64,000 nucleotides of DNA from Allobosea caraganae (GTDB lineage: Bacteria > Pseudomonadota > Alphaproteobacteria > Rhizobiales > Beijerinckiaceae). The notes beneath the pieces were generated by a model, which saw nothing but the letters and a program-made list of their open reading frames with translations, searched no databases and was not told the origin of the DNA. The DNA is taken from the NCBI RefSeq assembly GCF_003351345.1, contig NZ_QQTO01000005.1, positions 1-64,000 on the forward strand. The letters are read 5' to 3'. A program made the translations under genes and the position numbers. Positions 1 to 64,000 of the stretch are shown here, piece by piece; position 1 is the first letter of the stretch; each line of letters starts with the position of its first letter.

Positions 1-3000
1 TGTAGCCGGCGAGCGCGCCGAAGCGCAGGTTGTCGAAGACCGCGACGTCGCCGCCGACCATGAGCCCGCCGCTCGAGCGGGTCAGCTTGCCGGCGTTGCG
101 GTCGCTCTCGCTGCGGCCCCAGGAGCCATAGCCCTGGCCCCAGAGCGCGAAGCGGTCGGACCTCAGCTTCGGCATCGGCCCGGTCGCGCTCGGGGCGAGG
201 TCGGCCGTGAAGCCGTAGTTCATGGTCGCCATCGGCGCCGCGCCGACCGCGCCGAAGGCCGAGCGCAGCCGCCCCGTCGCCGCATCGCGCAGCGCCGAGC
301 CCTCCTCGACCAGAACGCCCTTCGCCGAGGCGTGGATCTCGCCCGACAGCGCGTCGAAGGCGGCGCGGGCCGAGGGCGCGTCGAGCATCAGCAGGCTGTT
401 GTAGAGCGCCAGCGTCCCGCCCATCTGCGGCAGCGTATCGAGCCCGTGGGCCGTGGCGAACTGGTTGCGCGTCCGGGCCACGGTCTCGAAGATCGCAGGC
501 GGTGGAATTGGCGCCGGCGTGGGGCCGGCGCCAGGACCGGGATCGGTCGGGGTCTCAGGGGCGGGAGGCGTGACCGGCGGCGTGCCCGGATCGGGAGGGG
601 GGACGGGATCGCTGCCTTTGACCTGGATGACGAGGTCGACCTGGTTTGGGCGGTGATCGAGCGCGAGGTCGAGGAAGGCCGATTGCGTCGCAGCACCGGT
701 AAAGCTGCCGCCGACCCCGCCGGTCGCGGTGATGATGGTGTAGCGCTGGCCGTTGAGGTAGCTCGTCTGCGGGTCGAGCGCGCCGACAGCGACCCGGCTG
801 CCGGCCACCGTGGCGCTGCCCGAGGCCACGATCCGGTCGGCGGCGCCGTTGCCGGCGATCTCGACGGCATAGGTCGAGCCCGGGGCGAGCACGAGGTTGC
901 CGTTGATGGTGAGCGTGCCGATCGAATTGCCCGGCGAGATGGTGGCGCCGGACTGGACGGTCGTCGCGCCGACAACGCCGGTGCCGGCCAGAGTCGCGCC
1001 GTCCAGCACCGTGACCGCCGAGTTGGCGAGCGATCCGTTCACCGAGAGCTTTCCGGCCGCGACCACGGTCGAACCCGACAGGCCGCTGGTGCCGGTCAGG
1101 TCCAGGCTGCCGGCGCCGGCCTTGGCAAGGGAGCCGATGCCGTCGATGGCATTGGCGAAGCTGGCGTCGACCGCTTGGTCGATGACGAGCGCGGCATTGT
1201 TGAGGATCGCACCGCTGCCGAAGCTCGCGGCCTGGCCGCGTAGCGTGCCGGCCATGACCGTGGTGCCGCCCGCATAGCTGTTGACGCCGGTCAGGGTCGT
1301 CGTGCCCGAGCCCATCTGAAGCAGCGTGCCGCTGCCGGAGATGGTCCCGGCGAAGCTCACGGCATCCGAGCGGTTGAAGCCGAGCGTGGCATTGTTGACG
1401 ACGTCGCCCTGGATCGAACCGGTCGTGCCGCCGGCGCCGATGAGCAGGCGGCCGGCGGAGACCGTGGTGCCGCCCGTGTAGCTGTTTGCCCCCGCGAGGA
1501 TGAGCGTGCCGAGGTCGGACTTCACCAGCTCTGCGCTGCCAGTCAGGTTGGCGGCGATCGTCGCGGCATAGCTGGCGCCGTTGCCGGTGCCGTCTCCGAC
1601 GCGGATCACGGATTGCGGCCCGGCCAAGATGATGTCGCCGCCCAGAACGGTATAGCCGTTGCTGGCGAACTGCATGCCAGCCGCCGTGACGGCGCCGAGG
1701 CTGTTGTCGACGGTGACGCTGCCGCCCGCGCTCTGGAAGATGGCGAAGCCCGGCTGCGGAGCCATGGCGGTGTTCAGCGCGCCATTGACGTCGGTCCAAT
1801 TCGCGGCGGTCGCGCTCCAGGTGCCGGAGCCGCCGTCGATCACGCGGTTATCGGCGTTGCCGGCTGCGGCCCCATCCCAGAAATTGAACGGGCCCGTGGG
1901 CAGGGTCGCGGTGCTGACGAGGTTCACCTGTCCGGGAACCGCAGTCTGCACGGTATACTCCGCCACGATCGTCCCCGCCGGCACCGAGCCGATATCGAGG
2001 CCGTTATCGGTGAGGCCGCCGCCATAGCTCAGGATGCGATAGACGCCCGGCCCGAAGCCCGTGGCGGCAGAGATGTTAAGCGAGCCGTCGAGCACCAGGG
2101 CGCCAGTCACGTTGAACAGCGGCTGCGTGCCAGGGGCACCGAGCGTCGCGTCGATCCGCGCGCCCGGGGCAAGGTCGAGCGAGGCCATCGTCAAGGTCTG
2201 GCCCTGCATGCCGAGCAGCGTGCCCGCAACGCTGACCGTGCTCATAATGGTCCCGGTACCGCCCAGGGTGCCGTTCGTCTGGATCGTGGTCGTCGGGCTC
2301 GTCATCGTGCCGGATACGGAAAGAGCGCCGGACTGCACGGAGACGCTCGACGAGAAGGCGCCGGCGCCGTCGAGTTGCCAGGAGGCGCCCTGCATCGACA
2401 GGCTCTCGAAGGCGAGGAATTTTCCGATATCCTCGCTGCCGCTGCCGAGAAGCACGAGCGCGTCGGTTCCGCTGCCGCCCTGGACGTTTCCGGTCAGCGT
2501 GGAGCCGGTGTCGAGATTGAGGGTCCGGGCGAAGTTGCCCGCGAAGTTGATGGCGTTGACCGCTCCGGAGACGGTGCCGCTATTGGTCACCGTCCCGGCC
2601 CTCCCGAGATAGAGCCCGTCGCTGGCGATCGAGCGGATCGTGCCGGTATTGACGAAGGTTCCGCCGCCCGTCGCCTCGACTGCGCGCCTTGCGCCGGTCG
2701 CTCCCGTCGATTCGATCAGGCCGTCATTGGTGAAGGTCAGCGGCGCGCTCGCGCTGGCATAGACGCCGTTGAACGCACCGCTTATCCGGCCCGTGGCGGT
2801 ATTGGTGACGGTGCTGGCACCGCCTTGCACGAGGACGCCGGCCGCGAAATTCGTCCCCGTGTTGATGATCGTGCCGGAGTTGATCACGGTGCGCGACGCG
2901 CCCTGGCCGACGGCGACGGCATTGCTGCTGTTATTGGCGGTGATGGTGCCACCGAAGAGGTTGGTGACGATGCCGCCGAAGCGCAGCGACACCAGGTCGC

Positions 3001-3526
3001 CGGCAGTCCCGGTCTGCGTGATCGTGCCGACATTCGTCACCGAGCCGGCTCCGGCAGTCGGAATGCCGATCATGATGGCGCTCAAGGCGGAGTTGATCGT
3101 GGCGCCGGCCTGGTTGTCGACGCTGCCACCGCCGGCCAGGGCGATGGCGTTGCTGACGGAGCCCGCGGTGATCGTGCCGAAATTGCTGACGGAGGAACCC
3201 GCAAACGACAGCGAGACCGTGTTGGCGAGCGAGGATGAGAGCGACCCGCGATTGGTCAGGGCCCAGGCGCTGGTGGTGGCGCGCATGGCGCCGGTCCCGG
3301 CGGCGTTGGTGACCGTGATCCCCGGCGATATCTCGACCGTAGAGCCGATCTGCGTATCCAGGTTCACACCGCCTGACACATTCGAGATGATATCGAGATC
3401 GGCGGCGGATGCGCTCGTCGCGGCGGCGATTGACGCCAGCGCCACCGTGCTCGCCAGTAGGAGATAAAGGGCGGGCTTTTTCCGCGCGAGATCGCTCGAT
3501 CGGCTGATCTCTTCAAAGATATTCAT
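1..3526 (-). CDS. Autotransporter outer-membrane protein (partial, C-terminus beyond left edge)
   Basis: Type Va secreted surface protein; about 1175 residues are visible. The start at 3526 begins MNIFEEISRSSDLARKK, followed by a long signal peptide with a hydrophobic stretch ending near ASAADLD (~residue 42). The passenger is a Ser/Thr/Gly/Asn-rich beta-helix. Around residues 680-760 it carries passenger-associated repeats of the form LAGANSYTGGTTVSAG and LTGVNSYAGGTTVMAG. A proline-rich hinge (PPPDPGTPPVTPP...) lies near residues 975-1008. The first strands of the beta-barrel (LWGQGYGSWG ... GGDVAVFDN) begin ~50 residues before the left edge. No cysteine was seen in the passenger, which is usual for the family. 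The barrel and the final aromatic residue cannot be seen. Adhesion is a plausible role, but nothing in the sequence proves it. It is divergent from the LuxR-type gene at 4078. Confidence 0.88.
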   Translation of the reverse strand, partial: MNIFEEISRSSDLARKKPALYLLLASTVALASIAAATSASAADLDIISNVSGGVNLDTQIGSTVEISPGITVTNAAGTGAMRATTSAWALTNRGSLSSSLANTVSLSFAGSSVSNFGTITAGSVSNAIALAGGGSVDNQAGATINSALSAIMIGIPTAGAGSVTNVGTITQTGTAGDLVSLRFGGIVTNLFGGTITANNSSNAVAVGQGASRTVINSGTIINTGTNFAAGVLVQGGASTVTNTATGRISGAFNGVYASASAPLTFTNDGLIESTGATGARRAVEATGGGTFVNTGTIRSIASDGLYLGRAGTVTNSGTVSGAVNAINFAGNFARTLNLDTGSTLTGNVQGGSGTDALVLLGSGSEDIGKFLAFESLSMQGASWQLDGAGAFSSSVSVQSGALSVSGTMTSPTTTIQTNGTLGGTGTIMSTVSVAGTLLGMQGQTLTMASLDLAPGARIDATLGAPGTQPLFNVTGALVLDGSLNISAATGFGPGVYRILSYGGGLTDNGLDIGSVPAGTIVAEYTVQTAVPGQVNLVSTATLPTGPFNFWDGAAAGNADNRVIDGGSGTWSATAANWTDVNGALNTAMAPQPGFAIFQSAGGSVTVDNSLGAVTAAGMQFASNGYTVLGGDIILAGPQSVIRVGDGTGNGASYAATIAANLTGSAELVKSDLGTLILAGANSYTGGTTVSAGRLLIGAGGTTGSIQGDVVNNATLGFNRSDAVSFAGTISGSGTLLQMGSGTTTLTGVNSYAGGTTVMAGTLRGQAASFGSGAILNNAALVIDQAVDASFANAIDGIGSLAKAGAGSLDLTGTSGLSGSTVVAAGKLSVNGSLANSAVTVLDGATLAGTGVVGATTVQSGATISPGNSIGTLTINGNLVLAPGSTYAVEIAGNGAADRIVASGSATVAGSRVAVGALDPQTSYLNGQRYTIITATGGVGGSFTGAATQSAFLDLALDHRPNQVDLVIQVKGSDPVPPPDPGTPPVTPPAPETPTDPGPGAGPTPAPIPPPAIFETVARTRNQFATAHGLDTLPQMGGTLALYNSLLMLDAPSARAAFDALSGEIHASAKGVLVEEGSALRDAATGRLRSAFGAVGAAPMATMNYGFTADLAPSATGPMPKLRSDRFALWGQGYGSWGRSESDRNAGKLTRSSGGLMVGGDVAVFDNLRFGALAGY

Positions 3527-3674
3527 CGATATTGGCCCCCGGCCACCGCCAACCCGATTCGATCGGCAGAAACATGGGACTATTTTAAGAAGTCGTGGTG
3601 GGTCGGCGCCCCCCCGGAAAAAGGAGGTTGCAAAAATAAACCCATGAATCGGGATCATATTCTACGAAATGCAC

Positions 3675-3692
3675 CGCGAATAACGATTCGCG
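3675..3692. promoter_or_regulatory. Inverted repeat upstream of autotransporter
   Basis: Perfect 7-bp dyad CGCGAAT/ATTCGCG with a 4-nt spacer, ~150 bp upstream of the autotransporter start and within the divergent spacer shared with the LuxR-type gene. It may be an operator; no regulator can be assigned. Confidence 0.3.
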
Positions 3693-3742
3693 TGCTGGGG
3701 TATTGTTGGCGTCACATAGCTTTCATATAGAAATATGGAGCG

Positions 3743-3961
3743 ATGGACATGCACGCGTTGCAGCCGCGCCAAGTCGTCTTGGCATCCCGCGCGCCACGCA
3801 GAGCTGTCATGATCTACAATCCTAAGAGCAAAAAATTCTACGTGAAGGCCAAAGAACTCCTCTTAATTTGCCCATCTCGATGCATTGGCAGGATATCCGG
3901 CGAATTTGTTCGCGTTTCTGAATTGCAACTCCCGAAAACGGGAGTTGCCGGAGAAATATGA
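3743..3961 (+). CDS. Possible small protein of unknown function
   Basis: A 72-codon frame in the otherwise empty 551-bp spacer between the autotransporter and the LuxR-type gene. GGAG at ~3735 could serve a start at 3743 or 3749. The middle is Lys-rich (NPKSKKFYVKAKELLL) and has two Cys. Its last codons coincide with the perfect inverted repeat at 3925-3948, so the frame may be fortuitous. I do not recognise it. Confidence 0.22.
   Translation: MDMHALQPRQVVLASRAPRRAVMIYNPKSKKFYVKAKELLLICPSRCIGRISGEFVRVSELQLPKTGVAGEI
3925..3948. promoter_or_regulatory. lux-box-like perfect inverted repeat
   Basis: Ten-bp perfect arms GCAACTCCCG and CGGGAGTTGC around AAAA, ~130 bp upstream of the LuxR-type gene and ~400 bp upstream of the divergent autotransporter. 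Length and symmetry resemble lux/tra boxes, but it lacks a T-run, so it is less likely to be a terminator. A binding site for the adjacent LuxR protein is an inference. Confidence 0.45.
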
Positions 3962-4077
3962 ACGCCATATTGGGCGCCGATAGTTGCCGTAGAGCAGCCT
4001 TCGCTGCAGTAGCGTAGAGTTTGGGGCTGCGTTCTCGCCGGTAGCCCGTCGTTGCCGTCAGTTCCGGTATTCATTCG

Positions 4078-4797
4078 ATGGACCAGATCATGATCGAACG
4101 ATATGCCGAAACACTGCTGGCCTGCTCGACGATGTCTGACGTCCAGCACGCCTTCGGCATCGCGATCGCCAATGACGGCTTTTTCACCTCGGCGGCGCGC
4201 GCCTTCACTCCAAGAAGCAAGCATCAGGTCGAAACATTCTTCCTGAACTGGCCAGAAGAGTGGAAGAAGCTGAGCATCGAGAGGCAATTCGTCAAAAAGA
4301 GCCCTGTCGTCAGCGAAGCGCGGCGGCGACATGCACCGTTCACTTGGGAGCAGCTCAAGGGGGAGCGGCTTTTCAGTGCCGAGGAGAACGAGGTTTGGGC
4401 CTTGGTCGTGGAATGGGGATGGACGGACGGTTTCGTCGTGCCGATCCATGGACCATGCGGCTATGCCGCCACTATCGCCATGGCGAGCAAGGAGAAGCAG
4501 CTCAAGCTCCCCCCGGCCACGAGGATGCGCCTCTATATGCTGGCGATCCTGACGCATGAACGCTGCCGCAGCCTGAGCAAGTTCCTGTCAGCCTCTCCCC
4601 TAGACGAAGCCTTGACCGCGCGCGAGCTCGAATGCCTCAAATGGGTCGCAGACGGCCAGACCGATGAGAGGATCGGCGTCATTCTCGGCATTTCGTCCGA
4701 GACCGTCCGATTTCACGTCGACAACGTCCGCGGCAAGCTCGGCGTGCGCAATCGCGCTCAGGCCGTCGCGCAGCTGTATCTGTCCGGCTTGCTGTGA
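4078..4797 (+). CDS. LuxR-family regulator with autoinducer-binding domain (solo)
   Basis: A 239-residue cytosolic transcription factor. Residues ~15-165 match the autoinducer-binding domain (WPEEWKK ... FTWEQL ... DGFVVPIHGP). Residues ~178-237 form the GerE/LuxR helix-turn-helix (LTARELECLKWVADGQTDERI ... VRFHVDNVRGKLGVRNRAQAV). Against the usual acyl-homoserine-lactone pocket, the Trp (W62), Pro (P76) and later Trp (W90) are kept, but the conserved Tyr and Asp positions are Ser66 and Ser75, so the ligand may not be a standard AHL. No luxI homologue is in the window. ATG 4078 is used; ATG 4090 is an alternative. It is divergent from the autotransporter and convergent with the importer genes at 4918. 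Confidence 0.88.
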   Translation: MDQIMIERYAETLLACSTMSDVQHAFGIAIANDGFFTSAARAFTPRSKHQVETFFLNWPEEWKKLSIERQFVKKSPVVSEARRRHAPFTWEQLKGERLFSAEENEVWALVVEWGWTDGFVVPIHGPCGYAATIAMASKEKQLKLPPATRMRLYMLAILTHERCRSLSKFLSASPLDEALTARELECLKWVADGQTDERIGVILGISSETVRFHVDNVRGKLGVRNRAQAVAQLYLSGLL

Positions 4798-4917
4798 ATG
4801 GCCCGGCGGTTCAGGCCGGCGTCCATGGCCCAGCGGCTGAAAGCGATCCAAATTGGATATCGGCGACGGTCGAATGCCTGATCTGGTCACTCTCGATCGC
4901 ACTTCGCACGATCAACC

Positions 4918-5772
4918 TCATTGCAGCTTCTGGTTCAGAGCATCGCGAAGCCCGTCGCCCAGGATATTGAAGCAGAGGACGACGACGAAGATGGCGAGGC
5001 CCGGAAACAGCGTCAGGTGATCGGCGACGCCGAGGTAGCTGCGCCCATCCGCCAGCATGGCGCCCCATTCGGAGCTTGGCGGTTGCGCCCCTAGCCCAAT
5101 GAAAGACAGCGCCGCGCCGACGAGAATGGCCGAGCCGATGCGCAGGCTCATATAGACGATCACCGCCGGGAGGGCTCCGGGCAGGATATGATGGAGGATC
5201 AGCTTGAACCTGGACACGCCGATGCTGCGAGCCGCCTGAACGTACTGAGCCTGCTTCAGCACCAAAGTGCTGCCGCGGACGAGCCGGGCAAAAACCGGGA
5301 CGCTGAACACGGCTACCGCCCAGATGACGTTTCCCACTCCCGGCCCGAGCAGGGCCACCACTGCGATGGCCAGCAGGAGACCGGGAAACGCGAACAGCAC
5401 ATCGCATAGCCGCATCAGAAGAGCATCGACCCAGCCGCCGCTCCAACCGCTGACGAGCCCCATGATCGTGCCGATGAGGCCACCGGCCAACGCCGAGATC
5501 AACCCTACGGCGAGGGAGACGCGGCCGCCCCAGATGATCCGGCTAAGGATGTCGCGGCCATAGGAATCGGTGCCGGCAAGATGGGCCGCGGACGGCGGCT
5601 GCAGAAGCGCGTCGTAGTCGGCGGCAGCAGGGTCGTAAGGCGCGATATAGGGCGCGAACACCGCGGCAAGGACGATGAGGACAATGAGCGCCGCCGCCAG
5701 GAGCGCAGTGTGCCTGCGACGAAAGCGCCGCCAGAATTCCCGGGCCGGCGAGCGGATGGCAGGCGCTGTCAT
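4918..5772 (-). CDS. ABC importer permease, DppC/GsiD type
   Basis: A 284-residue inner-membrane permease of the peptide/glutathione/nickel class. An N-terminal OppC-like helix (ALLAAALIVLIVLAAVFAPYI, residues ~20-40) is followed by a BPD_transp_1 core. The core has the EAA-type loop SIGVSRFKLILHHILPGALPAV and the C-terminal motif LSFIGLGAQPPSSEWGAML typical of DppC. The start at 5772 (MTAPAIRS) overlaps the stop of the upstream permease by 4 bp (ATGA), indicating translational coupling. It is the last gene of the minus-strand operon that begins at 10127. Substrate is unknown; a small peptide, glutathione or organosulfur compound fits the context. Confidence 0.9.
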   Translation of the reverse strand: MTAPAIRSPAREFWRRFRRRHTALLAAALIVLIVLAAVFAPYIAPYDPAAADYDALLQPPSAAHLAGTDSYGRDILSRIIWGGRVSLAVGLISALAGGLIGTIMGLVSGWSGGWVDALLMRLCDVLFAFPGLLLAIAVVALLGPGVGNVIWAVAVFSVPVFARLVRGSTLVLKQAQYVQAARSIGVSRFKLILHHILPGALPAVIVYMSLRIGSAILVGAALSFIGLGAQPPSSEWGAMLADGRSYLGVADHLTLFPGLAIFVVVLCFNILGDGLRDALNQKLQ

Positions 5773-6692
5773 GATCGCAACCGGATCGCGGGGTTCAGTA
5801 CGCCGTAGAGGAGGTCGACCACGAGGTTTATGAGCACGAACTCGGCGGAAAGGAGCAGGATCAACGCCTGGATCACGGGATAGTCGCGGAACGCGATGCT
5901 GTCGACGAGCAGGCGGCCCAGGCCTGGCCAGGCGAACACCGTCTCGACCACGATTGCGCCGCCCAGCAGCGTCCCGAATTCCAGCCCCGTCAGGGTGACC
6001 ACGGGGATCAACGCGTTGCGCGCCGCGTGGCGCCAGATCACGCGTCGTTCGGTCAGGCCCTTGCTGCGTGCCGTACGGACATAGTCTTCGCCGGCGACAT
6101 CGACGAAGGCCGAGCGCGTGAAGCGGGCGAGCACGGCAGCCACCCCGACGCCAAGCGTGAATGATGGCATGAGGAGCGAACGCCATCCGTCGAAACCGCC
6201 TGTCGGCAGCCAGCCGAGATGCACTGAAAACAGATCGATGAGCAGCAGCCCAAGCCAAAAGCCGGGAAAGGACAGGCCCCCGATCGCCGCCAGCATGGCG
6301 GCCTGGTCCTGCCACCGCCCGCGTTTGACCCCGGCCCAAACGCCGAGCAAGCCCCCCGTCAGGGTCGCCCATCCCATCGCCGCCAGGGTGAGCCACAGGG
6401 TTGGCAGGAAGCGCGCCCCGATGACCTCGATCACCGGCTCATGCGTGCGGCTGGAGATGCCGAAATCGCCGCGAAGGGTCGCTCCGGCGTAGCGCAGGTA
6501 CTGCTCTGAAATCGGTCGGTCGAGCCCGAGCGCTTCGCGCGCGGAGGCCACCTCCTGTTCCGTCGCATCCGCACCCGCCACCAGGCGCGCCGGATCGCCC
6601 GGCAACAGCCGGACGAAGCCGAACACGAACAGCGACACGGCGAACAGCACCGGCACGGCGCCGATGAGCCGCTTCAGGAAGAATGCGAGCAT
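5769..6692 (-). CDS. ABC importer permease, DppB/GsiC type
   Basis: A 307-residue membrane protein starting MLAFFLKRLIGAVPVLFAVSLFVFGFVRLLPGDPA, the classic DppB N-terminus (first helix plus LLPGDP). It has about six transmembrane segments and the EAA-like loop TARSKGLTERRVIWRHAARNALIPVVT. The C-terminus is VVDLLYGVLNPAIRLRS. It pairs with the DppC-type protein encoded just downstream (4-bp overlap). A 51-bp gap separates it from the ATPase gene upstream. Confidence 0.9.
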   Translation of the reverse strand: MLAFFLKRLIGAVPVLFAVSLFVFGFVRLLPGDPARLVAGADATEQEVASAREALGLDRPISEQYLRYAGATLRGDFGISSRTHEPVIEVIGARFLPTLWLTLAAMGWATLTGGLLGVWAGVKRGRWQDQAAMLAAIGGLSFPGFWLGLLLIDLFSVHLGWLPTGGFDGWRSLLMPSFTLGVGVAAVLARFTRSAFVDVAGEDYVRTARSKGLTERRVIWRHAARNALIPVVTLTGLEFGTLLGGAIVVETVFAWPGLGRLLVDSIAFRDYPVIQALILLLSAEFVLINLVVDLLYGVLNPAIRLRS

Positions 6693-6743
6693 CGGCTCTC
6701 ACTCCTCGCGTCGGCATTCAGCACAGCGTGCATCGCTTCGTCC

Positions 6744-8570
6744 TCAATAGAGACCTCCCACGCGGTGCCGGGCGACGTAGTGGCCCGGCCCGACCTGGAT
6801 CAGCGGAGCCACGTCCGGCACGTCGTCCGGCGCCCGCAGCGGGCTTGGCACCTCCGTGTCGTCGATCGCGACCTCGTCCCGGCGCCGCGAGGGATCGGGC
6901 ACCGGGACGGCGCTGAGCAGGCGGCGCGTATAGGCGTGTTGCGGCGAGGCGAGTACCGCCTGGCGCGGCCCGATCTCGACGAGCTGCCCGAGATACATCA
7001 CTGCGACACGGTGGCTTATCCGTTCGACCACCGCCATGTCATGGGAGATGAACAGGCAGGCGAGGCCGAGCTTTCGCTGCAAGCCCATCAGCAGGTTGAC
7101 GATCTGCGCGCGGATCGACACGTCGAGCGCCGCGACCGCCTCGTCGGCGATGATCAGTTGCGGCTCCGAGGCGAGGGCGCGCGCGATGCCGACGCGCTGG
7201 CACTGGCCGCCCGAGAGCTCGTGAGGATAGCGCGAGACGAACTCGCGCGGGAGGCCGACCAGGTCGAGCAGCTCTTCGACGCGGCGCATGACGGCCGCCC
7301 CTTTGAGGAGGCCATGGGTGCGTATCGGTTCCGCCACTGAGAAGCCGACCGTGAGGCGCGGATCCAGCGCGCTGAACGGATCCTGGAAGACATATTGGAT
7401 GCCGCGTCGCGAAGCGCTGTCCGCGGCGGTATTCGGAGCCACCGTGAGGACGTCCTGGCCCCGGAACAGGATTCGCCCCGAGGAAGGCTCTTCGAGACGC
7501 ACGATGCTGCGTCCGAGCGTGCTCTTGCCGCAGCCGCTTTCGCCGACCAGCGCGACCGTCTCGCCCGGATAGATGTCGAGGCTCACCTGCTCGACGGCGT
7601 GGACCCGGGCGCGGATTCCGCCCAGCATGCCCCGGATGTCGAACCGGGTGACGAGATCGCGGACCTCCAGCACCGGCGGCGCGGCGGTCACGGTATCCTG
7701 CGGTCCGGTCGGCGCGGGCGGTTCCGGGAACGGCACCGGCAGAGCCTCGTCGTTGAGGCTGCCGAGCACCGGCACGGCTGCAAGCAGGCTGCGCGTATAG
7801 GGATGGGAGGGCGCGGCGAAGAGGGCGCCGACCGTGCCCTCTTCGAGGCGTTCGCCGGCGCGCATCACCACGACGCGATCGGCGAGTTCGGCCACCACCC
7901 CCATGTCGTGCGTGATGAACAGCAGGCCGGTGCCGAGGTCGCGCTGGAGCTCGCGCAACAGGCGCAGCACCTGCGCCTGGACGGTGACGTCGAGCGCGGT
8001 CGTCGGCTCGTCGGCGATGAGAAGCCGCGGCCGGCTCGCCAGCGCAATCGCAATCATCGCCCGCTGCCGCATGCCGCCCGAGATCTCGAACGGATAGGCG
8101 CGCAATTGCCGGGGCGCGTCGGGGATGCGGACGCGTTCGAGCAGGCGTCGCGCCTCGGCCAGAGCCGCCGTCCGGTCGAGCCGGCGGTGCTGCACGATGG
8201 CTTCGGCGATCTGGTCGCCGATCCGCATGACCGGGTTGAGCGAGCTCATCGGCTGCTGGAACACCATGGCGATCTCGGGGCCGCGCAGCCCCCGCATCGC
8301 CTCCGCATCCTCCTGCGCGAGATCGCGGACCTTGCCGCCATTGTCGCGATAGAGGATCCGCCCGGAATCGATCCGGCCGGGCCCATAGTCGAGAAGCCGG
8401 GTGATCGCCAGCGAGGCGACGGACTTGCCGGAGCCGGATTCACCGACCAGCGCCACGGTCTCGCCCGGCCGGACCGCCAGCCGGAGGTCGCGAACCACGG
8501 TCGTCCGGCCTCTCCCGGCTGGAAAGCTGACCGAGAGATCCTGGACGTCGAGCAGTTCCGGGTCGGCCAT
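6744..8570 (-). CDS. Fused double ABC ATPase, GsiA/DppD-DppF type
   Basis: A 608-residue cytosolic ATPase that powers the importer, with two nucleotide-binding domains in one chain as in GsiA/YejF. Domain 1 has Walker A GESGSGKS (residues 43-50), signature ISGGMRQR and Walker B LLIADEPTTALD. Domain 2 has GESGCGKST (~residue 340), signature LSGGQCQR and Walker B LIIADEAVAALD. In domain 2 the usual DEP is DEA and the usual QR(Q)R is QCQR; the catalytic Glu is kept. Each domain is followed by the oligopeptide-type C-terminal segment (HPYTRSLLAAVP, HAYTRRLLSAVP). It lies between the binding protein (12-bp gap) and the permeases. Confidence 0.92.
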   Translation of the reverse strand: MADPELLDVQDLSVSFPAGRGRTTVVRDLRLAVRPGETVALVGESGSGKSVASLAITRLLDYGPGRIDSGRILYRDNGGKVRDLAQEDAEAMRGLRGPEIAMVFQQPMSSLNPVMRIGDQIAEAIVQHRRLDRTAALAEARRLLERVRIPDAPRQLRAYPFEISGGMRQRAMIAIALASRPRLLIADEPTTALDVTVQAQVLRLLRELQRDLGTGLLFITHDMGVVAELADRVVVMRAGERLEEGTVGALFAAPSHPYTRSLLAAVPVLGSLNDEALPVPFPEPPAPTGPQDTVTAAPPVLEVRDLVTRFDIRGMLGGIRARVHAVEQVSLDIYPGETVALVGESGCGKSTLGRSIVRLEEPSSGRILFRGQDVLTVAPNTAADSASRRGIQYVFQDPFSALDPRLTVGFSVAEPIRTHGLLKGAAVMRRVEELLDLVGLPREFVSRYPHELSGGQCQRVGIARALASEPQLIIADEAVAALDVSIRAQIVNLLMGLQRKLGLACLFISHDMAVVERISHRVAVMYLGQLVEIGPRQAVLASPQHAYTRRLLSAVPVPDPSRRRDEVAIDDTEVPSPLRAPDDVPDVAPLIQVGPGHYVARHRVGGLY

Positions 8571-8582
8571 TGCGAACGCGAC

Positions 8583-10127
8583 CTACTTCAGGTCGGCTTC
8601 CTCATAGGTCAGGGCCGTATCGGGCTGCTGGGTGAGACCGGTCAGGCGCTTGTCGCGCCCGGCCACGAGCGTGTTGACCGAGAGGAAGATCCACGGCGCC
8701 TGCTGCCAGACCACCTTCTGGACCTCGTCATAGGCCACCTTGCGCTGGACGGGGTCGGCCGTGGACAGCCCCTTCTGGATCGCCGCGTCGACCTCATCGT
8801 TCTTGAAGTAGGAGAGGTTGTAGAGCGCCGGCGGGTAGCTGCGGCTCGACAGCAGCGGCCGCAGCGCCCAGTCGGCGTCGCCGGTCGAGGGCGCCCAGCT
8901 GCCGAAGAACATGCGCACCTCGGCCTCCTCCGGGGTCTTGGCGCCCCACAGCCGTGTGGTCGCAACGCCGGCCTCGAGCGGATTGACCGCGACCTTCACG
9001 CCGATGACGGCCAGCTGCTGCTGCAGGAACTGCGAGGCCCGGTTGTTCAGCGTGTTGCTGAAGTTCCAGATCTCGGTCTCGAACCCGTTCGGATAGCCCG
9101 CTTCCGCCAGCAACTGCTTGGCCTTGGCAGGATCATAAGGCCAGACGCCCTGCTTGCTGTAGAAGGCGATGCCCGGCGCCACCGGCGCATCCATGGGGAT
9201 CCCGAAGCCGTTATAGACGACCTTGATGAAGGCCGTCTTGTCGATCGCGTAGTTCAGGGCCTGTCTGACGCGCGGATCGTCGAACGGCTTCTTGCGGGTG
9301 TTGAGAGCGACATACTGCACCACGATCGACGGTGTCTTGTCGATGGCGAGGCGTTCGTCGCGCTCGATGAGCTGCACCGTCTCAGGGGGCAGGGGAAACA
9401 CGAACTGCGCCTCGCCCGAACGCAGCAGGGCCAGCCGGGCGCCGCTTTCGGGAATGCTGCGGATGGTGACGCCGTCGAGCCGCGGCAGGCCCTGACGCCA
9501 GTATTGCGGGTTGCGCGCGGCCTTGAGCGTGTCCGGCGTCCAGCTGGTGAAGACGAAGGGGCCGGTGCCGACCGGGTGGCGCGAGATCTCGGACCCGTAT
9601 TGCGCGATGGCCTTGGGGCTCAGGATGGAGGCTCCGGTATGGGCGAGATAGTTGAGCAGCACACCCGATGGCGCCTTCAGGACGAGGCGGATGGTGAACT
9701 CGTCCACGACCTCGACCTTGTCGACGGCCTCCAGCAGGCTCTGGCGCTTGAGCCGGTTGGCCGGATCGCGCAGCCGATCGTAGTTCAGCTTGACAGCGGC
9801 GGCATCGAAGGACGTGCCGTCGTGGAATTTGACGCCGCGCCGCAGGTGGACCGTGTACTGGGTCGAGTCGCTGTTGACCTCGGTGCTCTCGGCCAGCACC
9901 GGAACGAGCTTCAGATCGCGGTCGAAGCCATAGAGCCCTTGGAAGAAAAGGCGGGTGGCCGAAAGCGAGACCGAGTCGTTGAGATCGGTCGGATCGAGGC
10001 CGAGAATGTTGTCGCCGACACCGACGGTGATCTGCCCGGCCGCCAGCGACGGGCTGGCAAGTCCCAAGGCGGCGGCAACGGCCAAGGACCGAAATGCATT
10101 GCTGATGCGACCGAATGATATCGGCAT
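8583..10127 (-). CDS. Periplasmic substrate-binding protein, family 5 (Dpp/Gsi type)
   Basis: A 514-residue periplasmic receptor and the first gene of the minus-strand importer operon. It has a Sec signal peptide (residues 1-30, cleavage near SLAAGQ). SBP family 5 features follow: ILGLDPTDLND, the conserved YTVHLRRGVKFHDGTSFDAAAVKLNYDRL and VGTGPFVFTSW. There is no cysteine and there are only three methionines. The family binds peptides, glutathione, nickel or opines, so the ligand cannot be read from the sequence. A perfect GTTCTT/AAGAAC dyad sits just upstream of the start. Confidence 0.9.
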   Translation of the reverse strand: MPISFGRISNAFRSLAVAAALGLASPSLAAGQITVGVGDNILGLDPTDLNDSVSLSATRLFFQGLYGFDRDLKLVPVLAESTEVNSDSTQYTVHLRRGVKFHDGTSFDAAAVKLNYDRLRDPANRLKRQSLLEAVDKVEVVDEFTIRLVLKAPSGVLLNYLAHTGASILSPKAIAQYGSEISRHPVGTGPFVFTSWTPDTLKAARNPQYWRQGLPRLDGVTIRSIPESGARLALLRSGEAQFVFPLPPETVQLIERDERLAIDKTPSIVVQYVALNTRKKPFDDPRVRQALNYAIDKTAFIKVVYNGFGIPMDAPVAPGIAFYSKQGVWPYDPAKAKQLLAEAGYPNGFETEIWNFSNTLNNRASQFLQQQLAVIGVKVAVNPLEAGVATTRLWGAKTPEEAEVRMFFGSWAPSTGDADWALRPLLSSRSYPPALYNLSYFKNDEVDAAIQKGLSTADPVQRKVAYDEVQKVVWQQAPWIFLSVNTLVAGRDKRLTGLTQQPDTALTYEEADLK

Positions 10128-10144
10128 GAAAGCGACTCCAGATC

Positions 10145-10160
10145 GTTCTTAAAAAAGAAC
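10145..10160. promoter_or_regulatory. Dyad just upstream of importer operon
   Basis: GTTCTT, four A, AAGAAC: a perfect 6-bp inverted repeat 18 bp before the binding-protein start (10127). It overlaps where a leader or ribosome site would lie. It may be an operator or a small hairpin; the rest of 10128-10520 shows nothing recognisable. Confidence 0.3.
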
Positions 10161-10519
10161 AGCTGCCGGGTTTTACGATTTCAGTGCAGCGAGAGTCCAT
10201 CGCGGTACACGCAATGGCGCTTCCAAATTTCGACATGCCGGAGAAAAACGTTCTTTATTTCGACCGGGGCGGCCTGCCTCCGGCGCTGAAGAGCGGGACC
10301 GCAGCGCGATCGGCCAATGGCCGGGGCTTCAGACTTTTTTGCTCTAGCGGCATGCCCCGGCCGGTCTGGAGATGGGGCCGTTTCGGCTGACCCCGCCGGA
10401 TTCGCGACATTTGGCGTGAGCCGCGCATCGGCGACGCGCTGGGCCTGCCTCCGGTTGATCGACGAGGCGGGACCCCTGCAAGGACGGCAGCCAAGGACCG
10501 CAAGAAGCGGCGAGAAAAA

Positions 10520-10565
10520 ATTCGAATGCTTATAGTTGACTAATTTTATAAACTAATAGGATTAA
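10520..10565. promoter_or_regulatory. AT-rich box in divergent spacer
   Basis: A strongly AT-rich patch (TATAGTTGACTAATTTTATA from 10531) in otherwise ~65% GC DNA. It precedes the LLM remnant and the family-3 binding protein on the plus strand. It contains TTGACT, a plausible -35, and a short TAGT/ACTA dyad, and resembles AT-rich patches before 13323, 28352/28455 and 38648. Confidence 0.3.
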
Positions 10566-10583
10566 TGGGGCGGAGGTCGATCG

Positions 10584-10785
10584 ATGCGCAACATGAAGAA
10601 GGGGCAGCAGCTTTCGCCCGGAGCCTGGTTCCGGGCGGCCATCGCGTCGCCGGCCGGCCGGCGGGAGCAGCCTTCGATTTTCATCATGTCACCGACATCG
10701 CCCAGGCGGCGGAGCGGGACCTTCGCCTCCTTGTCGACAGTTCGCGGTTCCCCGCGAAGGCGGAATTCCTCGCCAAGACGTCGTG
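10584..10785 (+). pseudogene. Frame-broken N-terminal remnant of an LLM (NtaA/SnaA-type) monooxygenase
   Basis: ATG 10584 reads MRNMKKGQQLSPGAW, like NtaA-family N-termini. The homology then continues in the next frame as VPGGHRVAGRP ... AAFDFHHVTDIAQAAER, which matches the family pattern 'G-H-x-x-W ... LDF-x-HY-x-x-IAxxAERGxFD'. It then slips back to the first frame as GTFASL. No further homology follows before the next gene at 10834. This is read as a decayed start of an LLM gene lost upstream of the binding protein. The match is by pattern only, so confidence is moderate. Confidence 0.45.
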
Positions 10786-10833
10786 ACCACTTTCCCGAAG
10801 AACTTCTTCCTCAAAGACCGAAAGGCTGATGCC

Positions 10834-11778
10834 ATGACCTATTTGCCCACCATCTCGCGCCGTGCGGTGCTCGGCCTCGTCGCCGGCGCTGCGCTCCTGC
10901 CCTCGCTTGCCTTTGCCCAGCAGTCGTTCGACCTCACCTCCGCGCAGAAGGACCAGCCGCGCGCCGAGGTCGTGCCCGAGGCGGTCAAGCTGCTCGGCAA
11001 GGACGTGAAGCTCGCCAAGCCCGGCACGTTCACCATCGCGACCACCGGCCAGCGTCTGCCCTTCGGCATCAACGCGGCCGACGACCACAAGACGATCGTG
11101 GGCTCGGAGCCCGACATCGCGCGGCTGATCGCCGACGGGCTCGGCCTCAAGCTGGAGGTGGTGCAAGTGGCCTGGGCCGACTGGCCGCTGGGCGTGGCCT
11201 CGGGCAAGTACGACGCGGCGATCTCCAACGTCACCGTCACCGAGCAGCGCAAGGAGAAGTTCGACTTCTCGACCTACCGCAAGGACCAGCTCGGCTTCTA
11301 CGTCTCGGCCAAGAGCGCGATCAAGGAGATCTCCAAGCCCGAGGACGTCGCCGGCCTCAAGGTGATCGTCGGCGCCGGCACCAATCAGGAGCAGATCCTG
11401 CTGCGCTGGATCAAGGCCAACGAGGCCAGAGGCCTGAAGGCCACCGAGGTTCAGTATTTCGACGATGACGTCGTGCTCTATATCGCGCTGGAATCGGGCC
11501 GCGCCGATGCGTATTTCGGACCCAACGGCACGCTCGGCTTCAAGGCCGCGCAGACCGGGAGCACGCGTCTCGTCGGCTCCTTCTCCGGCGGCTGGCCGGA
11601 GCTCGCCGAGATCGCGGTGACGACGAGGAAGGGGTCCGGCATCGCCGAGGCCATCACCGCCGTGCTCAACGCGCAGATCAAAAGCGGCAACTACCAGAAA
11701 TCACTGGCGCGCTGGGGCCTTGCGCCCGAGGCGATCGACGTCTCGCGCACCAATCCGCCGGGCCTGCCCAAGAGCTGA
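10834..11778 (+). CDS. Periplasmic binding protein, family 3 (polar amino-acid type), orphan
   Basis: A 314-residue protein. ATG 10834 (MTYLPTISRRAVLGLVAG) is chosen over 10783 because it opens with a Tat-like signal (SRRAVLG) and has AAAGG upstream. Cleavage is near AFAQ. The mature part is SBP_bac_3: GTFTIATTGQRLPFGINAADD, SEPDIARLIADGLGLKLEVVQVAW, ALESGRADAYFGP. Apart from the initiator it has no methionine and no cysteine. No permease or ATPase of the matching HisM/HisP class is in the window, so it must use a transporter elsewhere or act as an orphan. A sulfur amino acid such as cystine is a reasonable but unproven ligand. Confidence 0.85.
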   Translation: MTYLPTISRRAVLGLVAGAALLPSLAFAQQSFDLTSAQKDQPRAEVVPEAVKLLGKDVKLAKPGTFTIATTGQRLPFGINAADDHKTIVGSEPDIARLIADGLGLKLEVVQVAWADWPLGVASGKYDAAISNVTVTEQRKEKFDFSTYRKDQLGFYVSAKSAIKEISKPEDVAGLKVIVGAGTNQEQILLRWIKANEARGLKATEVQYFDDDVVLYIALESGRADAYFGPNGTLGFKAAQTGSTRLVGSFSGGWPELAEIAVTTRKGSGIAEAITAVLNAQIKSGNYQKSLARWGLAPEAIDVSRTNPPGLPKS

Positions 11779-11919
11779 GAGACCGTCTGATACTTCTAGT
11801 GGCGCGGCCGTCTGACGCGACTGTCTGCGCTTCCGGTGCTCACGTACAAGAGTACGCTCCGCTCCGGTTCTCGACAGCCACGCCAGCCAGCTCACGCCAG
11901 CGAAGTCTCAGGCGGTCTC
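11779..11919. repeat. Small intergenic element with 12-bp terminal inverted repeats
   Basis: GAGACCGTCTGA (11779-11790) is mirrored by TCAGGCGGTCTC (11908-11919) with one mismatch, beginning right at the stop of the binding-protein gene. The interior holds an imperfect hairpin around GTGCTCACGTAC ... GTACGCTCCGCTC. It resembles the short non-coding palindromic elements common in this order. No ORF. Confidence 0.4.
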
Positions 11920-11951
11920 TGGGATCGCCGCGACATAAGCAAAATCTCGGC

Positions 11952-11979
11952 GGCTCCGGCGCACTTTCGCGCCGGAACC
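11952..11979 (+). terminator. GC-rich hairpin before the oxidase gene
   Basis: GGCTCCGGCGC and GCGCCGGAACC pair over 11 bp with one mismatch and a 6-nt loop. There is no T-run, so it may be an attenuating hairpin or part of the intergenic repeat rather than a true intrinsic terminator. Confidence 0.3.
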
Positions 11980-12031
11980 GGACTGGTGCGTGAGCCGCAT
12001 CTATCGCAAGTCTACGGAGCTCGCAGCTATC

Positions 12032-13195
12032 ATGATCCGGCAAACGGCTGATGTCGTCGTCCTCGGCCTCGGCGCCATGGGTTCGGCCACCTTGTTCCAG
12101 CTCGCCTCGCGCGGAGCCGACGTCCTCGGCGTCGATCAGTTCCACCCCCCGCATGAGCTGGGTTCGAGCCATGGCGAGACGCGCGTGACGCGCCTCGCCG
12201 TGGCCGAGGGAACGGCGCTTGCGCCGCTGGTGCGCCGCTCGCACGAGATTTGGAAGGAGCTGGAGGCCCGCACGGGCGAAAGCCTGTTCGGGCAGGTCGG
12301 CTTCCTGGCGATCTCCAGCGAGCCGCCGCGATCCGGCGCGGCCGACTATATCGAGCGCACGCTCGCCGTTGCCCAACGCGGCGGCGTCGCGCATGAGCTG
12401 ATCGACCCGGCCGAGGCGCGCCGCCGCCATCCCTGGCTCAACGTCGCCGAGAGTGATCGCATCTATTTCGAGCCGGAGGGCGGTTATCTGCGCCCTGAGC
12501 GCTGCGTCGCGGCGCAGCTTCGGCTCGCCACCGAGGCAGGCGCGCGCCTCGCGCTCGACACGCGGGTGGGCGCCATCATCCCGCGCGGCGATCATGTGGA
12601 GATCGAGACCGACAAGGGAACCATCCTCGCGGGCCGGGTCGTGGTCAGCGCCGGAGCCTGGGCGGGTCAGCTGCTCGGCGCGGGCTTTTCCGCATTGCTG
12701 CGCCCCACGCGCGAGATTCTGCACTGGTATGACCTCGAGCCCTCCGCCCCGGCGGAATGGGCGCAGGCGCCGGTCTATATCTGGTCCTACGGCCCGGGCG
12801 CGGAGCAGGGCTTCTACGGCTTCCCCGCCAGCGACGGCGCGGTGAAGGTGGCTCATGGCGAGAAGACGCGCTTCGTCGATCCCGACAGCTTCGACCGATC
12901 GAGCGAGGAGGCCGAATCGCGCGATTTTTATGCTCGCGCCATCGATGGTCGGCTGAAAGGGCTGCGCGCCGATGCCTCGCGCCGCAAGACCTGCCTCTAC
13001 ACCGTGTCGCCGGATGGCGGCTTCGTCATCGACCACTGGCCGGAGAGCGAGCGCGTGCTCGTCGTATCGCCCTGCTCGGGCCACGGCTTCAAGCATTCGG
13101 CCGCGATCGGCGAGGCGGTCAGCCAGCGCCTCCTAGATGGCGCGAGCCGCATCGATCTGTCCGCCTTCGGGCTTGAGAGGTTCTCGGTGGCTTGA
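12032..13195 (+). CDS. FAD-dependent amine oxidase, sarcosine / N-methyl-L-tryptophan oxidase family
   Basis: A 387-residue flavoprotein of the DAO superfamily, expected to oxidise an N-methyl or secondary amino acid to imine plus H2O2. The Rossmann FAD motif is VVVLGLGAMGSATLFQLASRG (residues ~8-28), with SSHGETRVTR following. The MSOX/MTOX hallmark CLYTVSPDGGFVIDHWP carries Cys321, the usual covalent-FAD attachment residue, then CSGHGFKHSAAIGE near the C-terminus. Length matches the ~385-residue family. ATG 12032 (MIRQTADVVV) is preferred over 11990. It lies alone between the family-3 binding protein and the second importer; a link to amine/organosulfur catabolism is inferred from place only. 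Confidence 0.85.
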   Translation: MIRQTADVVVLGLGAMGSATLFQLASRGADVLGVDQFHPPHELGSSHGETRVTRLAVAEGTALAPLVRRSHEIWKELEARTGESLFGQVGFLAISSEPPRSGAADYIERTLAVAQRGGVAHELIDPAEARRRHPWLNVAESDRIYFEPEGGYLRPERCVAAQLRLATEAGARLALDTRVGAIIPRGDHVEIETDKGTILAGRVVVSAGAWAGQLLGAGFSALLRPTREILHWYDLEPSAPAEWAQAPVYIWSYGPGAEQGFYGFPASDGAVKVAHGEKTRFVDPDSFDRSSEEAESRDFYARAIDGRLKGLRADASRRKTCLYTVSPDGGFVIDHWPESERVLVVSPCSGHGFKHSAAIGEAVSQRLLDGASRIDLSAFGLERFSVA

Positions 13196-13205
13196 TGGTA
13201 GAGAC

Positions 13206-13242
13206 AAATAGTCCATCGATAAAGTATATTAATATTGACGGG
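13206..13242. promoter_or_regulatory. AT-rich promoter region of second importer operon
   Basis: AT-rich stretch with ATAGTCC, a TATATTAATAT run and TTGAC at ~13235, ~85-115 bp before the start at 13323. It may be a promoter or regulator site and shares ATAGTC with the box at 28398. Confidence 0.3.
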
Positions 13243-13322
13243 GATGCATGAGGACGCCTATCCCAGAGGCTGGCCGTTGACGCATCCGGCCTGTGCGCGG
13301 GTATTCGGCTTCAGGAGACGAC

Positions 13323-14954
13323 ATGGGCATGGGATCATGGAGCGCGAAGAGGGCCGGCCGGACTGTCGGCTTCCTGGCGGGCGCGGCATTCTGCCTTTTG
13401 TCGATGTTCAGCGTGGGAAGCCGCGCAGCCGACACGCCGGCTCCGGTGCGGGGAGGGACGCTCAACGTAGGCCTGGCGACCGACACGGCGATCATCGACC
13501 CTTCGATCACAGGCAGCTCGATCACCGCGCTGATCGCCCGCAACGTGGTGGATTCGCTGGTGGGCCAGGCCGAGGACAACCGCTTCACGCCCTGGCTGGC
13601 CGAGCGCTGGGAGGTCAATGGCGACAACAGCGTCTACACCTTCCATCTCCGCCAGGGAGTGACGTTCAGCGACGGGACGGCGCTGGACGCGGCCGCCGTG
13701 AAATACAATTTCGACCGTATCCTCGATCCGAAGACCACCTCGAGCTACGCGAAATCATTGCTTGGTCCCATCGAGGCGATCACGGCGCCGGACGCGCGCA
13801 CCCTCGTGATCAAGTACCGGCAACCTTTCGCACCATTGCTTCAGGGGCTGGGCCTGCCTTATCTCGGCATCCAGTCGCCGACCTATCTGCAGAATGCGGC
13901 CAGTACGACCAACACCGTGGTCGGCTCCGGCCCCTTCGTGCTGGACAGCTTCACCAAAGGCAGCGGCAGCCGGTTGAGCCGCCGGGCCGACTACAATTGG
14001 GGCCCAGGCTATGCCGCCCATACCGGCCCCGCGCATCTGGACGCCATCGTGTTCAGGTATCTGCCTGAATCCTCCGTCCGCCTGGGGGCGCTGAGCAGCG
14101 GGCAGTTGCAGGCGATCGATGAGGTCCCGCCGGCGAACTTCAGGGCGGTCCAGGCCAATGACCGGCTGCGGGTCGTCACGCGGGAGAATCCCGGCGTCAA
14201 CCGGGCCTTCTTCCTCAACACGACCAAGGGGCCTTTCCAGGACGTCAAAGTCCGTCAGGCCTTCCAAAGCGCAGCAGACATCGCCTCGGGTGTGAAGGCG
14301 GCCTATTTCGGCAGCCTCAAGCCGGCCGACAACATCCTGGGACCCTCGACCCTCTATTACGATGCCGGCATCGCCGCCAAATGGGGCCTGGACCTTGCCA
14401 AGGCGAACCGGCTGCTCGACGAGGCGGGATGGGCGAAAAAGGATGCCGACGGCATCCGCGCAAAGGACGGCCAACGTCTGAGCGTGCAATTCGTCTACGA
14501 CAGCGCCGCGCTGGGCGGCACGGACACCACGCTGGTCCAGGCGATCCAGTTTTCCGTGCGGAAGGCGGGCATCGAGCTGAAGCTCGATCCGGTGGACGCG
14601 GGCGGCTACACCGCTCGCACGGCGGCCAACGACTATGATCTCGCGTCCCTCTATTATGTCCGGGCCGAGCCCGACATCCTGCGGACGGTGTTCCACTCCG
14701 CCTACGTCCCGCCGAACGGCGCCAATGTGGCGCGGATCAAGAGCCTCGACGACAAGCTGAGCAAGGCGATCGGAGCTTCGGACGCGGAGCGCAAGCGCCT
14801 CTATGCCGAAATCCAGACCGAGATCGTCGAGCAGGTCTATGCGGTGCCGCTTTACGTCGCGGCGTATCAGCTCGGCGCTTCGAAGACGCTTCACGGCATC
14901 AGTTGGGCCACGAACGCGAAGCCCAATTTCTACGATGCCTGGCTCAGTCCGTAA
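13323..14954 (+). CDS. Periplasmic substrate-binding protein, family 5 (paralogue of 25665-27296)
   Basis: A 543-residue receptor. ATG 13323 has a strong AGGAGAC ribosome site. The signal peptide ends near SRAADTP (~residue 36). SBP_bac_5 core: YTFHLRQGVTFSDGTALDAAAVKYNFDRI, VVGSGPFVLDSF, GPAHLDAIVFRYLPESSVRLGALSSG. The mature chain has no Met and no Cys. It is clearly paralogous to the protein at 25665-27296 (shared NW.P...GHxGPAHLD and FLPES.VRxGALxSGQ). First gene of a plus-strand operon: receptor, two permeases, ATPase (broken), LLM oxygenase, C-S lyase. Confidence 0.9.
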   Translation: MGMGSWSAKRAGRTVGFLAGAAFCLLSMFSVGSRAADTPAPVRGGTLNVGLATDTAIIDPSITGSSITALIARNVVDSLVGQAEDNRFTPWLAERWEVNGDNSVYTFHLRQGVTFSDGTALDAAAVKYNFDRILDPKTTSSYAKSLLGPIEAITAPDARTLVIKYRQPFAPLLQGLGLPYLGIQSPTYLQNAASTTNTVVGSGPFVLDSFTKGSGSRLSRRADYNWGPGYAAHTGPAHLDAIVFRYLPESSVRLGALSSGQLQAIDEVPPANFRAVQANDRLRVVTRENPGVNRAFFLNTTKGPFQDVKVRQAFQSAADIASGVKAAYFGSLKPADNILGPSTLYYDAGIAAKWGLDLAKANRLLDEAGWAKKDADGIRAKDGQRLSVQFVYDSAALGGTDTTLVQAIQFSVRKAGIELKLDPVDAGGYTARTAANDYDLASLYYVRAEPDILRTVFHSAYVPPNGANVARIKSLDDKLSKAIGASDAERKRLYAEIQTEIVEQVYAVPLYVAAYQLGASKTLHGISWATNAKPNFYDAWLSP

Positions 14955-15885
14955 GCTGGCCCGCCTGGGCTTCCGACGCCTCGGCGTCGTGCTGGCCGTG
15001 CTCTGGGGCGCGGCCACGATCGCCTTCATCGCCGTCAAGCTGATCCCCGGCGATCCGGTTTCGGTGCTTACAGGCGGCGAGAACGTCGTGGATGAAGCCG
15101 AACGGGCCGTTCTCATCCAGCAATACGGCCTGGATCAGCCATTGATCGTGCAATACGCGCATTACCTTGGCAATGCGCTCATCGGCAATTTCGGGCAGAG
15201 CTACCAGTACCGCCAGCCGGTCGCCGAGGTGATCTTCGAAGCGGCGGTCCCGACCCTGCAGCTTGCCGGCTGCGCGATCGTCCTGGCGCTGTGTCTTGCC
15301 GTGAGCAGCGCGCTGGCCACCGCCGGTCGCCGCAAGGGGTTGCGGGTCGCACTCTCCGGCCTCGAACTCGTGCTGCTGAGCACGCCGGTCTACTGGATCG
15401 GCATCGTCCTGCTGACGTTGTTCAGCTTCCAGCTGCAATGGTTCCCCGTGACCGGCGGGGAGGGGGCTGCCGCGCTCGTCCTGCCCAGCGTGGCCTTGAG
15501 CCTGCCGCTGGCGGCGTTGCTCGGCCAGGTGCTGCGGGACGGGCTGGAGGAGGCGCTGTCGCAACCCTTCGCCCTCACGGTGCGGGCACGGGGCGTCGGA
15601 GAGACTGCGCTGCGGATCCGGCACGGCCTGCGCCATGCCGCGCTGGCGGCATCGACCTTGACCGGGACGCTTCTGGCCGGCGTGCTCAGCGGCTCGATCC
15701 TGACTGAGACGGTGTTCGGCCGCTCCGGCATCGGCCAGATCACGCTGCAGGCCATCAAGACGCGCGACATGCCGCTCGTGCTCGGGCTGGTGATGCTCTC
15801 GGCGCTGGTGTTCGTCATCGTCAATCTGCTGGTCGACGCCCTCTACGTGGTGATCGATCCCCGCTTGCGGCGAACCGCGCCATGA
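14935..15885 (+). CDS. ABC importer permease, DppB type
   Basis: A 316-residue membrane protein. ATG 14935 (MPGSVRKLARLGFRRLGVVLAV) overlaps the end of the binding-protein gene by 20 bp. It has the DppB N-terminal pattern (IAVKLIPGDPVSVLTGG), about six helices, and the loop TVRARGVGETALRIRHGLRHAALAAST. It closely resembles the permease at 24585-25601, including the ending VDALYVVIDPRLR. It functions with the DppC-type gene that follows with an ATGA overlap. Confidence 0.9.
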   Translation: MPGSVRKLARLGFRRLGVVLAVLWGAATIAFIAVKLIPGDPVSVLTGGENVVDEAERAVLIQQYGLDQPLIVQYAHYLGNALIGNFGQSYQYRQPVAEVIFEAAVPTLQLAGCAIVLALCLAVSSALATAGRRKGLRVALSGLELVLLSTPVYWIGIVLLTLFSFQLQWFPVTGGEGAAALVLPSVALSLPLAALLGQVLRDGLEEALSQPFALTVRARGVGETALRIRHGLRHAALAASTLTGTLLAGVLSGSILTETVFGRSGIGQITLQAIKTRDMPLVLGLVMLSALVFVIVNLLVDALYVVIDPRLRRTAP

Positions 15886-16754
15886 GCGGCGAGGAATTGC
15901 TGCAGGGGACGGCGCCGCACTCTGTTCGCGGCGGTCACCGCCACCCGTGGCGCGCGCCGGGCCTGCTGCTCCCCTTGGCTTTCGTGGTGCTTCTCGGCTT
16001 CGCGGTATGCGCCCCGCACTGGTTCACCGCGCTGGAGCCCGACGCTGTGGATACCGGCACGATCCTGCTGCCGCCGGGTCCAAGCCACTGGTTCGGCACG
16101 GACCAGCTCGGGCGGGACCTGTTCTCCCGCGTCGTTTACGGCACGTCGCAATCCTTGAGCATCGGCATCGGCGCGACGCTGGTGGCCTGCATCGGCGGCA
16201 TCCTGCTGGGCACCGCGGCTGCGCTGGCGCCGGCGGCGATCAGCCGGCCGCTGGTGCGGGTCATCGACATCCTGCTGGCCTTTCCCGAATTGCTGCTGGC
16301 CTTGCTGGTCATCGCCGTGCTCGGGCGCGGCCCGATGAACACCCTGCTCGCAGTCGGGCTGTCGAGCATTGCGGGCTATGCCAGGCTCGTGCGTTCGCAG
16401 GTCCTGCAGGTGAAGCTTTCGGGCTATGTCGAGCATGCGGTGACGCTCGGCGAGCATCCCTGGAGCGTCATCACCCGGCACATCGTGCCCAACACCACCC
16501 GCCCGCTGCTGATCCTGGCGACGATCGGGGTGGGCGGCTCGGTGCTTTCGGCTTCGTCATTGAGTTTCCTGGGGCTCGGGGTGGTGCCGCCTGCGGCGGA
16601 ATGGGGCGCGCTCCTCGCGGATGGCCGCAACTTCCTCGATATCGCGCCCTGGGTCAGCCTGCTGCCCGCCACGGTCGTGGCGGTCTCGGTGATCGCGATC
16701 ACCTTGCTGGGGCGCCGCCTGCAAACCCTGCTGGCCAGGGGAGACGTGCCGTGA
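15882..16754 (+). CDS. ABC importer permease, DppC type
   Basis: A 290-residue membrane protein overlapping its neighbour by 4 bp. N-terminal helix LLLPLAFVVLLGFAVCAPHW, then PSHWFGTDQLGRDLFSRVVYGTSQSLSIG, the DppC signature. The coupling loop is VTLGEHPWSVITRHIVPNTTRPLLI and the late motif LSFLGLGVVPPAAEWGALLADGRNF. Its paralogue is at 23716-24588. The downstream ATPase begins with GTG at 16751, overlapping by 4 bp. Confidence 0.9.
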   Translation: MSGEELLQGTAPHSVRGGHRHPWRAPGLLLPLAFVVLLGFAVCAPHWFTALEPDAVDTGTILLPPGPSHWFGTDQLGRDLFSRVVYGTSQSLSIGIGATLVACIGGILLGTAAALAPAAISRPLVRVIDILLAFPELLLALLVIAVLGRGPMNTLLAVGLSSIAGYARLVRSQVLQVKLSGYVEHAVTLGEHPWSVITRHIVPNTTRPLLILATIGVGGSVLSASSLSFLGLGVVPPAAEWGALLADGRNFLDIAPWVSLLPATVVAVSVIAITLLGRRLQTLLARGDVP

Positions 16755-18456
16755 ACGCTCCCGTGTTCCCCAGTCGCGAGGCGGCGTTGCCGGCTACGTC
16801 CGGCTTGTCGCCGCTGCTCCGCGTCGAGGGATTGCATGTCGCCTTCCCCACTGCGCAGGGCATGGTCGAGGCGGTTCGGGACATGTCCTTTCAGATAGCT
16901 GCCGGTGAGATCCTCGCGCTCGTCGGGGAGTCCGGCTCGGGGAAGTCGGTGACGGCCCGCGCCCTCGTCGGCCTGGCCGGGCCGTCGGCACGAGTACGGG
17001 CGCTGGACCTGTCGCTCTCCGGCCGCGACGAGCGGCGTCTCGATCTGCGCCGCCTTTCTCCGCAAGCCTGGGGGCAGGTCCGCGGCCGGGAAATCGGTTT
17101 GGTGCTGCAGGACGCGCTGGTGTCGCTGGACCCTCTCCGCACCGTGGGGCGAGAGGTTGCGGAACCCATCCTCGCTCACGACCTGCTGCCCAGAGCGCAG
17201 GTGGCCGAAGCGGTCGAGGCCCTTCTGCTGTGCGCCGGCATCCCCGACCCGCAGCTCCGGGCCGCCCAATATCCGCATGAACTCTCCGGCGGATTGCGGC
17301 GCAGCCCCGGTTTCTGATCGCGGACGAGCCCACGACGGCACTGGACGTCACCGTGCAGCAGCAGGTGCTGTCGGTGTTCCGGGATCTGGCGCGCGCCGGT
17401 CATGGCGTCCTCCTGATCACCCATGACCTTGCCGTCGCAGACCAGGTCGCCGACCGCGTCGCTGTCATGCAGGAGGGCCGTTTGGTCGAGGCCGGCCCGA
17501 CCCGCGAGATCCTGTCCAGGCCGCATCACCCCTATACCCGTCGCCTGCTGGCGGCGGTGCCGAGTGCTGCGACCCGCGGGCGGTGGCTGAGCGCGACCGG
17601 CGAAGCTCCCTCGCGTTCGGTGAAAGGTGGGCATAGCGCACCCCTCCTGGAACTGCGCGATGTCTGCGTCGCCTTCAGGCGCCCCGATGGCGGTGTGTTC
17701 GACGCGGTCAAGCAGGCCTCGCTTCACATCCATCGGGGCGAGACGCTCGGCATCGTCGGTGAATCCGGCTCGGGCAAGACCACGCTCGGGAAAGTCGCGC
17801 TGGCGCTGCGGCGGCCGGACAGTGGCGACGTCCGCCTGGACGGGGAACCGTGGAGCGCGCTCGCGGAATCCGCCCGGCGCCCCATCCGCCAACGCATCCA
17901 GACGATCGCGCAGGACCCTCTCAGCTCCTTCGATCCCCGGTTCAGCGTCGAACGCATCATCGAGCAGCCATTGCGCCTGCGCCCCGGCCTCGACCGGGCC
18001 GCGCGTCGACGCAGGATCCTGGAACTGGTCGGGCTGGTCGGCCTGCATCCTGATCTCCTGGCCCGACGGCCCGGGGCGTTGTCGGGCGGCCAGCGCCAGC
18101 GCGTGTCGATCGCCCAGGCCCTGGCCGCCGAGCCGGATCTGCTCGTCTGCGACGAGCCGGTCTCGGCCCTGGACGTCACCACCCAGGCGCAGGTGCTCGA
18201 CTTGCTGGTCGCATTGCAGGGACGGCTGCACCTGGCGATGCTGTTCATCTCTCACGATCTCGGCGTCATCCAGCACATGAGCCACCGCATCGCAGTGATG
18301 AAGGAGGGGAGGATCGTCGAGACGGGCCCGGTGGAACAGGTGTTCGACGCCCCCCGCGACCCCTATACCCGCCGCTTGCTGGCTGCGGTCCTCCGATTGC
18401 CGGACAGCGTCGACGGGGCGGTAAGCCAGGGCAGTCCGCCGGTAGCGCCATGCTAG
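16751..18456 (+). pseudogene. Fused double ABC ATPase broken by a ~31-nt deletion in domain 1
   Basis: The GTG start at 16751 is coupled to the permease stop. Domain 1 is normal through Walker A (GESGSGKS), the Q-loop (VLQDALVSLDPL) and the beginning of the signature (ELSGGLR, to ~17299), then runs into TGA 17315-17317. The correct frame resumes at once with RFLIADEPTTALDVTVQQQVL (Walker B). Compared with its paralogue at 22064-23719 (LSGGLRQRALIATAIARSPSLLIADEP), about 31 nt covering QRALIA... are missing, shifting the frame. From 17353 the rest is intact, including complete domain 2 ([28 protein letters not shown]). The intact second half could be made separately, but the importer probably lacks its own full ATPase. 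Confidence 0.85.
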
Positions 18457-18499
18457 CGATGGCGATGGCGTTCGGCGATCCACCGGCTCGGCGCGCGCC

Positions 18500-19462
18500 A
18501 TGACGTTCGGTTCGCTGGCCATCGACCATATCGGCGTCGTGATCCCGAGCGACGATCTTGGGGAGCGCCGAGGCACAGAGCTTGAGGACGGAGTGGCTCT
18601 CTTCGTTCGCGCCGAGGAGCTTGGCTATGACAGCGCCTGGGTGCGGCGTCCGAAGACCGGCCTTCCCTCGGCCAGCCCGTTCCTTGCTGCTGCAACGCAG
18701 CGCACGCGTCGCATCGGGCTTGGCGTCGCCGTGATGCAGATGGGTTCCGAGAACCCGCTGCGGCTGGCGGAGGATCTCGCCGCCGTGGACGCGCTGGGGA
18801 ACGGCCGGTTGCATGTTGGTTTGAGCGCCGGTGGCGCGGGCATGGACCTTGGCTATGGCTGGATGACCCAACTCGCGGCCGATCTGGACGGATACCGGAC
18901 CGGCGAAGGGGAGGCGGCGATCGCCTCGGCAGGGGGGCGGCAATGGCGGCTGCGGCCCCATGCACAGGGCCTGCGCGACCGGCTCTGGTATGACGCCGCG
19001 TCGGTTCGGTCCGCGGCCTGGGCCGCCGCTTCGGGGTTCAACCTGCTGACAGGCAATGCTGTCGCCGAGAATGCCGGTGCTTTCCAGGCAGCCCAACTGG
19101 CGCATATCGAGGCCTATTGGAACGGCTATGCCGGCGGGGCCTCGCCCCGCGTCTCGGCTGGGCGCGTCATCCTGCCGATCGACGGCGCCGACGCGCGGAC
19201 CAGGCATAGATACGAAGAATTCGCCGCATCCCGCCTGGAGCGGACGTTCTCGCCAGATGGCGAGCGCCGCGCCCGGTTCGCTCCCGCCATCGTCGGCACG
19301 GCAGAGCAGATTCTCGAGGCGCTGAGCCGCGATCCCGTGCTGCGGCATGTTTCCGAACTCAGGCTGGAATTGCCCTATGATTTCGCGCGCGAAGACCATG
19401 AGCAGATTCTCTCGGACTTCATCCGCCTCGTTGCGCCCGAGATCGGCCACCGCCGCCATTAG
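18500..19462 (+). CDS. LLM-class flavin-dependent oxidoreductase
   Basis: A 320-residue luciferase-like (TIM-barrel) enzyme: DGVALFVRAEELGYDSAWV near the start, then TRRIGLGVAVMQMGSENPLRLAEDLAAVDALGNGRLHVGLSAGG, and IVGTAEQILEALSRDPVLRHVSELRLEL at the C-terminus. It has no cysteine. The family uses FMNH2 or F420 and O2 on sulfonates, thioethers or amines; this one is not assigned to a substrate. It starts 43 bp after the broken ATPase with no good ribosome site, and 21 bp before the C-S lyase gene, suggesting cotranscription. Confidence 0.8.
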   Translation: MTFGSLAIDHIGVVIPSDDLGERRGTELEDGVALFVRAEELGYDSAWVRRPKTGLPSASPFLAAATQRTRRIGLGVAVMQMGSENPLRLAEDLAAVDALGNGRLHVGLSAGGAGMDLGYGWMTQLAADLDGYRTGEGEAAIASAGGRQWRLRPHAQGLRDRLWYDAASVRSAAWAAASGFNLLTGNAVAENAGAFQAAQLAHIEAYWNGYAGGASPRVSAGRVILPIDGADARTRHRYEEFAASRLERTFSPDGERRARFAPAIVGTAEQILEALSRDPVLRHVSELRLELPYDFAREDHEQILSDFIRLVAPEIGHRRH

Positions 19463-19483
19463 CCCATACAGCAGAGAGCAACC

Positions 19484-20641
19484 ATGTCCGCCTACGACTT
19501 CACCACGGCGCCCGACCGTCTCGACACCGGCAGCATGAAATGGAGCCGCTATCCGGCGGACGTCCTGCCGATGTGGGTCGCCGACATGGACTTCGCCGTC
19601 GCGCCCGAGATCGTCTCGGCGCTGAGGCGCAGGCTCGACCATCCCGTCTTCGGCTATGCCGTCGCCCAGGCGGCGCTGCGCGAGCAGATCGTCATCGACC
19701 TGGAAACCCGCTTCGGCTGGCGGATCGAGCCGGGCGACATCGTCTTTCTGCCCGGCGTCGAACCCGGCTTCAACATGGCCCTGAAGGCGAGGCTGAGCCC
19801 CGGCGAAAAGGTCTTGATCCAGACCCCGATCTACCGGCCCATTCTGGATGCGCCGGGCCATTGGGGGCTCGGGGCGCTTGCGGTTCCGCTCGTCCGCGGC
19901 GAGCAAGGCTACGCCCCCGATCGCGACGCGCTGGCCGATGGGCTGGCGCAGGCGCGCGCCTTTCTCCTGTGCAATCCGCACAACCCGACCGGATACGTCT
20001 ACACACGCGACGACCTCGGCTTCATCGCCGCAGCATGCGAGGCGGCCGATACGCTGATCATTTCCGACGAGATCCATTGCGACCTCGTGTTCGACGGCAG
20101 CCCGCACGTTCCCATCGCCAGCCTCGCGCCCGAGATCGCGCGGCGCACCATCACGCTGATGTCGGCCAGCAAGACCTACAATATTCCGGGCCTGAAGACG
20201 GCCTTCGCCGTCATCACCGACCCGGCCCTGCGCAATGCCTTCAATGGCGCGCGGAGCGGCCTCGTCGACAGCGTGAACCTGATGGGGCTGGAGGCCACAT
20301 TGGCGGCCTATCGCGATGCCGGCCCATGGCGTTCGGCCGTGCTGGACTACCTGCAATCAAATCGCGACCATCTGGGTCGCGAACTTCAGCGGCTGATTCC
20401 GGGCATTCGCTATCATCCGCCGGAGGCGTCGTTCCTTGCCTGGCTCGATTGCGGCGCTCTCGGCCTGCCGCACCCTCAAAGCTTCTTCCTGAAGAACGCG
20501 AAGCTCGGGCTTTATGCGGGCGAGGCCTTTGGCGCGGAATACGGGTCTTTCGTGCGCCTCAACTTCGGCTGCACGCAGGCGGTGCTGACGAACGCCGTCG
20601 AGCGCATGGCGAATGCGCTCGCTGGGTATGGGCAAGACTAG
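19484..20641 (+). CDS. patB: PLP-dependent C-S lyase, PatB/MalY type
   Basis: A 385-residue class I/II aminotransferase-fold enzyme expected to cleave cystathionine or other cysteine S-conjugates into thiol/sulfide, pyruvate and ammonia. PLP features: NPHNPTG (164-170), SDEIHCDL (194-201) and the Schiff-base Lys230 in LMSASKTYNIPGLK. The N-terminus (DRLDTGSMKW ... VLPMWVADMDF) is diagnostic of PatB/MalY. Good upstream site AGAGAGCAA. As last gene of the plus operon (importer, LLM, lyase) it gives the pathway a route to free reduced sulfur. It ends 46 bp from the convergent LLM gene at 20688. Confidence 0.9.
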   Translation: MSAYDFTTAPDRLDTGSMKWSRYPADVLPMWVADMDFAVAPEIVSALRRRLDHPVFGYAVAQAALREQIVIDLETRFGWRIEPGDIVFLPGVEPGFNMALKARLSPGEKVLIQTPIYRPILDAPGHWGLGALAVPLVRGEQGYAPDRDALADGLAQARAFLLCNPHNPTGYVYTRDDLGFIAAACEAADTLIISDEIHCDLVFDGSPHVPIASLAPEIARRTITLMSASKTYNIPGLKTAFAVITDPALRNAFNGARSGLVDSVNLMGLEATLAAYRDAGPWRSAVLDYLQSNRDHLGRELQRLIPGIRYHPPEASFLAWLDCGALGLPHPQSFFLKNAKLGLYAGEAFGAEYGSFVRLNFGCTQAVLTNAVERMANALAGYGQD

Positions 20642-20687
20642 CCCATCAGCATCCGCCGTAGCGGGGGCCGCAAAGAGGGGGCACGCC

Positions 20688-22007
20688 TCAGGCGGGGCGC
20701 GCGAGCCTGTCGCTTGCCGCCGTAAGCGGCGGCAATTCGAGGTTGGAGCGAAAATCGTCGCCGACATAATCCGTGTCGATCAGGGAGCGGCGGCGCAGTT
20801 CCGGCAGCAGGCCGTTCAGCAGCAGGTCCTCCTGATCGGGGTTGCCCAGCCCGTGCAGGGTGACGACGTCGAGGACGCCGGCGCGGACGCGCTCCTCGAT
20901 GGCGTCGGCAAGCTGTTCCGGCGTGCCGGCCGCGGACCAGTGGCCGGTTTCCTGCGCCTCGATGATGAGCTCCCGCAAGCTCAGCCCCTGCCGGGCGTAG
21001 CGCCGGAAGATCTCCACGCGCCCGCGCCGGCGGTTGATGCTCGTCACCTCCGGCAGCAGCGCGTCCGGCAGCGGCTCGTCGAGCGGCAGGCCGGAGAGGT
21101 CGACATGGCCGCCCAGCATGTCGGCAAGCTTCAGCCGGCCTTGCTCATAGTCGATCCGCTCATGCTTCTCCTTCAGGCGGCTGATGACGTCGGCCTCCGA
21201 GGAGCCGATGACCGCGTGGAAGGAGTTCATGGTGAAGGGCAGCCCGGCGGCGCGGCCGAAGCTCGCGGCGCGGCGGCGAAGCTCGGTCGCGAAGGCGATG
21301 GCGTCCTCGAGCTTCGGCTGCGAGGTGTAGACCACCTCGGCGAAGCGCGCGCCGATGGCGACGCCGGCCTCGGATTGCCCGGCCTGGAATTGCACGGGCC
21401 GTCCCTGCGGCAAGGGCGGGACGTTGAGCGGGCCCTGCACGCTGAAATGCCGGCCGCGATAATCGATGCGGTGGAATTTCGCGGGGTCGACGGAGATCGC
21501 TCCCGAGGCCTTGCGCTCGACGGCGTCCTGTTCGTTCGCGTCGAAGAGAGCGTTGACGACCTCGATGAACTCCGCGGCGCGCGCGTAGCGCTCTTCGGGG
21601 CTGAGCAGTTTTTCGCCAAAGTTCTCCTCGCCCACGGAGGATGTCACCGCGTTCCAGGCGGCGCGTCCGCCGCTGGCATGGTCCAGCGTGCCGATCTGAC
21701 GGGCGAGGTTGTAGGGGTGGTGGAAAGTGGTCGAGACGGTCGCGACGAGGCCGATCCGCGCCGTCGCCTGGCTGAGCGCGGCAAGCGCGATGAGCGGCTC
21801 CTGGGTGCCCGTCGTCCCGGCAAGCCCGGCCTGGTCGATCTGCAGGAGGTCGGCGGTGAAGAGGCCGGTGATCTTCTCGGCTTCCGCCCTGCGCGCGAGC
21901 TCCACGGCCCGTTTCGCGCCAAGCGCCGGATCGGCGTCGTTGGAGGCGGCGACGACATTGCTTGCGCCGACCAATGTCTTGAGACGGCGGGAACGGGTGG
22001 CTGCCAT
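20688..22007 (-). CDS. NtaA/SnaA/DszA-family FMNH2-dependent monooxygenase
   Basis: A 439-residue LLM enzyme with an AGGAG ribosome site before ATG 22007. The family core ATVSTTFHHPYNLARQIGTL...GGRAAWNAVTS lies at residues 89-123. It is followed by ERYARAAEFIEVVNALFD, PLPQGRPVQFQAGQSEAGVAIGARFAE and the C-terminal LNGLLPELRRRSL. The N-terminal arm is shorter and unusual (VGASNVVAASNDAD in place of the common GxHxxAWR stretch). No cysteine, three methionines. Last gene of the minus operon starting at 28352; the substrate is probably delivered by the operon's own importer. Confidence 0.87.
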   Translation of the reverse strand: MAATRSRRLKTLVGASNVVAASNDADPALGAKRAVELARRAEAEKITGLFTADLLQIDQAGLAGTTGTQEPLIALAALSQATARIGLVATVSTTFHHPYNLARQIGTLDHASGGRAAWNAVTSSVGEENFGEKLLSPEERYARAAEFIEVVNALFDANEQDAVERKASGAISVDPAKFHRIDYRGRHFSVQGPLNVPPLPQGRPVQFQAGQSEAGVAIGARFAEVVYTSQPKLEDAIAFATELRRRAASFGRAAGLPFTMNSFHAVIGSSEADVISRLKEKHERIDYEQGRLKLADMLGGHVDLSGLPLDEPLPDALLPEVTSINRRRGRVEIFRRYARQGLSLRELIIEAQETGHWSAAGTPEQLADAIEERVRAGVLDVVTLHGLGNPDQEDLLLNGLLPELRRRSLIDTDYVGDDFRSNLELPPLTAASDRLARPA

Positions 22008-22063
22008 GGTGGAACTCCTGGTTGATCGAATGACGGGTTTTCAGGTTCGCGGGGCGCGTGCCT

Positions 22064-23719
22064 TCAGGCGAGCACGGGCACCGCGTCCAGCAGCGCGCGC
22101 GTGTAGCTGTGATGGGGGGACGCAAAGACCTGCTCGACCTGGCCCGTCTCGACCACCCGGCCGTCCTTCATCACCAGGACGCGGTCGGTCAGGTGGTTCA
22201 CGACGCCGAGATCATGCGAGATGAACAGTAGCGAGGTGCCGGATGCGGCCTGCAGCTCCGCCAGCAGATCGAGGACCTGCGCCTGCACGGAGACATCCAG
22301 CGCGCTGACCGGCTCATCCGCCACCAGCAACCTGGGACGCGGCGCGAAGGCGCGGGCGATGGCGACGCGCTGGCGCTGGCCGCCGGACAGGTCGCGCGGA
22401 TAGCGCTTGAGGAAGGAGGGCCCGAGGCGCACCGCATCCAGGACCTCGCCGACGCGCTGGCGGCGCGCCTCCCCGAACATGCCGACCGTGTCGAGGCTTT
22501 CGCCGACGATCTGCTCGACCGTGTAGCGCGGATCGAAGGAGCTCAGCGCATCCTGCGCGATCAGCTGCATGCTCGCCCGCCGCGAGCGGCGCTGCGCCTC
22601 GCCGACATGACTCCATGCCTCGCCATCGATCTGGACGGTGCCGCTATCGGGCTCGACGAGGCCGAGCACGATCTTCGCCACGGTCGTCTTGCCGGAGCCG
22701 GATTCCCCGACGATGCCGAGTGCTTCCCCTGCTGCGAGGTGAAACGACACGTCGTTGACCGCGAAGGTGCCGCTGGCACCGCCATAGCGCTTCACGAGGT
22801 GGCTGGCCGAGAGCACGAGGCTGGTCTCGTCGATGCGCTTCGGCGGCAAGGGGATCCGCAGCCGCTCGGCAGGGCGGGCCTCGACGCTCCCGTTCGCCTC
22901 CGGCTCGCTGCCTGCGGAGAGGCGGAACCCGCGGGAGCGCACCGACGGCACCGCATCCAGCAATTGCCGCGTATACGGGTGCTCCGGCGCGGTCAGGATG
23001 GTGCGGGTCGGCCCTTCCTCGACGATCCTGCCTTGCCTCATCACCAGCACGCGGTCGGCCAGGCGCGAGACGACCGCGAGATCGTGGCTGATCAGCAGGA
23101 GCGTTTGGCCCGCCTTGCTGCGCTCGGCCAGCAGATCGAGAATCTGCTTCTGGACGGTGGCATCCAGGGCCGTGGTGGGCTCATCGGCGATCAGCAGGGA
23201 GGGGCTCCGGGCGATCGCGGTGGCGATCAGCGCCCGCTGCCGCAGGCCGCCGGAGAGCTGATGGGGATATTGCGCAAGGCGCCTGTCGGGATCGGGGATG
23301 CCGACCGATTGCAGCAGCGCGCGGTTGTCCCGGGCCGCATTCTGGCGCCTGAAGAATCCGGACCCGCCGGCGGCGTCGGTGAGTTGCTGGGAGATCCGCC
23401 TCAGCGGATCGAGCGAGACGAGCGCGTCCTGCAGGACAAAGCCGATCTTGTCGCCGCGCAGGCGCCGCCAGTCCCGCTCCCGGAAGCCCAGCACGCTTTG
23501 GCCGTCGATCTCGAATCGGCCGGCGCCGACGCTGGCCTCCGCGCCGGAGAGGCCGATGAGGGACCGGGCCGTCACCGATTTGCCGGAGCCCGACTCGCCG
23601 ACCAATGCGACGGTCTCGCCCATATGGATGGTCAGGTCGATGCCGCGCACGACAGGCGTCACAGACCCGTCCTGCGGGAAGCCGATGGTGAGATCGCGGA
23701 TCTGGACGAGCGGCTTCAT
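22064..23719 (-). CDS. Fused double ABC ATPase, GsiA/YejF type (intact)
   Basis: A 551-residue cytosolic ATPase. ATG 23719 (MKPLVQIRDLTIGFPQ) overlaps the upstream permease stop by 4 bp. Domain 1: GESGSGKS (41-48), LSGGLRQRALIATAIARS, LLIADEPTTALD. Domain 2: [38 protein letters not shown]. Both are followed by the peptide-type tail (HPYTRQLLDAVP, HSYTRALLDAVP). This is the intact paralogue of the broken gene at 16751-18456 and shows what that gene lost. Confidence 0.93.
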   Translation of the reverse strand: MKPLVQIRDLTIGFPQDGSVTPVVRGIDLTIHMGETVALVGESGSGKSVTARSLIGLSGAEASVGAGRFEIDGQSVLGFRERDWRRLRGDKIGFVLQDALVSLDPLRRISQQLTDAAGGSGFFRRQNAARDNRALLQSVGIPDPDRRLAQYPHQLSGGLRQRALIATAIARSPSLLIADEPTTALDATVQKQILDLLAERSKAGQTLLLISHDLAVVSRLADRVLVMRQGRIVEEGPTRTILTAPEHPYTRQLLDAVPSVRSRGFRLSAGSEPEANGSVEARPAERLRIPLPPKRIDETSLVLSASHLVKRYGGASGTFAVNDVSFHLAAGEALGIVGESGSGKTTVAKIVLGLVEPDSGTVQIDGEAWSHVGEAQRRSRRASMQLIAQDALSSFDPRYTVEQIVGESLDTVGMFGEARRQRVGEVLDAVRLGPSFLKRYPRDLSGGQRQRVAIARAFAPRPRLLVADEPVSALDVSVQAQVLDLLAELQAASGTSLLFISHDLGVVNHLTDRVLVMKDGRVVETGQVEQVFASPHHSYTRALLDAVPVLA

Positions 23720-24588
23720 CGGGCGCGCCTTCCTTCGAACGAGGCCTGCCAGCGCCGTCCCAGGATGCTGATCGAGATCACCGTCAGGGTGATCGCGACG
23801 CCCGGCCACACGCCGATCCACCAGGCGACGCGCAGATAGTTACGGGCCTCCGCCAGCATCGCGCCCCATTCCGGCGCGGGCGGCTGCGGCCCCATGCCGA
23901 GAAAGCTCAGCCCGGCCGCGCTGATGATCGCCGAGCCGAGGCCGATCGTCGCCAAAATCGGCACCTGGGCGAGCGCGTGCGGTAGGATGTGGCGCAGCAC
24001 CAGGACCGTGGGAGTGAGTCCGAATGTCCGGGCCTGCTCGACATAGCCGCTCCTGGCGATGACGAAGGTCTGGGCCCGCACGACGCGCGCGAAGCGCGGC
24101 ACGAAGGCGACGCCGAGCGCGAAGATCAGGTTGAGCGTGCCGGGGCCCGTGAAGGAGATCAGCACCAGCGCCAGGAGCAGGTCCGGGAACGAGGACACCA
24201 CGTCCAGAAAGCGGCTGATCGCCTCGTCGACGAGGCCCCGCGAAAGGCCGGCCAGCAGGCCCAGGGCTGAACCGACGATGGAGCCGATGGCGACGGCGCT
24301 GACGCCGATCAGGATCGAGTAGCGCGCGCCATGGGCGACGCGGGAGAAGACATCGCGGCCGAGATGGTCCGTGCCGAACCAATGCTCGGCGCTCGGCGGC
24401 AGCTGCGCCTGCAAGGGATCGGCGGCGAGCGGATCGGCCGAGCTCAGCAGCCCGGGCCAGAGCGTCGCGACGGCGACGAAGAGCAGGAAGAGCGAGGCCA
24501 GCCAGAGGCCGGGCCTGGCCAGCAGCCCGTGCAGGGCCCGCCGGAACCGAACGCCCCGACGCGCCAGGGTTGTCGGAACGGCGCTCAT
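23716..24588 (-). CDS. ABC importer permease, DppC type
   Basis: A 290-residue membrane protein, exactly as long as its paralogue at 15882-16754. N-terminal helix WLASLFLLFVAVATLWPGLL, then HWFGTDHLGRDVFSRVAHGARYSILIG. The EAA-type loop is TFGLTPTVLVLRHILPHALAQVPI and the late motif LSFLGMGPQPPAPEWGAMLAEARNY. It has 4-bp overlaps with both neighbours, so it is tightly coupled. Confidence 0.9.
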   Translation of the reverse strand: MSAVPTTLARRGVRFRRALHGLLARPGLWLASLFLLFVAVATLWPGLLSSADPLAADPLQAQLPPSAEHWFGTDHLGRDVFSRVAHGARYSILIGVSAVAIGSIVGSALGLLAGLSRGLVDEAISRFLDVVSSFPDLLLALVLISFTGPGTLNLIFALGVAFVPRFARVVRAQTFVIARSGYVEQARTFGLTPTVLVLRHILPHALAQVPILATIGLGSAIISAAGLSFLGMGPQPPAPEWGAMLAEARNYLRVAWWIGVWPGVAITLTVISISILGRRWQASFEGRRAR

Positions 24589-25601
24589 CGGCCGGTCTCC
24601 CGGCTTTCGTCGCGCAAACGCGGATCGAGCAGGAGGTAGAGCACGTCCACCAGCGTGCTCAACGCCACATAGACGAAGGCGGAGAGGATCGCGACGGCGA
24701 GCACCACCGGCAGGTCATGTCCCAGCACGGCCTCGACCGTGACGCGTCCGAGGCCCGGCCGCCCGAACACGGATTCGGTGATGACGGCGCCCGACAGCAG
24801 GTTGCCGACGAGCCAGCCGGTCAGCGTGACCGCCGGCAGGGCGGCATGGCGCAGGCAATGCCGCAGCCTCAGAACGAGGTCGCTCGTGCCCCAGCTGCGC
24901 ACGGTGAGGGCGAAGGGCTCCTCGAGCGCGCGCTCCAAGCCCTCGCGCAGCACCTGCCCGACGACCGCGCCGAGGGAAAGCCCGAGCGCGAGGGCGGGCA
25001 GGACCAGCGCCGAAAAGCTCCTGTCGCCGGAGACCGGGAAGAGCTTCAGCGTGAAGGAGAAGACGAAGAGCAGCAGGATGCCGAGCCAGAAGGACGGCGT
25101 CGAGACCAGCGTCAGCTCCAGCGCGCCCGCGATGGCGCGGGGCACGCGCCGGCCGGCCGTCGACACGGCGCTGGCGACCGCAAACACGAGCGCGACGACC
25201 AGTGCCGCAGCGGTGAGCTTCAGCGTCGGCAGCATCTGCGACAGCACGAGGCCGGTCACATCGGTCTGGAGGATGTAGGAGCGCCCGAAATCGCCGTGCA
25301 GGATGCGGGAGAGGTAGCTCAGATATTGCAGCGGCAGCGGCGCATCGAGGCCCCATTCGGCGCGAATGGTGGCCTCGACCTCCGGCGTTCGCAGCTGTTC
25401 GCCGATCAGGAGGCTGACGATGTCGCCCGGAGCCAGCTGCAGGCTGACGAAGCTCAGGGTCACCGCCGCCCAGAGCACGAGGAGGCCGGAGCCGATCCTG
25501 GCCGCGATCTGCAAGGCCAGGCCGCCGCGCTTCAACCCCAGGCGCTCGGGCAGCCAGGCGGCGGGCGATCGCCTGATGGCGGTCGTGTTCTGAGGGTCCA
25601 T
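24585..25601 (-). CDS. ABC importer permease, DppB type
   Basis: A 338-residue membrane protein. A ~25-residue cytosolic extension (MDPQNTTAIRRSPAAWLPERLG) precedes the usual first helix and the modified DppB motif LAPGDIVSLLIGEQ. Coupling loop: TVRSWGTSDLVLRLRHCLRHAALPAVT. The C-terminus VDVLYLLLDPRLRDE is nearly shared with 14935-15885. The start is 63 bp downstream of the binding-protein stop. Confidence 0.9.
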   Translation of the reverse strand: MDPQNTTAIRRSPAAWLPERLGLKRGGLALQIAARIGSGLLVLWAAVTLSFVSLQLAPGDIVSLLIGEQLRTPEVEATIRAEWGLDAPLPLQYLSYLSRILHGDFGRSYILQTDVTGLVLSQMLPTLKLTAAALVVALVFAVASAVSTAGRRVPRAIAGALELTLVSTPSFWLGILLLFVFSFTLKLFPVSGDRSFSALVLPALALGLSLGAVVGQVLREGLERALEEPFALTVRSWGTSDLVLRLRHCLRHAALPAVTLTGWLVGNLLSGAVITESVFGRPGLGRVTVEAVLGHDLPVVLAVAILSAFVYVALSTLVDVLYLLLDPRLRDESRETGR

Positions 25602-25664
25602 CGTCGCTCGTTTCCTGCAATCATTCGCCGGCCACGACCGAACCCGCGGCGGCGCGGCTCAGGA

Positions 25665-27296
25665 TCAAGGTTTCAGCCAGATGTCGTAGGCGCTCTCGGG
25701 CAGGCGCTTGAACGGGCGGAAGCCGACGCCCTTGATCCGCGTGGAGGCAGCGATCTGGTCGTCGGGCACATAGAGCGGCAAGCCGTAAGCCTGCTCCAGC
25801 AAGGCGAAGCGCTGCAGCTTCGCGTAGATCTCGAAGCGCTTCTTCGCATCGAGCGTCGAGGCCGCCTCATCGAGCCAGGCGGAGACTTCCGGCGCCTCGG
25901 TGCGGCTGTAGTTGATCGAGCCGCCCTTGCTGCGCGGCAAGTAGTGGAAATAGATCGTCAGCCCGTTTTCCTGCGTGGTGGTCGAGTTCGGGATGATGCC
26001 GTACTGGCCGTCATTCTGCCGATTGGCGTAGGTTCCGGCATCGACATATTGCAGGGCGAGCTCGATGCCGGCGTTCTGGCGCGCCTGCGCTTGCACCGCC
26101 TGCAGCAGGATGTCGCGCTGGTCGCGCACCGTGGCCTGGGATTGCACGACCTCGATGGTCAGGCGCTTGCCGTCCTTGGTGCGGAAGCCGCCGGCGTCGC
26201 GCGCGGTCCAGCCGGCCTCGTCGAGCAGGGCGTTGGCCAGCTTCGGATCGAAGCCGTAGCTGCGCTCGATGCTTTTGTCGTAGAAATCCGTGTCGGCCGG
26301 AGTGAGGATGCCCCAGGCGCGCTGCCGCTCGCCGCGATAGACGGATTGGATGATGCGCTCGACATCGATCGCCGCCAGGATGGCCTTGCGCACCTTCACA
26401 TCGGCCGTCGGGCCGCGGGTGACGTTGAAATAGAGCGTGTAGGGCGTGCCGGTGTTGAGCGCGTTCTGATAGGCGAAGTCCGGGCTGTCCTTGAAGAGCC
26501 CGGCGTCGTTTCCGGAAATGCCCTCGATGACGTCGACTTGTCCCGAGGTGAGCGCGCCGGTGCGCACGGCGGATTCCGGCAGGAAGCGATAGGTCAGGCG
26601 ATCGAGATGGGCCGGTCCCTGATGCCCGGCATTGGCCGGAGCCCAGTTATAGGCTGGATTCCTGACGAAGCGGATCTCCTGGCCTTTGACATAGCGTTCG
26701 AGAATGAAGGGGCCGGTGCCGGACAGCTCCGGCCCGCCCGCCTTGAGCTGCGGCGAGGCGAAGGATTTCGGCGAGAGGATCTCGAGGCCGGAGATCCCGT
26801 CCAGGAAGGGGGCGTAGACCCGGTCGAGCTTCAGGACGAGCGTATGGGGATCGGCTGCGACGGCCTCCGAGATATACGAGACATGGCCTGCGCTGATGCT
26901 GCCCGAATAGGTCGGCTCCTTCAGCTTGGTGAAGTTCAGCGCCACGGCAGCCGCATCGAGCTTGGCGCCGTCGCTGAAGGTCACGTCGTCGCGCAGCCTG
27001 AAGGTGTAGGTCCGGCCGTCCTCGGAGACCGCGTAGCCCTTTGCCAGCCAGGGCGCGTAGCCGCCATCCGGCGTGCGCGCCAGCAGGGATTCATAGGCGT
27101 TGCGCAGGATGAGCTTGGCCTTCGCCTGGCCGTTCAGGTGCGGATTGAGCGTGTTCGGCTCGGTCTCGACGCCCCAGGTCAGGGAACCGCCCTTGACGGG
27201 CGCGTCCGCCGCCTCGGCTGTGCCGGGCCGCGCTCCGGCAATGATGGGCAGCGTCACGGCGCCCAGCCCGCCCAGGAAGGTTCGTCTCGTTACCAC
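25665..27296 (-). CDS. Periplasmic substrate-binding protein, family 5, lacking Cys and internal Met
   Basis: A 543-residue receptor with a Tat-type signal (TRRTFLGGLG, cleavage near AEAADAP). SBP_bac_5 core: PNTLNPHLNG, YTFRLRDDVTFSDGAKLDAAAVALNF, LSGTGPFILERY, GPAHLDRLTYRFLPESAVRTGALTSGQ. Reading the whole chain, I find no cysteine and no methionine except the initiator. That is striking for 543 residues and typical of sulfur-starvation receptors. Paralogue of 13323-14954. Preceded by an LLM gene (36 bp away) in the same operon. Confidence 0.92.
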   Translation of the reverse strand: MVTRRTFLGGLGAVTLPIIAGARPGTAEAADAPVKGGSLTWGVETEPNTLNPHLNGQAKAKLILRNAYESLLARTPDGGYAPWLAKGYAVSEDGRTYTFRLRDDVTFSDGAKLDAAAVALNFTKLKEPTYSGSISAGHVSYISEAVAADPHTLVLKLDRVYAPFLDGISGLEILSPKSFASPQLKAGGPELSGTGPFILERYVKGQEIRFVRNPAYNWAPANAGHQGPAHLDRLTYRFLPESAVRTGALTSGQVDVIEGISGNDAGLFKDSPDFAYQNALNTGTPYTLYFNVTRGPTADVKVRKAILAAIDVERIIQSVYRGERQRAWGILTPADTDFYDKSIERSYGFDPKLANALLDEAGWTARDAGGFRTKDGKRLTIEVVQSQATVRDQRDILLQAVQAQARQNAGIELALQYVDAGTYANRQNDGQYGIIPNSTTTQENGLTIYFHYLPRSKGGSINYSRTEAPEVSAWLDEAASTLDAKKRFEIYAKLQRFALLEQAYGLPLYVPDDQIAASTRIKGVGFRPFKRLPESAYDIWLKP

Positions 27297-27332
27297 GTTG
27301 CAGTCCCCGATCGGCTTTGAACTGGAATTCTC

Positions 27333-28352
27333 TCAGGCCGCGAGAGAGACATGCGCTGCGGCCAGAAGCTCTATGGTCTTCAGCCGCTGGCTGCCCTCCG
27401 TCTCCGGGCAGTCGACGATGAATTCGTCGATGCCGAACGTCCGGTGCAGCCGGTCCAGCTCGGCGTGAACGCGCGCGGGCGTTCCGCGGATGACGAGCGC
27501 GGTGCGCTCCTCGATCCGGTAGCGGCTCGCGCCGACCTGCCGGACATATTCCAGCGCCTGCTCCCGGCTGCCGACATTCACGCTCTGGGCATTCTCGACC
27601 TCCACCCGGAAGCGGCGGCTATCGCCGGCCAGGCGGTTGGCCTCGGCTTCGGTCTCGGCCGTGACGATGCTCACCGCCAGCAGGGCCGAGCGGCCGCCCG
27701 CGTCGCGGTAGGTCGAGATCGCCTCCGCAATGGCCGTGGCGTCGCCGTGGATATGGCCGGGATAGACGAAGTTCCAGCCCAGCCGCGCCGCGAGCCGCGC
27801 GCTGTCCGGGCTTGCTCCCAGCAGGAAGCGCTCGGCCGCCGTCACTGGTGCGGGATAGGCGGCGAGATGCCCGCCGGCATCGTCCCAGTCCTGCCCGCCC
27901 TCGCGGCTTGCCTCATGGCGCAGGAAGCCGTCCAGCTCGGTCAATTGCGTCTCGAATGAGGGCTTTCTGGCCGGATCGTAGGCGCCCTGGAGAGCGTTGG
28001 TCGAAAGCGGCATGCCGCCCGGGGCCTTGCCGATGCCGAGGTCGACGCGGCCGGGCGCGAGGGCGGCGAGCAGGTTGAAGTTCTCGGCCACCTTGTAGGC
28101 GCTGTAGTGCTGGAGCATCACTCCGCCGGAGCCGATCCTGATGCGGTTGGTGCGTGCGAGCAGGAAGCTGATCAGCACCTCCGGCGAGGAGCTCGCCAGC
28201 TTCGGCGCATTGTGATGCTCCGCCACCCAAAAACGGGAGAAGCCGAGTTCCTCCGCCCTTCTGGCCAGGGCGAGCGTGCGTTGCAGCGCCTCCGTGGCGC
28301 TGTCGCCGTCGTGGAGGGGGCTCTTGTCGAGAAAACTCAGGGCGTAAGGCAT
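27333..28352 (-). CDS. LLM flavin oxidoreductase, MsnO8-type
   Basis: A 339-residue luciferase-like protein and first gene of the minus operon 28352 to 20688. MsnO8 pattern: ALSFLDKSPLHDG at the N-terminus, ELGFSRFWVAEHHNAPKLASSSPEVLISFLLA, IRIGSGGVMLQHYSAYKVAENFNLLAALAPGRVDLGIGKAPGG, and FGIDEFIVDCPETEG at the end. Proteins of this type often occur in sulfur-assimilation operons, but their exact reaction is unsettled. One Cys, three Met. Divergent from the acetyltransferase gene across an AT-rich promoter region. Confidence 0.86.
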   Translation of the reverse strand: MPYALSFLDKSPLHDGDSATEALQRTLALARRAEELGFSRFWVAEHHNAPKLASSSPEVLISFLLARTNRIRIGSGGVMLQHYSAYKVAENFNLLAALAPGRVDLGIGKAPGGMPLSTNALQGAYDPARKPSFETQLTELDGFLRHEASREGGQDWDDAGGHLAAYPAPVTAAERFLLGASPDSARLAARLGWNFVYPGHIHGDATAIAEAISTYRDAGGRSALLAVSIVTAETEAEANRLAGDSRRFRVEVENAQSVNVGSREQALEYVRQVGASRYRIEERTALVIRGTPARVHAELDRLHRTFGIDEFIVDCPETEGSQRLKTIELLAAAHVSLAA

Positions 28353-28397
28353 CCAGTCTCCTCGACCGGCGAGATGTGGCTTTTAATCCATATATTT

Positions 28398-28408
28398 TAT
28401 AGTCTATA
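28398..28408. promoter_or_regulatory. Palindromic AT-rich box between divergent units
   Basis: TATAGTCTATA is a perfect palindrome about a central T within the AT-rich patch 28380-28412. It is placed midway between the divergent starts at 28352 and 28455, where it could control both. Confidence 0.4.
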
Positions 28409-28454
28409 TGATCAAGCGACGATCTCCCGAGGTCGTGGCGAAGTTCATGGAGGC

Positions 28455-29090
28455 ATGTCAGTGACCGATCTCATTATCCGGTCGTCCCTTCTGGATGCGG
28501 CGGCGCAGCCGCTCCTGGAGGGACTCGTCAGCGAATATGATGGGCGCTATGGCGCTGCGAGCCGGCCCGGCGGGGCGCGCTCGGAAATCCTGCGCTATCC
28601 GAGCGAGGCGTTTTCGCCGCCGCTGGGGGATTTCCTCCTGCTCCAGCGCGATGGCGAGACCATCGCCGGCGGCGCCTTCATGAGCCACGACGCCGAGACG
28701 GCCGAGCTCAAGCGCATCTGGACCCGGCCGGACCTGCGCCGCCAAGGCCTGGCCAAGCGCATCGTGCTGGAACTCGAGGAGAGCGCGGCAGAGCTCGGCT
28801 ACACGCGCGCCTATCTGACCACCGGCTTTCGTCAGCCGGAGGCCTCCGCGCTCTATCTTCTGCTCGGATACCGTCCGCTTTTCGACACCGCGGTGGATCT
28901 CACGCTCTACCGCTCTCTGCCATTCGAGAAGCATATCGGTGCAAAGGCGGGGCAGCCGGGCACGTCGACGGTCTACCCGCCCACCGGCTCCTTCGAAGAG
29001 GCCACTGCCCGCGTGGCCGCGCTCAAGGCGCAGCAGGAGGCGAAGATCCTCGCCCGCCTCGCCAGCTTCGGCATTACGGCGGCGGCCTAG
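28455..29090 (+). CDS. GNAT-family N-acetyltransferase
   Basis: A 211-residue acetyl-CoA-dependent acyltransferase. The acetyl-CoA loop RIWTRPDLRRQGLAKRIVLELEESAAELG (the R/QxxGxG/A motif appears as RRQGLA) is near residues 92-120, followed by YLTTGFRQPEASALYLLLGYRPLF. ATG 28455 is preceded by GGAGG. The last ~45 residues are an Ala/Lys/Glu-rich helical tail that is not part of the fold. No cysteine, two methionines. First of three plus-strand genes followed by two LLM enzymes; it may acetylate a substrate or product amine, as in other sulfur-scavenging loci. Confidence 0.85.
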   Translation: MSVTDLIIRSSLLDAAAQPLLEGLVSEYDGRYGAASRPGGARSEILRYPSEAFSPPLGDFLLLQRDGETIAGGAFMSHDAETAELKRIWTRPDLRRQGLAKRIVLELEESAAELGYTRAYLTTGFRQPEASALYLLLGYRPLFDTAVDLTLYRSLPFEKHIGAKAGQPGTSTVYPPTGSFEEATARVAALKAQQEAKILARLASFGITAAA

Positions 29091-29233
29091 CCCTGGACGA
29101 TCAGCCGAGGGGAATCGTTGCGCCGCAACCGCGGCTCCGCGCGCGATCCCCGCGGAAACATGTGCGGCGGCGTACGGCCAGCCGCCGCTATCCCTGAATT
29201 CAAAGCTGACAGGTAGAACATGACCCAAACGGC

Positions 29234-30220
29234 TTGCTGCTCGGCGTCGCGCTCGATGCCGCCGCGCATGCGGATAGCGACAGATCCAGCTGGGGCGGCT
29301 TCTGGAGCGGGCTGATCGGCCGCCTCGACGGCGCGGTTGATTTCGTGACGCTGGAGGATGGCTTTGCCCGAGCCGGCGCGGATGGGCCCGATGCCGTGCT
29401 TCTCGCCAACTGGCTCGCGCCGCGAAGCCGAGACATCGGCATCATCGCAGGCGCGCCGGTGAATCTCCTCGAGCCCTTTCACGTCTCGACGGCGATCGCC
29501 ACGCTGGACTACGTCAGCGAGGGTCGGGCGGGCCTGCTGGCGCAGCGGCTGCGCGAGGCGCGGGCGGCCGAGGGCAGGCGGGCACTCGGTGCTCTCAACG
29601 GCTTTCCGGCTGATGATCGGCAAGCGCAAGACCGGGATGCGCAGGCCGCGATCGAGGTCATCAGCCGCTTATGGGATAGCTGGGAGGATGACGCGGTGAT
29701 CCGCGACCCGAAAAGCCAGCGTTTCCTCGACGGTTCGAAGCTGCACTACATCGATTTCGAGGGAGCGGATTTCCGGGTGCTCGGTCCATCGATCACGCCG
29801 CGACCGCCCCAGGGCCAGCCTCCGGTCGCCATCGCCTGGGCGGAAGGGGATGATCCGTCCTTGATCCGCGAGGCGGATATCGTCTTCCTGCCTGCCGGCC
29901 AAGGCGAAATCGGAGATGTGATCCGCGACTCGCGCCGTGGCGCTGAGGGAGCCGGGCCGATCTTCATCGCGGACCTCGACCTCGGCCCGGAAGGTCCGTC
30001 GATCGCTGGACTGGTGGTGGCAGCCAAGCAGGCAACGGAACTCGGCGCCGGCGGCATCCGCATCGTTCTGTCCGATCCTTCAGTGCAACTCGGCCAGCTT
30101 CTCAGCGAGGTCCTGCCAGGCTTGCGTGATGCCGGCTTTGTCCGCCGGCCTTCGGGCGGGACATTGCGCCAGCGCTTCAACTTGCCGGTCGCGGCCAATC
30201 GCTACACGGCTGCGGCCTGA
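29234..30220 (+). CDS. LLM-class flavin oxidoreductase with disrupted start
   Basis: At least 328 residues. Core: DFVTLEDGFARAGADGPDAVLLANWLAP, then EPFHVSTAIATLDYVSEGRAGLLAQ, and RLWDSWEDDAVIRD...GSKLHYIDFEGADFRVLGPS, as in the NtaA/SnaA family. The natural start appears to be ATG 29220 (after ACAGGTAG), reading MT- then PNGLLLGVALD. One C seems missing in ACCCAAAC, so ATG 29220 is out of frame; TTG 29234 is the nearest in-frame start. No Cys and no Met beyond the assumed initiator. Either expression is impaired or the base is an assembly error. Cotranscribed with 30239. Confidence 0.7.
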   Translation: MLLGVALDAAAHADSDRSSWGGFWSGLIGRLDGAVDFVTLEDGFARAGADGPDAVLLANWLAPRSRDIGIIAGAPVNLLEPFHVSTAIATLDYVSEGRAGLLAQRLREARAAEGRRALGALNGFPADDRQAQDRDAQAAIEVISRLWDSWEDDAVIRDPKSQRFLDGSKLHYIDFEGADFRVLGPSITPRPPQGQPPVAIAWAEGDDPSLIREADIVFLPAGQGEIGDVIRDSRRGAEGAGPIFIADLDLGPEGPSIAGLVVAAKQATELGAGGIRIVLSDPSVQLGQLLSEVLPGLRDAGFVRRPSGGTLRQRFNLPVAANRYTAAA

Positions 30221-30238
30221 GCCAGGGAAGATCGATCC

Positions 30239-31555
30239 ATGTCCAAGAAGCAGATCATCCTCGGCGCGCAGTTCCCGGGCGTCAACAATTTCACCGTCTG
30301 GCGCGATCCCGCTGCGGGCAGCCAGATCGATTTCGCCTCCTTCCGCCACTTCTCGGAAACGGTGGAGCGCGGCAAGTTCGACTTCATCTTCCTGGCTGAA
30401 GGGCTGCGGGTCCGCGAGCAGAAGGGCCGCTTCCACGAACTCGACGTGGCCGGGCGTCCCAACACCCTGGCGATCCTGACGGCGCTGTCGTCCATCACCA
30501 GCCATGTCGGCTTGATCGGCACGCTGACGACGACCTTCAACGAACCGTATCCTCTGGCCCGGCAACTGGCGACGCTGGACATTCTGTCCGGCGGCCGGGC
30601 GGGCTGGAACGTCGTCACCTCGCCGGGAGCCTTCACCGGCGCGAATTTCCGGCGCGGCGATCACCTGCCGTTTGGGGAACGCTACGAGCGGGCGCGGGAG
30701 TTCATCGAGGCGGCCCGGACAATCTGGGCAGGCGGCGATTTCTCCAGTCACTCCAGGCATTTCGACATTGCCGGGCGCTCCGGCCTCGCGCCATTGCCTC
30801 AGGGGGCCCCGATCATCGCCCAGGCGGGCGACTCGGAAGAGGGCAGGGAGTTGGCGGCTGGTCATGCCGACCTGATCTATTCCCGTCATGGGACGCTGGA
30901 GGCCGGCCAGGCCTTCTATGCCGACGTCAAGAACCGGCTGGCGAAATACGGCCGCAGCAGGGACGCGCTCAAGATACTGCCGGGCGCGGCCTTCATCCTG
31001 GGGGATACGCAGGAGGAGGCGCAGGAAAAGCTGAAAGCCATCCGCCTTCAGCAGGTCAGCCCGAAGAACGCCATCGTATTCCTGGAGCAGGTCTGGAACC
31101 GCGACCTCTCCGATCACGATCCGGACGGTCCCTTGCCGGTGGCGGAGCCCGACATATCCGCGCAGCTGGCCCAGGGCCGCGCGAACCGCTTCGATAATCG
31201 CCTGGAAACGGCGCGGGCCTGGCGGGAGCTGGCCGAGCGCGAGGGGCTCAGCATTCGCGAGCTGATCATCCGGGTCACCGCCCGACAGCAATTCGTCGGC
31301 ACGCCGGAAAGCATCGCCAGCGAAATCGACCGCCATGTGCAGGAGGACGCGGCCGACGGCTTCGTCTTCGCGCCGCATCTCACCCCGGGCGGCTTCGACG
31401 AGTTCGTCGAGAAGGTCATCCCGATCCTTCAGGAGCGCAAGGTGTTCCGCCGTGACTATAGCGGCGACACCCTGCGCGGGAATCTCGGGCTGCCTCCCGC
31501 CTTGCTGCCCGATCGGGAGCGGCACGACGAACTGGTAGGGCGTATCGCGTCGTAG
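30239..31555 (+). CDS. NtaA/SnaA/DszA-family FMNH2-dependent monooxygenase, Cys/Met-free
   Basis: A 438-residue LLM monooxygenase. N-terminal FRHFSETVERGKFDFIFLAEGL; family core TTTFNEPYPLARQLATLD...GRAGWNVVTSPGAFTGANF (residues 98-135); PLPQGAPIIAQAGDSEEGRELAAGHADLIYS; and C-terminal FVEKVIPILQERKVFRRDYSGDTLRGNLGL, very like DszA and nitrilotriacetate monooxygenases. Reading the chain, methionine occurs only as the initiator and cysteine not at all. Expected to oxygenate an organosulfur or aminocarboxylate substrate using FMNH2 from a separate reductase. It lies 18 bp after the previous LLM gene. Confidence 0.9.
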   Translation: MSKKQIILGAQFPGVNNFTVWRDPAAGSQIDFASFRHFSETVERGKFDFIFLAEGLRVREQKGRFHELDVAGRPNTLAILTALSSITSHVGLIGTLTTTFNEPYPLARQLATLDILSGGRAGWNVVTSPGAFTGANFRRGDHLPFGERYERAREFIEAARTIWAGGDFSSHSRHFDIAGRSGLAPLPQGAPIIAQAGDSEEGRELAAGHADLIYSRHGTLEAGQAFYADVKNRLAKYGRSRDALKILPGAAFILGDTQEEAQEKLKAIRLQQVSPKNAIVFLEQVWNRDLSDHDPDGPLPVAEPDISAQLAQGRANRFDNRLETARAWRELAEREGLSIRELIIRVTARQQFVGTPESIASEIDRHVQEDAADGFVFAPHLTPGGFDEFVEKVIPILQERKVFRRDYSGDTLRGNLGLPPALLPDRERHDELVGRIAS

Positions 31556-31602
31556 CGCCCTGCGACCGGCTCTGCGTCGGGACTCTCGATCACCGTCTTC
31601 GG

Positions 31603-31621
31603 GCAGGCATTGGATGCCTGC
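31603..31621. terminator. Hairpin between convergent genes
   Basis: GCAGGCAT/ATGCCTGC, a perfect 8-bp stem with a 3-nt loop in the 167-bp gap between convergent genes ending at 31555 and 31723. No T-run, so termination is only suggested by position. Confidence 0.35.
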
Positions 31622-31722
31622 TCGCCGAGCTGGAGAAACGGGGTCCCGTCTAGAGCCGGCTCAAGTACGGATTCGTTCTTTCTGAGAAGTAGCCTCAAGG
31701 CTCCCGTCGGCCGCCGCAATTC

Positions 31723-32880
31723 TCAGAGGCGCAATCCCATCGTCTTGAGGGCCGGCAGGACCGTTTCGCCGAAATAGGCGAGATCCGGCGCGAAGTCGAA
31801 GAAGGCGATCTGGACGCCGTCGCAACCGGCGGCCTTGAGGTCTGCCAGGCGGTTGGCCACGGTCTCCGGGCTGCCGATGATCTGCACGTTGCCGCCGACG
31901 GCGCGCCGGGCGCGATCATGAGCCCCCCATGTCTTCGTATCGGCGCTGCCGTAGCGGCGCATGATGGCGTCGAGGGCCGCCTCGTCGGCGGCGCCGGCGA
32001 TGTCATCATAGTACTGCTGCGCTTCGGCGTCGGTCGCCTTGCAGACGATCATCGGGTTGATCAGCACCTTGAGATCGCGGCCGAGCGCGCGTCCGCGACG
32101 CTTGATGCCGGCGATGTAGTCGGGCAGCGCCACGAGTGCCTTGTCGATGTCGGCGCCGGCCGGGCTCGTGATGAAGACGATGTCCGAATGGCGGGCGGCG
32201 AAGGAGAGGCCGGCCTCGGAGCCCGCCGCGTTGACGAGGATCGGCCGCGCAAAGCGCGACTTCGGCGAGACGAAGGCATTGTCCAGCTTCCAGTGGCGCC
32301 CCTCGCTTGTGAGGTTGTCCTGCGCCGCCCAGAGCTCCTCCATGAAGCACGTGAACTCGTCGGCCATCTCGTAACGGCTGTCATGCGGGATCTGCGGCTT
32401 GCCGAACATCTGCGCCTCGCCCGGCTCGAAGCCCGTGACGATGTTGACGCCCCAGCGTCCGCCGCTGATGTGATCGAGCGTCGCGCCGAACTTGGCGAGG
32501 TGGAGCGGATGCCAGGGGCCGTAGAGGACATGGATCGTCGAGATCAGGATGATCCGCTCGGTGGCGCGGCTCATCGCCGCGACGGTGATGAAGGGGTCGA
32601 GGCTGTCCTCGCGGTATTCCAGCGCGCTGCCGTAATAGCCCTTCGGCATCCACTGGGAGAGGCCGAAGACGAGGTCGAAGCCCAGCGCCTCCGCCGTTCG
32701 CGTCAGGTCGAGATTGTAGTCGAACTCCCAGGAGGTGGTTCGCGGCAGGGCCGAGGGCGACCAGCCACCTTTCTGGATCGGCAGGAACAGGCCGAGCATG
32801 AGCGGCTGGCGCAGCGCCTGGGCCAGCGGGCTTTCGGCGAAGCCGGCCGGGGAGGCCGCGGGCTTGAAGGGGGCGTTCAT
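31723..32880 (-). CDS. LLM flavin monooxygenase, SfnG/SsuD-like
   Basis: A 385-residue enzyme; ATG 32880 (MNAPFKPAASPAGFAESPLAQ). After a ~25-residue leader comes PLMLGLFLPIQKGGW, TSWEFDYNLDLTRTAEALGFDLVFGLSQW (50-77), and LYGPWHPLHLAKFGATLDHISGGRWGVNIVTGF (119-151). The C-terminal part is IGSPETVANRLADLKAAGCDGVQIAFFDF. This order matches dimethylsulfone monooxygenase SfnG and alkanesulfonate monooxygenase SsuD; RutA-type is an alternative. Unlike the LLM enzymes of 20-31 kb it is not depleted in Met/Cys. Last gene of the minus operon from 38522, directly after a DszC-like gene. Confidence 0.86.
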   Translation of the reverse strand: MNAPFKPAASPAGFAESPLAQALRQPLMLGLFLPIQKGGWSPSALPRTTSWEFDYNLDLTRTAEALGFDLVFGLSQWMPKGYYGSALEYREDSLDPFITVAAMSRATERIILISTIHVLYGPWHPLHLAKFGATLDHISGGRWGVNIVTGFEPGEAQMFGKPQIPHDSRYEMADEFTCFMEELWAAQDNLTSEGRHWKLDNAFVSPKSRFARPILVNAAGSEAGLSFAARHSDIVFITSPAGADIDKALVALPDYIAGIKRRGRALGRDLKVLINPMIVCKATDAEAQQYYDDIAGAADEAALDAIMRRYGSADTKTWGAHDRARRAVGGNVQIIGSPETVANRLADLKAAGCDGVQIAFFDFAPDLAYFGETVLPALKTMGLRL

Positions 32881-32903
32881 CGGCGTCGATCCTTGCCGAG
32901 GGT

Positions 32904-34130
32904 TCAGGTGTAGGGGCCGACCGGCGGATGCCGGCCGTTCAGGACGAAATCGCCGACCTCCTTGAGCTTGTAGGCGAGAGGATCGTGCAGCGAGTGCGTG
33001 CGCGCGTCGCGCCAGAAGCGGTCGAAGGCCCAGCGGTTTCCGGTCGCGCGGGCGCCCATGATGTCGAAGATCGCGGCCGTGACCTCGAGGCTCACCTTGA
33101 TCGCCTGCGTCTTCGCCGCCGCGACCTCGATTGCCGTGTCGCCGCGCTGCCGGGCCGTGAAGCGCGGCCCGGCCGCGATCAGCTCCTGGACGCTCTCGGC
33201 GGCGCGCTCGGCCAGCGCCAGTGCCGCCCGGTAGGCGCTCCAGGCCTGCCCGAACTGGACGAGGATCAGCGGCTCCTCCGTCTGGGAGCGGGCAGCGCCA
33301 TCCCAAGGTCTGCCGTGCTGCTGGACATAGTCGCGCGCGGCATCGACCGCGCCACGCGCGAAGCCCAGGTAGAAGGCGGTGAAGGCCGATTGGTTGACCG
33401 GCACATGGATGCTGGCCGCGTGGTCGGTCTCGTCGTTGGGGCGAACGGCCGAGATCTCGTCGGCTGCGATCCGCACATCGCTCAGGGTGAAGCTGCCGCT
33501 CTCGGTCCGCTGCAGGCCGAGGCTGTCCCAGTCGTTGCCATAGGCGATCCCGGTGCGATCCGTGGGCAGCAGCACGCGGACGATGTCGCCGGTGTCGGTG
33601 CGCCGGCCGCTGACCGAGAGGCGGTCGGCGAAGAGGGCGCCGGTGCAGAAGCTCTTGCGCCCGTTCAGGAGAAAGCCGCCCTCGACCGGCGCGATCGAGA
33701 TCTCGCCGTCGCGTGGATTGGCGATGCCCGAGAGCCAAAGCCGCTTGGCCGCGACCTCGCGCTCTGCTGCGCTCCGCCGTTCCGGGGAGAGGCGCCGCAG
33801 GTGCACGCTGTTGAAGCTGTGATAGGCGAAGAGCACGCCGAGCGATCCGTCGGCCGCGGCCAGATCGTGGATGATGCGGGTCGCAAGCGGCCAGTCGGCG
33901 CCGCCGCCGCCATTCTCCTTGGGGATCATGAGCACGGAGAGGCCGGACGCCCTGATCTGGTCGAGTTGCGGCAGCGGCGAGGCCTTGCTGCGCTCCCGCT
34001 CTGCCGCATGGCTCGCGAAGTCGGCCGCCAGCAGGCGCGTGATGGCGAGCCAGTCATCCGGGGTCCGCGCCTGCAGGGGAATGGCGAAGGCGTCAGGCGC
34101 CGGTTCCGTCTTGCGCAGTGGCCGTGTCAT
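32904..34130 (-). CDS. DszC/SfnB-type flavin-dependent monooxygenase (acyl-CoA dehydrogenase fold)
   Basis: A 408-residue protein with the acyl-CoA dehydrogenase fold. The DszC/SfnB subgroup uses FMNH2 and O2 to oxidise sulfur compounds instead of dehydrogenating CoA esters. Seen: FASHAAERERSKASPLPQLDQIRASGL, LLNGRKSFCTGALFADRLSVSG (~155-176), and the C-terminal hallmark WAFDRFWRDARTHSLHDPLAYKLKEVGDFVLNG. It overlaps the ATPase stop by 4 bp, so it is part of the same unit as the Fbp-type importer. Probably it oxygenates the imported substrate or supplies the SfnG-like enzyme. Confidence 0.87.
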   Translation of the reverse strand: MTRPLRKTEPAPDAFAIPLQARTPDDWLAITRLLAADFASHAAERERSKASPLPQLDQIRASGLSVLMIPKENGGGGADWPLATRIIHDLAAADGSLGVLFAYHSFNSVHLRRLSPERRSAAEREVAAKRLWLSGIANPRDGEISIAPVEGGFLLNGRKSFCTGALFADRLSVSGRRTDTGDIVRVLLPTDRTGIAYGNDWDSLGLQRTESGSFTLSDVRIAADEISAVRPNDETDHAASIHVPVNQSAFTAFYLGFARGAVDAARDYVQQHGRPWDGAARSQTEEPLILVQFGQAWSAYRAALALAERAAESVQELIAAGPRFTARQRGDTAIEVAAAKTQAIKVSLEVTAAIFDIMGARATGNRWAFDRFWRDARTHSLHDPLAYKLKEVGDFVLNGRHPPVGPYT

Positions 34131-35284
34131 GCCGCGTCCGAGGTCTGGAGTTCGAGCTGGGGAGCTATGCCGGGCGGCACGCCGATGGAGGCGGCGGATG
34201 GCAGCGCCCAGGCGGGTTCGCGTGGAAGCAGCACCTCGACTGCGTCGCCTTCCACGAAGCGGGGAAGCGAGCCCGCCTCCACGGCTTCGAGCACAAGGCC
34301 GTCGATCTCGACGCTGTAGGAGGTCTGCGCGCCCTGGTACCGGCGGCTCAGGATGCGCCCCGGCAGCGCCGCGCGATCGAGCCGCTCCGTGCCGGCCGGC
34401 CTCAGCCTCAGGTTCTCCGGACGGATGACGATGGTGACCGCCGTGCCGGAGCGCGCAGGGCGCGCGAGCTCGACGGGCAGGCGCTTTCCGGCGATCAGGG
34501 CGACGCCCTTGCGCTCCTCCGCCGTCAGCAGGGTCGCGGGCAGCAGGTTGCCGGCGCCGGTGAACTCGGCGACGAAGCCATCGACCGGCCGGTTGTAGAG
34601 TTCGGTCGGCGTCGCGAATTGGAGCAGCCTGCCGTCGCGCATCACGGCGATGCGGTCGGCGAGCGCGATCGCCTCGGACTGGTCATGCGTCACGAACAGC
34701 GCCGTAAGCCCGGTACGCTTGATGATGCGGCGCAGTTCGTCGCGCAGGCGAAGCCGCAGCGCCACGTCGAGATTGGAGAGGGGCTCGTCGAGCAGCAGCA
34801 GGCGCGGCTCGTAGACGAGGCTGCGGGCGAGCGCGACGCGCTGCGCCTGGCCGCCGCTCAGCGTGGCGACCGAGCGGTCGGCGAAGTTGCGCAGGCCGAC
34901 GAGATCGAGGACCGCATCGACGCGCTCCGCGCGCTCCCGCCGCGAGACGCCGCGCCGGCGCAGCGGGTAGGCGACGTTCTCGCGCACGTCGAGATGCGGC
35001 CAGATCGCATAGGACTGGAAGACCATGCCGAGCTCGCGCCGCTGCGGCGGCACGAAGACGCCGCCGGAGGCGGAAACCACCTCGTTGCCGCCGATCGCGA
35101 TGCGTCCGGCGTCCGGCTGCTCCAATCCGGCGACGCAGCGCAGCGTGCTGGTCTTGCCGCAGCCGGAGGGGCCGAGCAGGACGGCGATCTCGCCATCCTC
35201 CACCGTGAGGGACAGGTCGTCGATGGCGGGCCGCCCGGGCGCGAACGCCTTGGAGAGCCCTTCGATCCGAAGCGCGGCACCCAT
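34127..35284 (-). CDS. ABC importer ATPase, FbpC/PotA type
   Basis: A 385-residue ATPase: Walker A GPSGCGKT (38-45), LSGGQAQRVALARSLV signature, LLLLDEPLSNLD Walker B, FVTHDQSEA switch His. A C-terminal TOBE-like region follows from ~285. Typical of iron(III), spermidine/putrescine or thiamine importers with single-domain ATPases. It sits between the binding protein (6-bp gap) and the DszC-like gene (4-bp overlap). Confidence 0.9.
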   Translation of the reverse strand: MGAALRIEGLSKAFAPGRPAIDDLSLTVEDGEIAVLLGPSGCGKTSTLRCVAGLEQPDAGRIAIGGNEVVSASGGVFVPPQRRELGMVFQSYAIWPHLDVRENVAYPLRRRGVSRRERAERVDAVLDLVGLRNFADRSVATLSGGQAQRVALARSLVYEPRLLLLDEPLSNLDVALRLRLRDELRRIIKRTGLTALFVTHDQSEAIALADRIAVMRDGRLLQFATPTELYNRPVDGFVAEFTGAGNLLPATLLTAEERKGVALIAGKRLPVELARPARSGTAVTIVIRPENLRLRPAGTERLDRAALPGRILSRRYQGAQTSYSVEIDGLVLEAVEAGSLPRFVEGDAVEVLLPREPAWALPSAASIGVPPGIAPQLELQTSDAA

Positions 35285-35290
35285 GACGAG

Positions 35291-36325
35291 CTATTTCGCT
35301 CCGAACAGCTTTGCCCACTCGTCGAGGCCCTTGGGCCGAAGAGCGTCGGATTCGGCGTCGTCCGGCTGCCAGAGCTTGATCGCCCCGGGCGCGACGCCGG
35401 CCGGCAGCGGCGCGCCCTTGCGGACCGAGAAGCCGCCTTGCGTCTCGACCCACAGCGCCTGCCCCTCGGCGGATAGCGCCCAGTTCAGGAACAGGCGCGC
35501 AGCGTTCGGGTGAGGCGCCGTCCTGGAAATTCCCGCGGCGGCGACCAGCACCGGCACGCCCTCGCTCGGCAGCACGGCGGCGACCGGCGCCCCCTTGCGG
35601 CCGTTGGGGATGAGCCCGTTCGTCAGCACGGGTGCGATCTGGATCTCGCCGCGCACGAGGGCGCTCGAAAGCTGCGGACTGCTCGCATAGATCTTCGGCT
35701 TGTTGGCGGCGAGCTTCGCCCAGAAGTCCTCACCGACCTCCTTGCGCTGGAACAGGGCCAGCACCCAACCCGAAGCGCCGGCCGTGACCTGGACATGGCC
35801 CGAGACGTCCTTGTAGGGACCCTCGGCAAGCGCCTTCCAGCTGTTCGGCGGATTGTTCAGCAGGGCGGAGTTGTAGCCGATGGCCCAGCCATAGACCGAA
35901 CGCGGCCAGAACTTGCCGGCAACCACATCGCTCGGCGCATAGTCGGCGGCGTTCGGCGGGGCGTAATCCGCAAACAGGTCGGCGAGACCGGTCGCCGAGA
36001 CACGTCCGTCGAGATCGACGACATCGGCCTCGAGCCGCCCGGTCGCTCCCTCCGCCTGCACGCGGGTGAACATCTGCCCGCCGGTGGCGCGGATCACGTC
36101 GACCACGATATCGGGGTACTTGGCGTTGAAGGCCTTGATGAGCTCCTGCTCGTTCTCGACCCAGTTCGTGGTGTAGAGCGTCAGCTTGCCCTCCTTGCGC
36201 GCGGCCTCGATGAGGGCCGGCGTGGCATAGGGTTCGGCTGCCGCGGCGGCCGACACATGAACCAGCGGCAACGTCAGGGCGCCGGCGAGCCCGAGCAGGG
36301 CGTCGCGGCGGCTGGGGGTCGTCAT
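35291..36325 (-). CDS. Periplasmic binding protein, FbpA/family 1 type
   Basis: A 344-residue receptor; AGGAG precedes ATG 36325. Tat-like leader SRRDALLGLAGALTLP, cleavage near AAAAAEP. The mature part begins EGKLTLYTTNWVENEQELIKAFNAKYPDIVVDVIRATGG, as in FbpA-like proteins, with FLNWALSAEGQALWVETQGGFSVRKG near the end. The conserved Tyr pair that binds iron in FbpA is not evident, so an iron role should not be assumed; the operon context points to an organosulfur ligand. No Cys, one internal Met. Confidence 0.88.
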   Translation of the reverse strand: MTTPSRRDALLGLAGALTLPLVHVSAAAAAEPYATPALIEAARKEGKLTLYTTNWVENEQELIKAFNAKYPDIVVDVIRATGGQMFTRVQAEGATGRLEADVVDLDGRVSATGLADLFADYAPPNAADYAPSDVVAGKFWPRSVYGWAIGYNSALLNNPPNSWKALAEGPYKDVSGHVQVTAGASGWVLALFQRKEVGEDFWAKLAANKPKIYASSPQLSSALVRGEIQIAPVLTNGLIPNGRKGAPVAAVLPSEGVPVLVAAAGISRTAPHPNAARLFLNWALSAEGQALWVETQGGFSVRKGAPLPAGVAPGAIKLWQPDDAESDALRPKGLDEWAKLFGAK

Positions 36326-38082
36326 GTGGAAACTCCTTCGGGCAAGGGACGTGTCCGCGCCGTGGGGCGGCGGGTGAGAGCGCCGGCGATGCCGAGCACG
36401 GCCGCGAGCAGGGCGATCTGGACGATGCAGAGGGCCGCGGTGGCGCTGATGTTGCCGGCCTCGAAATAGGTGAGCAGGTAGATCGACAGCGGCTGCGTGC
36501 GGTTCGTGAACAGGAACAGCGTCGAGCCCAGTTCGCGCAGCGCGAGGATGAAGAGCAGCATGGCGGCGGCCGCGATGCCGGGCCGCGCTAGCGGCACGAC
36601 GATCGCCGCGACCGTGCCGAGCACGCTGCGGCCGCAGACCCAGGATGCCTCCTCCAGGTCGCGGTGAATCTGGAGCAGGGAGGTGGATAGCGCCTGCATG
36701 GCGTCCGGCAGGAAGCGGGCGACCAGGGCCACGGCCATGATGGTGATCGTGCCGTAGAGGTTGATGGGCAGGCCCATCATCGCCCAGAGATAGGCGACGC
36801 CGATGACCAGGCTGGGCACCGCCACGGGCAGGCTGACCAGGATTTCCGTGATGGCGCGCCCGGGCAGCCGCGAGCGGTGGACCGCATAGGCGAAGACGAA
36901 GGCGAGCACGCCGCCCACGACCGCGCTGATCGCGCCGAGCTCGATCGCGTTGACGATGCTGCGCAGGGTGGCCGGAGCGGCCCAGAGCGCGTGGAAATGG
37001 TCGAGCGTGTACTGGCTGAGATCGAACAGGCTCGCGATGTCCTTGAAGAACAGGAAGCGCCGCAGGCTGGCGATGGCGAGCATCAGCGTCGGCAGCACGG
37101 TCGCGACGAGCAGGTAGAGCATCGCGGTAGCGAAGACGGGCCAGCGCAGGGCCCCCAGCGCGATGCGGCGCGCCGGGCGCGCCTTGGCCGTGATGGTCAC
37201 GTAGCTGCGGCCGCGCATGACTTGGCGCTTCGCCAGGATGACGAGGCCGGTCGCTGCCATCAGGATGAGCGCGAGCGCGGCGGCGACATTGTATTGGGGC
37301 GGGGTCCCGGAGACGAGGCGGTAGAGCGTGGTCGAGAGGACCGGGATCCTGCCCGGCGTGCCGAGCGCGCCGGGGATGCCGTAGGTTCCCAGCATCACCA
37401 CGAAGGCAAGCAGCGCGCCGGCCATGATCGACGGGGCGAGAAGCGGCAGGGTAATGGTCGTGAAGGCGGTGCGCGCGTTTGCGCCCGCCATCAGGGCGGC
37501 CTCCTCCATCGCGGAATCGAGCCCCGCGAAGGCCGGTCGGACGAAGAGATAGACGTAGGGCGCGTTGTAGATGCCAAAGACGAAGATCATGCCCGGCAGG
37601 CTGTAGAAGTCGACCCGCCACTCTGCGCCAGCCGCCTTGAGCGCGAGGTTGATCATCCCGGTGGTCGGCGATCCCAGGAACGACCAGGCGATGCCGGCGA
37701 CAAGCGGTGGAACGAAGATCGGCAGCAGGCTCGCGATTTCGATGCCGCGCCGCCACGGTGCGTCGGTGCGCGTCACCACCCAGGCGAAGGCGACGCCGAT
37801 GACTGTCGCGAGCACGCTCGCCGCTCCGGCGATGACGAGCGTGTTTGCGGTCGCCCGGCCGATCTCGAAATCCGTCAGCAGGATGCGGAAGCTGTCGAGG
37901 CCGAGCGAGCCCGGGCCGTTCGAGGGTGTGTCGCCCGGCGTGAATGCGCCGACGACGAGCATGCCGATCGGGTAGATGACCAGGAGGCCGAGCAGCCCCT
38001 GCAAGGCGAGCGAGGTCAGCCGCGGACCCCAAACGAGGCCCGCTGCGCCTGTCGCCCTCGCAGGGACCGCCGCCGCGCTCAT
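36322..38082 (-). CDS. Fused double permease, FbpB type
   Basis: A 586-residue inner-membrane protein with two BPD_transp_1 domains and about 12 helices, so one chain forms the whole channel. Two EAA loops are visible: LDSAMEEAALMAGANARTAFTTITLPLL (first half) and LEEASWVCGRSVLGTVAAIVVPL (second half). It overlaps the binding-protein start and the 147-residue upstream gene by 4 bp each. Confidence 0.92.
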   Translation of the reverse strand: MSAAAVPARATGAAGLVWGPRLTSLALQGLLGLLVIYPIGMLVVGAFTPGDTPSNGPGSLGLDSFRILLTDFEIGRATANTLVIAGAASVLATVIGVAFAWVVTRTDAPWRRGIEIASLLPIFVPPLVAGIAWSFLGSPTTGMINLALKAAGAEWRVDFYSLPGMIFVFGIYNAPYVYLFVRPAFAGLDSAMEEAALMAGANARTAFTTITLPLLAPSIMAGALLAFVVMLGTYGIPGALGTPGRIPVLSTTLYRLVSGTPPQYNVAAALALILMAATGLVILAKRQVMRGRSYVTITAKARPARRIALGALRWPVFATAMLYLLVATVLPTLMLAIASLRRFLFFKDIASLFDLSQYTLDHFHALWAAPATLRSIVNAIELGAISAVVGGVLAFVFAYAVHRSRLPGRAITEILVSLPVAVPSLVIGVAYLWAMMGLPINLYGTITIMAVALVARFLPDAMQALSTSLLQIHRDLEEASWVCGRSVLGTVAAIVVPLARPGIAAAAMLLFILALRELGSTLFLFTNRTQPLSIYLLTYFEAGNISATAALCIVQIALLAAVLGIAGALTRRPTARTRPLPEGVST

Positions 38083-38522
38083 GCTGCCGGCCGGCCCGCT
38101 TCGCTCGCTGCGTCGGCTTCGGCGGCGAGCTTGTCGATGATCCGCAAGCCGAGACTATAGGCCTGCATCCCCGCGACGATCAGGCCGCTTTCGGCGGCGC
38201 CGGCAAGGTCGCTGAAGCTTGCTCCCGCCCGCAGGGCCGCGATCGCGTGGCGCGTCGCCTCGGGCTCGCGCAGCAGCGCCAGAAGCTGACCGAACTGGAC
38301 GATCTGCTGGACCTTCAGGCCGAGAGGGTTCTCCGCGATGCACTGGCGGCGCAGGAGCTCGATCGCCTTGCCGGTGTTCTCGCGTCCGAGGCGCGCTTCC
38401 GTCGCCCAGCGCCGTTCGATGTGCTCCGGCACGTGCCCCAGGAGCAGGCGGTAGATGTCGGTCAGATCGCTCGGCGTAGCGATTGGTGCGGAGGCGTCGT
38501 CGGGCACGGGGATGTCCTTCAC
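38079..38522 (-). CDS. Small helical protein of unknown function, possibly carboxymuconolactone-decarboxylase-like
   Basis: A 147-residue, cysteine-poor, soluble, mostly helical protein, the first gene of the Fbp-type operon. LKVQQIVQFGQLLALLREPEATRHAIAALRAGASFSDLAGAAE vaguely recalls AhpD/CMD proteins (a helical pair with RAGAS before a new helix), but the CxxC redox site is absent (its only Cys is in RRQCIAEN). It also contains IYRLLLGHVPEHIERRW near the start. The 4-bp overlap with the permease shows it belongs to the transport unit. Function unknown. Confidence 0.7.
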   Translation of the reverse strand: MKDIPVPDDASAPIATPSDLTDIYRLLLGHVPEHIERRWATEARLGRENTGKAIELLRRQCIAENPLGLKVQQIVQFGQLLALLREPEATRHAIAALRAGASFSDLAGAAESGLIVAGMQAYSLGLRIIDKLAAEADAASEAGRPAA

Positions 38523-38548
38523 AACTTGGGCAGGCGGTCGAAGTCGAT

Positions 38549-38577
38549 ATTGTCTATTTCATTTATAGATTACAATT
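38549..38577. promoter_or_regulatory. Candidate GntR operator in divergent promoter
   Basis: AT-rich dyad with TCTAT and ATAGA separated by 7 nt, flanked by ATTG and CAAT. It lies between the divergent starts at 38522 and 38648. Placement and symmetry suit autoregulation by the adjacent FCD-type GntR protein controlling both operons. Confidence 0.45.
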
Positions 38578-38647
38578 GCTTTTTTCGAAACTTTCCGCGA
38601 TTTTCGCTTCGAAGCCGCTTCGGCGGGATCGGGGAAAATCGACGAAA

Positions 38648-39424
38648 ATGATTTTGTACCAGGAGCTTGCAGAGATATCCGGCGTTGCTCACGGCCGTCG
38701 CGGTGAGACCACTCTGGCGCTCGACGTTCTCAGGAGGCTTCGCCACGACATCCTGATCTGCGCGCTTCGGCCGCGTCAGCGCCTGCGCTTCCAGGAGCTC
38801 AAGGACCGCTATCGCGTGAATGTCGGCCCGCTGCGCGAGGCGCTGGTCCAGCTCGCTTCCGAGGGGCTCGTGGAGATCGAGCCGCGGCGGGGATGCCGCG
38901 TCGCCGCGATCTCGCTCGCCGATCTGATCGACACGACGAACACGCGCGTCCTCATCGAGAAGGAGGCGCTGCGGCAATCGATCGGCGAGGGCGGCATCGA
39001 ATGGGAGGCGCAACTCGTGGCGGCCTTCCATCGCCTCGCGGCGACGGAGCTCAACGCCACGGATAGCGGGCTGCCGCCTGAGTGGGCCGTCGCGCATCGC
39101 GATTTTCACGACGCGCTGACCGCCGCCTGCGGTTCGCCGCTGCTGCGCGAGATACGCGCCAGGCTCTTCGACCGGGCCAACCGCTACCGGATGCTGTCCA
39201 CGCTCTCGCCCACCCATCTGCGCGAGAAGTCGAGCGAGCACCGCAATCTCACGGAGAGCGCGCTGAGCCGGAACACCGGCCAGGCGCTGGCGCTGATCGA
39301 GCGCCATCTGCGCGACACCGGCAGGCTTGCCGTCGAAGCTCTGCGCGATCTCGATCCGGCGGCCGCGCCCGCCGCGTCGACCCAGGCGATCCCTTCCCTC
39401 AACCAACATGGAGGCCAATCATGA
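38648..39424 (+). CDS. GntR/FadR (FCD) family transcriptional regulator
   Basis: A 258-residue regulator; ATG 38648 (MILYQELAEISG). Winged helix at ~22-86: LRRLRHDILICALRPRQRLRFQELKDRY, VNVGPLREALVQLASEGLVEIEPRRGCRVA. An all-helical FCD ligand domain follows (~95-230): HRDFHDALTAACGSPLLREI and EHRNLTESALSRNTGQALALIERHL with metal-binding-type His residues. It heads the plus operon (4-bp overlap with the receptor gene) and faces the minus Fbp-type operon, so it is the likely local switch. Confidence 0.9.
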   Translation: MILYQELAEISGVAHGRRGETTLALDVLRRLRHDILICALRPRQRLRFQELKDRYRVNVGPLREALVQLASEGLVEIEPRRGCRVAAISLADLIDTTNTRVLIEKEALRQSIGEGGIEWEAQLVAAFHRLAATELNATDSGLPPEWAVAHRDFHDALTAACGSPLLREIRARLFDRANRYRMLSTLSPTHLREKSSEHRNLTESALSRNTGQALALIERHLRDTGRLAVEALRDLDPAAAPAASTQAIPSLNQHGGQS

Positions 39425-40482
39425 GACGCGTTTTCGGTGCCGCGATTGCGGCCCTGCTCACCCTTGGGGCGCTCGGCCCGGCGAGCGCGCAACAGCAGAG
39501 CGACGTGACCCTGCGCGTCGCCAGCGCGGGCGGGCCCTTCACGGAAGCGGTTCGCAGGAACGTCGCGGACCGCTTCACCCGCAAGACCGGGATCAAGGTC
39601 CAGTTCATCGACGGCAACAATCCCGACCACCTCGCCAAGATCATCGCATCGAAGGGGCGCACGCCCCCCTATGACGTCGCGATCACCGACAAGGCGACGC
39701 AGGACAGCGCGATCGCCAACGGCCTCCTTCTCAAGCTCGACCCGGAGCTCGTTCCCCATCTCTCGGAACTCGTCGACGGGGTTCGGCACAAGGAGGGCTA
39801 CGGACCGCAGTTCCTGCTGGTCGACCGCGGCATCGTCTACAACGCCGAGAAGTTCAAGGAGGCGGGCATTCCCGAGCCGACCTCCTGGCTCGACCTGTGG
39901 AATCCGAAGCTCGCCGGCAAGATCTCGATCCCCGACATCGCGCAGGCCAACGGCCCCGGCTTCCTCATCCAGATCAATCGCGTGGTCGGCGGCAACGAGA
40001 CGGACCTCGAGAAGGGCATCCGCAAGATCGCCGAGCTCAAGGTGCATTCCTACTACAGCTCGACCGTGCAGGTGGAGGCGCTGCTGCCGACCGGCGAGCT
40101 CTGGGCGGCCAACATGCCCAATGGCCGCGCCTGGGCGCTGATCGACAAGGGCCTGCCGCTGAAGTTCGTCGTGCCGAAGGAAGGCAGCGTCGGCAATCCC
40201 ACGACCATCGACGTCGTCGGCGGCACGAAGTACCCGCGCGAGGCGCAGCTCTTCGTCGATGCGGCCCTGTCGCCCCTGGCGCAGCTCGGCCTGTCCTACG
40301 ACGTGCCCTATGGCCCGACCAACAAGCTGCTCGAGCCCATTCTCGCGGCCGACCCGGATCACAGCCGCAAGTTCCCCTGGACCCAGGACCAGCTTGCCAA
40401 GATTCATGCCCCGGACTGGGCGAGCTATGTCGCGCGCCAGAACGAGACGCTCGATCTCTGGAACCGGCTGATCCGGCGCTAG
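39421..40482 (+). CDS. Periplasmic binding protein, PotD/spermidine-putrescine type
   Basis: A 353-residue receptor with GGAGG before ATG 39421. Signal peptide to ~residue 24 (GPASAQQQ). Extracellular-binding family 1/PotD features: VASAGGPFTEAVRRNVADRFTRKTGIKVQFIDGNN and PTSWLDLWNPKLAGKISIPDIAQANGP. The late part has LSPLAQLGLSYDVPYGPTNKLL. No Cys, one internal Met. Starts the Pot-type importer set 39421-43395. Confidence 0.9.
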   Translation: MRRVFGAAIAALLTLGALGPASAQQQSDVTLRVASAGGPFTEAVRRNVADRFTRKTGIKVQFIDGNNPDHLAKIIASKGRTPPYDVAITDKATQDSAIANGLLLKLDPELVPHLSELVDGVRHKEGYGPQFLLVDRGIVYNAEKFKEAGIPEPTSWLDLWNPKLAGKISIPDIAQANGPGFLIQINRVVGGNETDLEKGIRKIAELKVHSYYSSTVQVEALLPTGELWAANMPNGRAWALIDKGLPLKFVVPKEGSVGNPTTIDVVGGTKYPREAQLFVDAALSPLAQLGLSYDVPYGPTNKLLEPILAADPDHSRKFPWTQDQLAKIHAPDWASYVARQNETLDLWNRLIRR

Positions 40483-40495
40483 CGGGAGAGGCGAC

Positions 40496-41425
40496 ATGTC
40501 GATGACGATCCGCGTCGAGCCCTCGGGGAGCCCGGCCGCTACCGGAGAGCGCCGTGCCGGCAGGGCATCCGGCGCGAGCTCCGGCAATCCGTCCGGCCTC
40601 GCCACGGCGTTGGCGCTCGCGCCGGCGCTGATCGTCCTCGCCTATGTCTTTGCCCTGCCGATCGTCATCATGGGCAGCTACAGCCTGCGGCCCTTTTCCG
40701 GCCTCGCCCAGGCGGGGCCGGGCTGGACGCTCGCCAATTACGGCAAGTTCTTCGGCGACCTGTTCTACTGGGGCATCGTCGCCGACACCTTGCTGCTGGG
40801 CGCAATCGTCGTCGCTATATCGGCCGTGATCGCCTATCCGCCGGCGTATTTTCTGGCGCGCACAACCTCGCGCTGGCGCAGCCTCCTCGTCTTCATCGTG
40901 ATCTCGCCCCTGCTGATCAGCGTGATCATCCGCAATCTCGGCTGGATCCCGCTTCTGGGGCGCAACGGCCTCGTCAACACAGTCATCCTGGGCCTCGGTC
41001 TCTCCAGCGAGCCGCTGGCGCTGCTCAACAACTTCACCGGGGTCGTGATCGGCCTCGTCCATGCGCTGGTGCCGTTCATGATCCTGTCCCTGATGATCGC
41101 GATCAGGCGGATCGGCGTCGATCTGGAGGAAGCTGCGACCGGTCTCGGCGCCGGGCCTTTCGAGAGGTTCCGCCTGATCGTCCTGCCGCTCAGCAAGTCC
41201 GGCCTGCTCGCCGGATGCCTGATCGTCTTCACGCTGTCGATCAGCGCCTTCACCACCGTGGCGATGATGGGCGGCAAGCGCGTCCTGCTGATGGCGACCT
41301 ATGCCGAGCAGCAGGTCCGCTCGGGCCTGAACTATCCCGTCGGCGCGACCATCGCGATGGTTTTGCTCGCGCTGACGGCACTGTTCAGCCTGTCCGCTTT
41401 GCGGCTGCTGCGCGAGAGGCGGTGA
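40496..41425 (+). CDS. ABC importer permease, PotB type
   Basis: A 309-residue membrane protein. A ~35-residue Ser/Gly/Ala-rich cytosolic N-terminus precedes six helices (LATALALAPALIVLAYVFALPIVIMGSYSL first). EAA loop: LEEAATGLGAGPFERFRLIVLPLSKSGLLAG. It pairs with the PotC-type gene 2 bp downstream. Confidence 0.9.
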   Translation: MSMTIRVEPSGSPAATGERRAGRASGASSGNPSGLATALALAPALIVLAYVFALPIVIMGSYSLRPFSGLAQAGPGWTLANYGKFFGDLFYWGIVADTLLLGAIVVAISAVIAYPPAYFLARTTSRWRSLLVFIVISPLLISVIIRNLGWIPLLGRNGLVNTVILGLGLSSEPLALLNNFTGVVIGLVHALVPFMILSLMIAIRRIGVDLEEAATGLGAGPFERFRLIVLPLSKSGLLAGCLIVFTLSISAFTTVAMMGGKRVLLMATYAEQQVRSGLNYPVGATIAMVLLALTALFSLSALRLLRERR

Positions 41426-41427
41426 CG

Positions 41428-42240
41428 ATGATCGGACGCCTCGCGCTTCGGCTGGCCGTCGCCGCCGTGCTCCTGTTCCTGCTCGCGCCGCTCGTCGTCG
41501 TGGTCGTCGCCTCCTTCAGCGACGGGCCCGTCATGGCGTTCCCGCCGGCGAGCTACACGACGCGGTGGTATGCCGCGATCTCGGACGAGTTCTGGCAGGC
41601 GGCCTGGCGCAGCTCCGTGCTCGCCACGGTAAGCATGGTGGTCGCCGTCGTCGTCGGCACGCCCGCAGGCATCACGCTTGCGCGCGGCGAGTTCCGCGGC
41701 AAGGCGGCGATCAGCGCGTTCTGCCTTTCGCCCCTGATGGTCCCGGCGCTCGTGCTCGCCGTCGCGAGCTATCAGCTCTCGGTCGTGATGTTCGACCTGA
41801 CCGGCACGACCTATGCCGGCTCCTTCGGCGGCCTCGTCCTCGGCCATATCGCGCTGACCATTCCCTTCGTCATCCGGGCGGTGATCGTTGGTCACACCCA
41901 TCTCGATGCCTCGCTGGAGGAAGCCGCCCGCGGCCTCGGCGCCGGGCCGTTCCAGACCCTTCGCCTGGTCACGCTGCCGCAGCTCGGGCCGAGCATCCTC
42001 TCGGGCGGCGTCTTCGCCTTCGCCGCCTCCTTCGAGGACCTTCCGATCTCGCTGTTCCTCGGCGGTGGCGATGCGCCGACCCTGCCCGTGCAGATCTATT
42101 CGACCGTCGAGTTCAATCTCGGGGCGGATCTGATGGCGATCAGCTCCGTCATCATCGCGGCCTCGTTCGCCGTGCTCTTCATCCTGGAGCGCGTCGTGGG
42201 CGTCGAGAAGGTCATCAACGCAGGCAAGGGCGCGCACTGA
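41428..42240 (+). CDS. ABC importer permease, PotC type
   Basis: A 270-residue membrane protein; ATG 41428 (MIGRLALRLAVAAVLLFLLAPLVVVVVASFS), with an in-frame GTG at 41422 as alternative. Six helices; EAA loop LDASLEEAARGLGAGPFQTLRLVTLPQLGPSILSG, very like that of the PotB-type partner. Confidence 0.9.
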   Translation: MIGRLALRLAVAAVLLFLLAPLVVVVVASFSDGPVMAFPPASYTTRWYAAISDEFWQAAWRSSVLATVSMVVAVVVGTPAGITLARGEFRGKAAISAFCLSPLMVPALVLAVASYQLSVVMFDLTGTTYAGSFGGLVLGHIALTIPFVIRAVIVGHTHLDASLEEAARGLGAGPFQTLRLVTLPQLGPSILSGGVFAFAASFEDLPISLFLGGGDAPTLPVQIYSTVEFNLGADLMAISSVIIAASFAVLFILERVVGVEKVINAGKGAH

Positions 42241-42267
42241 CGCCGCCCGACGAACGAGAACAAACCC

Positions 42268-43395
42268 ATGTCCCGCGTGGAACTGAACGGCATCTCGAAA
42301 TCGTACGGAACGACCGCGGCGGTGCGCGGCGTCGATCTCGCCGTGTCCGACGGCGAGTTCGTCACGCTGCTCGGCGCCAGCGGCTGCGGCAAGACGACCT
42401 GCCTTCGCATGGTCGCGGGCTTCATCGCGCCGAGCGCCGGCTCGATCCTGATCGGCGGCCGCGACGTGACGCGGCTGGCGCCCAACCGCCGCGATACCGG
42501 CATGGTGTTCCAGCATTACGCGCTCTTCCCGCACATGACGGTGGCGGAGAACGTCGCATTCGGCCTCAAGGTCAGGCGGGTCGGCGCGGCCGAGGCGCAC
42601 CGGCGGGTCGCCGGGGCGCTCGAACTCGTCCGCCTCGGCGACTATGGCGGGCGTTTCCCGGCTCAGCTCTCCGGCGGCCAGCGCCAGCGGGTCGCGCTCG
42701 CTCGCGCCATCGTCATCGAGCCCACCGCACTGCTGCTCGACGAGCCGCTGAGCGCACTGGATTCCCGGTTGCGGGAGGAGCTCCAACTGGAGATCAAGCG
42801 GATCCAGCAGGGGCTCGGCATCACCACGATCTTCGTGACGCACGACCAGAGCGAGGCACTCACCTTGTCGGACCGCGTCGCGGTGATGCGGGACGGCCTG
42901 ATCGAACAGATCGACAGCCCGGCGGCGCTCTACCGCAGGCCCGCAACGTCCTATGTCGCCCGCTTCGTCGGCCGCATGAATTTCCTCGATGCGGTCGTGA
43001 CGGCCCGCTCAAGCCAGGAGCAATACGAGCTGCGCCTGGAAGGGCCCGATCCTCAGGTCTTCCACGCCCTGGGGCGTCAGTCCGCGGCTTTCGTTCCAGG
43101 CGAGCGCGTGGCGGTCGCCATGCGGCCGGAGCTCGTGCAACTCGGCAGCGAGGCTCCCAACAGGCTTCGGATGTCGGTGGAGAAGGCCGCCTTCCTGGGC
43201 AGCCGCTGGCTCATCCACGGCCGGGCGGGGGGCGGCACCGCGATCTTCGTGGAATTGCCGGATGGAGGCCCGATCCCGTCCGTCGGCTCGGCGCTCGACA
43301 TCGGCTGGCGGGCGGAAGACGTGCTGCTGTTCCGGCACGACGACGACACGCGATCCGCATCTGCGGGAGCGATCCTCCAGGGAGAACCGGCATGA
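42268..43395 (+). CDS. ABC importer ATPase, PotA type
   Basis: A 375-residue ATPase: Walker A GASGCGKT (36-43), Q-loop VFQHYALFPHMT, signature [17 protein letters not shown], Walker B LLLDEPLSALD, switch FVTHDQSEA. A TOBE-type C-terminal regulatory region follows from ~285. The stop overlaps the DszC-like start by 4 bp, so importer and oxygenase are translated together. Confidence 0.92.
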   Translation: MSRVELNGISKSYGTTAAVRGVDLAVSDGEFVTLLGASGCGKTTCLRMVAGFIAPSAGSILIGGRDVTRLAPNRRDTGMVFQHYALFPHMTVAENVAFGLKVRRVGAAEAHRRVAGALELVRLGDYGGRFPAQLSGGQRQRVALARAIVIEPTALLLDEPLSALDSRLREELQLEIKRIQQGLGITTIFVTHDQSEALTLSDRVAVMRDGLIEQIDSPAALYRRPATSYVARFVGRMNFLDAVVTARSSQEQYELRLEGPDPQVFHALGRQSAAFVPGERVAVAMRPELVQLGSEAPNRLRMSVEKAAFLGSRWLIHGRAGGGTAIFVELPDGGPIPSVGSALDIGWRAEDVLLFRHDDDTRSASAGAILQGEPA

Positions 43396-44609
43396 CGATC
43401 CATGAGCCTTTCCGGGAGGCGGCGGAGCCCGGCGGCGCGCATCCGCTCCTGCTGCGCGCCGAAGAGTTCGCGACGCAATTCCGGAAGACGGCGGCGGAAC
43501 GCGACCTCGAGCGGCGGTTGCCGAAGGAGGAGATCGCGGCGCTCGCCGCCGGCGGCGTGCTGACCGGGCGCATCCCGCGGTGTCATGGCGGGCCCGAGCT
43601 CGACATGACCGAGACCGTCCGGATCTTCCTCGCCCTGGCGGCTGCCGATCCGAACATCGCCCAGGCGATCCTGCCGCATTACTGCGTCATCGAGGAGTTG
43701 AGGCTCTATGGCAGCGAGGAGCAGCAGCGCCGCTATTTCGAACTGATGCTGCGCGGGCACGTCTTCGCCAACGCCCATGCCGAGCGCGGTGGCAAGCTGA
43801 TCGGCGATCTCTCGACCGAGCTGCGGGCGGACGGAGAAGGCTTCAGGGTCAGCGGCACCAAGTACTACAGCACCGGCAGCCTGTTCGCCGATCATCTCTT
43901 CGTCTCCGCCGTCGGCCATGACGGCGAAAAGGTGATGCTGATCCTGCCCACCGACCGTCCCGGCATCGAGCTGGTCGACGACTGGGAGGGAATGGGCCAG
44001 CGCACGACCGCGAGCGGCACCGTGATCCTGAAGGACGTCGCGGTGGGGCGCGAGGAGGTGATCGCGGATCGCGGCTGGCGGAAGACGCGCACGCATTTCG
44101 GCCCCTTCGCCCAGATTCTGCACGCGGCGATCGACGCCGGCATCGCGCGCGGCGTGCTGCCCGATGCCGTCGCCTACGCCCGCGACGGCGCTCGCCCCCT
44201 GCCGGAGGCCGGCGTGGTCCATGCGGTGGACGATCCCTATGTCGCGCACACGGTCGGCGAGATCGCCGTCCTCGCCCATTCCGCCGAGGCCATGGTCGAG
44301 CGCGCGGCGGTAATTACGGAACGGGCGGCGCGGGCCTTTTTTGCCGGATCGGCCGACGAAGCCGTGCTCGGTGCGGCCTCGCTCGCCGTGGCCGAGGCCA
44401 AGGCCGTAGCGACCGAGAATTCCCTGCGCGCGAGCGAGTTCCTGTTCCGGATCGGCGGCGCCTCGGCCACCACGCGCAAGCGCAATTTCGACCGTCACTG
44501 GCGCAATGCCCGCACGCACACCGTCCACGACCCCGTCGCCTACAAATACCGGGCGATCGGCATCTACCACCTCAAGGGCACGCTGCCGCCGCCGAGCGGC
44601 AAGTTCTGA
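43392..44609 (+). CDS. SfnB/DszC-type flavin monooxygenase
   Basis: A 405-residue acyl-CoA-dehydrogenase-fold flavoprotein of the SfnB 'sulfur acquisition oxidoreductase' group. Seen: FRKTAAERDLERRLPKEEIAALAAGGVL, LAAADPNIAQAILPHYCVIEELRLYGSEEQ, HVFANAHAERGGKLIGDL, VSGTKYYSTGSLFADHLFVSA, DWEGMGQRTTASGTVILKDV, and the C-terminal FDRHWRNARTHTVHDPVAYKYRAIG. The last element matches DszC. FMNH2-dependent S-oxygenation is the inferred role. Followed 39 bp later by a DszA-like gene, the same pairing as dszC/dszA in desulfurising bacteria. Confidence 0.9.
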   Translation: MTIHEPFREAAEPGGAHPLLLRAEEFATQFRKTAAERDLERRLPKEEIAALAAGGVLTGRIPRCHGGPELDMTETVRIFLALAAADPNIAQAILPHYCVIEELRLYGSEEQQRRYFELMLRGHVFANAHAERGGKLIGDLSTELRADGEGFRVSGTKYYSTGSLFADHLFVSAVGHDGEKVMLILPTDRPGIELVDDWEGMGQRTTASGTVILKDVAVGREEVIADRGWRKTRTHFGPFAQILHAAIDAGIARGVLPDAVAYARDGARPLPEAGVVHAVDDPYVAHTVGEIAVLAHSAEAMVERAAVITERAARAFFAGSADEAVLGAASLAVAEAKAVATENSLRASEFLFRIGGASATTRKRNFDRHWRNARTHTVHDPVAYKYRAIGIYHLKGTLPPPSGKF

Positions 44610-44648
44610 CCGGGGCAAGTTCTGAACCCGTGCTGCGAGTAGCCCGCC

Positions 44649-46010
44649 ATGGCCCGTGAAATCCGCCTCAACGCCTTCCAGATGAATACGCCCGGCCATT
44701 CCTGGCCCGGGCTCTGGCGCCATCCGCGCGACCGTTCCGACGGCTTCGCCCGCCTGGACTTCTGGACCGACCTCGCCCGGCTGGCCGAGCGCGGCCTGCT
44801 CGACGGCATCTTCATCGCCGACACCTTCGGCCTCCACGACGTCTATCTCGGTGGGGCCGATGCCGCGCTCGCGGCGGGCGCGCAGGTTCCGATCCACGAT
44901 CCGGCCCTGGTCATTTCCGCGATGGCGGCCGTGACGCGCCATCTCGGCTTCGGGTTGACGACAAGCGTGGCCTACGAGCATCCCTACATCCTGGCGCGAC
45001 GCTTCTCGACGCTCGACCATCTGACGAACGGGCGCATTGGCTGGAACATCGTCACGGGCTTCCTCGACAGCGCGGCACGGGCGATGGGCGAGGCGGGCGC
45101 GCTCGACCATGACGAGCGCTACGCACGCGCCGAGGACTATCTGGCGCTCGTCTACAAGCTCTGGGAGGAGAGCTGGGAGGATGGCGCGGTTCTGCGCGAC
45201 AAGGCGCGCGGCATCTATGCCGATCCGGCCAAGGTCCACGCCATCCGCCACGACGGCCCGTATTTTCGCAGCGAGGCGGTGCATCTCTGCGAGCCCTCGC
45301 CGCAGCGGACGCCGGTTCTCTATCAAGCGGGAACCTCGCCTGCCGGCAAGCGCTTCGCGGCACGCCATGCCGAATGCGTCTTCATCAACGGCCATACGAG
45401 ATCGTCGGTCGCGCGGACGGTGAGCGATCTGCGCCGGCAGGCCACGGAAGCCGGCCGCGATCCCTCCGACCTCAAGGTCTTTCTGGGCGCAACGGTGATC
45501 GCGGCAGCGAGCGAGGCGGAGGCGCGCGACCTGGTCGAGGAGTACCGGCCCTATGTCGATCCCGCCGGGATCCTCGCCCTGATGTCGGGACGGCTCGGCG
45601 TCGATCTCGGCGCGGTCGGTCTCGACGAGCCGCTGACCGGCATCGAAAGCAACGGCGTGCGCTCGATCGTCGAGGCGTTGACCCGCACCGACCCGAACCG
45701 AACCTGGACGCCGCGCGACCTGACGCGCTTCGCCGGGGCCGCGGGGCGTGGTCCCTTCATCGTCGGGTCTGCCGTGCAGGTCGCAGACGAACTGCAGGAT
45801 TGGGCTGATGAGACCGACATCGATGGCTTCAACCTGACCCGAATCGTCTTTCCGGAAACGTTGGAGGCCGTCGTCGACCTGGTCGTACCGGAGCTGCAAA
45901 GCCGCGGCGCGTTCAAGACCTCCTACAGAGACGGCCCGTTCCGTGAGAAACTGTTCGGCCATGCACGTGGGCGACTACCGGCGAGCCATCCGGCCAAGCG
46001 AGGCTTCTGA
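44649..46010 (+). CDS. DszA/NtaA-family FMNH2-dependent monooxygenase
   Basis: A 453-residue enzyme, the length of dibenzothiophene-sulfone monooxygenase DszA. N-terminal GHSWPGLWRHPRD and LARLAERGLLDGIFIADTFGLHD (42-64); core TTSVAYEHPYILARRFSTLDHLTNGRIGWNIVTGF (104-138); DKARGIYADPAKVHAIRHDGPYF; PSPQRTPVLYQAGTSPAGKRFAARHAECVFING; C-terminal VVPELQSRGAFKTSYRDGPFREKLFG. Two Cys and five Met, so less depleted than its relatives at 20-31 kb. Last gene of the Pot-type operon; the substrate need not be a sulfone. Confidence 0.9.
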   Translation: MAREIRLNAFQMNTPGHSWPGLWRHPRDRSDGFARLDFWTDLARLAERGLLDGIFIADTFGLHDVYLGGADAALAAGAQVPIHDPALVISAMAAVTRHLGFGLTTSVAYEHPYILARRFSTLDHLTNGRIGWNIVTGFLDSAARAMGEAGALDHDERYARAEDYLALVYKLWEESWEDGAVLRDKARGIYADPAKVHAIRHDGPYFRSEAVHLCEPSPQRTPVLYQAGTSPAGKRFAARHAECVFINGHTRSSVARTVSDLRRQATEAGRDPSDLKVFLGATVIAAASEAEARDLVEEYRPYVDPAGILALMSGRLGVDLGAVGLDEPLTGIESNGVRSIVEALTRTDPNRTWTPRDLTRFAGAAGRGPFIVGSAVQVADELQDWADETDIDGFNLTRIVFPETLEAVVDLVVPELQSRGAFKTSYRDGPFREKLFGHARGRLPASHPAKRGF

Positions 46011-46104
46011 GTGCCGGGACGCCGGCAGCGTCAGAATGCCGAGATGAATCCAATCGCGACCGGCGCCGATCGCCCCGCGCGGCCCGGAAACGCGGCGAAG
46101 CCGC

Positions 46105-46827
46105 TCAGTCGGGCACCGGCAGGGCTCGCTGGTTATAGAGCAGCTTGCGGATGCGTGCCTGCTCCTCCGGCGGCAGCTTGCCGGTGTCGGTGGAGAGGTC
46201 CGCCCCGACGGCGAGGCCGCGCTGCACGGCCGGCCTCGCGCTGATCTCGTCGAACCAGCGCTTCACATGCTTGAACTCGTCGATCTCCTGGCCTTGCGCC
46301 TTCCAGCCCAGGGTCCAGGGATAGGAGATGATGTCGGCGATCGAATAGCTGCCGCCGGCAAGATAGCGCTGATCGCGCAGGCGTGCGTTGAGGACGCCGT
46401 AGAGGCGGTTGGCCTCGTCGCCGAAGCGGCGGAGGGCATAGGACTGGTCGCCCTCGCGGTCGCCGAGCCGGCGGAAATGCCCGGCCTCGCCGAGCTTCGG
46501 CCCCTGGTTCGCCATTTGCCAGATCACCCATTGGGCGACCTCGTATTTCCGCCGCTGATCCTGCGGCCAGAGCTGGCCGGTCTTCTCGGCGAGATAGAAC
46601 AGGATCGCGCCGGATTCGAACACGCTGAGCGGTGCGCCGCCGTCGCTCGGCGCGTGATCGACGATGACGGGCATGCGGTGATTGGGATTGATCCGGAGAA
46701 ATTCCGGCTTGAACTGGTCGCCGCGCTGGATGTTCACGGGAACGAGGCGATAGGGCGTCCCAGTCTCCTCGAGGAAAATCGCGACCTTCTTGCCGTTCGG
46801 GGTCGGCCAGTAATGGAGATCGATCAT
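46105..46827 (-). CDS. yfcG: Glutathione S-transferase-like disulfide-bond oxidoreductase, YfcG type
   Basis: A 240-residue GST-fold protein. ATG 46827 (MIDLHYWPTPNGKKVAIFLEE) fits the Nu-class start; TPNG (residues 9-12) is the YfcG glutathione-site motif. It is followed by GDQFKPEFLRINPNHRMPVIVDHAP and SVFESGAILFYLAEKTG, then an all-helical domain. It reduces glutathionylated or disulfide substrates in E. coli. It lies alone at the end of the oxygenase region and may serve thiol chemistry there or be ordinary core. A 265-bp spacer upstream (46828-47092) holds no gene. Confidence 0.87.
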   Translation of the reverse strand: MIDLHYWPTPNGKKVAIFLEETGTPYRLVPVNIQRGDQFKPEFLRINPNHRMPVIVDHAPSDGGAPLSVFESGAILFYLAEKTGQLWPQDQRRKYEVAQWVIWQMANQGPKLGEAGHFRRLGDREGDQSYALRRFGDEANRLYGVLNARLRDQRYLAGGSYSIADIISYPWTLGWKAQGQEIDEFKHVKRWFDEISARPAVQRGLAVGADLSTDTGKLPPEEQARIRKLLYNQRALPVPD

Positions 46828-47092
46828 GGGCGTCTGCCGGTTGGGCGAGGATCGGCCGTGCCGGGCCTGCCGCGTTGTGCTTCGCGGCATGTTAGCTGAA
46901 CGCGTTTACGTCGTAGGCAGAAAGCGTTGCCATGTTTTTGCGGGAGGCGGCGATTTTGCACCACGCCGTGGCGCTATTCCAGCCGAAACCATCCAAGATG
47001 CTGCGCTCGCTGGATTCGTGATTGTTTCCCTGCCGGAGAGCCCGGTCTTGGCTTCTGGACCTGGCCGAGCCGGTAGGGACAACCCGGGCAGG

Positions 47093-47515
47093 TCAACCCA
47101 AATGCCGTTCGAGCGCGACCAGGGTCGTGGCTTCGGCGATGCCGGGCGTGGCGGCGACGGCGGCGCGTGTGGCCTCCACCTCCGTGATCGTGTCGGCCTC
47201 GACGCGCAGGATCAGGTCGAGCGCGCCGGCGACCGAATGGATCAGCACGATCTCCGGACGTTGCCGCAAGCGCGGCACAACCTGCGCGCAGGTCTTTCCA
47301 GCTTGCAGCCGAACCAGCAGATGCGCGCTCTGGCGCTGCTGCGGCTGGCGGTCCTCGATCGTGGTGAAGCCGGCGACGATTCCGGTCCGGCGCAGTTTGG
47401 CGAGCCGCTCCTGCGTCGCGCTGCGGGAGAGGCCGAGATCGCGCGCCAGGGCGACGAGCGGCCGTCGCGCGTCCTGTCTGAGCAGGTTCAGGAGCAGTCG
47501 GTCCTTGTCGTCCAT
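47093..47515 (-). CDS. Lrp/AsnC-family transcriptional regulator
   Basis: A 140-residue regulator. HTH: MDDKDRLLLNLLRQDARRPLVALARDLGLSRSATQERLAKLRRTGIVAGF (1-50). RAM ligand/oligomer domain: HLLVRLQAGKTCAQVVPRLRQRPEIVLIHSVAGALDLILRVEADTITEVEA. Divergent from the isochorismatase gene at 47620 with 104 bp between, so control of that gene is likely. Confidence 0.9.
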   Translation of the reverse strand: MDDKDRLLLNLLRQDARRPLVALARDLGLSRSATQERLAKLRRTGIVAGFTTIEDRQPQQRQSAHLLVRLQAGKTCAQVVPRLRQRPEIVLIHSVAGALDLILRVEADTITEVEATRAAVAATPGIAEATTLVALERHLG

Positions 47516-47619
47516 CGCGCGTCCGGCCTCCGGCCGTCATTTCGCCGGTTCGGCCGGCATCATGACGAGTGATACCGGCGCAAGGACGGGGGACAAGGGG
47601 GGCGAAGGGAAACCCCGCC

Positions 47620-48219
47620 ATGTCGCTCGACCTCACTGATGCCGTCCTCCTCCTCGTCGATCTCCAGCAGGCCTTCGACGGGCCACCCTGGCCGCGCCGC
47701 TGGAACAGCGATCTCGATGGCAATGGCCAGGCGCTGTTGGCGGCTTGGCGCCAGGCGGCCCTCCCGTTGATCCATGTCCGGCACGATTCGGCCGCGCCGA
47801 ATTCCAGCTTGCGGCCTGGGCGCCCGGGCAACCGGTTCCGGCAGGGCTTCGAGCCGCGCGATGGCGAGGCGGCCGTCGCGAAGAGCGTCAATTCGGCCTT
47901 CATCGCGACCGATCTCGACCTGCGGCTGCGCCGGCTGGGCGCGAAGCGGGTCGTGGCCTTCGGCATCTCGACCGACATGTGCGTTTCGACGACGATCCGC
48001 ACAGGCGCCAATCTCGGCTGGCCGATGGTGCTGGTCGCCGATGCCTGCGACTGCTTCGATTTGCCGGACGGGTCGGGCGGCACCATTCCGGCCGAGACGG
48101 TCCAGGCGGTCCACGTCGCGACGCTCGGCTTCGAATTCTGCACGGTCGTCTCGACGCGGCAGGTGCTGGCGGCGCTAGGTTCTGAACCCACAATGGTTGC
48201 GATGGAGAGTCTTGGCTGA
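47620..48219 (+). CDS. Isochorismatase-family cysteine hydrolase
   Basis: A 199-residue amidohydrolase-like enzyme with the expected triad: Asp14 (LLLVDLQQAF), Lys88 (AVAKSVNSAF) and Cys121 (GISTDMCVSTT). ATG 47620 has AGGGAAA upstream. The family includes nicotinamidases, N-carbamoylsarcosine amidase and similar hydrolases; substrate is not readable here. Adjacent to the AsnC-type regulator; followed by a degraded transposase. Confidence 0.87.
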   Translation: MSLDLTDAVLLLVDLQQAFDGPPWPRRWNSDLDGNGQALLAAWRQAALPLIHVRHDSAAPNSSLRPGRPGNRFRQGFEPRDGEAAVAKSVNSAFIATDLDLRLRRLGAKRVVAFGISTDMCVSTTIRTGANLGWPMVLVADACDCFDLPDGSGGTIPAETVQAVHVATLGFEFCTVVSTRQVLAALGSEPTMVAMESLG

Positions 48220-48240
48220 TTCGACCTCTCCGCGAGGGGG

Positions 48241-48807
48241 ATGGCGCGATACGATTTGAGTGAGACGGAGTGGCGGCTGGTCGAGCCGCTTTTGCCGAAC
48301 AAGCCGCGCAGCGTCGCCCGTGGTGACGACCGGCGGGTGATCAACGGCATTTTTTATGTGCTTGGGACCGGTTCGCCGTGGCGCGGCCTGCCGGGCCGCT
48401 AGAGCCTCAAAGAGTTAGAGTATGATGTCGTCCGAAAACCGGTGCCCACTATTCGCTAACGCGGGCTTTCGGTTCGGCATCATGCTCTATGGCCCGCACG
48501 CGACGGTCTATAACCGCTTCAACCGCTGGGCCAAGGCCGGCTGTCTGGCTCAAGGTTTTCGAAGCCCTGGCGGCCGGCTCGCCGGGCCCGGCGCACCTGA
48601 TCGACAGCTCCATCATCCGGGCTCATCAGCATGCCGCCGGTGGAAAAAAGGGGCCCGGATCACGCCATCGGCCGTTCTCGTGGAGGAGTTGAGCACCAAG
48701 ATCAACGCCCCGGCCGATCAGGATGGGCCTGCCGCTGCGGATCATCCTGTCTACCGGCCAGCCCTCCGACAAGGCCGGAAACTTCCTCGCCGCCGTACCC
48801 CGGCGTT
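48241..48807 (+). pseudogene. Degraded IS5-family transposase
   Basis: Starts MARYDLSETEWRLVEPLLPNK ... INGIFYVLGTGSPWRGLPGR, then TAG. After an inserted palindromic repeat the transposase resumes as YGPHATVYNRFNRWAKAG, continues in another frame as WLKVFEALAAGSPGPAHLIDSSIIRAHQHAAGGKK, then GPDHAIGRSRGG and LSTKINA in further frames, and LPLRIILSTGQPSDKAGNF. At least three frame changes and one insertion; the catalytic C-terminal part is missing. No intact inverted ends were found. Confidence 0.85.
48418..48487. repeat. Palindromic intergenic repeat inserted in the transposase remnant
   Basis: GAGTATGATGTCG ... CCGAAAACCGGTGCCCACT ... CGGCATCATGCTC forms an imperfect palindrome of ~70 bp. 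It splits the transposase between LPGR and YGPH. The composition is that of the abundant short mobile palindromes of Hyphomicrobiales genomes. Confidence 0.6.
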
Positions 48808-48905
48808 AGCCAGACTCTGGCTAAGAGCTTACGAGACCAGAATCCAGGGTCCGCATTCTATGCCTTCGCAAACCACTGTGACTTTCGACCACTTAGATCA
48901 AAGCC

Positions 48906-48982
<77 letters not shown>

Positions 48983-49122
48983 GAGGCGCTGGCCTTCTAG
49001 GCCGTGCGTCGCGTGAATGTCAATCGCTTCCGTCAAACCTTTCGCCTCCATGCCGGAGGCGCCGGGAAAGGGCGGCCGAATGACGGCGCGTCACCGGTCT
49101 TCTGACGACAAGAGGGATGTTG

Positions 49123-49413
49123 ATGCGCGCCGTTCTCGATGTGGTGATGCTGGCCCTGAATCTGTATTGGTGGATCCTGATCATCTCGGCCGTTCTGAGC
49201 TGGCTGATCGCCTTCAACGTCATCAACACGCGCAACCAGTTCGTCGCCACGGTCTGGGACATGCTCTACAAGATGACCGAGCCGGTGCTGCGGCCGATCC
49301 GCGAGAGGCTGCCCAATTTCGGCGGCCTCGACATCTCGCCGATCATCGTGCTGCTGCTGATCGTCTTCATCCAGAGCGTCATCGTTCGCTATCTCTACCC
49401 CAACGTCTTCTGA
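49123..49413 (+). CDS. YggT-family membrane protein
   Basis: A 96-residue protein with two helices ([27 protein letters not shown] and [18 protein letters not shown]) joined by a cytosolic loop with [19 protein letters not shown], the YggT core. The start is placed at ATG 49123 because AGAGGG at ~49109 is correctly spaced for it and too close to ATG 49117. Often linked to division or osmotic functions; beside DUF167 as usual in this order. Confidence 0.9.
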
Positions 49414-49417
49414 GCGC

Positions 49418-49732
49418 GTGCCTGCGTGGACGGCCACGCCTGACGGCCTTCTGCTTGCCGTCAGGCTGACGCCGCGTGGCGGGCGCGATGCCATCGACGG
49501 CGTCGAGCTCCTGGCCGATCGACGCGAGGTGCTGAAGGTCCGGGTCCGGGCGGCGCCGACAGAGGGCGAGGCGAACGCGGCGCTGCTGGCGCTGCTCGCC
49601 AAGCTGCTCGGCGTGCCGCGCTCGCGCACCGAGCTTGCCGCGGGTGCGACCGCGCGGCTGAAGGTCGTGGCGGTTTCCGGCGAGGCCGAGGCGCTGCTGG
49701 CGCGCCTGAAAGCGCAGCTCCCGGGAACGTGA
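49418..49732 (+). CDS. DUF167 (YggU) family protein
   Basis: A 104-residue protein from GTG 49418, 5 bp after yggT. Family pattern: VRLTPRGGRDAIDGVE, LKVRVRAAPTEGEANAALLALLAKLLGVPRSRTELAAG. Small alpha/beta fold; biochemical role not established. Confidence 0.88.
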   Translation: MPAWTATPDGLLLAVRLTPRGGRDAIDGVELLADRREVLKVRVRAAPTEGEANAALLALLAKLLGVPRSRTELAAGATARLKVVAVSGEAEALLARLKAQLPGT

Positions 49733-49795
49733 TTGTTGCGCTGCGGCGAGAAGAGGCTTGACGAAGCCGCCCGCTTCGGTGTCCCTCTCGCCGTC

Positions 49796-50497
49796 ATGGA
49801 CACGCCGACACCCCAATTCCCCGAACGGCTGACCGAAGGCTATCGCGCCTTCCTCGACGAGCGCTTCTCGCGCGAGAAGAGCCGCTACGAGGAGCTCGCC
49901 GAGAGCGGCCAGACGCCGAAGATCATGCTGATCGGCTGCTGCGACTCGCGCGTCTCGCCCGAGGTGATCTTCGATGCCAGCCCCGGCGAGATGTTCGTCG
50001 TGCGCAACGTCGCCAACCTGATCCCGCAATTCTCGCCGGACGACCAGCTGCACGGCACCTCGGCTGCGCTGGAATATGGCGTGCAGGCGCTCAGGGTCGA
50101 GCATATCGTCGTGCTCGGCCATGGCCGCTGCGGCGGCATCCGCGCCTTCGCCGACGATGCGCAGGGGCCGCTCTCGCCGGGCGACTTCATCGGCAAATGG
50201 ATCACGCTGATCGAGCCGGCGGCGCGGCGCACCGGCGGGCGCGGCCGCAACGAGAGCTTCGAGGGCTATGTCGAGCGGCTGGCGCTGGCCTCGATCCAGC
50301 AGTCGCTCCACAACCTGCGCACCTTCCCCTGCATCAAGATTCTTGAGGATAAAGGCCGGCTGCAGCTGCACGGCGCCTATTTTGCGGTTGCTACGGGCGT
50401 GCTGATGCTGCTCGATCCGGAGACGGGACAATTCATTCCGGCAGTCGGCGAGATGCCGAAAAAAGTCCAGATGATTCGCGCGAGCGAAGCCGAATAG
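49796..50497 (+). CDS. Beta-class carbonic anhydrase
   Basis: A 233-residue zinc enzyme interconverting CO2 and bicarbonate. Zinc ligands and active-site dyad: Cys48, Asp50, Arg52 (IGCCDSRVSPE), His109 and Cys112 (LGHGRCGGIRAF). ATG 49796 (MDTPTPQFPERLTEGYRAFL) is chosen as the usual N-terminus. Preceded by the DUF167 gene with a 63-bp gap; followed by a cold-shock gene. Confidence 0.93.
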   Translation: MDTPTPQFPERLTEGYRAFLDERFSREKSRYEELAESGQTPKIMLIGCCDSRVSPEVIFDASPGEMFVVRNVANLIPQFSPDDQLHGTSAALEYGVQALRVEHIVVLGHGRCGGIRAFADDAQGPLSPGDFIGKWITLIEPAARRTGGRGRNESFEGYVERLALASIQQSLHNLRTFPCIKILEDKGRLQLHGAYFAVATGVLMLLDPETGQFIPAVGEMPKKVQMIRASEAE

Positions 50498-50619
50498 AGC
50501 CTGTGACGGCCCCGATTCCGGTCGGGGAATTTGGCGCGATAAAATAGCTGGCGCCCCCATGACGGCGCGGCCAGCTTGCGCTAGATTGCGCTCTCCCGGT
50601 CACTGAATTCTGAAGCTCC

Positions 50620-51279
50620 ATGTTCGATCGTCGCAAGCCTCCCGCCTCTACGCCCTTCGTCACCCACGAGAATATCGAAGCCAAGATCAAGTGGTTCGAT
50701 CCCGAGAAGGGATTCGGGTTCGCTTCCCCGGCTGACGGTTCGGGCGACGTCTTCGTTCACGTTTCGTCGATCGGACCGCTCGATCCGCAGGATCTGCAGC
50801 CCGGTGCGACCATCATCGCCGATCTCGGCGAGGGACGCCGCGGCCTGCAGGTCGTGGCTGTCCACGAGATCGACGCCTCGACGGCGGCGCCGGCCGCGCC
50901 GCGTGGCGACCGCGCTCCGCGCCCGTTCTCTCCGCGCCCGCCGCGTGACGATTTCGGCGGCGGCGGCGGATATGGCGGGGGTGGCGGCGGCTACGGTGGC
51001 GGCGGTGGTGGTGGCTACAGCGACCGTGGCGATCGCGGCGGCTTCGCCAGCCGCGACAGCGGGCCGATGGAAGGTCCGTTCGACGGCGCCGTGAAGTTCT
51101 TCAATTCGGATCGCGGCTTCGGCTTCATCGCTCCCGACAAGGGCGGGCCGGACGTGTTCCTGCACGTCTCCTCGCTGAGCCGCAGCGGCCTGCAGCCGCC
51201 GATGGACGGGCAGCGCGTGCGCTTCTCGATCCGCGCCGGCAAGAAGGGCCCGGAGGCTGCGAACGTCAGCTTCATCTGA
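50620..51279 (+). CDS. Double cold-shock-domain protein with Gly-rich linker
   Basis: A 219-residue nucleic-acid-binding protein. The first CSD is at ~18-85 (KIKWFDPEKGFGFASP, RNP2 DVFVHVSS). An Ala/Pro then Gly/Tyr-rich linker (GGGGGYGGGGGGYGGGGGGG, ~112-132) follows. The second CSD is ~151-218 (AVKFFNSDRGFGFIAP, DVFLHVSSLS). Two-CSD proteins are common in alphaproteobacteria; the RGG-like linker resembles RNA-chaperone tails. A strong hairpin terminator follows. Confidence 0.93.
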   Translation: MFDRRKPPASTPFVTHENIEAKIKWFDPEKGFGFASPADGSGDVFVHVSSIGPLDPQDLQPGATIIADLGEGRRGLQVVAVHEIDASTAAPAAPRGDRAPRPFSPRPPRDDFGGGGGYGGGGGGYGGGGGGGYSDRGDRGGFASRDSGPMEGPFDGAVKFFNSDRGFGFIAPDKGGPDVFLHVSSLSRSGLQPPMDGQRVRFSIRAGKKGPEAANVSFI

Positions 51280-51305
51280 CGTTTCGCCGACGGTTCTCCG
51301 ATTTC

Positions 51306-51338
51306 GAAACGCCCCGATGCCCTGCATCGGGGCGTTTC
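51306..51338. terminator. Perfect 15-bp hairpin terminator
   Basis: GAAACGCCCCGATGC and GCATCGGGGCGTTTC with a 3-nt loop, 27 bp after the cold-shock stop and before the convergent MOSC gene. A CGTTTCGCTTTG tail follows; likely serves both directions. Confidence 0.8.
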
Positions 51339-51368
51339 GCTTTGAACAGCGCAATGACGGGCGGTCTG

Positions 51369-51911
51369 TCAAACCCGGTCGAGCGCGCGGTGCGGTTGCG
51401 CCGGTAGCGTCACGGTGATCGCATCGCCCGGCCGGATATCGCCACCTGCCAGCACGATGCCCATGATGCCGGCCTTGCGGACCAGGCGGCCCTCGGCGTC
51501 GCGGCCGAGCACGGCCTTGAGCAGGCCGGGACGGAAGGCCTCGATCTGGGCGCAGGGATTGCGCAGCCCGGTGATCTCGACCTCCGCGCTCTCGCCGAGC
51601 TTCAATCGCGCTCCGACGGGCAGGCCGAGCAGGTCGATGCCGCGCGTGGTGATGTTCTCGCCCATGCGGCCGGGCGCGACGTTGAAGCCGGCGGCGTTGA
51701 GCTCGTTGAGCAGCTCTTCATGGATGAAATGGACCTGGCGCAGGTTGGGCTGCGTCGGATCGACGGCGACGCGCGAGCGATGCTTCACGGTCACGCCGCA
51801 ATGGGCATCGCCCTCGATGCCAAGCCCGGCGAGGAGGCGGATGCTCGGTTCGAGCGGCTTGCTGAAGGCATGGCCGGTGTCGCGACTGACCGCTACGATA
51901 CGCGCTGTCAT
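51369..51911 (-). CDS. MOSC-domain protein
   Basis: A 180-residue predicted molybdenum-cofactor sulfurase C-terminal-type domain, stand-alone as in YiiM-like proteins. Seen: LLAGLGIEGDAHCGVTVKHRSRVAVD, NVAPGRMGENITTRGIDL, LGESAEVEITGLRNPCAQIEAF with the conserved Cys. Such proteins handle sulfur or molybdenum cofactor; exact role unclear. Confidence 0.88.
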   Translation of the reverse strand: MTARIVAVSRDTGHAFSKPLEPSIRLLAGLGIEGDAHCGVTVKHRSRVAVDPTQPNLRQVHFIHEELLNELNAAGFNVAPGRMGENITTRGIDLLGLPVGARLKLGESAEVEITGLRNPCAQIEAFRPGLLKAVLGRDAEGRLVRKAGIMGIVLAGGDIRPGDAITVTLPAQPHRALDRV

Positions 51912-51956
51912 GGACTGCTGTTTCCGCTCGCCAAGACTCAGTCATCGGAAAGGGCG

Positions 51957-52014
51957 GCGCGACCCCTCATCCGCCCCTGCCGGGGCACCTTCTCCCGCAG
52001 GGGGGAGAAGGGTA
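51957..52014 (+). repeat. Dispersed palindromic repeat, copy 1
   Basis: CGACCCCTCATCCGCCCC, GCCGGGGCACCTTCTCCCGC then GGGGGAGAAGGG. The same unit occurs at 60046-60101 (reverse) and 60148-60208 (forward). Non-coding, between MOSC and bfr. Confidence 0.75.
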
Positions 52015-52073
52015 GAGGGCGTCGAGGCTCGTCACCTTGGGTCGAAGGAAGCCCCTCCGGCCGCCGTCGTGGA

Positions 52074-52559
52074 TCAGTGACCCTCGTCGAGATGGCCGAC
52101 ATGCTTCTGGGTGTAGAGCTCGAGGCCGATGCGCTGGATCACGTCGAGCTGGGTCTCGAGAAAGTCGATATGGCCTTCCTCGTCCTTCATCAGGGCGCGG
52201 AACAGCTCCTCGGACGGGTAGTCATGGACCTCGCGGCAATAGGTGGCGGCTTCCTGGTAGAGCGCGCGGGCCTCGACCTCGGCCTTGAGGTCGCATTCGA
52301 TCACTTCCTTGACGGTCTCGCCGATGCGCAGGGCGTCGAGCGTCTGCAGGTTGGGGAAGCCTTCGAGGAAGAGGATGCGGTCGACGAAGCGGTCGGCATG
52401 GACCATCTCCTCGATCGATTCCTTCTTCCAGGTCTTGGCCAGCTCCTTCAGGCCCCAGTTGTCCAGCATGCGGTAGTGCAGCCAGTACTGGTTGATGGCC
52501 GTGAGCTCGGAGCGCAGCCCCTTGTTGAGATAGTCGATGACCTTCTTGTCACCCTTCAT
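52074..52559 (-). CDS. bfr: Bacterioferritin
   Basis: A 161-residue iron-storage subunit. Ferroxidase ligands Glu18 (RSELTAINQY), Glu51 and His54 (EEMVHADR), Glu94, Glu127 and His130 (KDEEGHIDFLE) are present, and Met52 is the expected heme ligand. C-terminus YTQKHVGHLDEGH. An Irr-type dyad lies 19 bp upstream of the start, and bfd and irr follow upstream on the same strand. Confidence 0.95.
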   Translation of the reverse strand: MKGDKKVIDYLNKGLRSELTAINQYWLHYRMLDNWGLKELAKTWKKESIEEMVHADRFVDRILFLEGFPNLQTLDALRIGETVKEVIECDLKAEVEARALYQEAATYCREVHDYPSEELFRALMKDEEGHIDFLETQLDVIQRIGLELYTQKHVGHLDEGH

Positions 52560-52577
52560 GGCGGCTCTCCCAAATCC

Positions 52578-52598
52578 ACATTAGAATGATCCTAATGT
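52578..52598. promoter_or_regulatory. Irr/iron-control-element dyad of bfr
   Basis: ACATTAG and CTAATGT, perfect 7-bp arms with a 7-nt spacer (TTAGAATGATCCTAA core), matching the ICE pattern of rhizobial Irr targets. Located just upstream of bfr; repression by Irr under low iron is the expected effect. Confidence 0.75.
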
Positions 52599-52656
52599 AG
52601 AAGGGGCCGCGGCGAATTGAAAGGGAAGAGTTGCGGTCCCGGCGCTTTTCCGGGGA

Positions 52657-52758
52657 CTAGAGCCGCTTCCAGTCCGATTGGATCGGAAGCTGCTCCAGGT
52701 TTTTGATTTGACGCATTTTCTTCACGCGAACCGGTGTCCACCTCGCTTGAAAATGCTC
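52657..52758. repeat. Hyphomicrobiales-type intergenic palindromic element
   Basis: Begins CTAGAGCCGCTTCC, includes a TCCGATTGGATCGGA palindrome and ACGCGAACCGGTGTCCACCT, ends GAAAATGCTC. About 102 bp between bfr and bfd with no coding potential; style identical to abundant order-specific elements. Confidence 0.6.
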
Positions 52759-52763
52759 CTGGA

Positions 52764-53051
52764 TCAGGCGGCGTTGCGCTCTTCGGCGATAACGAGGCCG
52801 TCCATCATATGGCCGACGGAGACGTGCACGGCGCAGTCGATCTCGCGGCTGGCGCAGGAATGGCACTGGCTGGCGCAGGCGGCGCGCGCCTCGGCCAGGA
52901 TGGCGCGGACCTGCCGGGCGCAACGTCCGCAATCCGGGCTGCAGCCGAGGCAATCATAGGCCTCGCCAGCCGTCACCGGCCCGGAGCCATCGGGAGCGAT
53001 GGTCCCCTTGATCTGCCGGCAGGACAGGACGTTGCAGGAGCAGACGATCAC
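52764..53051 (-). CDS. bfd: Bacterioferritin-associated ferredoxin
   Basis: A 95-residue [2Fe-2S] protein that passes electrons to bacterioferritin to release iron. MIVCSCNVLS (Cys4, Cys6) and DCGRCARQVRAIL (Cys41, Cys44) give the four cluster ligands. The C-terminal extension has three extra Cys (ACASQCHSCAS), more than typical Bfd. Overlaps the irr stop by 4 bp. Confidence 0.9.
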   Translation of the reverse strand: MIVCSCNVLSCRQIKGTIAPDGSGPVTAGEAYDCLGCSPDCGRCARQVRAILAEARAACASQCHSCASREIDCAVHVSVGHMMDGLVIAEERNAA

Positions 53052-53581
53052 GCGTGATGATCCGCAGCGATCTTGGTGACGACCTCCTCGCCATCGGCGC
53101 GGCGCAGGCGGACGATGACCTCGACCGAGGAGATCAGCATGCCTTCCGGCGCCTGGGGCAGGCCGGCGACCTGGATCTCGGAGCCGGGGATGTCGACGAC
53201 GCTCTCGTCATCCTCATTGTAGAAATGGTGATGCTCGGAGATGTTGGTGTCGAAGAAGGTCTTGGGGCCGGAGACCGAGACCTGGCGCAGCAGGCCGGCT
53301 TCGGAGAACTGGCGCAAGGTGTTGTAGACGGTGGCCAGCGAAAGCGGCTCGCGGGCGCGCAGCGCCTCCTCGTAGAGCATCTCGGCGCTGACATGGCGGT
53401 CGCCCTTGGCGAAGAGCAGCCAGCCAAGCGCCATGCGCTGGCGGGTCGGGCGCAGGCCGGCCACCCGCAGCCGGTTCTTCACGGCGCTGATCGGGCAGGA
53501 GGCAGGGCTTTTCTGCGGCCACGGAATCTGATCCGCCGCCGCCCGCACGGGCCCAAGGTCCTTCACCGGTGAAACGCTCAT
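53048..53581 (-). CDS. irr: Iron response regulator Irr (Fur family)
   Basis: A 177-residue Fur-family regulator. Winged helix: LRVAGLRPTRQRMALGWLLFAKGDRHVSAEMLYEEALRAREPLSLATVYNTLRQFSEAGL (38-97). The heme/metal motif HHHFYNEDD (117-125) is the signature of Irr. ATG 53581 (MSVSPVKDLG) has GGAAGG upstream and is preferred over ATG 53611. A perfect 10-bp dyad sits ~37 bp upstream, indicating autoregulation. In Hyphomicrobiales Irr represses iron-storage and heme genes when iron is low. Confidence 0.93.
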   Translation of the reverse strand: MSVSPVKDLGPVRAAADQIPWPQKSPASCPISAVKNRLRVAGLRPTRQRMALGWLLFAKGDRHVSAEMLYEEALRAREPLSLATVYNTLRQFSEAGLLRQVSVSGPKTFFDTNISEHHHFYNEDDESVVDIPGSEIQVAGLPQAPEGMLISSVEVIVRLRRADGEEVVTKIAADHHA

Positions 53582-53617
53582 CGCAATGCCTTCCAAACGC
53601 CGCTTATTCATCGGCCC

Positions 53618-53642
53618 GTAGTTTAGAAAACATCTAAACTAC
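53618..53642. promoter_or_regulatory. Irr-type dyad upstream of irr
   Basis: GTAGTTTAGA and TCTAAACTAC, perfect 10-bp arms with a 5-nt spacer. TTTAGA/TCTAAA matches the ICE core also seen before bfr. Confidence 0.75.
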
Positions 53643-53817
53643 TGATATTGCTACTATATTTGGCCGAGTCCGGGTCCAGAGTCAATTGCGAGCCGGCTGC
53701 GACATCTCGCATCAGGCGGCTGGGAGATGCGCGAAAACCCGCCGGAAAGGCGATTTCCAGCGGCATTTTTGCCGATCCGGAGAGAATGCTATGCGGAGAA
53801 GGCAGGGCAGCCCGCCG

Positions 53818-55404
53818 TCAATGGCCGCCGCCTCCGCCCGCCGGCGCCACCTTCGGCGGCTTGCTCATGAACAGCGACAGGGCGATCAGGCTGGCGAAGA
53901 TCACGGTGAGCGCCAGGAAGACGTCGCTGAAGGCAAGCACCAGCGCCTCGCGCTTGGCCATAGAGTTGATCTGGGCGAGCGCCATCGCCTGCGCGTCGGC
54001 GCCGTAGTTGGAGAAGAGCTCGGTCATCGCGGCGATGCGCTCCTCCGCGACCTGGCGGCCGGCGGCGACGGCCTCGTGCAGGCGGCCGATATGAAGATCG
54101 GTGCGGGTGTTCAGCATGGTGTTGATCACAGCGAGACCCACCGCGCCGCCGAGATTGCGGGTCAGGTTGTAGAGGCCCGACGCATTCTTGAGCTGCATCG
54201 GCGGCAAGGTGCCGAGCGCGAGGTTGTTGATCGGCACCATGCACAGCATCAGCGAGCAGCCACGCAGGATCTGCGGGATCAGCAACTCGTGGAAATCCCA
54301 GTCCTTGGTGATGAAGGAGGCGATGTAGGTGCCGAGCGCGAAGCCGCCGAAGCCGATCATCATCATCACGCGCGGGTCGAGCCTGGTCGAGAGCCGGCCG
54401 GCGACGGGCGCGGTGAAGAACATGCACAGGCCCGTCACGAACATGGTCTCGCCGATCATCAGCGCGTCATAGCCGCGGATGCGCCCGAGATAGACCGGGT
54501 AGAGATAGGTCAGGCCGTAGAGGCCGATGCCCAGGCAGAAGCTGAACAGCGAGCCGAAGGCGAAGTTGCGGTTCCTGAAGGCGGTGAGGTCGACCAGCGG
54601 GTCGTCGCGGGTCAGGGCGCGCCAGAAGAACAACACCGCGCCCGCCAGCATCAGGCCGGTGAAGAAGACGATCTCCTCGGCCTGGAACCAGTCGAGCCGC
54701 GTGCCCTCTTCCAGTACGTATTCCATGCTGCCGAGGAAGGCGGCCATACCGGCAAGGCCGAGCCAATCGAAGCGCTTGAGCAGGCCGCGCTGCGGCTGGT
54801 CGAAGTCGATCAGCATCCAGGCCGCGATGGTGACGCCGATGCCGGGCACGACGTTGACCAGGAAGAGCCAGTGCCAGGAGAAGGCGTTGCTGAGATAGCC
54901 GCCGACAGTCGGGCCGATGGTCGGGGCGAGCGTGGCGACGAGGCCGATCAGCGGCGAGACGATCGGCCGCTTCGAGGCCGGGAAGATCGTGAAGGCGGCG
55001 GCGAAGACGCCGGGGATCATGCCGCCGCCGATGAAGCCCTGCACGGCGCGCCACAGGATCATCTCGTTGATCGAGGACGAGGTGGCGCAGAGCACGCTGG
55101 CGACGGTGAACCCGGCGGCGGCCATGGTGAAGAAGACGCGGGTCGACAGCGCCCGGCTGAGATAGCCGGAAAGCGGGATCATGATCACTTCGGCGATCAG
55201 GTAGGCGGTCTGGACCCAGGCGACCTCGTCGCTGCTGGCGGAGAGGCCGGCCTGGATCTCGGCGAGCGAGGCGGAGACGATCTGGATGTCCAGGATCGCC
55301 ATGAACATGCCGAAGACCATGGCGATGAAGGCGAAGACGCGCCGGATCGGCATCGCATCCGAGGCCGGCGGCGCGCCGGCAGCGCTCATGGTGGCTTCGG
55401 CCAT
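53818..55404 (-). CDS. DHA2-family (EmrB-type) multidrug efflux transporter
   Basis: A 528-residue MFS protein with about 14 helices. AGGAGG precedes ATG 55404. DHA2 motifs: FMAILDIQIVSASLAEIQAGL (motif D1 type), WRAVQGFIGGGMIPG, IGPTVGGYLSNAFSWHWLFLVNVVPG (motif C). Works with the HlyD-type protein at 55562 as a tripartite drug or fatty-acid exporter. Both are downstream of the divergent TetR gene; the 175 bp after irr (53643-53817) shows nothing. Confidence 0.92.
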   Translation of the reverse strand: MAEATMSAAGAPPASDAMPIRRVFAFIAMVFGMFMAILDIQIVSASLAEIQAGLSASSDEVAWVQTAYLIAEVIMIPLSGYLSRALSTRVFFTMAAAGFTVASVLCATSSSINEMILWRAVQGFIGGGMIPGVFAAAFTIFPASKRPIVSPLIGLVATLAPTIGPTVGGYLSNAFSWHWLFLVNVVPGIGVTIAAWMLIDFDQPQRGLLKRFDWLGLAGMAAFLGSMEYVLEEGTRLDWFQAEEIVFFTGLMLAGAVLFFWRALTRDDPLVDLTAFRNRNFAFGSLFSFCLGIGLYGLTYLYPVYLGRIRGYDALMIGETMFVTGLCMFFTAPVAGRLSTRLDPRVMMMIGFGGFALGTYIASFITKDWDFHELLIPQILRGCSLMLCMVPINNLALGTLPPMQLKNASGLYNLTRNLGGAVGLAVINTMLNTRTDLHIGRLHEAVAAGRQVAEERIAAMTELFSNYGADAQAMALAQINSMAKREALVLAFSDVFLALTVIFASLIALSLFMSKPPKVAPAGGGGGH

Positions 55405-55436
55405 GACGGCCTCCTTGGGGACTATCTGAACTCTCA

Positions 55437-55542
55437 GCCCTCATCCTGAGGAGCGGGCCTTGGCCCGCGTCCCGAAGGATGCTTCAGGGGGCGCTAAATC
55501 ACCCTATGAGACGGCGCTTGCGCGCCTCCTCAGGATGAGGGC
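55437..55542. repeat. 106-bp element with perfect 17-bp terminal inverted repeats
   Basis: GCCCTCATCCTGAGGAG (55437-55453) and CTCCTCAGGATGAGGGC (55526-55542) are exact inverses, flanking ~72 bp with further hairpins (GCGGGCCTTGGCCCGC). A REP/MITE-like unit between the emrB- and emrA-type genes. Confidence 0.8.
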
Positions 55543-55561
55543 CGAGGTCTTTGAAGCGTTC

Positions 55562-56761
55562 CTAGTGCTGCGTCGCCGGGCGCGGGTCGATCGAGACCAC
55601 GACCGACATGCCGGGACGCAGCACGCCGCGGGCGATGGCCTCCGGCGTCAGCGCGATGCGGATCGGCAGGCGCTGGACGATCTTGGTGAAGTTGCCGGTG
55701 GCGTTGTCGGGCGGCAGCAGCGAGAAGACCGAGCCGGTGCCGCCGGCAATGCCGCTGACGGTGCCGTCAAGGCTGTGGCCGTCGAAGGCGTCGACCTTGA
55801 TCTTCGCCCTGTCGCCGATCTTGAGCTCGCCGACCTGCGTCTCCTTGAAGTTCGCATCGACATAGACTTGGTCGAGCGGAACGACCGACATCAGGCGCTT
55901 GCCGGGGCTGACGAGGTCGCCGAGCTGGACGCCGGTATTGGCGACGAGCCCGTCGATCGGCGCGTAGATCTTGGTGAAGGAAAGGTCGCGGGCGGCCTTC
56001 TCCTCGGCGACCTTGAGCTCGTCGGCCTGGCGGGCCGCCTCGTTGCGCTGGGCCTCCAGCACCTTGACGTTGGCCTCGGCGGCGGTGACGCCGGCCGCGC
56101 TGTTGGCGATGGCGGCGCGGGCCTTGTCGCGGGTGGCGGTGGCGGCGTCCAAATTCGCCTGCGAGCCGTAGGAACTGGCGGCGAGCTTGCTGGCGCGGTC
56201 GAAATCGGCATTGGCGCGCACGATATCGGCCTGGGCCGAGTTGGCCTGGGCCTGAGCCTGCAGCAGGCTGGCCTTGCCGGCCTCGATCTGGCTGTCGATG
56301 CGCAACAGGGTCGCGACGGCGGTGGCGCTCTTGGCCTTGGCGCTGTCGAGCGCGATGCGCTGGTCGCCATCGTCGAGCGCGACCAGGAGCTGGCCGGCCT
56401 TGACCTGCTGGTTGCGGGCGACCGCGACATTGGTGACGTTGGCTGAAAGCTTGGCCGAGACCGTCGCCATCTCGACGCCGACATAGGCGTCGTCGGTGGT
56501 GACGATGAAGCGGCCGTTGCGCCACCAGTCGAGGCCGTAATAGGCGCCGGCCGTCAGCGCGGCGCCGGCGAGCAGGGTCAGGCCGAGCTTGCGCACGATC
56601 TTGCGGGCAGGCTTCTGGCCGGCGGGAGCTTCGGTGCTGGCGAGCGGCGCCTCGGCGGCCTGGCGGGCCTGGGGTTCGGGAGCGGCCGTCTCGGTGACCG
56701 GCTCGACGAGCTTGAGGCGGTCGCGGCCCTGCGGCTTTTCTGTGAGGGTCTCGGCAGACAT
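55562..56761 (-). CDS. HlyD/EmrA-type periplasmic adaptor
   Basis: A 399-residue membrane-fusion protein. Cytosolic N-terminus ~1-55, one helix (KLGLTLLAGAALTAGAYYGLDWW, ~58-80), then FIVTTDDAYVGVEMATVSAKLSANVTNVAVARNQQVKAGQLLVALDD (biotinyl-lipoyl-like half). A long Ala-rich coiled coil (~125-265) follows, then AEEKAARDLSFTKIYAPIDGLVAN and VQRLPIRIALTPE, as in EmrA. First gene of the efflux operon; its promoter carries two TetR-type palindromes. Confidence 0.92.
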   Translation of the reverse strand: MSAETLTEKPQGRDRLKLVEPVTETAAPEPQARQAAEAPLASTEAPAGQKPARKIVRKLGLTLLAGAALTAGAYYGLDWWRNGRFIVTTDDAYVGVEMATVSAKLSANVTNVAVARNQQVKAGQLLVALDDGDQRIALDSAKAKSATAVATLLRIDSQIEAGKASLLQAQAQANSAQADIVRANADFDRASKLAASSYGSQANLDAATATRDKARAAIANSAAGVTAAEANVKVLEAQRNEAARQADELKVAEEKAARDLSFTKIYAPIDGLVANTGVQLGDLVSPGKRLMSVVPLDQVYVDANFKETQVGELKIGDRAKIKVDAFDGHSLDGTVSGIAGGTGSVFSLLPPDNATGNFTKIVQRLPIRIALTPEAIARGVLRPGMSVVVSIDPRPATQH

Positions 56762-56780
56762 GGACGATCCTGTCGCTTAT

Positions 56781-56804
56781 AATTCGAACCCGGCGGTTCG
56801 ATTT
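56781..56804. promoter_or_regulatory. TetR-type operator 1
   Basis: TTCGAACC, CGGC, GGTTCGA: near-perfect palindrome 20 bp upstream of the adaptor start; shares the half-site GGTTCGATT with operator 2. Confidence 0.6.
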
Positions 56805-56841
56805 CGGTTGAAATAGCGCGGGCGATGGCGCATATCAAGCG

Positions 56842-56865
56842 AAATCGAACTGAGTGGTTCGATTT
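56842..56865. promoter_or_regulatory. TetR-type operator 2
   Basis: AAATCGAAC and GTTCGATTT, perfect 9-bp arms with a 6-nt spacer, ~40 bp upstream of the TetR start. Same half-site as operator 1; positions fit repression of both divergent genes. Confidence 0.65.
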
Positions 56866-56905
56866 ATTTTACGCGGTCCGATGCAGCGCCGCGCGGCTGG
56901 ATGGA

Positions 56906-57571
56906 ATGGACACGGTGTCAGAGACGATCGAGATGCCGCGCCGGCGGCGGGTTGCCGGAGCCGACCCGGAGAAGCGCCGCCAGATATTGGACGGTGCCCA
57001 TGAAGTTTTCCTTGCCAGCGGCTTCGACGTTGCCAGCATGAGCGACATCGCCGCGGCGGCGAATGTCTCGAAGGGCACGCTCTACGTCTACTTCGAGGAC
57101 AAGGAGCACCTGTTCCTCGCCCTGATCGAGCGGGAGCGCGAAAGCCAGAAGCGCGCCGCCTACGAGGCGCTGGACGACGATCCCGACCCGGCGCATGCGC
57201 TGGCGACCTTCGGCGAGCGGCTGATCCGGCTGCTCTCCTGCGATTTCGCGGTCAGCGCCCATCGCATCGTCATCGGCGTGGCCGAGCGCATGCCCGATCT
57301 CGGCCGCGAGTTCTATGAGAACGGCCCGCTCCAGGGCACGAAGCGCCTAGCCGGCTATCTCGACGACCGGGTCGCGGAGGGCAAGCTCGCGATCGAGGAT
57401 ACCGCACTCGCCGCCTCGCAATTCCTCGACCTCAGCCAGTCGACTCTGCTGCGGCCGCGGCTGTTCAACGCCGTGCGCGAGAAGCCGTCCGACGAGGAGA
57501 TCGCCCGCGTGGTCACGGCCGCGGTCGAGATGTTCATGGCGCGCTATGCGCTGAAGCCTTCGAACGGGTGA
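56906..57571 (+). CDS. TetR/AcrR-family repressor
   Basis: A 221-residue regulator. HTH at ~22-65: [54 protein letters not shown]. The ligand domain is all-helical. ATG 56906 is preferred over 56825 because operator 2 lies between them. Divergent from the EmrAB-type pair, which it presumably represses. Its 3' end overlaps the convergent DMT gene by 38 bp. Confidence 0.9.
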
Positions 57572-58526
57572 ATTCGCGGGCGCGCATGCGCTCGCGATGT
57601 GCCGTGTAGAGGCCCGAGCAGGCGATGATCACCGAGCCGACGATGGTCCAGATGTCGGGCAGGGCCGCGAACAGGAAGAAGCCGAAGAGCGAGGCCCAGA
57701 ACAGCTGCGAATAGGTGAACGGCGCCAGCACCGAGGCGTCGGCGTGGCGGAAGGCCAGGATCATGAACCAGTGGCCGGTGGTCGAGACCAGGCCGACGAG
57801 GATGCAGAGCGCGAATTGCTCCGCGTTCAGCGGCTGCCACCAGAACGGAATGAACAGGCTGGAGATGGCGAGGCCGACCAGCGCCGAATAGGTCATGGTC
57901 GAGATCGGGTTCTCGGTGTTGCTCATCATCCGGGTGAAGATCAGCCCGAAGGCCCAGCTCAGCGCCGAGACCATCGGCAGCAGCGAGGCGAGATGGAAGC
58001 TCTGCCCGCCCGGCCGGACCACGATCAGCACGCCGGCGAGCCCGACCAGCGTCGCAGTCCAGCGCCGCCAGCCGACCCGCTCGCCGAGCAGGGGGATGGA
58101 GAGGGCGGTGACGAAGAGCGGCGTGACGAAGCCCGTCGCCGTCGCATCCGCGACCGGCAGGTAGCGCAGCCCCATGACGAAGACGATCGAGGAGCAGACC
58201 AGGCCGCAGCCGCGCAGGATGTGCAGCGCCGGGCGCTTCGTGCGCAGAAGCCGCGTGCTGCCGCTGCTGGCCACGATGGCAAGCATCAGGCCGGCGAAGG
58301 TGGCGTAGCGGATCCAGGTGATCTGGAAGGCAGGCAGGCTGGCGGCGAGGTATTTCGAGACGACGTCCGAGGACGAGAAGAACACCGCCGCGAGCAGGAC
58401 CAGCCCGATGCCGCGCAAGGGGGCGTCGTGGCGCAGCGATTTCGGCTCCGCCGCCTTGGGCTTGGGCTCTGCCGCCGTGGCTGAGAACAACGGCGCGGAT
58501 CTATTGGCGGTGGCGGGGAGGGTCAC
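57534..58526 (-). CDS. DMT superfamily (EamA) transporter
   Basis: A 330-residue membrane protein with two EamA repeats and ten predicted helices ([22 protein letters not shown] first, then [12 protein letters not shown] closing repeat 1, and [19 protein letters not shown] at the end). A ~35-residue cytosolic N-terminus is Ala/Pro-rich. Usually metabolite or amino-acid exporters; substrate not readable. Overlaps the end of the TetR gene tail-to-tail. Confidence 0.88.
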
Positions 58527-58647
58527 TGGCCTGGCAATTCATGACGAGGCCGTGACGTTAACAGTGTTCGCGCCGATCCGGACACGCAAAGGCGGCACGG
58601 GACCCATGCATGCCCGTGCGCCGCCAAGTCACCAATCGTTAAGGAAA

Positions 58648-58669
58648 AGGCGGGCCGCCGGGCCCGCCT
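58648..58669 (-). terminator. Intrinsic terminator of asd
   Basis: AGGCGGGCC and GGCCCGCCT, perfect 9-bp stem, 4-nt loop, ~33 bp after the asd stop. On the minus strand it is followed by TTTTCCTT. Confidence 0.8.
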
Positions 58670-58701
58670 GTCTTATTCGCTCGAATCGATAGACTATTGG
58701 C

Positions 58702-59736
58702 TCAGGCAGCCTGCTTGCGCGGCTGGATCAGCTTGCGGTTGATCAGCACTTCGGCGATCTGGACCGCGTTCAGGGCCGCGCCCTTGCGCAGGTTGTCGGA
58801 GACGCACCAGAAGGCGAGCCCGTTCTCGACCGTGTTGTCCTCGCGGATGCGCGAGATATAGGTCGCGTCCTCGCCGGCCGCCTCGTGCGGGGTGATGTAG
58901 CCGCCGGGCTCGTGCTTATCGATGACCAGGATGCCGGGCGCGGTGCGCAGCACCTCGCGGGCCTCGTCGGCCGTGATCGGCTTCTCGCACTCGATGTTGA
59001 CGCTCTCGGAATGGCCGATGAAGACCGGCACGCGCACGCAGGTCGCGGTCAGCTTGATCTTCGGATCGAGGATCTTCTTCGTCTCCGCCATCATCTTCCA
59101 CTCTTCCTTGGTGAAGCCGTCCTCCATGAAGGCGTCGATCTGCGGGATGAGGTTGAAGGAGATGCGCTTGGGGAACTTCTTGGTGCTGACCTCGCCGGCG
59201 GTGAAGATGGCGCGGGTCTGGTTGAAGAGCTCGTCCATGGCCTCCTTGCCGGCGCCGGAGACCGATTGATAGGTCGAAACGACGACGCGCTTGACCTTGA
59301 AGCGGTCATGCAGTGGCTTCAGCGCCACGACGAGCTGGGCGGTCGAGCAGTTCGGATTGGCGATGATGTTCAGCTTGGTGAAACCGGCGGCAGCGGCGGC
59401 GTTCACCTCCGGCACGATCAGCGGCACGTCGGGGTGCATGCGCCAGGCCGAGGAATTGTCGATGACGACGCAGCCCTTGGCGCCGATCTTCGGCGACCAT
59501 TCCTTCGAGACCTCGCCGCCCGCCGACATCAGGCAGATATCGGTGTCGGAGAAATCGTAATGCTCGAGCGCCTTCACCTTCAGCACCCGGTCGCCGAAGG
59601 AGACTTCGGTACCGATCGAACGCGAGGATGCGAGTGCGACGACTTCGCTGACCGGGAAGGCGCGTTCAGCCAGGATGTCGAAGATTTCGCGGCCCACATT
59701 GCCTGTGGCGCCGACAACCGCGACCTTGAAGCTCAT
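58702..59736 (-). CDS. asd: Aspartate-semialdehyde dehydrogenase
   Basis: A 344-residue NADPH enzyme converting aspartyl phosphate to the semialdehyde on the way to Lys, Met, Thr and diaminopimelate. NADP motif VVGATGNVGREIFDIL (7-22), catalytic Cys130 in NPNCSTAQL, VSTYQSVSGAGK (153-164), and His242 in VFIGHSESV. Normal length. Rich in Cys and Met, in contrast to the sulfur-poor proteins further left. Confidence 0.96.
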   Translation of the reverse strand: MSFKVAVVGATGNVGREIFDILAERAFPVSEVVALASSRSIGTEVSFGDRVLKVKALEHYDFSDTDICLMSAGGEVSKEWSPKIGAKGCVVIDNSSAWRMHPDVPLIVPEVNAAAAAGFTKLNIIANPNCSTAQLVVALKPLHDRFKVKRVVVSTYQSVSGAGKEAMDELFNQTRAIFTAGEVSTKKFPKRISFNLIPQIDAFMEDGFTKEEWKMMAETKKILDPKIKLTATCVRVPVFIGHSESVNIECEKPITADEAREVLRTAPGILVIDKHEPGGYITPHEAAGEDATYISRIREDNTVENGLAFWCVSDNLRKGAALNAVQIAEVLINRKLIQPRKQAA

Positions 59737-60045
59737 GATGTTGGTCCTTGATTGGATAAACCGGTTCTGTCTCCCCGGGGATTGCCGGCCCGCATCATCG
59801 AAGCGGGTCGGACTTAGCCCCCGCCGGGGGGGAGGGGCCCGGAACCGAGGCGAAGCGTCAGCGCGGCGTCCGGAGGGTTCCGGTCGCCGGTTTGGTCGTG
59901 CGTTTCGTCGTCAGACGGACAGTCACGTTCAACCAATCCCGAGGGCTGCAAGCATTCGCGGTCGCACGGTTGTGCCGCGCGACAGCATGTCAGAACACCG
60001 CCGGCCATCAAAAGTCAATCCGTTCTTCCTGCTCCCTCCTGTCTT

Positions 60046-60208
60046 CCCTTCTCCCCTTGCGGGAGAAGGTGCCCCGGCAGGGGCGGATGAGGGGTCGCGC
60101 CGCCCTTTCCAAGGACTTGAATCTTGCCGAGCGACATTGCAATCGTCGCGCGACCCCTCATCCGTCTCGGCTTCGCCGAGCCACCTTCTCCCGCAAGGGG
60201 AGAAGGGA
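60046..60208. repeat. Pair of dispersed repeats in inverted orientation (copies 2 and 3)
   Basis: The 596-bp spacer 59737-60332 has no gene. It carries CTTCTCCCCTTGCGGGAGAA...GGATGAGGGGTCGCG (60046-60101) and its inverse CGCGACCCCTCATCCG...TTCTCCCGCAAGGGGAGAAG (60148-60208), able to form one large hairpin. Same family as 51957-52014. Confidence 0.8.
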
Positions 60209-60332
60209 AGACGCCTCGTTAACCCTGCTCCCTAACCCCGCGTTCACGCTGAGCGACGATCGCGCCGGTCCGGTAACCGGGCGCTGACCCGGCCGCGGCA
60301 GGCTGCCCTCCGGGTGAGGACAGGGTTCAGTT

Positions 60333-61424
60333 GTGTCGGGTCAATTCACGTCGCTTCTCTCGGAGCGCCTGCGCGCGCTGATGCCGGCCTGGCGCGAGGC
60401 CTGCGTCGCGGTCGCGCGCCGGGCGCCGGCGCTTCCGGCCGGCCGCCAGAGCAAGCTTCGCTCCTTCGATGGCGTCGGCGCGCTGATCAGCACGGCCGAC
60501 AGCATCGAGGCAGCCTTTCGGGTCGTGCTGCGCTGGCCGCGCTCCCGCCTGAGCCGCTGGGGCCTCGGACTGACCGGCGCGCTCGCCTGGCGCGGGCTCG
60601 CGGCGCTGACGGGCATCGGCCTGACCGCGACGCTGGTCACCGCGCTCTCGACCGACGATAGCGAAATTCGCCTTGCGAGCCTGACCGAACTGCCTGCCGC
60701 CAGTCAGCGCTTGGTGCGCGACGTTCGCCAGGAGCCACGCGCGGTTCTCGGCGACGAGGGTTGGGTCAGGATCGCCAAGCCGATCGCGATGTTCGGACTG
60801 GATTCGGCCGAGCTCGACCGGCAGGCCCCCAGCTACGAGGCGCGGCGCAGCCAGGATGGCGGCAAGCGCGAGGACGTGCTGGCCTTCGGCGGCTTCACCG
60901 AGGCGAAGCCGTATCTGGTGCTGCGCCTGCTGCTGGACGCCAAAGACGAGCAGCTCTCCCAGCCTTTCGTCATCTCCCTGGTGCGCGAGGCGGCCGGGCG
61001 CGGCATGTCGCTCCAGCGCAGCGGCGCGCCGACCGGGATCGAGACCAAGTTCGGGCTGGTCGAGACCGCCGACGCGACGCTGAGCGACGGCGCGACCAGC
61101 CGCGCCTGCATCGGCTTCCGCCACCGGATGGGCGATGCTCAGCTGTCGCTGAGCGGCTGGTGGTGCGGCGCCGAGAAGCGCCCGGCCGACCGCCAGCAAC
61201 TGGTCTGCCTGCTCGATCGGGTCGACCTGCTCAGCGCCGGCGACGACCGCGCCCTGCATGCCGCCTTCGCCCGCACCGAACTGAAGCGCCAGCCGGCCTG
61301 CTCGCCGCCGCGCCTCTCGGCAAGCGGGCGCAAGACCTCCTGGCTCGACGGCGACGGCAGCGCGCCGGCCCTGCGCACGAAGAGCGCCGCGGCGGAACGG
61401 CCCCGCGCCAATCCACGGCAATAG
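60333..61424 (+). CDS. Conserved-looking protein of unknown function with one membrane helix
   Basis: A 363-residue protein from GTG 60333, with AGGACAGGG upstream. Residues ~75-105 (LGLTGALAWRGLAALTGIGLTATLVTAL) are one or two hydrophobic segments, preceded by a basic ~70-residue arm and followed by a mixed soluble domain. That domain includes YLVLRLLLDAKDEQLSQPFVISLVREAAGRGM, SGAPTGIETKFGLVETADATLSDG, CIGFRHRMGDAQLSLSGWWCGA and a two-Cys stretch near RQQLVCLLDRVDLL. Codon usage looks native. I do not recognise the family; likely anchored in the inner membrane. Confidence 0.75.
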   Translation: MSGQFTSLLSERLRALMPAWREACVAVARRAPALPAGRQSKLRSFDGVGALISTADSIEAAFRVVLRWPRSRLSRWGLGLTGALAWRGLAALTGIGLTATLVTALSTDDSEIRLASLTELPAASQRLVRDVRQEPRAVLGDEGWVRIAKPIAMFGLDSAELDRQAPSYEARRSQDGGKREDVLAFGGFTEAKPYLVLRLLLDAKDEQLSQPFVISLVREAAGRGMSLQRSGAPTGIETKFGLVETADATLSDGATSRACIGFRHRMGDAQLSLSGWWCGAEKRPADRQQLVCLLDRVDLLSAGDDRALHAAFARTELKRQPACSPPRLSASGRKTSWLDGDGSAPALRTKSAAAERPRANPRQ

Positions 61425-61537
61425 CGGCCTGCCTATCGGCTCGCTAACAAAAACGTTAACTACGCTGCGATAGGCTTCTGCCCGATCTTTTCGTCCCTAT
61501 ATCCAGTTGGTCGCCGCATCTTTTTGGAGTTGCCGTC

Positions 61538-61843
61538 ATGCGTTCGCTCAAGCGCCTTGCAGCCGTCTTTGCCCTGTCGATCGCGGCGTCGACCGTTCTC
61601 GTTTCCATGGCCGAGGCCCAGTCGCGCCGGCAGCCGCTGCGCGTCACCGTGCAGAAGCGCAGCTATCTCGATCCGGGCAACGTCGTGCCGGTCAACTCGA
61701 TGAACAGCTACGCCAGCCAGCATTTCTACACGAGCCCGGTCTACAGCAACACGGGCGAGCTTTACGGCGAAGGCACCTTGCCCTCCCGCATCGGCTCCGG
61801 CGCCAACCCCTTCGCCAACACGATCGCACTGCCGCGCTACTGA
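61538..61843 (+). CDS. Small exported protein of unknown function
   Basis: A 101-residue protein with a clear Sec signal (MRSLKRLAAVFALSIAASTVLVSMAEAQ, cleavage after residue ~28). The mature 73 residues are Ser/Asn/Tyr-rich and hydrophilic (KRSYLDPGNVVPVNSMNSYASQ). TTGGAG upstream of ATG 61538. Followed by a strong terminator. Family not recognised. Confidence 0.75.
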   Translation: MRSLKRLAAVFALSIAASTVLVSMAEAQSRRQPLRVTVQKRSYLDPGNVVPVNSMNSYASQHFYTSPVYSNTGELYGEGTLPSRIGSGANPFANTIALPRY

Positions 61844-61862
61844 GCGCAGGCTCCGGAATGCG

Positions 61863-61891
61863 AAAGGCCCGCCGGTTGGCGGGCCTTTTTG
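61863..61891. terminator. Bidirectional intrinsic terminator
   Basis: AAAGGCCCGCC, GGTT, GGCGGGCCTTT then TT: perfect 11-bp stem with A/T flanks on both sides, between convergent genes ending at 61843 and 61899. Confidence 0.9.
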
Positions 61892-61898
61892 TTGCGTG

Positions 61899-63335
61899 TC
61901 AACGCACCAGGATGTTCCGGAACTGCCAGGGGTCGCTGGTGTCGAGGTCCTCGGGGAAGAAGCCCGGGCGGCCGTCGAGCGGGGTCCAGTCGGTATAGGC
62001 GCCAATGACCGGGCCGAGATAGGGCAGCTGCACCTCGAGGCAGCGGCGGAAATCCATCTCGTCGGCCTCGACGATGCCGGCAGTCGGGTTCTCCAACGCC
62101 CAGACCATGCCGGCGAGCACGGCCGAGGTGACCTGCATGCCGGTGGCGTTCTGGTAGGGGGCGATGCGGCGGGTCTCCTCGACCGAGAGCTGCGAGCCGT
62201 ACCAGTAGGCGTTCTTGCCGTGGCCGTAGAGCAGCACGCCGAGCTCGTCGATGCCGTCGACGATCTCGTTCTCTTCGAGGATGTGCTGCTCCTCCTGGAC
62301 GTTGCCGCCATTGCCGAACATCTCGTGCAGCGAGAGCACGGCGTCGTTGGCCGGGTGATAGGCGTAGTGGCAGGTCGGCCGATAGGCCGGGTTGCCGGCG
62401 GCGTCGCGCACGGTGAAGTAGTCGGAGATCGAGATCGCCTCGTTATGGGTGACGAGGAAGCCGTATTGCGGGCCGGGCGTCGGGCACCAGGTGCGCACGC
62501 GCGTGTTGGCGCCGGGCTGGAGCAGGTAGATCGCGGCCTGGCAGCCCTTTTCATGGGTGCGGCCGTTCTCGGGCATCCAGGTCTCGTGCGTGCCCCAGCC
62601 GAGCTCGGCCGGCTGCATGCCCTCGGAGACGAAGCCCTCGACCGACCAGGTGTTGACGAAGACGTCGCGCGGCTTGGGGTGCCTGGCGCGCTGCGTGTCG
62701 CGCTCGGCGATGTGGATGCCCTTGACGCCGACCTGCTGCATCAAGGCGCCCCATTCGGCGCGGGTCTTCGGCTCGGGGACCTGCAGGCCGAGATCGGCCG
62801 AAAGGTTCAGCAGCGCCTGCTTGACGAACCAGGAGACCATGCCCGGATTGGCGCCGCAGCAGGAGACCGCCGTGGTGGTGCCGGCCGGACGGGCGTGCTT
62901 GGCCCCGATCGTGGCCTCGCGCAGCGCGTAGTTGGAGCGTTCGGCCGCGCCCTTGCTATGGTCGAAGTAGAAGCCGAGCCAGGGCTCGTTGACCGTGTCG
63001 ATGTAGAGAGCGCCGAGCTCCGAGCAGAGCTGCATGATGTCGAGCGAGCCGGTGTCGACCGAGAGGTTGACACAGAAGCCCTGGCCGCCGCCCTCGGTGA
63101 GCAGGGGTTGGAGCAGCGCCTTGTAGTTCTCGGGCGTCACCGATTCCTGGATGAAGCGGATGCCGCGCTCGTCGAGCAGGGCGCGGTTGCTGTCATGCGG
63201 GTCGATCACGACGAGGCGCGAACGGTCATACTCGAAGTGCCGCTCGATCAGCGGCAGCGTCCCACGTCCGATGGAGCCGAAACCGATCATCACGATCGGG
63301 CCGGTGATCTTGCCGTGTACGGGCCAGCTGGTCAT
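61899..63335 (-). CDS. hss: Homospermidine synthase
   Basis: A 478-residue NAD-dependent enzyme making sym-homospermidine from putrescine. NAD motif VMIGFGSIGRGTLPLI (15-30). Also DTVNEPWLGFYFDHS, SCCGANPGMVSWFVKQAL, HNEAISISDYFTVRD and HYAYHPANDAVLSLHEMFGNGG, all characteristic of the saccharopine-dehydrogenase-related bacterial HSS. Full length. Common in Hyphomicrobiales, where homospermidine is the main polyamine. Confidence 0.94.
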   Translation of the reverse strand: MTSWPVHGKITGPIVMIGFGSIGRGTLPLIERHFEYDRSRLVVIDPHDSNRALLDERGIRFIQESVTPENYKALLQPLLTEGGGQGFCVNLSVDTGSLDIMQLCSELGALYIDTVNEPWLGFYFDHSKGAAERSNYALREATIGAKHARPAGTTTAVSCCGANPGMVSWFVKQALLNLSADLGLQVPEPKTRAEWGALMQQVGVKGIHIAERDTQRARHPKPRDVFVNTWSVEGFVSEGMQPAELGWGTHETWMPENGRTHEKGCQAAIYLLQPGANTRVRTWCPTPGPQYGFLVTHNEAISISDYFTVRDAAGNPAYRPTCHYAYHPANDAVLSLHEMFGNGGNVQEEQHILEENEIVDGIDELGVLLYGHGKNAYWYGSQLSVEETRRIAPYQNATGMQVTSAVLAGMVWALENPTAGIVEADEMDFRRCLEVQLPYLGPVIGAYTDWTPLDGRPGFFPEDLDTSDPWQFRNILVR

Positions 63336-63428
63336 TTGCGGATATCCTCGTGTGCTGTGAACAATGATTGGGGCGGCTCCTATGGACGATGGCGGGTCGC
63401 GTCAACGTTCAAGGGCCGGTCGGCGGAA

Positions 63429-64000
63429 CTAGCTTGCGTCCGGTCTGAAGGGGTAGGGGCCGTCATACCGGCCGGAATAGGCCGTGTGCGAGATCAGGCG
63501 GTCCTGCGCGAAGAGGTGCAGCAGGAAGGCCGGTGGCTCCATCAGGAAGCGCGCCGGTGCGCCCTCGCGCAGGTCGAGGATGACCTGATGCGAGACGCCG
63601 GGCGCGACCTGGCCGAGCGTGCCGGCATAGCGCACCTGGACCGGCCGGTGGTGATGGCCGCAGAGCACGCGCTCGATGTTGGGGTAGTGCGCCACGATCT
63701 CGGCGAGCCGCCCGGCGCCTTCCTTCAGCATGACGGCGTCGAGATAGCCGAGCCCGCAGGAAAACGGCGGATGGTGCATGAACAGCGCCACCGGGCGGCC
63801 GTCCGCGCCAGCGAGCGCCGCCTCCAGGAAATCGAGCCTGATATCGCAGATCGCGCCGGCGCTGGAGCCTGGCTGCACGGTGTCGAGGCCGATCAGCCTG
63901 ATTGGCCCGAGATCGGCGAGGAACTGGACGAAGCCGCCATCGGTGACGGCATGCGGGCCGAGCTCGAGCCCGGCGACGAGGTTCTCGCGGTCGTCGTGGT
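63429..64000 (-). CDS. Calcineurin-like phosphodiesterase, CpdA/GpdQ type (partial)
   Basis: The frame is open to the right edge; ~190 C-terminal residues are visible. They begin HDDREN, the remainder of the GNHD metal motif, then RLIGLDTVQPG, ALFMHHPPFSCGLGYLDAVM (metal His) and VLCGHHHRPVQVRYAG (GHxH metal site). The order matches class III cyclic-AMP/glycerophosphodiester phosphodiesterases. N-terminal DxH metal motif lies outside the window. Confidence 0.88.
   Translation of the reverse strand, partial: HDDRENLVAGLELGPHAVTDGGFVQFLADLGPIRLIGLDTVQPGSSAGAICDIRLDFLEAALAGADGRPVALFMHHPPFSCGLGYLDAVMLKEGAGRLAEIVAHYPNIERVLCGHHHRPVQVRYAGTLGQVAPGVSHQVILDLREGAPARFLMEPPAFLLHLFAQDRLISHTAYSGRYDGPYPFRPDAS

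Follow-up and report, generated by a model that had tools for sequence, protein, structure and literature searches.

A 41-kilobase island of cysteine- and methionine-poor proteins in Allobosea caraganae is probably an organosulfur-scavenging part of a sulfur-starvation regulon

Why should a run of neighboring genes encode proteins almost free of sulfur amino acids? The question is raised by positions 10834–31555 of the window, the stretch of 64,000 nucleotides analyzed here, whose composition an earlier note had taken as the probable mark of a sulfur-starvation regulon. For the six genes named there, the near absence of Cys and Met is borne out by translation. The product of 25665–27296 (minus strand, GTG start, 543 residues) has no Cys and no Met besides the initiator; those of 30239–31555 (438 residues) and 10834–11778 (314 residues), both on the plus strand with ATG starts, contain the initiator Met alone and no Cys; and that of 29234–30220 (plus strand, TTG start, 328 residues) has neither residue. 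In 13323–14954, Cys24 and Met1, Met3, and Met28 all lie inside a putative signal sequence, with none after residue 28, and 20688–22007 has no Cys and three Met (residues 1, 260, and 297). The core neighbor at 58702–59736, which the note called asd and described as rich in these residues, does contain six Cys and six internal Met.

Among block proteins that reach 250 residues (n = 15), the mean Cys+Met content is 0.87%, as compared with 2.73% in 389 proteins of at least 250 residues sampled from the same genome (Mann-Whitney p 2.3e-8), and 11 of the 15 fall below the 5th percentile of this background (1.04%). The 18 block genes with 150 codons or more encode 55 Cys and Met residues, as compared with ~179 expected. 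Two proteins with zero Cys+Met were found in a larger background of 1034, taken from 2.36 of the 6.17 Mb of the genome (~38%), with some stretches picked near SBP_bac_5 genes. When runs of five genes were ranked over ~38% of the genome, the lowest of 1283 was the window's own 25665–31555, at 0.22%. The depletion is confirmed as real and far beyond chance. It was described as a feature of 10–31 kb and of the block as a whole, and both descriptions required revision. Depletion at 10–31 kb stands, but these edges are too narrow: the unit extends over approximately 4.9–46.0 kb, with 8583–10127 also a member, and the proteins of 31.7–46 kb have a mean of 1.74% (n = 11). It is also graded by protein class and does not affect every gene, being strongest in receptors and then in monooxygenases, but only partial in permeases and ATPases and absent from 19484–20641. 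Undepleted proteins occur within operator-led units as well (31723–32880, 3.12%; 36322–38082, 3.08%; 40496–41425, 2.92%). In this soil-type bacterium, the 41 kilobases from 4.9 to 46.0 kb very probably represent an organosulfur-scavenging island that belongs to a sulfur-starvation regulon and encodes sulfur-sparing proteins. The features are as follows, with percentages giving Cys+Met.

4918–8570, minus: gsi-like (glutathione-type) ABC transporter (Pfam BPD_transp_1, OppC_N, ABC_tran), comprising permeases 4918–5772 (2.12%) and 5769–6692 (0.98%) and fused ATPase 6744–8570 (2.64%)
8583–10127, minus: GsiB-like substrate-binding protein, two internal Met and no Cys, 0.39%; 544.9 bits, under the NCBIfam GsiB cut-off of 594
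10144–10161: operator 2, CGTTCTTAAAAAAGAACA, directly upstream of 8583–10127, two mismatches to TGTTCTTTNNAAAGAACA
10532–10555, minus: operator 1, TAGTTTATAAAATTAGTCAACTAT
10834–11778, plus: SBP_bac_3 receptor (Pfam PF00497, matched on the longer frame 10783–11778)
12032–13195, plus: FAD-dependent oxidase of the N-methyl-L-tryptophan oxidase type (NF008425, 405 bits, cut-off 257, scored on the longer frame 11990–13195), 1.04%
13208–13231, minus: operator 1, TAATATACTTTATCGATGGACTAT, upstream of 13323
13323–14954, plus: SBP_bac_5 receptor with neither Cys nor Met beyond residue 28
14935–18456, plus: permeases and ATPases belonging to the ABC transporter of 13323 (Pfam)
18500–19462, plus: luciferase-like monooxygenase, nearest to TIGR04027 (109 bits, below the cut-off of 413), 1.25%
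19484–20641, plus: PatB-family C-S lyase (NCBIfam TIGR04350, 404 bits, cut-off 340), undepleted at 3.12%
20688–22007, minus: NtaA/DmoA-family monooxygenase (TIGR03860, 337 bits, cut-off 279.7), 0.46%
22064–25601, minus: fused ABC ATPase and two permeases (Pfam; 0.91, 0.69, and 0.59%)
25665–27296, minus: SBP_bac_5 receptor, no Cys and no internal Met; 66 relatives found
27333–28352, minus: MsnO8-family monooxygenase (TIGR03558, 331 bits, cut-off 167), 0.89%
28384–28407, plus: operator 1 of a divergent promoter, TAATCCATATATTTTATAGTCTAT, aligned with 10 Rhizobiales homologues
28461–29090, plus: GNAT acetyltransferase (Pfam PF00583), 0.48%
29234–30220, plus: small luciferase-like protein free of Cys and Met (PDB 3SDO, 5e-22; 7E36 chain A, 3e-21)
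30239–31555, plus: NtaA/DmoA-family monooxygenase (TIGR03860, 355.8 bits); among solved chains, closest to 7E36 chain B and YtnJ
31723–32880, minus: SfnG-like monooxygenase (TIGR04021, 186 bits on a longer frame, under the cut-off of 383), undepleted at 3.12%
32904–34130, minus: DszC/SfnB-like flavoprotein (best NCBIfam match DszC, 291 bits, below the cut-off of 850), 0.74%
34127–38082, minus: ABC transporter with ATPase (1.04%), receptor 35291–36325 (0.29%), and fused permease (3.08%)
38549–38572, minus: operator 1 of a divergent promoter, TAATCTATAAATGAAATAGACAAT
39421–43395, plus: ABC transporter with receptor 39421–40482 (0.28%) and permeases and ATPase (2.2–2.9%)
43392–46010, plus: SfnB-like flavoprotein 43392–44609 (TIGR04022, 410 bits, just under 430.9) and NtaA/DmoA monooxygenase 44649–46010 (TIGR03860, 530 bits)

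The three SBP_bac_5 receptors of the window rank first, second, and third for lowest Cys+Met among the 56 in the genome (25665–27296, 0.00%; 8583–10127, 0.39%; 13323–14954, 0.55%), whereas the other 53 have a mean of 2.61% and a minimum of 1.01%. The sulfur-starvation reading thus withstands comparison with paralogues, because receptors from unrelated contexts are not equally low. Comparison of the low-sulfur islands of the genome with proteins elsewhere gave 0.27 versus 2.84% for receptors (n = 13 and 43), 0.73 versus 2.56% for monooxygenases (n = 15 and 5), 1.64 versus 3.12% for permeases (n = 9 and 75), and 1.78 versus 3.36% for ATPases (n = 14 and 65). Elsewhere in the genome SsuD (572 bits, cut-off 518) has 0.52% and SsuA 0.00%, and the remaining members of the ssu operon are less depleted (1.45–3.19%). 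In a further island, at C11:840–866 kb, which gave the second-lowest run of the genome sample, there are genes of the Sulf_transp, rhodanese, SsuD-like, and TIGR04027 monooxygenase types.

The change is specific to the sulfur amino acids: the residue ratios are sharply down for Met (0.27x) and Cys (0.39x), whereas Trp (1.00x), Tyr (1.09x), and His (1.01x), and also Phe, are unchanged. Met and Cys might have been removed for resistance to oxidation, owing to a periplasmic site or to peroxide-leaking flavin monooxygenases, and not because of sulfur cost. Family assignment places the receptors in the periplasm, and flavin monooxygenases are numerous among the island enzymes, but the other oxidizable residues (Trp, Tyr, and His) are unreduced, the 53 SBP_bac_5 receptors encoded outside the window average 2.61%, and the luciferase-like monooxygenases that lie outside islands (7 of 22) have 1.58–3.81%. 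We regard this explanation as most improbable. A general economy of biosynthesis in very highly expressed proteins, unrelated to sulfur, agrees with the receptors, presumably the most abundant products, being the most depleted. However, the costly residues Trp, Phe, Tyr, and His are retained, and depletion of this degree is not seen in the other 53 receptors of the Pfam family, making economy of this kind extremely improbable.

Loss of nearly all sulfur amino acids, foremost from receptors, is as expected if the proteins are made during sulfur starvation. Under that reading, exhaustion of sulfate or cysteine would lift repression at operator 1, consensus TARTCTAT-N8-TAGACTAT, and at the second operator, TGTTCTTTNNAAAGAACA. 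Sulfur compounds would then enter through several ABC importers, served by abundant periplasmic receptors, and flavin monooxygenases would cleave C-S bonds in the imported molecules. We propose that selection strips Met and Cys from these proteins, most completely from the receptors, because they would have to be synthesized in large amounts at a time when sulfur is limiting.

Members of the receptor family of 25665–27296 contain almost no Met, in Alpha- and Gammaproteobacteria as well as in Actinobacteria. Met amounts to 0.19% in 63 relatives, as compared with 1.28% in neutral simulations started from the window protein and run along the tree; the lowest of the 100 replicates gave 0.89%. It might be argued that the families began free of Met and Cys and have since had too little time or chance to recover them. 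Nearly the whole receptor family is low, and its nearest members are expected to be low anyway (simulated mean 2.4–3.1 Cys+Met). In contrast, the distant members shown from Actinoplanes, Streptosporangium, and Sphaerisporangium have 0 where ~9–10 would have been regained under simulation, total Met is below all 100 simulations, and several families encoded in the same units share the depletion, so that inheritance of this kind is very unlikely. The signal maintained in this family is Met, because Cys is not below the neutral simulation (0.190 versus 0.196%). Gln and Ser lie above the simulated range and Lys just below it, and a distant relative in Asaia is an exception at 1.95% Cys+Met.

By family assignment, the block genes appear to be of organosulfur types: MsnO8, NtaA/DmoA, and PatB assignments (TIGR03558, TIGR03860, and TIGR04350) exceed their cut-offs, and the SfnG, SfnB, DszC, and GsiB types of the wider island are below theirs. 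The members of TIGR03860 are 20688–22007, 30239–31555 (356 bits), and 44649–46010. The 30239–31555 protein is close to YtnJ (PDB 1YW1, E 3e-76), and a GNAT acetyltransferase and an MsnO8-type monooxygenase adjoin it. We take YtnJ to be CmoJ, YtmO to be CmoO, and YtmI to be the acetyltransferase. By analogy with the CmoO/CmoJ pathway, described for S-alkyl-cysteine salvage in Bacillus subtilis (PMC10863075), this set suggests S-alkyl-cysteine or related thioethers as substrates. The window operon differs in that no deacetylase was seen in it (the C11 island has an M20-type amidohydrolase), its importer is of the peptide/nickel type, and it has the additional luciferase-like protein 29234–30220. 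The latter, with 103 bits over 149 matched residues, is under the TIGR03860 cut-off and is treated as a relative of NtaA/DmoA, not a member; it may be a partner subunit of 30239–31555. In the NtfO1-NtfO2 structure (PDB 7E36), 30239–31555 best matches chain B (E 1e-78), presumably NtfO2, and 29234–30220 matches chain A, presumably NtfO1, second to 3SDO; in both systems, conservation is lower in the A-type chain. The heterodimeric monooxygenase NtfO1-NtfO2 and its equivalents are described as hydroxylating a polyketide (PMC8027225), whereas the putative pair lies in a predicted organosulfur operon.

A matrix for operator 1 built from seven foreign promoters placed seven island promoters in the top 10 of 914 intergenic regions, of which 23 are in islands (p 2.7e-10); none of the top 10 is in L104, C33, C37, C39, or the ssu locus C42. 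Nine matches to the consensus occur in the genome, as compared with four for its reversed control. Operator 2, allowing up to two mismatches, occurs at three places in the whole genome, all in low-sulfur islands, and its reversed control at none. The ssu and C33 islands lack both operators; between them, the two operators link four of the six low-sulfur islands. These operators, the organosulfur families of the block, and the depleted SsuD and SsuA elsewhere support the sulfur-starvation regulon reading.

A CymR-like Rrf2 protein encoded at C11:862553–863008 (PF02082, 138 bits) is a candidate, by correlation only, for the regulator at operator 1. Its nearest solved relative is CymR of Firmicutes (PDB 2Y75, E 3e-21), level with an uncharacterized BadM/Rrf2 protein (4CIC), and its predicted targets are likewise sulfur genes. 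CymR-type regulators act in partnership with the cysteine synthase CysK. Unlike CymR, the protein has an alphaproteobacterial host and four invariant Cys (C-x8-C-x2-C-x5-C in 10 of 10 aligned homologues), suggesting a metal cluster and, possibly, Fe-S sensing. The Rrf2 orthologue and the operon share a locus in both Bosea loci; co-occurrence of the orthologue with operator 1 is partial, and four of the five promoters that show it had served to build the matrix. Tentatively, and with somewhat less than even confidence, we suggest that this cysteine-rich (probably Fe-S) protein and operator 1 mark out a previously undescribed regulon for organosulfur starvation in Hyphomicrobiales. In it, the sulfur content of proteins would follow operator control gene by gene, so that receptors with near-zero Met and Cys would identify sulfur-regulon operons from sequence alone in different phyla.

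Earlier papers describe sulfur-acquisition proteins made under limitation as having few or no Cys and Met (PMC8557817, PMC9695796), and Baudouin-Cornu 2001 and Mazel & Marliere 1989 are cited on sulfur-sparing composition in PMC5513900. These papers give counts for chosen proteins, such as DszA (no Cys, five Met) and MetY (no Cys, one Met) of Rhodococcus qingshengii IGTS8 (PMC8557817), and the sulfate-binding proteins of Salmonella and Escherichia coli are said to be sulfur-free. The island resembles these cases in that its Cys+Met is far below both proteome and paralogues; it differs in comprising organosulfur islands, in its 53-paralogue and neutral-simulation controls, in the operator link, and in being predicted from sequence. 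Sulfur sparing as such is not new; what this analysis adds is how far it extends, how deeply it is conserved, and the predicted regulon. The old idea that the element a protein fetches molds that protein's own composition becomes directly testable with 53 paralogues, neutral evolution over several lineages, and operator-defined units.

Plant-associated and soil bacteria live where much sulfur is in organic form, and for them the operators outline a candidate regulon. Operator 1 is not above control in Bosea lathyri or Rahnella. On pRLN1 of Rhizobium leguminosarum, with its own promoter left out of the matrix, 21 genes in operator-led units have 0.66% Cys+Met, as compared with 2.04% for 36 others (p 5.6e-5); several low-sulfur genes there (e.g. 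at 594.9–598.7 and 613.5–618.9 kb) are in no operator-led unit by the rule used. As a practical tool, receptors nearly free of Met and Cys may flag uncharacterized sulfur-acquisition operons. Among 10 low-sulfur receptors in three other genomes, six are without a luciferase-like monooxygenase within 10 kb. One of these six adjoins an alkyl sulfatase.

The window very probably carries an organosulfur-scavenging island of a predicted sulfur-starvation regulon, encoding sulfur-sparing proteins whose induction is predicted. The earlier note had described the proteins encoded between about 10 and 31 kb (the block) as nearly free of Cys and Met, and these composition claims were reproduced from the translated genes. 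The 15 block proteins have a mean Cys+Met content of 0.87% as compared with 2.73% for 389 background proteins of at least 250 residues (p = 2.3e-8), drawn from stretches of the same genome (6.17 Mb in 42 contigs; genes called with a codon-usage script) that were picked without regard to luciferase-like monooxygenases (LLMs); 11 of the 15 lie below the 5th percentile of this background. The mean for the 11 proteins of the 31.7–46 kb stretch is 1.74%. In a second background of 1034 proteins (2.36 Mb sampled, some stretches being picked near SBP_bac_5 receptor genes), the genes at 25665–31555 form the lowest of 1283 five-gene runs, with 0.22%. The next lowest are C11:840–860 kb (0.40%), L204 (0.73%), C39 (0.84%), L217 (0.90%), and C37 (0.96%), where C11, C39, and C37 are contigs whose stretches were fetched for their LLMs, so that their presence in this list is not free of selection bias. 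The L204 run (C11:280001–290490) encodes flagellin-like proteins, as judged by their N termini, that are strongly Cys/Met-poor; on this reading of N termini, neither it nor the apparently mixed L217 was counted as a sulfur island. Because such low runs occur without sulfur-island status, low composition by itself is not specific. An open frame at 1–3526 on the minus strand, which runs past the window edge and is at least 1175 residues long, has no Cys and 1.45% Met. Two products encoded in or beside depleted units, a PatB-type C-S lyase (19484–20641) and an SfnG-like monooxygenase (31723–32880), have ordinary Cys/Met contents (3.12% each) and are possibly recent arrivals or differently controlled.

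Paralogues from unrelated contexts, which the earlier note had proposed as a check, are not equally low. Among the 56 SBP_bac_5 receptors of the genome, the three in the window rank first, second, and third from the bottom (0.00, 0.39, and 0.55%), whereas the other 53 average 2.61% with a minimum of 1.01%; the chance of such an ordering is 3.6e-5. The 22 LLM genes comprise eight in other low-sulfur islands (0.22–0.85%), seven elsewhere (1.58–3.81%), and seven in the window (0.00–3.12%). In the 17 block proteins of at least 200 residues, Met is reduced to 0.27 times (p = 5e-10) and Cys to 0.39 times (p = 5e-4) the background. Lys (0.73 times) and Asn (0.77 times) fall mildly, Leu (1.13 times), Arg (1.19 times), and Ser (1.22 times) rise, and Trp, Tyr, His, and Phe stay at 0.99–1.09 times. 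A like pattern is found in 17 proteins of the C11 island (Met 0.32 times, Cys 0.30 times). Loss of Cys and Met could also be a response to oxidation or an economy in amino acid cost generally, but only Met and Cys fall sharply while the aromatic residues and His remain level, and both explanations are rejected, this profile and the paralogue controls speaking against them.

Low-sulfur islands were recognized in the window (C5), C11, C37, C39, C42, and C33 (224–227 kb). The C42 island is a canonical ssu operon, in which SsuD (572 bits; cut-off 518) has 0.52% Cys+Met and SsuA 0.00%; the remaining products are less depleted (ATPase 1.45%, permease 2.82%, flavin reductase 3.19%). The C11 island (840–866 kb) encodes a YeeE-type Sulf_transp protein, a rhodanese, SsuD-like and TIGR04027 monooxygenases, GNAT, M20, and NtaA proteins, along with three proteins of receptor type that contain 2, 0, and 0 Cys+Met. 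Between islands and elsewhere, Cys+Met is 0.27 versus 2.84% in receptors, 0.73 versus 2.56% in monooxygenases, 1.64 versus 3.12% in permeases, and 1.78 versus 3.36% in ATPases, in a comparison that relied on manual assignment for seven of the 13 island receptors, two of them backed by a family match, and in which some islands were picked partly by composition; the SBP_bac_5 paralogue test is therefore the clean one.

The receptor at 25665–27296 has its closest relatives, in the collection searched, in Bosea sp. WAO (85%), Bosea lathyri (84%), and Rhizobium (82%). Its 66 relatives come from Alphaproteobacteria, Enterobacterales, Actinobacteria, and a few other groups, and 16 of them have no Cys or Met past the first matched residue; among those 16 are proteins from Actinoplanes and Streptosporangium with 46–50% identity. 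The highest content is 1.95%, in Asaia. An inherited family property was weighed by neutral simulation on a tree of 63 relatives (the partial L047, L085, and L088 being excluded), with the Met-free window protein at the root and residue frequencies from the 53 non-window receptors. Observed Met is 0.19% as compared with 1.28% simulated, the lowest of 100 runs giving 0.89%, so that Met is evidently being kept out of this family; there is no such evidence for Cys, which does not differ from the simulation (0.190 versus 0.196%). Trp, His, Tyr, and Asn match the simulation, Gln and Ser are above its range, and Lys is just below. One relative, L046, is labelled Mycobacterium sp. KBS0706 and has a 66% identical receptor in an alphaproteobacterial form of the operon, like that of Inquilinus; the label may be wrong.

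Two putative operators recur in the islands.

Operator 1: consensus TARTCTAT-N8-TAGACTAT, at the operons at 10.5, 13.2, 28.4, and 38.5 kb
Operator 2: the palindrome TGTTCTTTNNAAAGAACA, present in islands C37 and C39

The promoter region separating 27333 from 28461 can be aligned in 10 Rhizobiales loci, and a 24-column matrix was built from seven foreign promoters, with the window copy, L026 and L029 (gaps), and L041 excluded. Among 914 intergenic regions of the genome, 23 of them in islands, island promoters take seven of the top 10 places (p = 2.7e-10), four in the window, including the orthologous promoter itself, and three in the C11 island (L105); none of the top 10 is in L104, C33, C37, C39, or C42. 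A purely symmetric matrix was poorer (five of the top 10). With up to two mismatches, the consensus, which was partly shaped by matrix hits, has nine matches in the whole genome versus four for the reversed control; they fall at seven distinct places, five in islands and four of those in the window. The matches at C33:170714, among genes of normal composition, and C37:324373 were taken as chance. For operator 2, the sole additional place in 6.17 Mb with up to two mismatches is 10144–10161 in the window, upstream of a GsiB-like receptor, and the reversed control has no matches. Of 13 genomes from the genus, two, this genome included, have it within one mismatch. No copy was found in the 66 relative loci, which cover the 25665 operon, where it was not expected. 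Jointly, the operators link C5, C11, C37, and C39.

Composition tracks operator 1. On plasmid pRLN1 of R. leguminosarum (553–625 kb), whose promoter did not contribute to the matrix applied in this case, the units led by five operators comprise 21 genes with a mean of 0.66% Cys+Met, as compared with 2.04% for the other 36 genes (p = 5.6e-5). Ordinary genes (1.8–5.3%) lie between two operators at 571.3–577.6 kb, and a receptor-like protein of 541 residues with no Cys or Met begins ~80 bp beyond the next operator; other low-sulfur genes, e.g. at 594.9–598.7 and 613.5–618.9 kb, are outside operator-led units by the rule used. The corresponding values are 0.80% (24 genes) versus 2.73% (14 genes) in two Bosea loci (p = 1.4e-5) and 0.76% (48 genes) versus 1.83% (19 genes) in four more Rhizobiaceae loci (p = 0.04). 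With a matrix that included its own sites, the A. caraganae sample gives 1.57% (41 genes) versus 2.83% (1706 genes; p = 2e-9), and six of six sites of at least 28 bits are in islands as compared with one of seven weaker sites.

An Rrf2 protein of the C11 island (C11:862553–863008), for which CymR is the nearest solved relative, is a candidate sulfur sensor. Its C-x8-C-x2-C-x5-C motif has four Cys invariant in all 10 aligned homologues. In each of the two Bosea loci, an orthologue (81–82%) occurs together with the 25665 operon. Orthologues of at least 63% identity are present in five of nine genomes searched, all five with operator 1 at the operon (28.5–38.9 bits), four of these promoters having been in the matrix; the fifth promoter, which was independent of the matrix, comes from Rhizobium BK602 and contains two sites. 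Operator-like sites also precede the orthologous gene itself in Rhizobium BK602 (24 bits) and in one Agrobacterium (20 bits). Phyllobacterium, with a 46% homologue, has no operator-1 site above its shuffles, and at the operon the site is at best weak in Inquilinus (16.7 bits), at most 20 bits in Rahnella, and absent in Actinoplanes. Genome-wide matches versus reversed control are 17 versus 6 in R. leguminosarum, 21 versus 8 in Rhizobium BK602, 4 versus 2 in Bosea WAO, and 2 versus 1 in Actinoplanes, and do not exceed the control in Bosea lathyri (2 versus 6) or Rahnella (15 versus 40).

Predictive use of composition was assessed in the genomes of Actinoplanes, Rahnella, and Brucella pseudogrignonensis with orthologues of the query excluded; L307 (13% owing to an offset error), L302 and L303 (partial), and one Rahnella and three B. 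pseudogrignonensis matches without loci were left out. An LLM lies within 10 kb of four of the 10 receptors with at most 0.5% Cys+Met as compared with none of the other 57 (p = 2.7e-4). Two of these four adjoin proteins of the acyl-CoA dehydrogenase type, a superfamily that includes SfnB and DszC, and a fifth low receptor adjoins an alkyl sulfatase; the remaining five have neither an LLM within 10 kb nor an adjoining alkyl sulfatase. It is conceivable, at somewhat less than even odds, that the CymR-like Rrf2 protein and operator 1 define a Hyphomicrobiales organosulfur-starvation regulon and that receptors with near-zero Met/Cys would be usable as a marker of sulfur-regulon operons in other phyla too. 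Confidence in this proposal and in the assignment of the window is somewhat lowered because the operators connect only four of the six islands and because the promoters that co-occur with Rrf2 had for the most part gone into the matrix. Sulfur sparing as a phenomenon is already established: the IGTS8 study reports it by proteomics and proposes a CymR/Rrf2 protein as a candidate sulfur-metabolism regulator in an actinobacterium (PMC8557817), sulfate-binding proteins free of sulfur are cited in a review (PMC9695796), and older work is cited in PMC5513900. Among the papers listed by searches of the open PMC library, none describes a regulon or operator of this kind from Hyphomicrobiales.

The gene arrangement runs from the LLM gene at 20688 through ATPase, permease, and receptor (25665) genes to the MsnO8-family gene at 27333, with the divergent group GNAT (28461), 29234, and 30239 on the other side of the promoter. 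All of the gene types are present together in 10 of the 66 loci (from Rhizobium, Bosea, Agrobacterium, and Brucella, the last compared only), and partial arrangements are found elsewhere, e.g. in Inquilinus, Phyllobacterium, Rahnella, and Actinoplanes, some of those loci being incomplete at their ends. Tandem SBP_bac_5 receptor pairs, mostly with both members nearly free of Cys and Met, are present in 22 of 66 loci (L024 and 21 more); the window operon has one. Pooled Cys+Met is 0.22% for 78 receptor matches and 0.06% for 26 homologues of 29234, a small, fast-evolving, Cys/Met-free luciferase-like protein that is accompanied by an NtaA-type monooxygenase in 23 of its 26 loci. The structures nearest to 30239–31555 are 7E36 chain B and YtnJ; 29234–30220 matches 3SDO and 7E36 chain A to a similar degree. 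The pair resembles the NtfO1-NtfO2 heterodimer (7E36) and is possibly a two-subunit C-S monooxygenase. In the CmoO/CmoJ pathway, as outlined in PMC10863075, S-alkyl-cysteine is acetylated, oxidized, and cut by a YxeK/DszA homologue. Counterparts of these gene types, the deacetylase excepted, are present in the window operon, making a thioether of the S-alkyl-cysteine kind a plausible candidate substrate.
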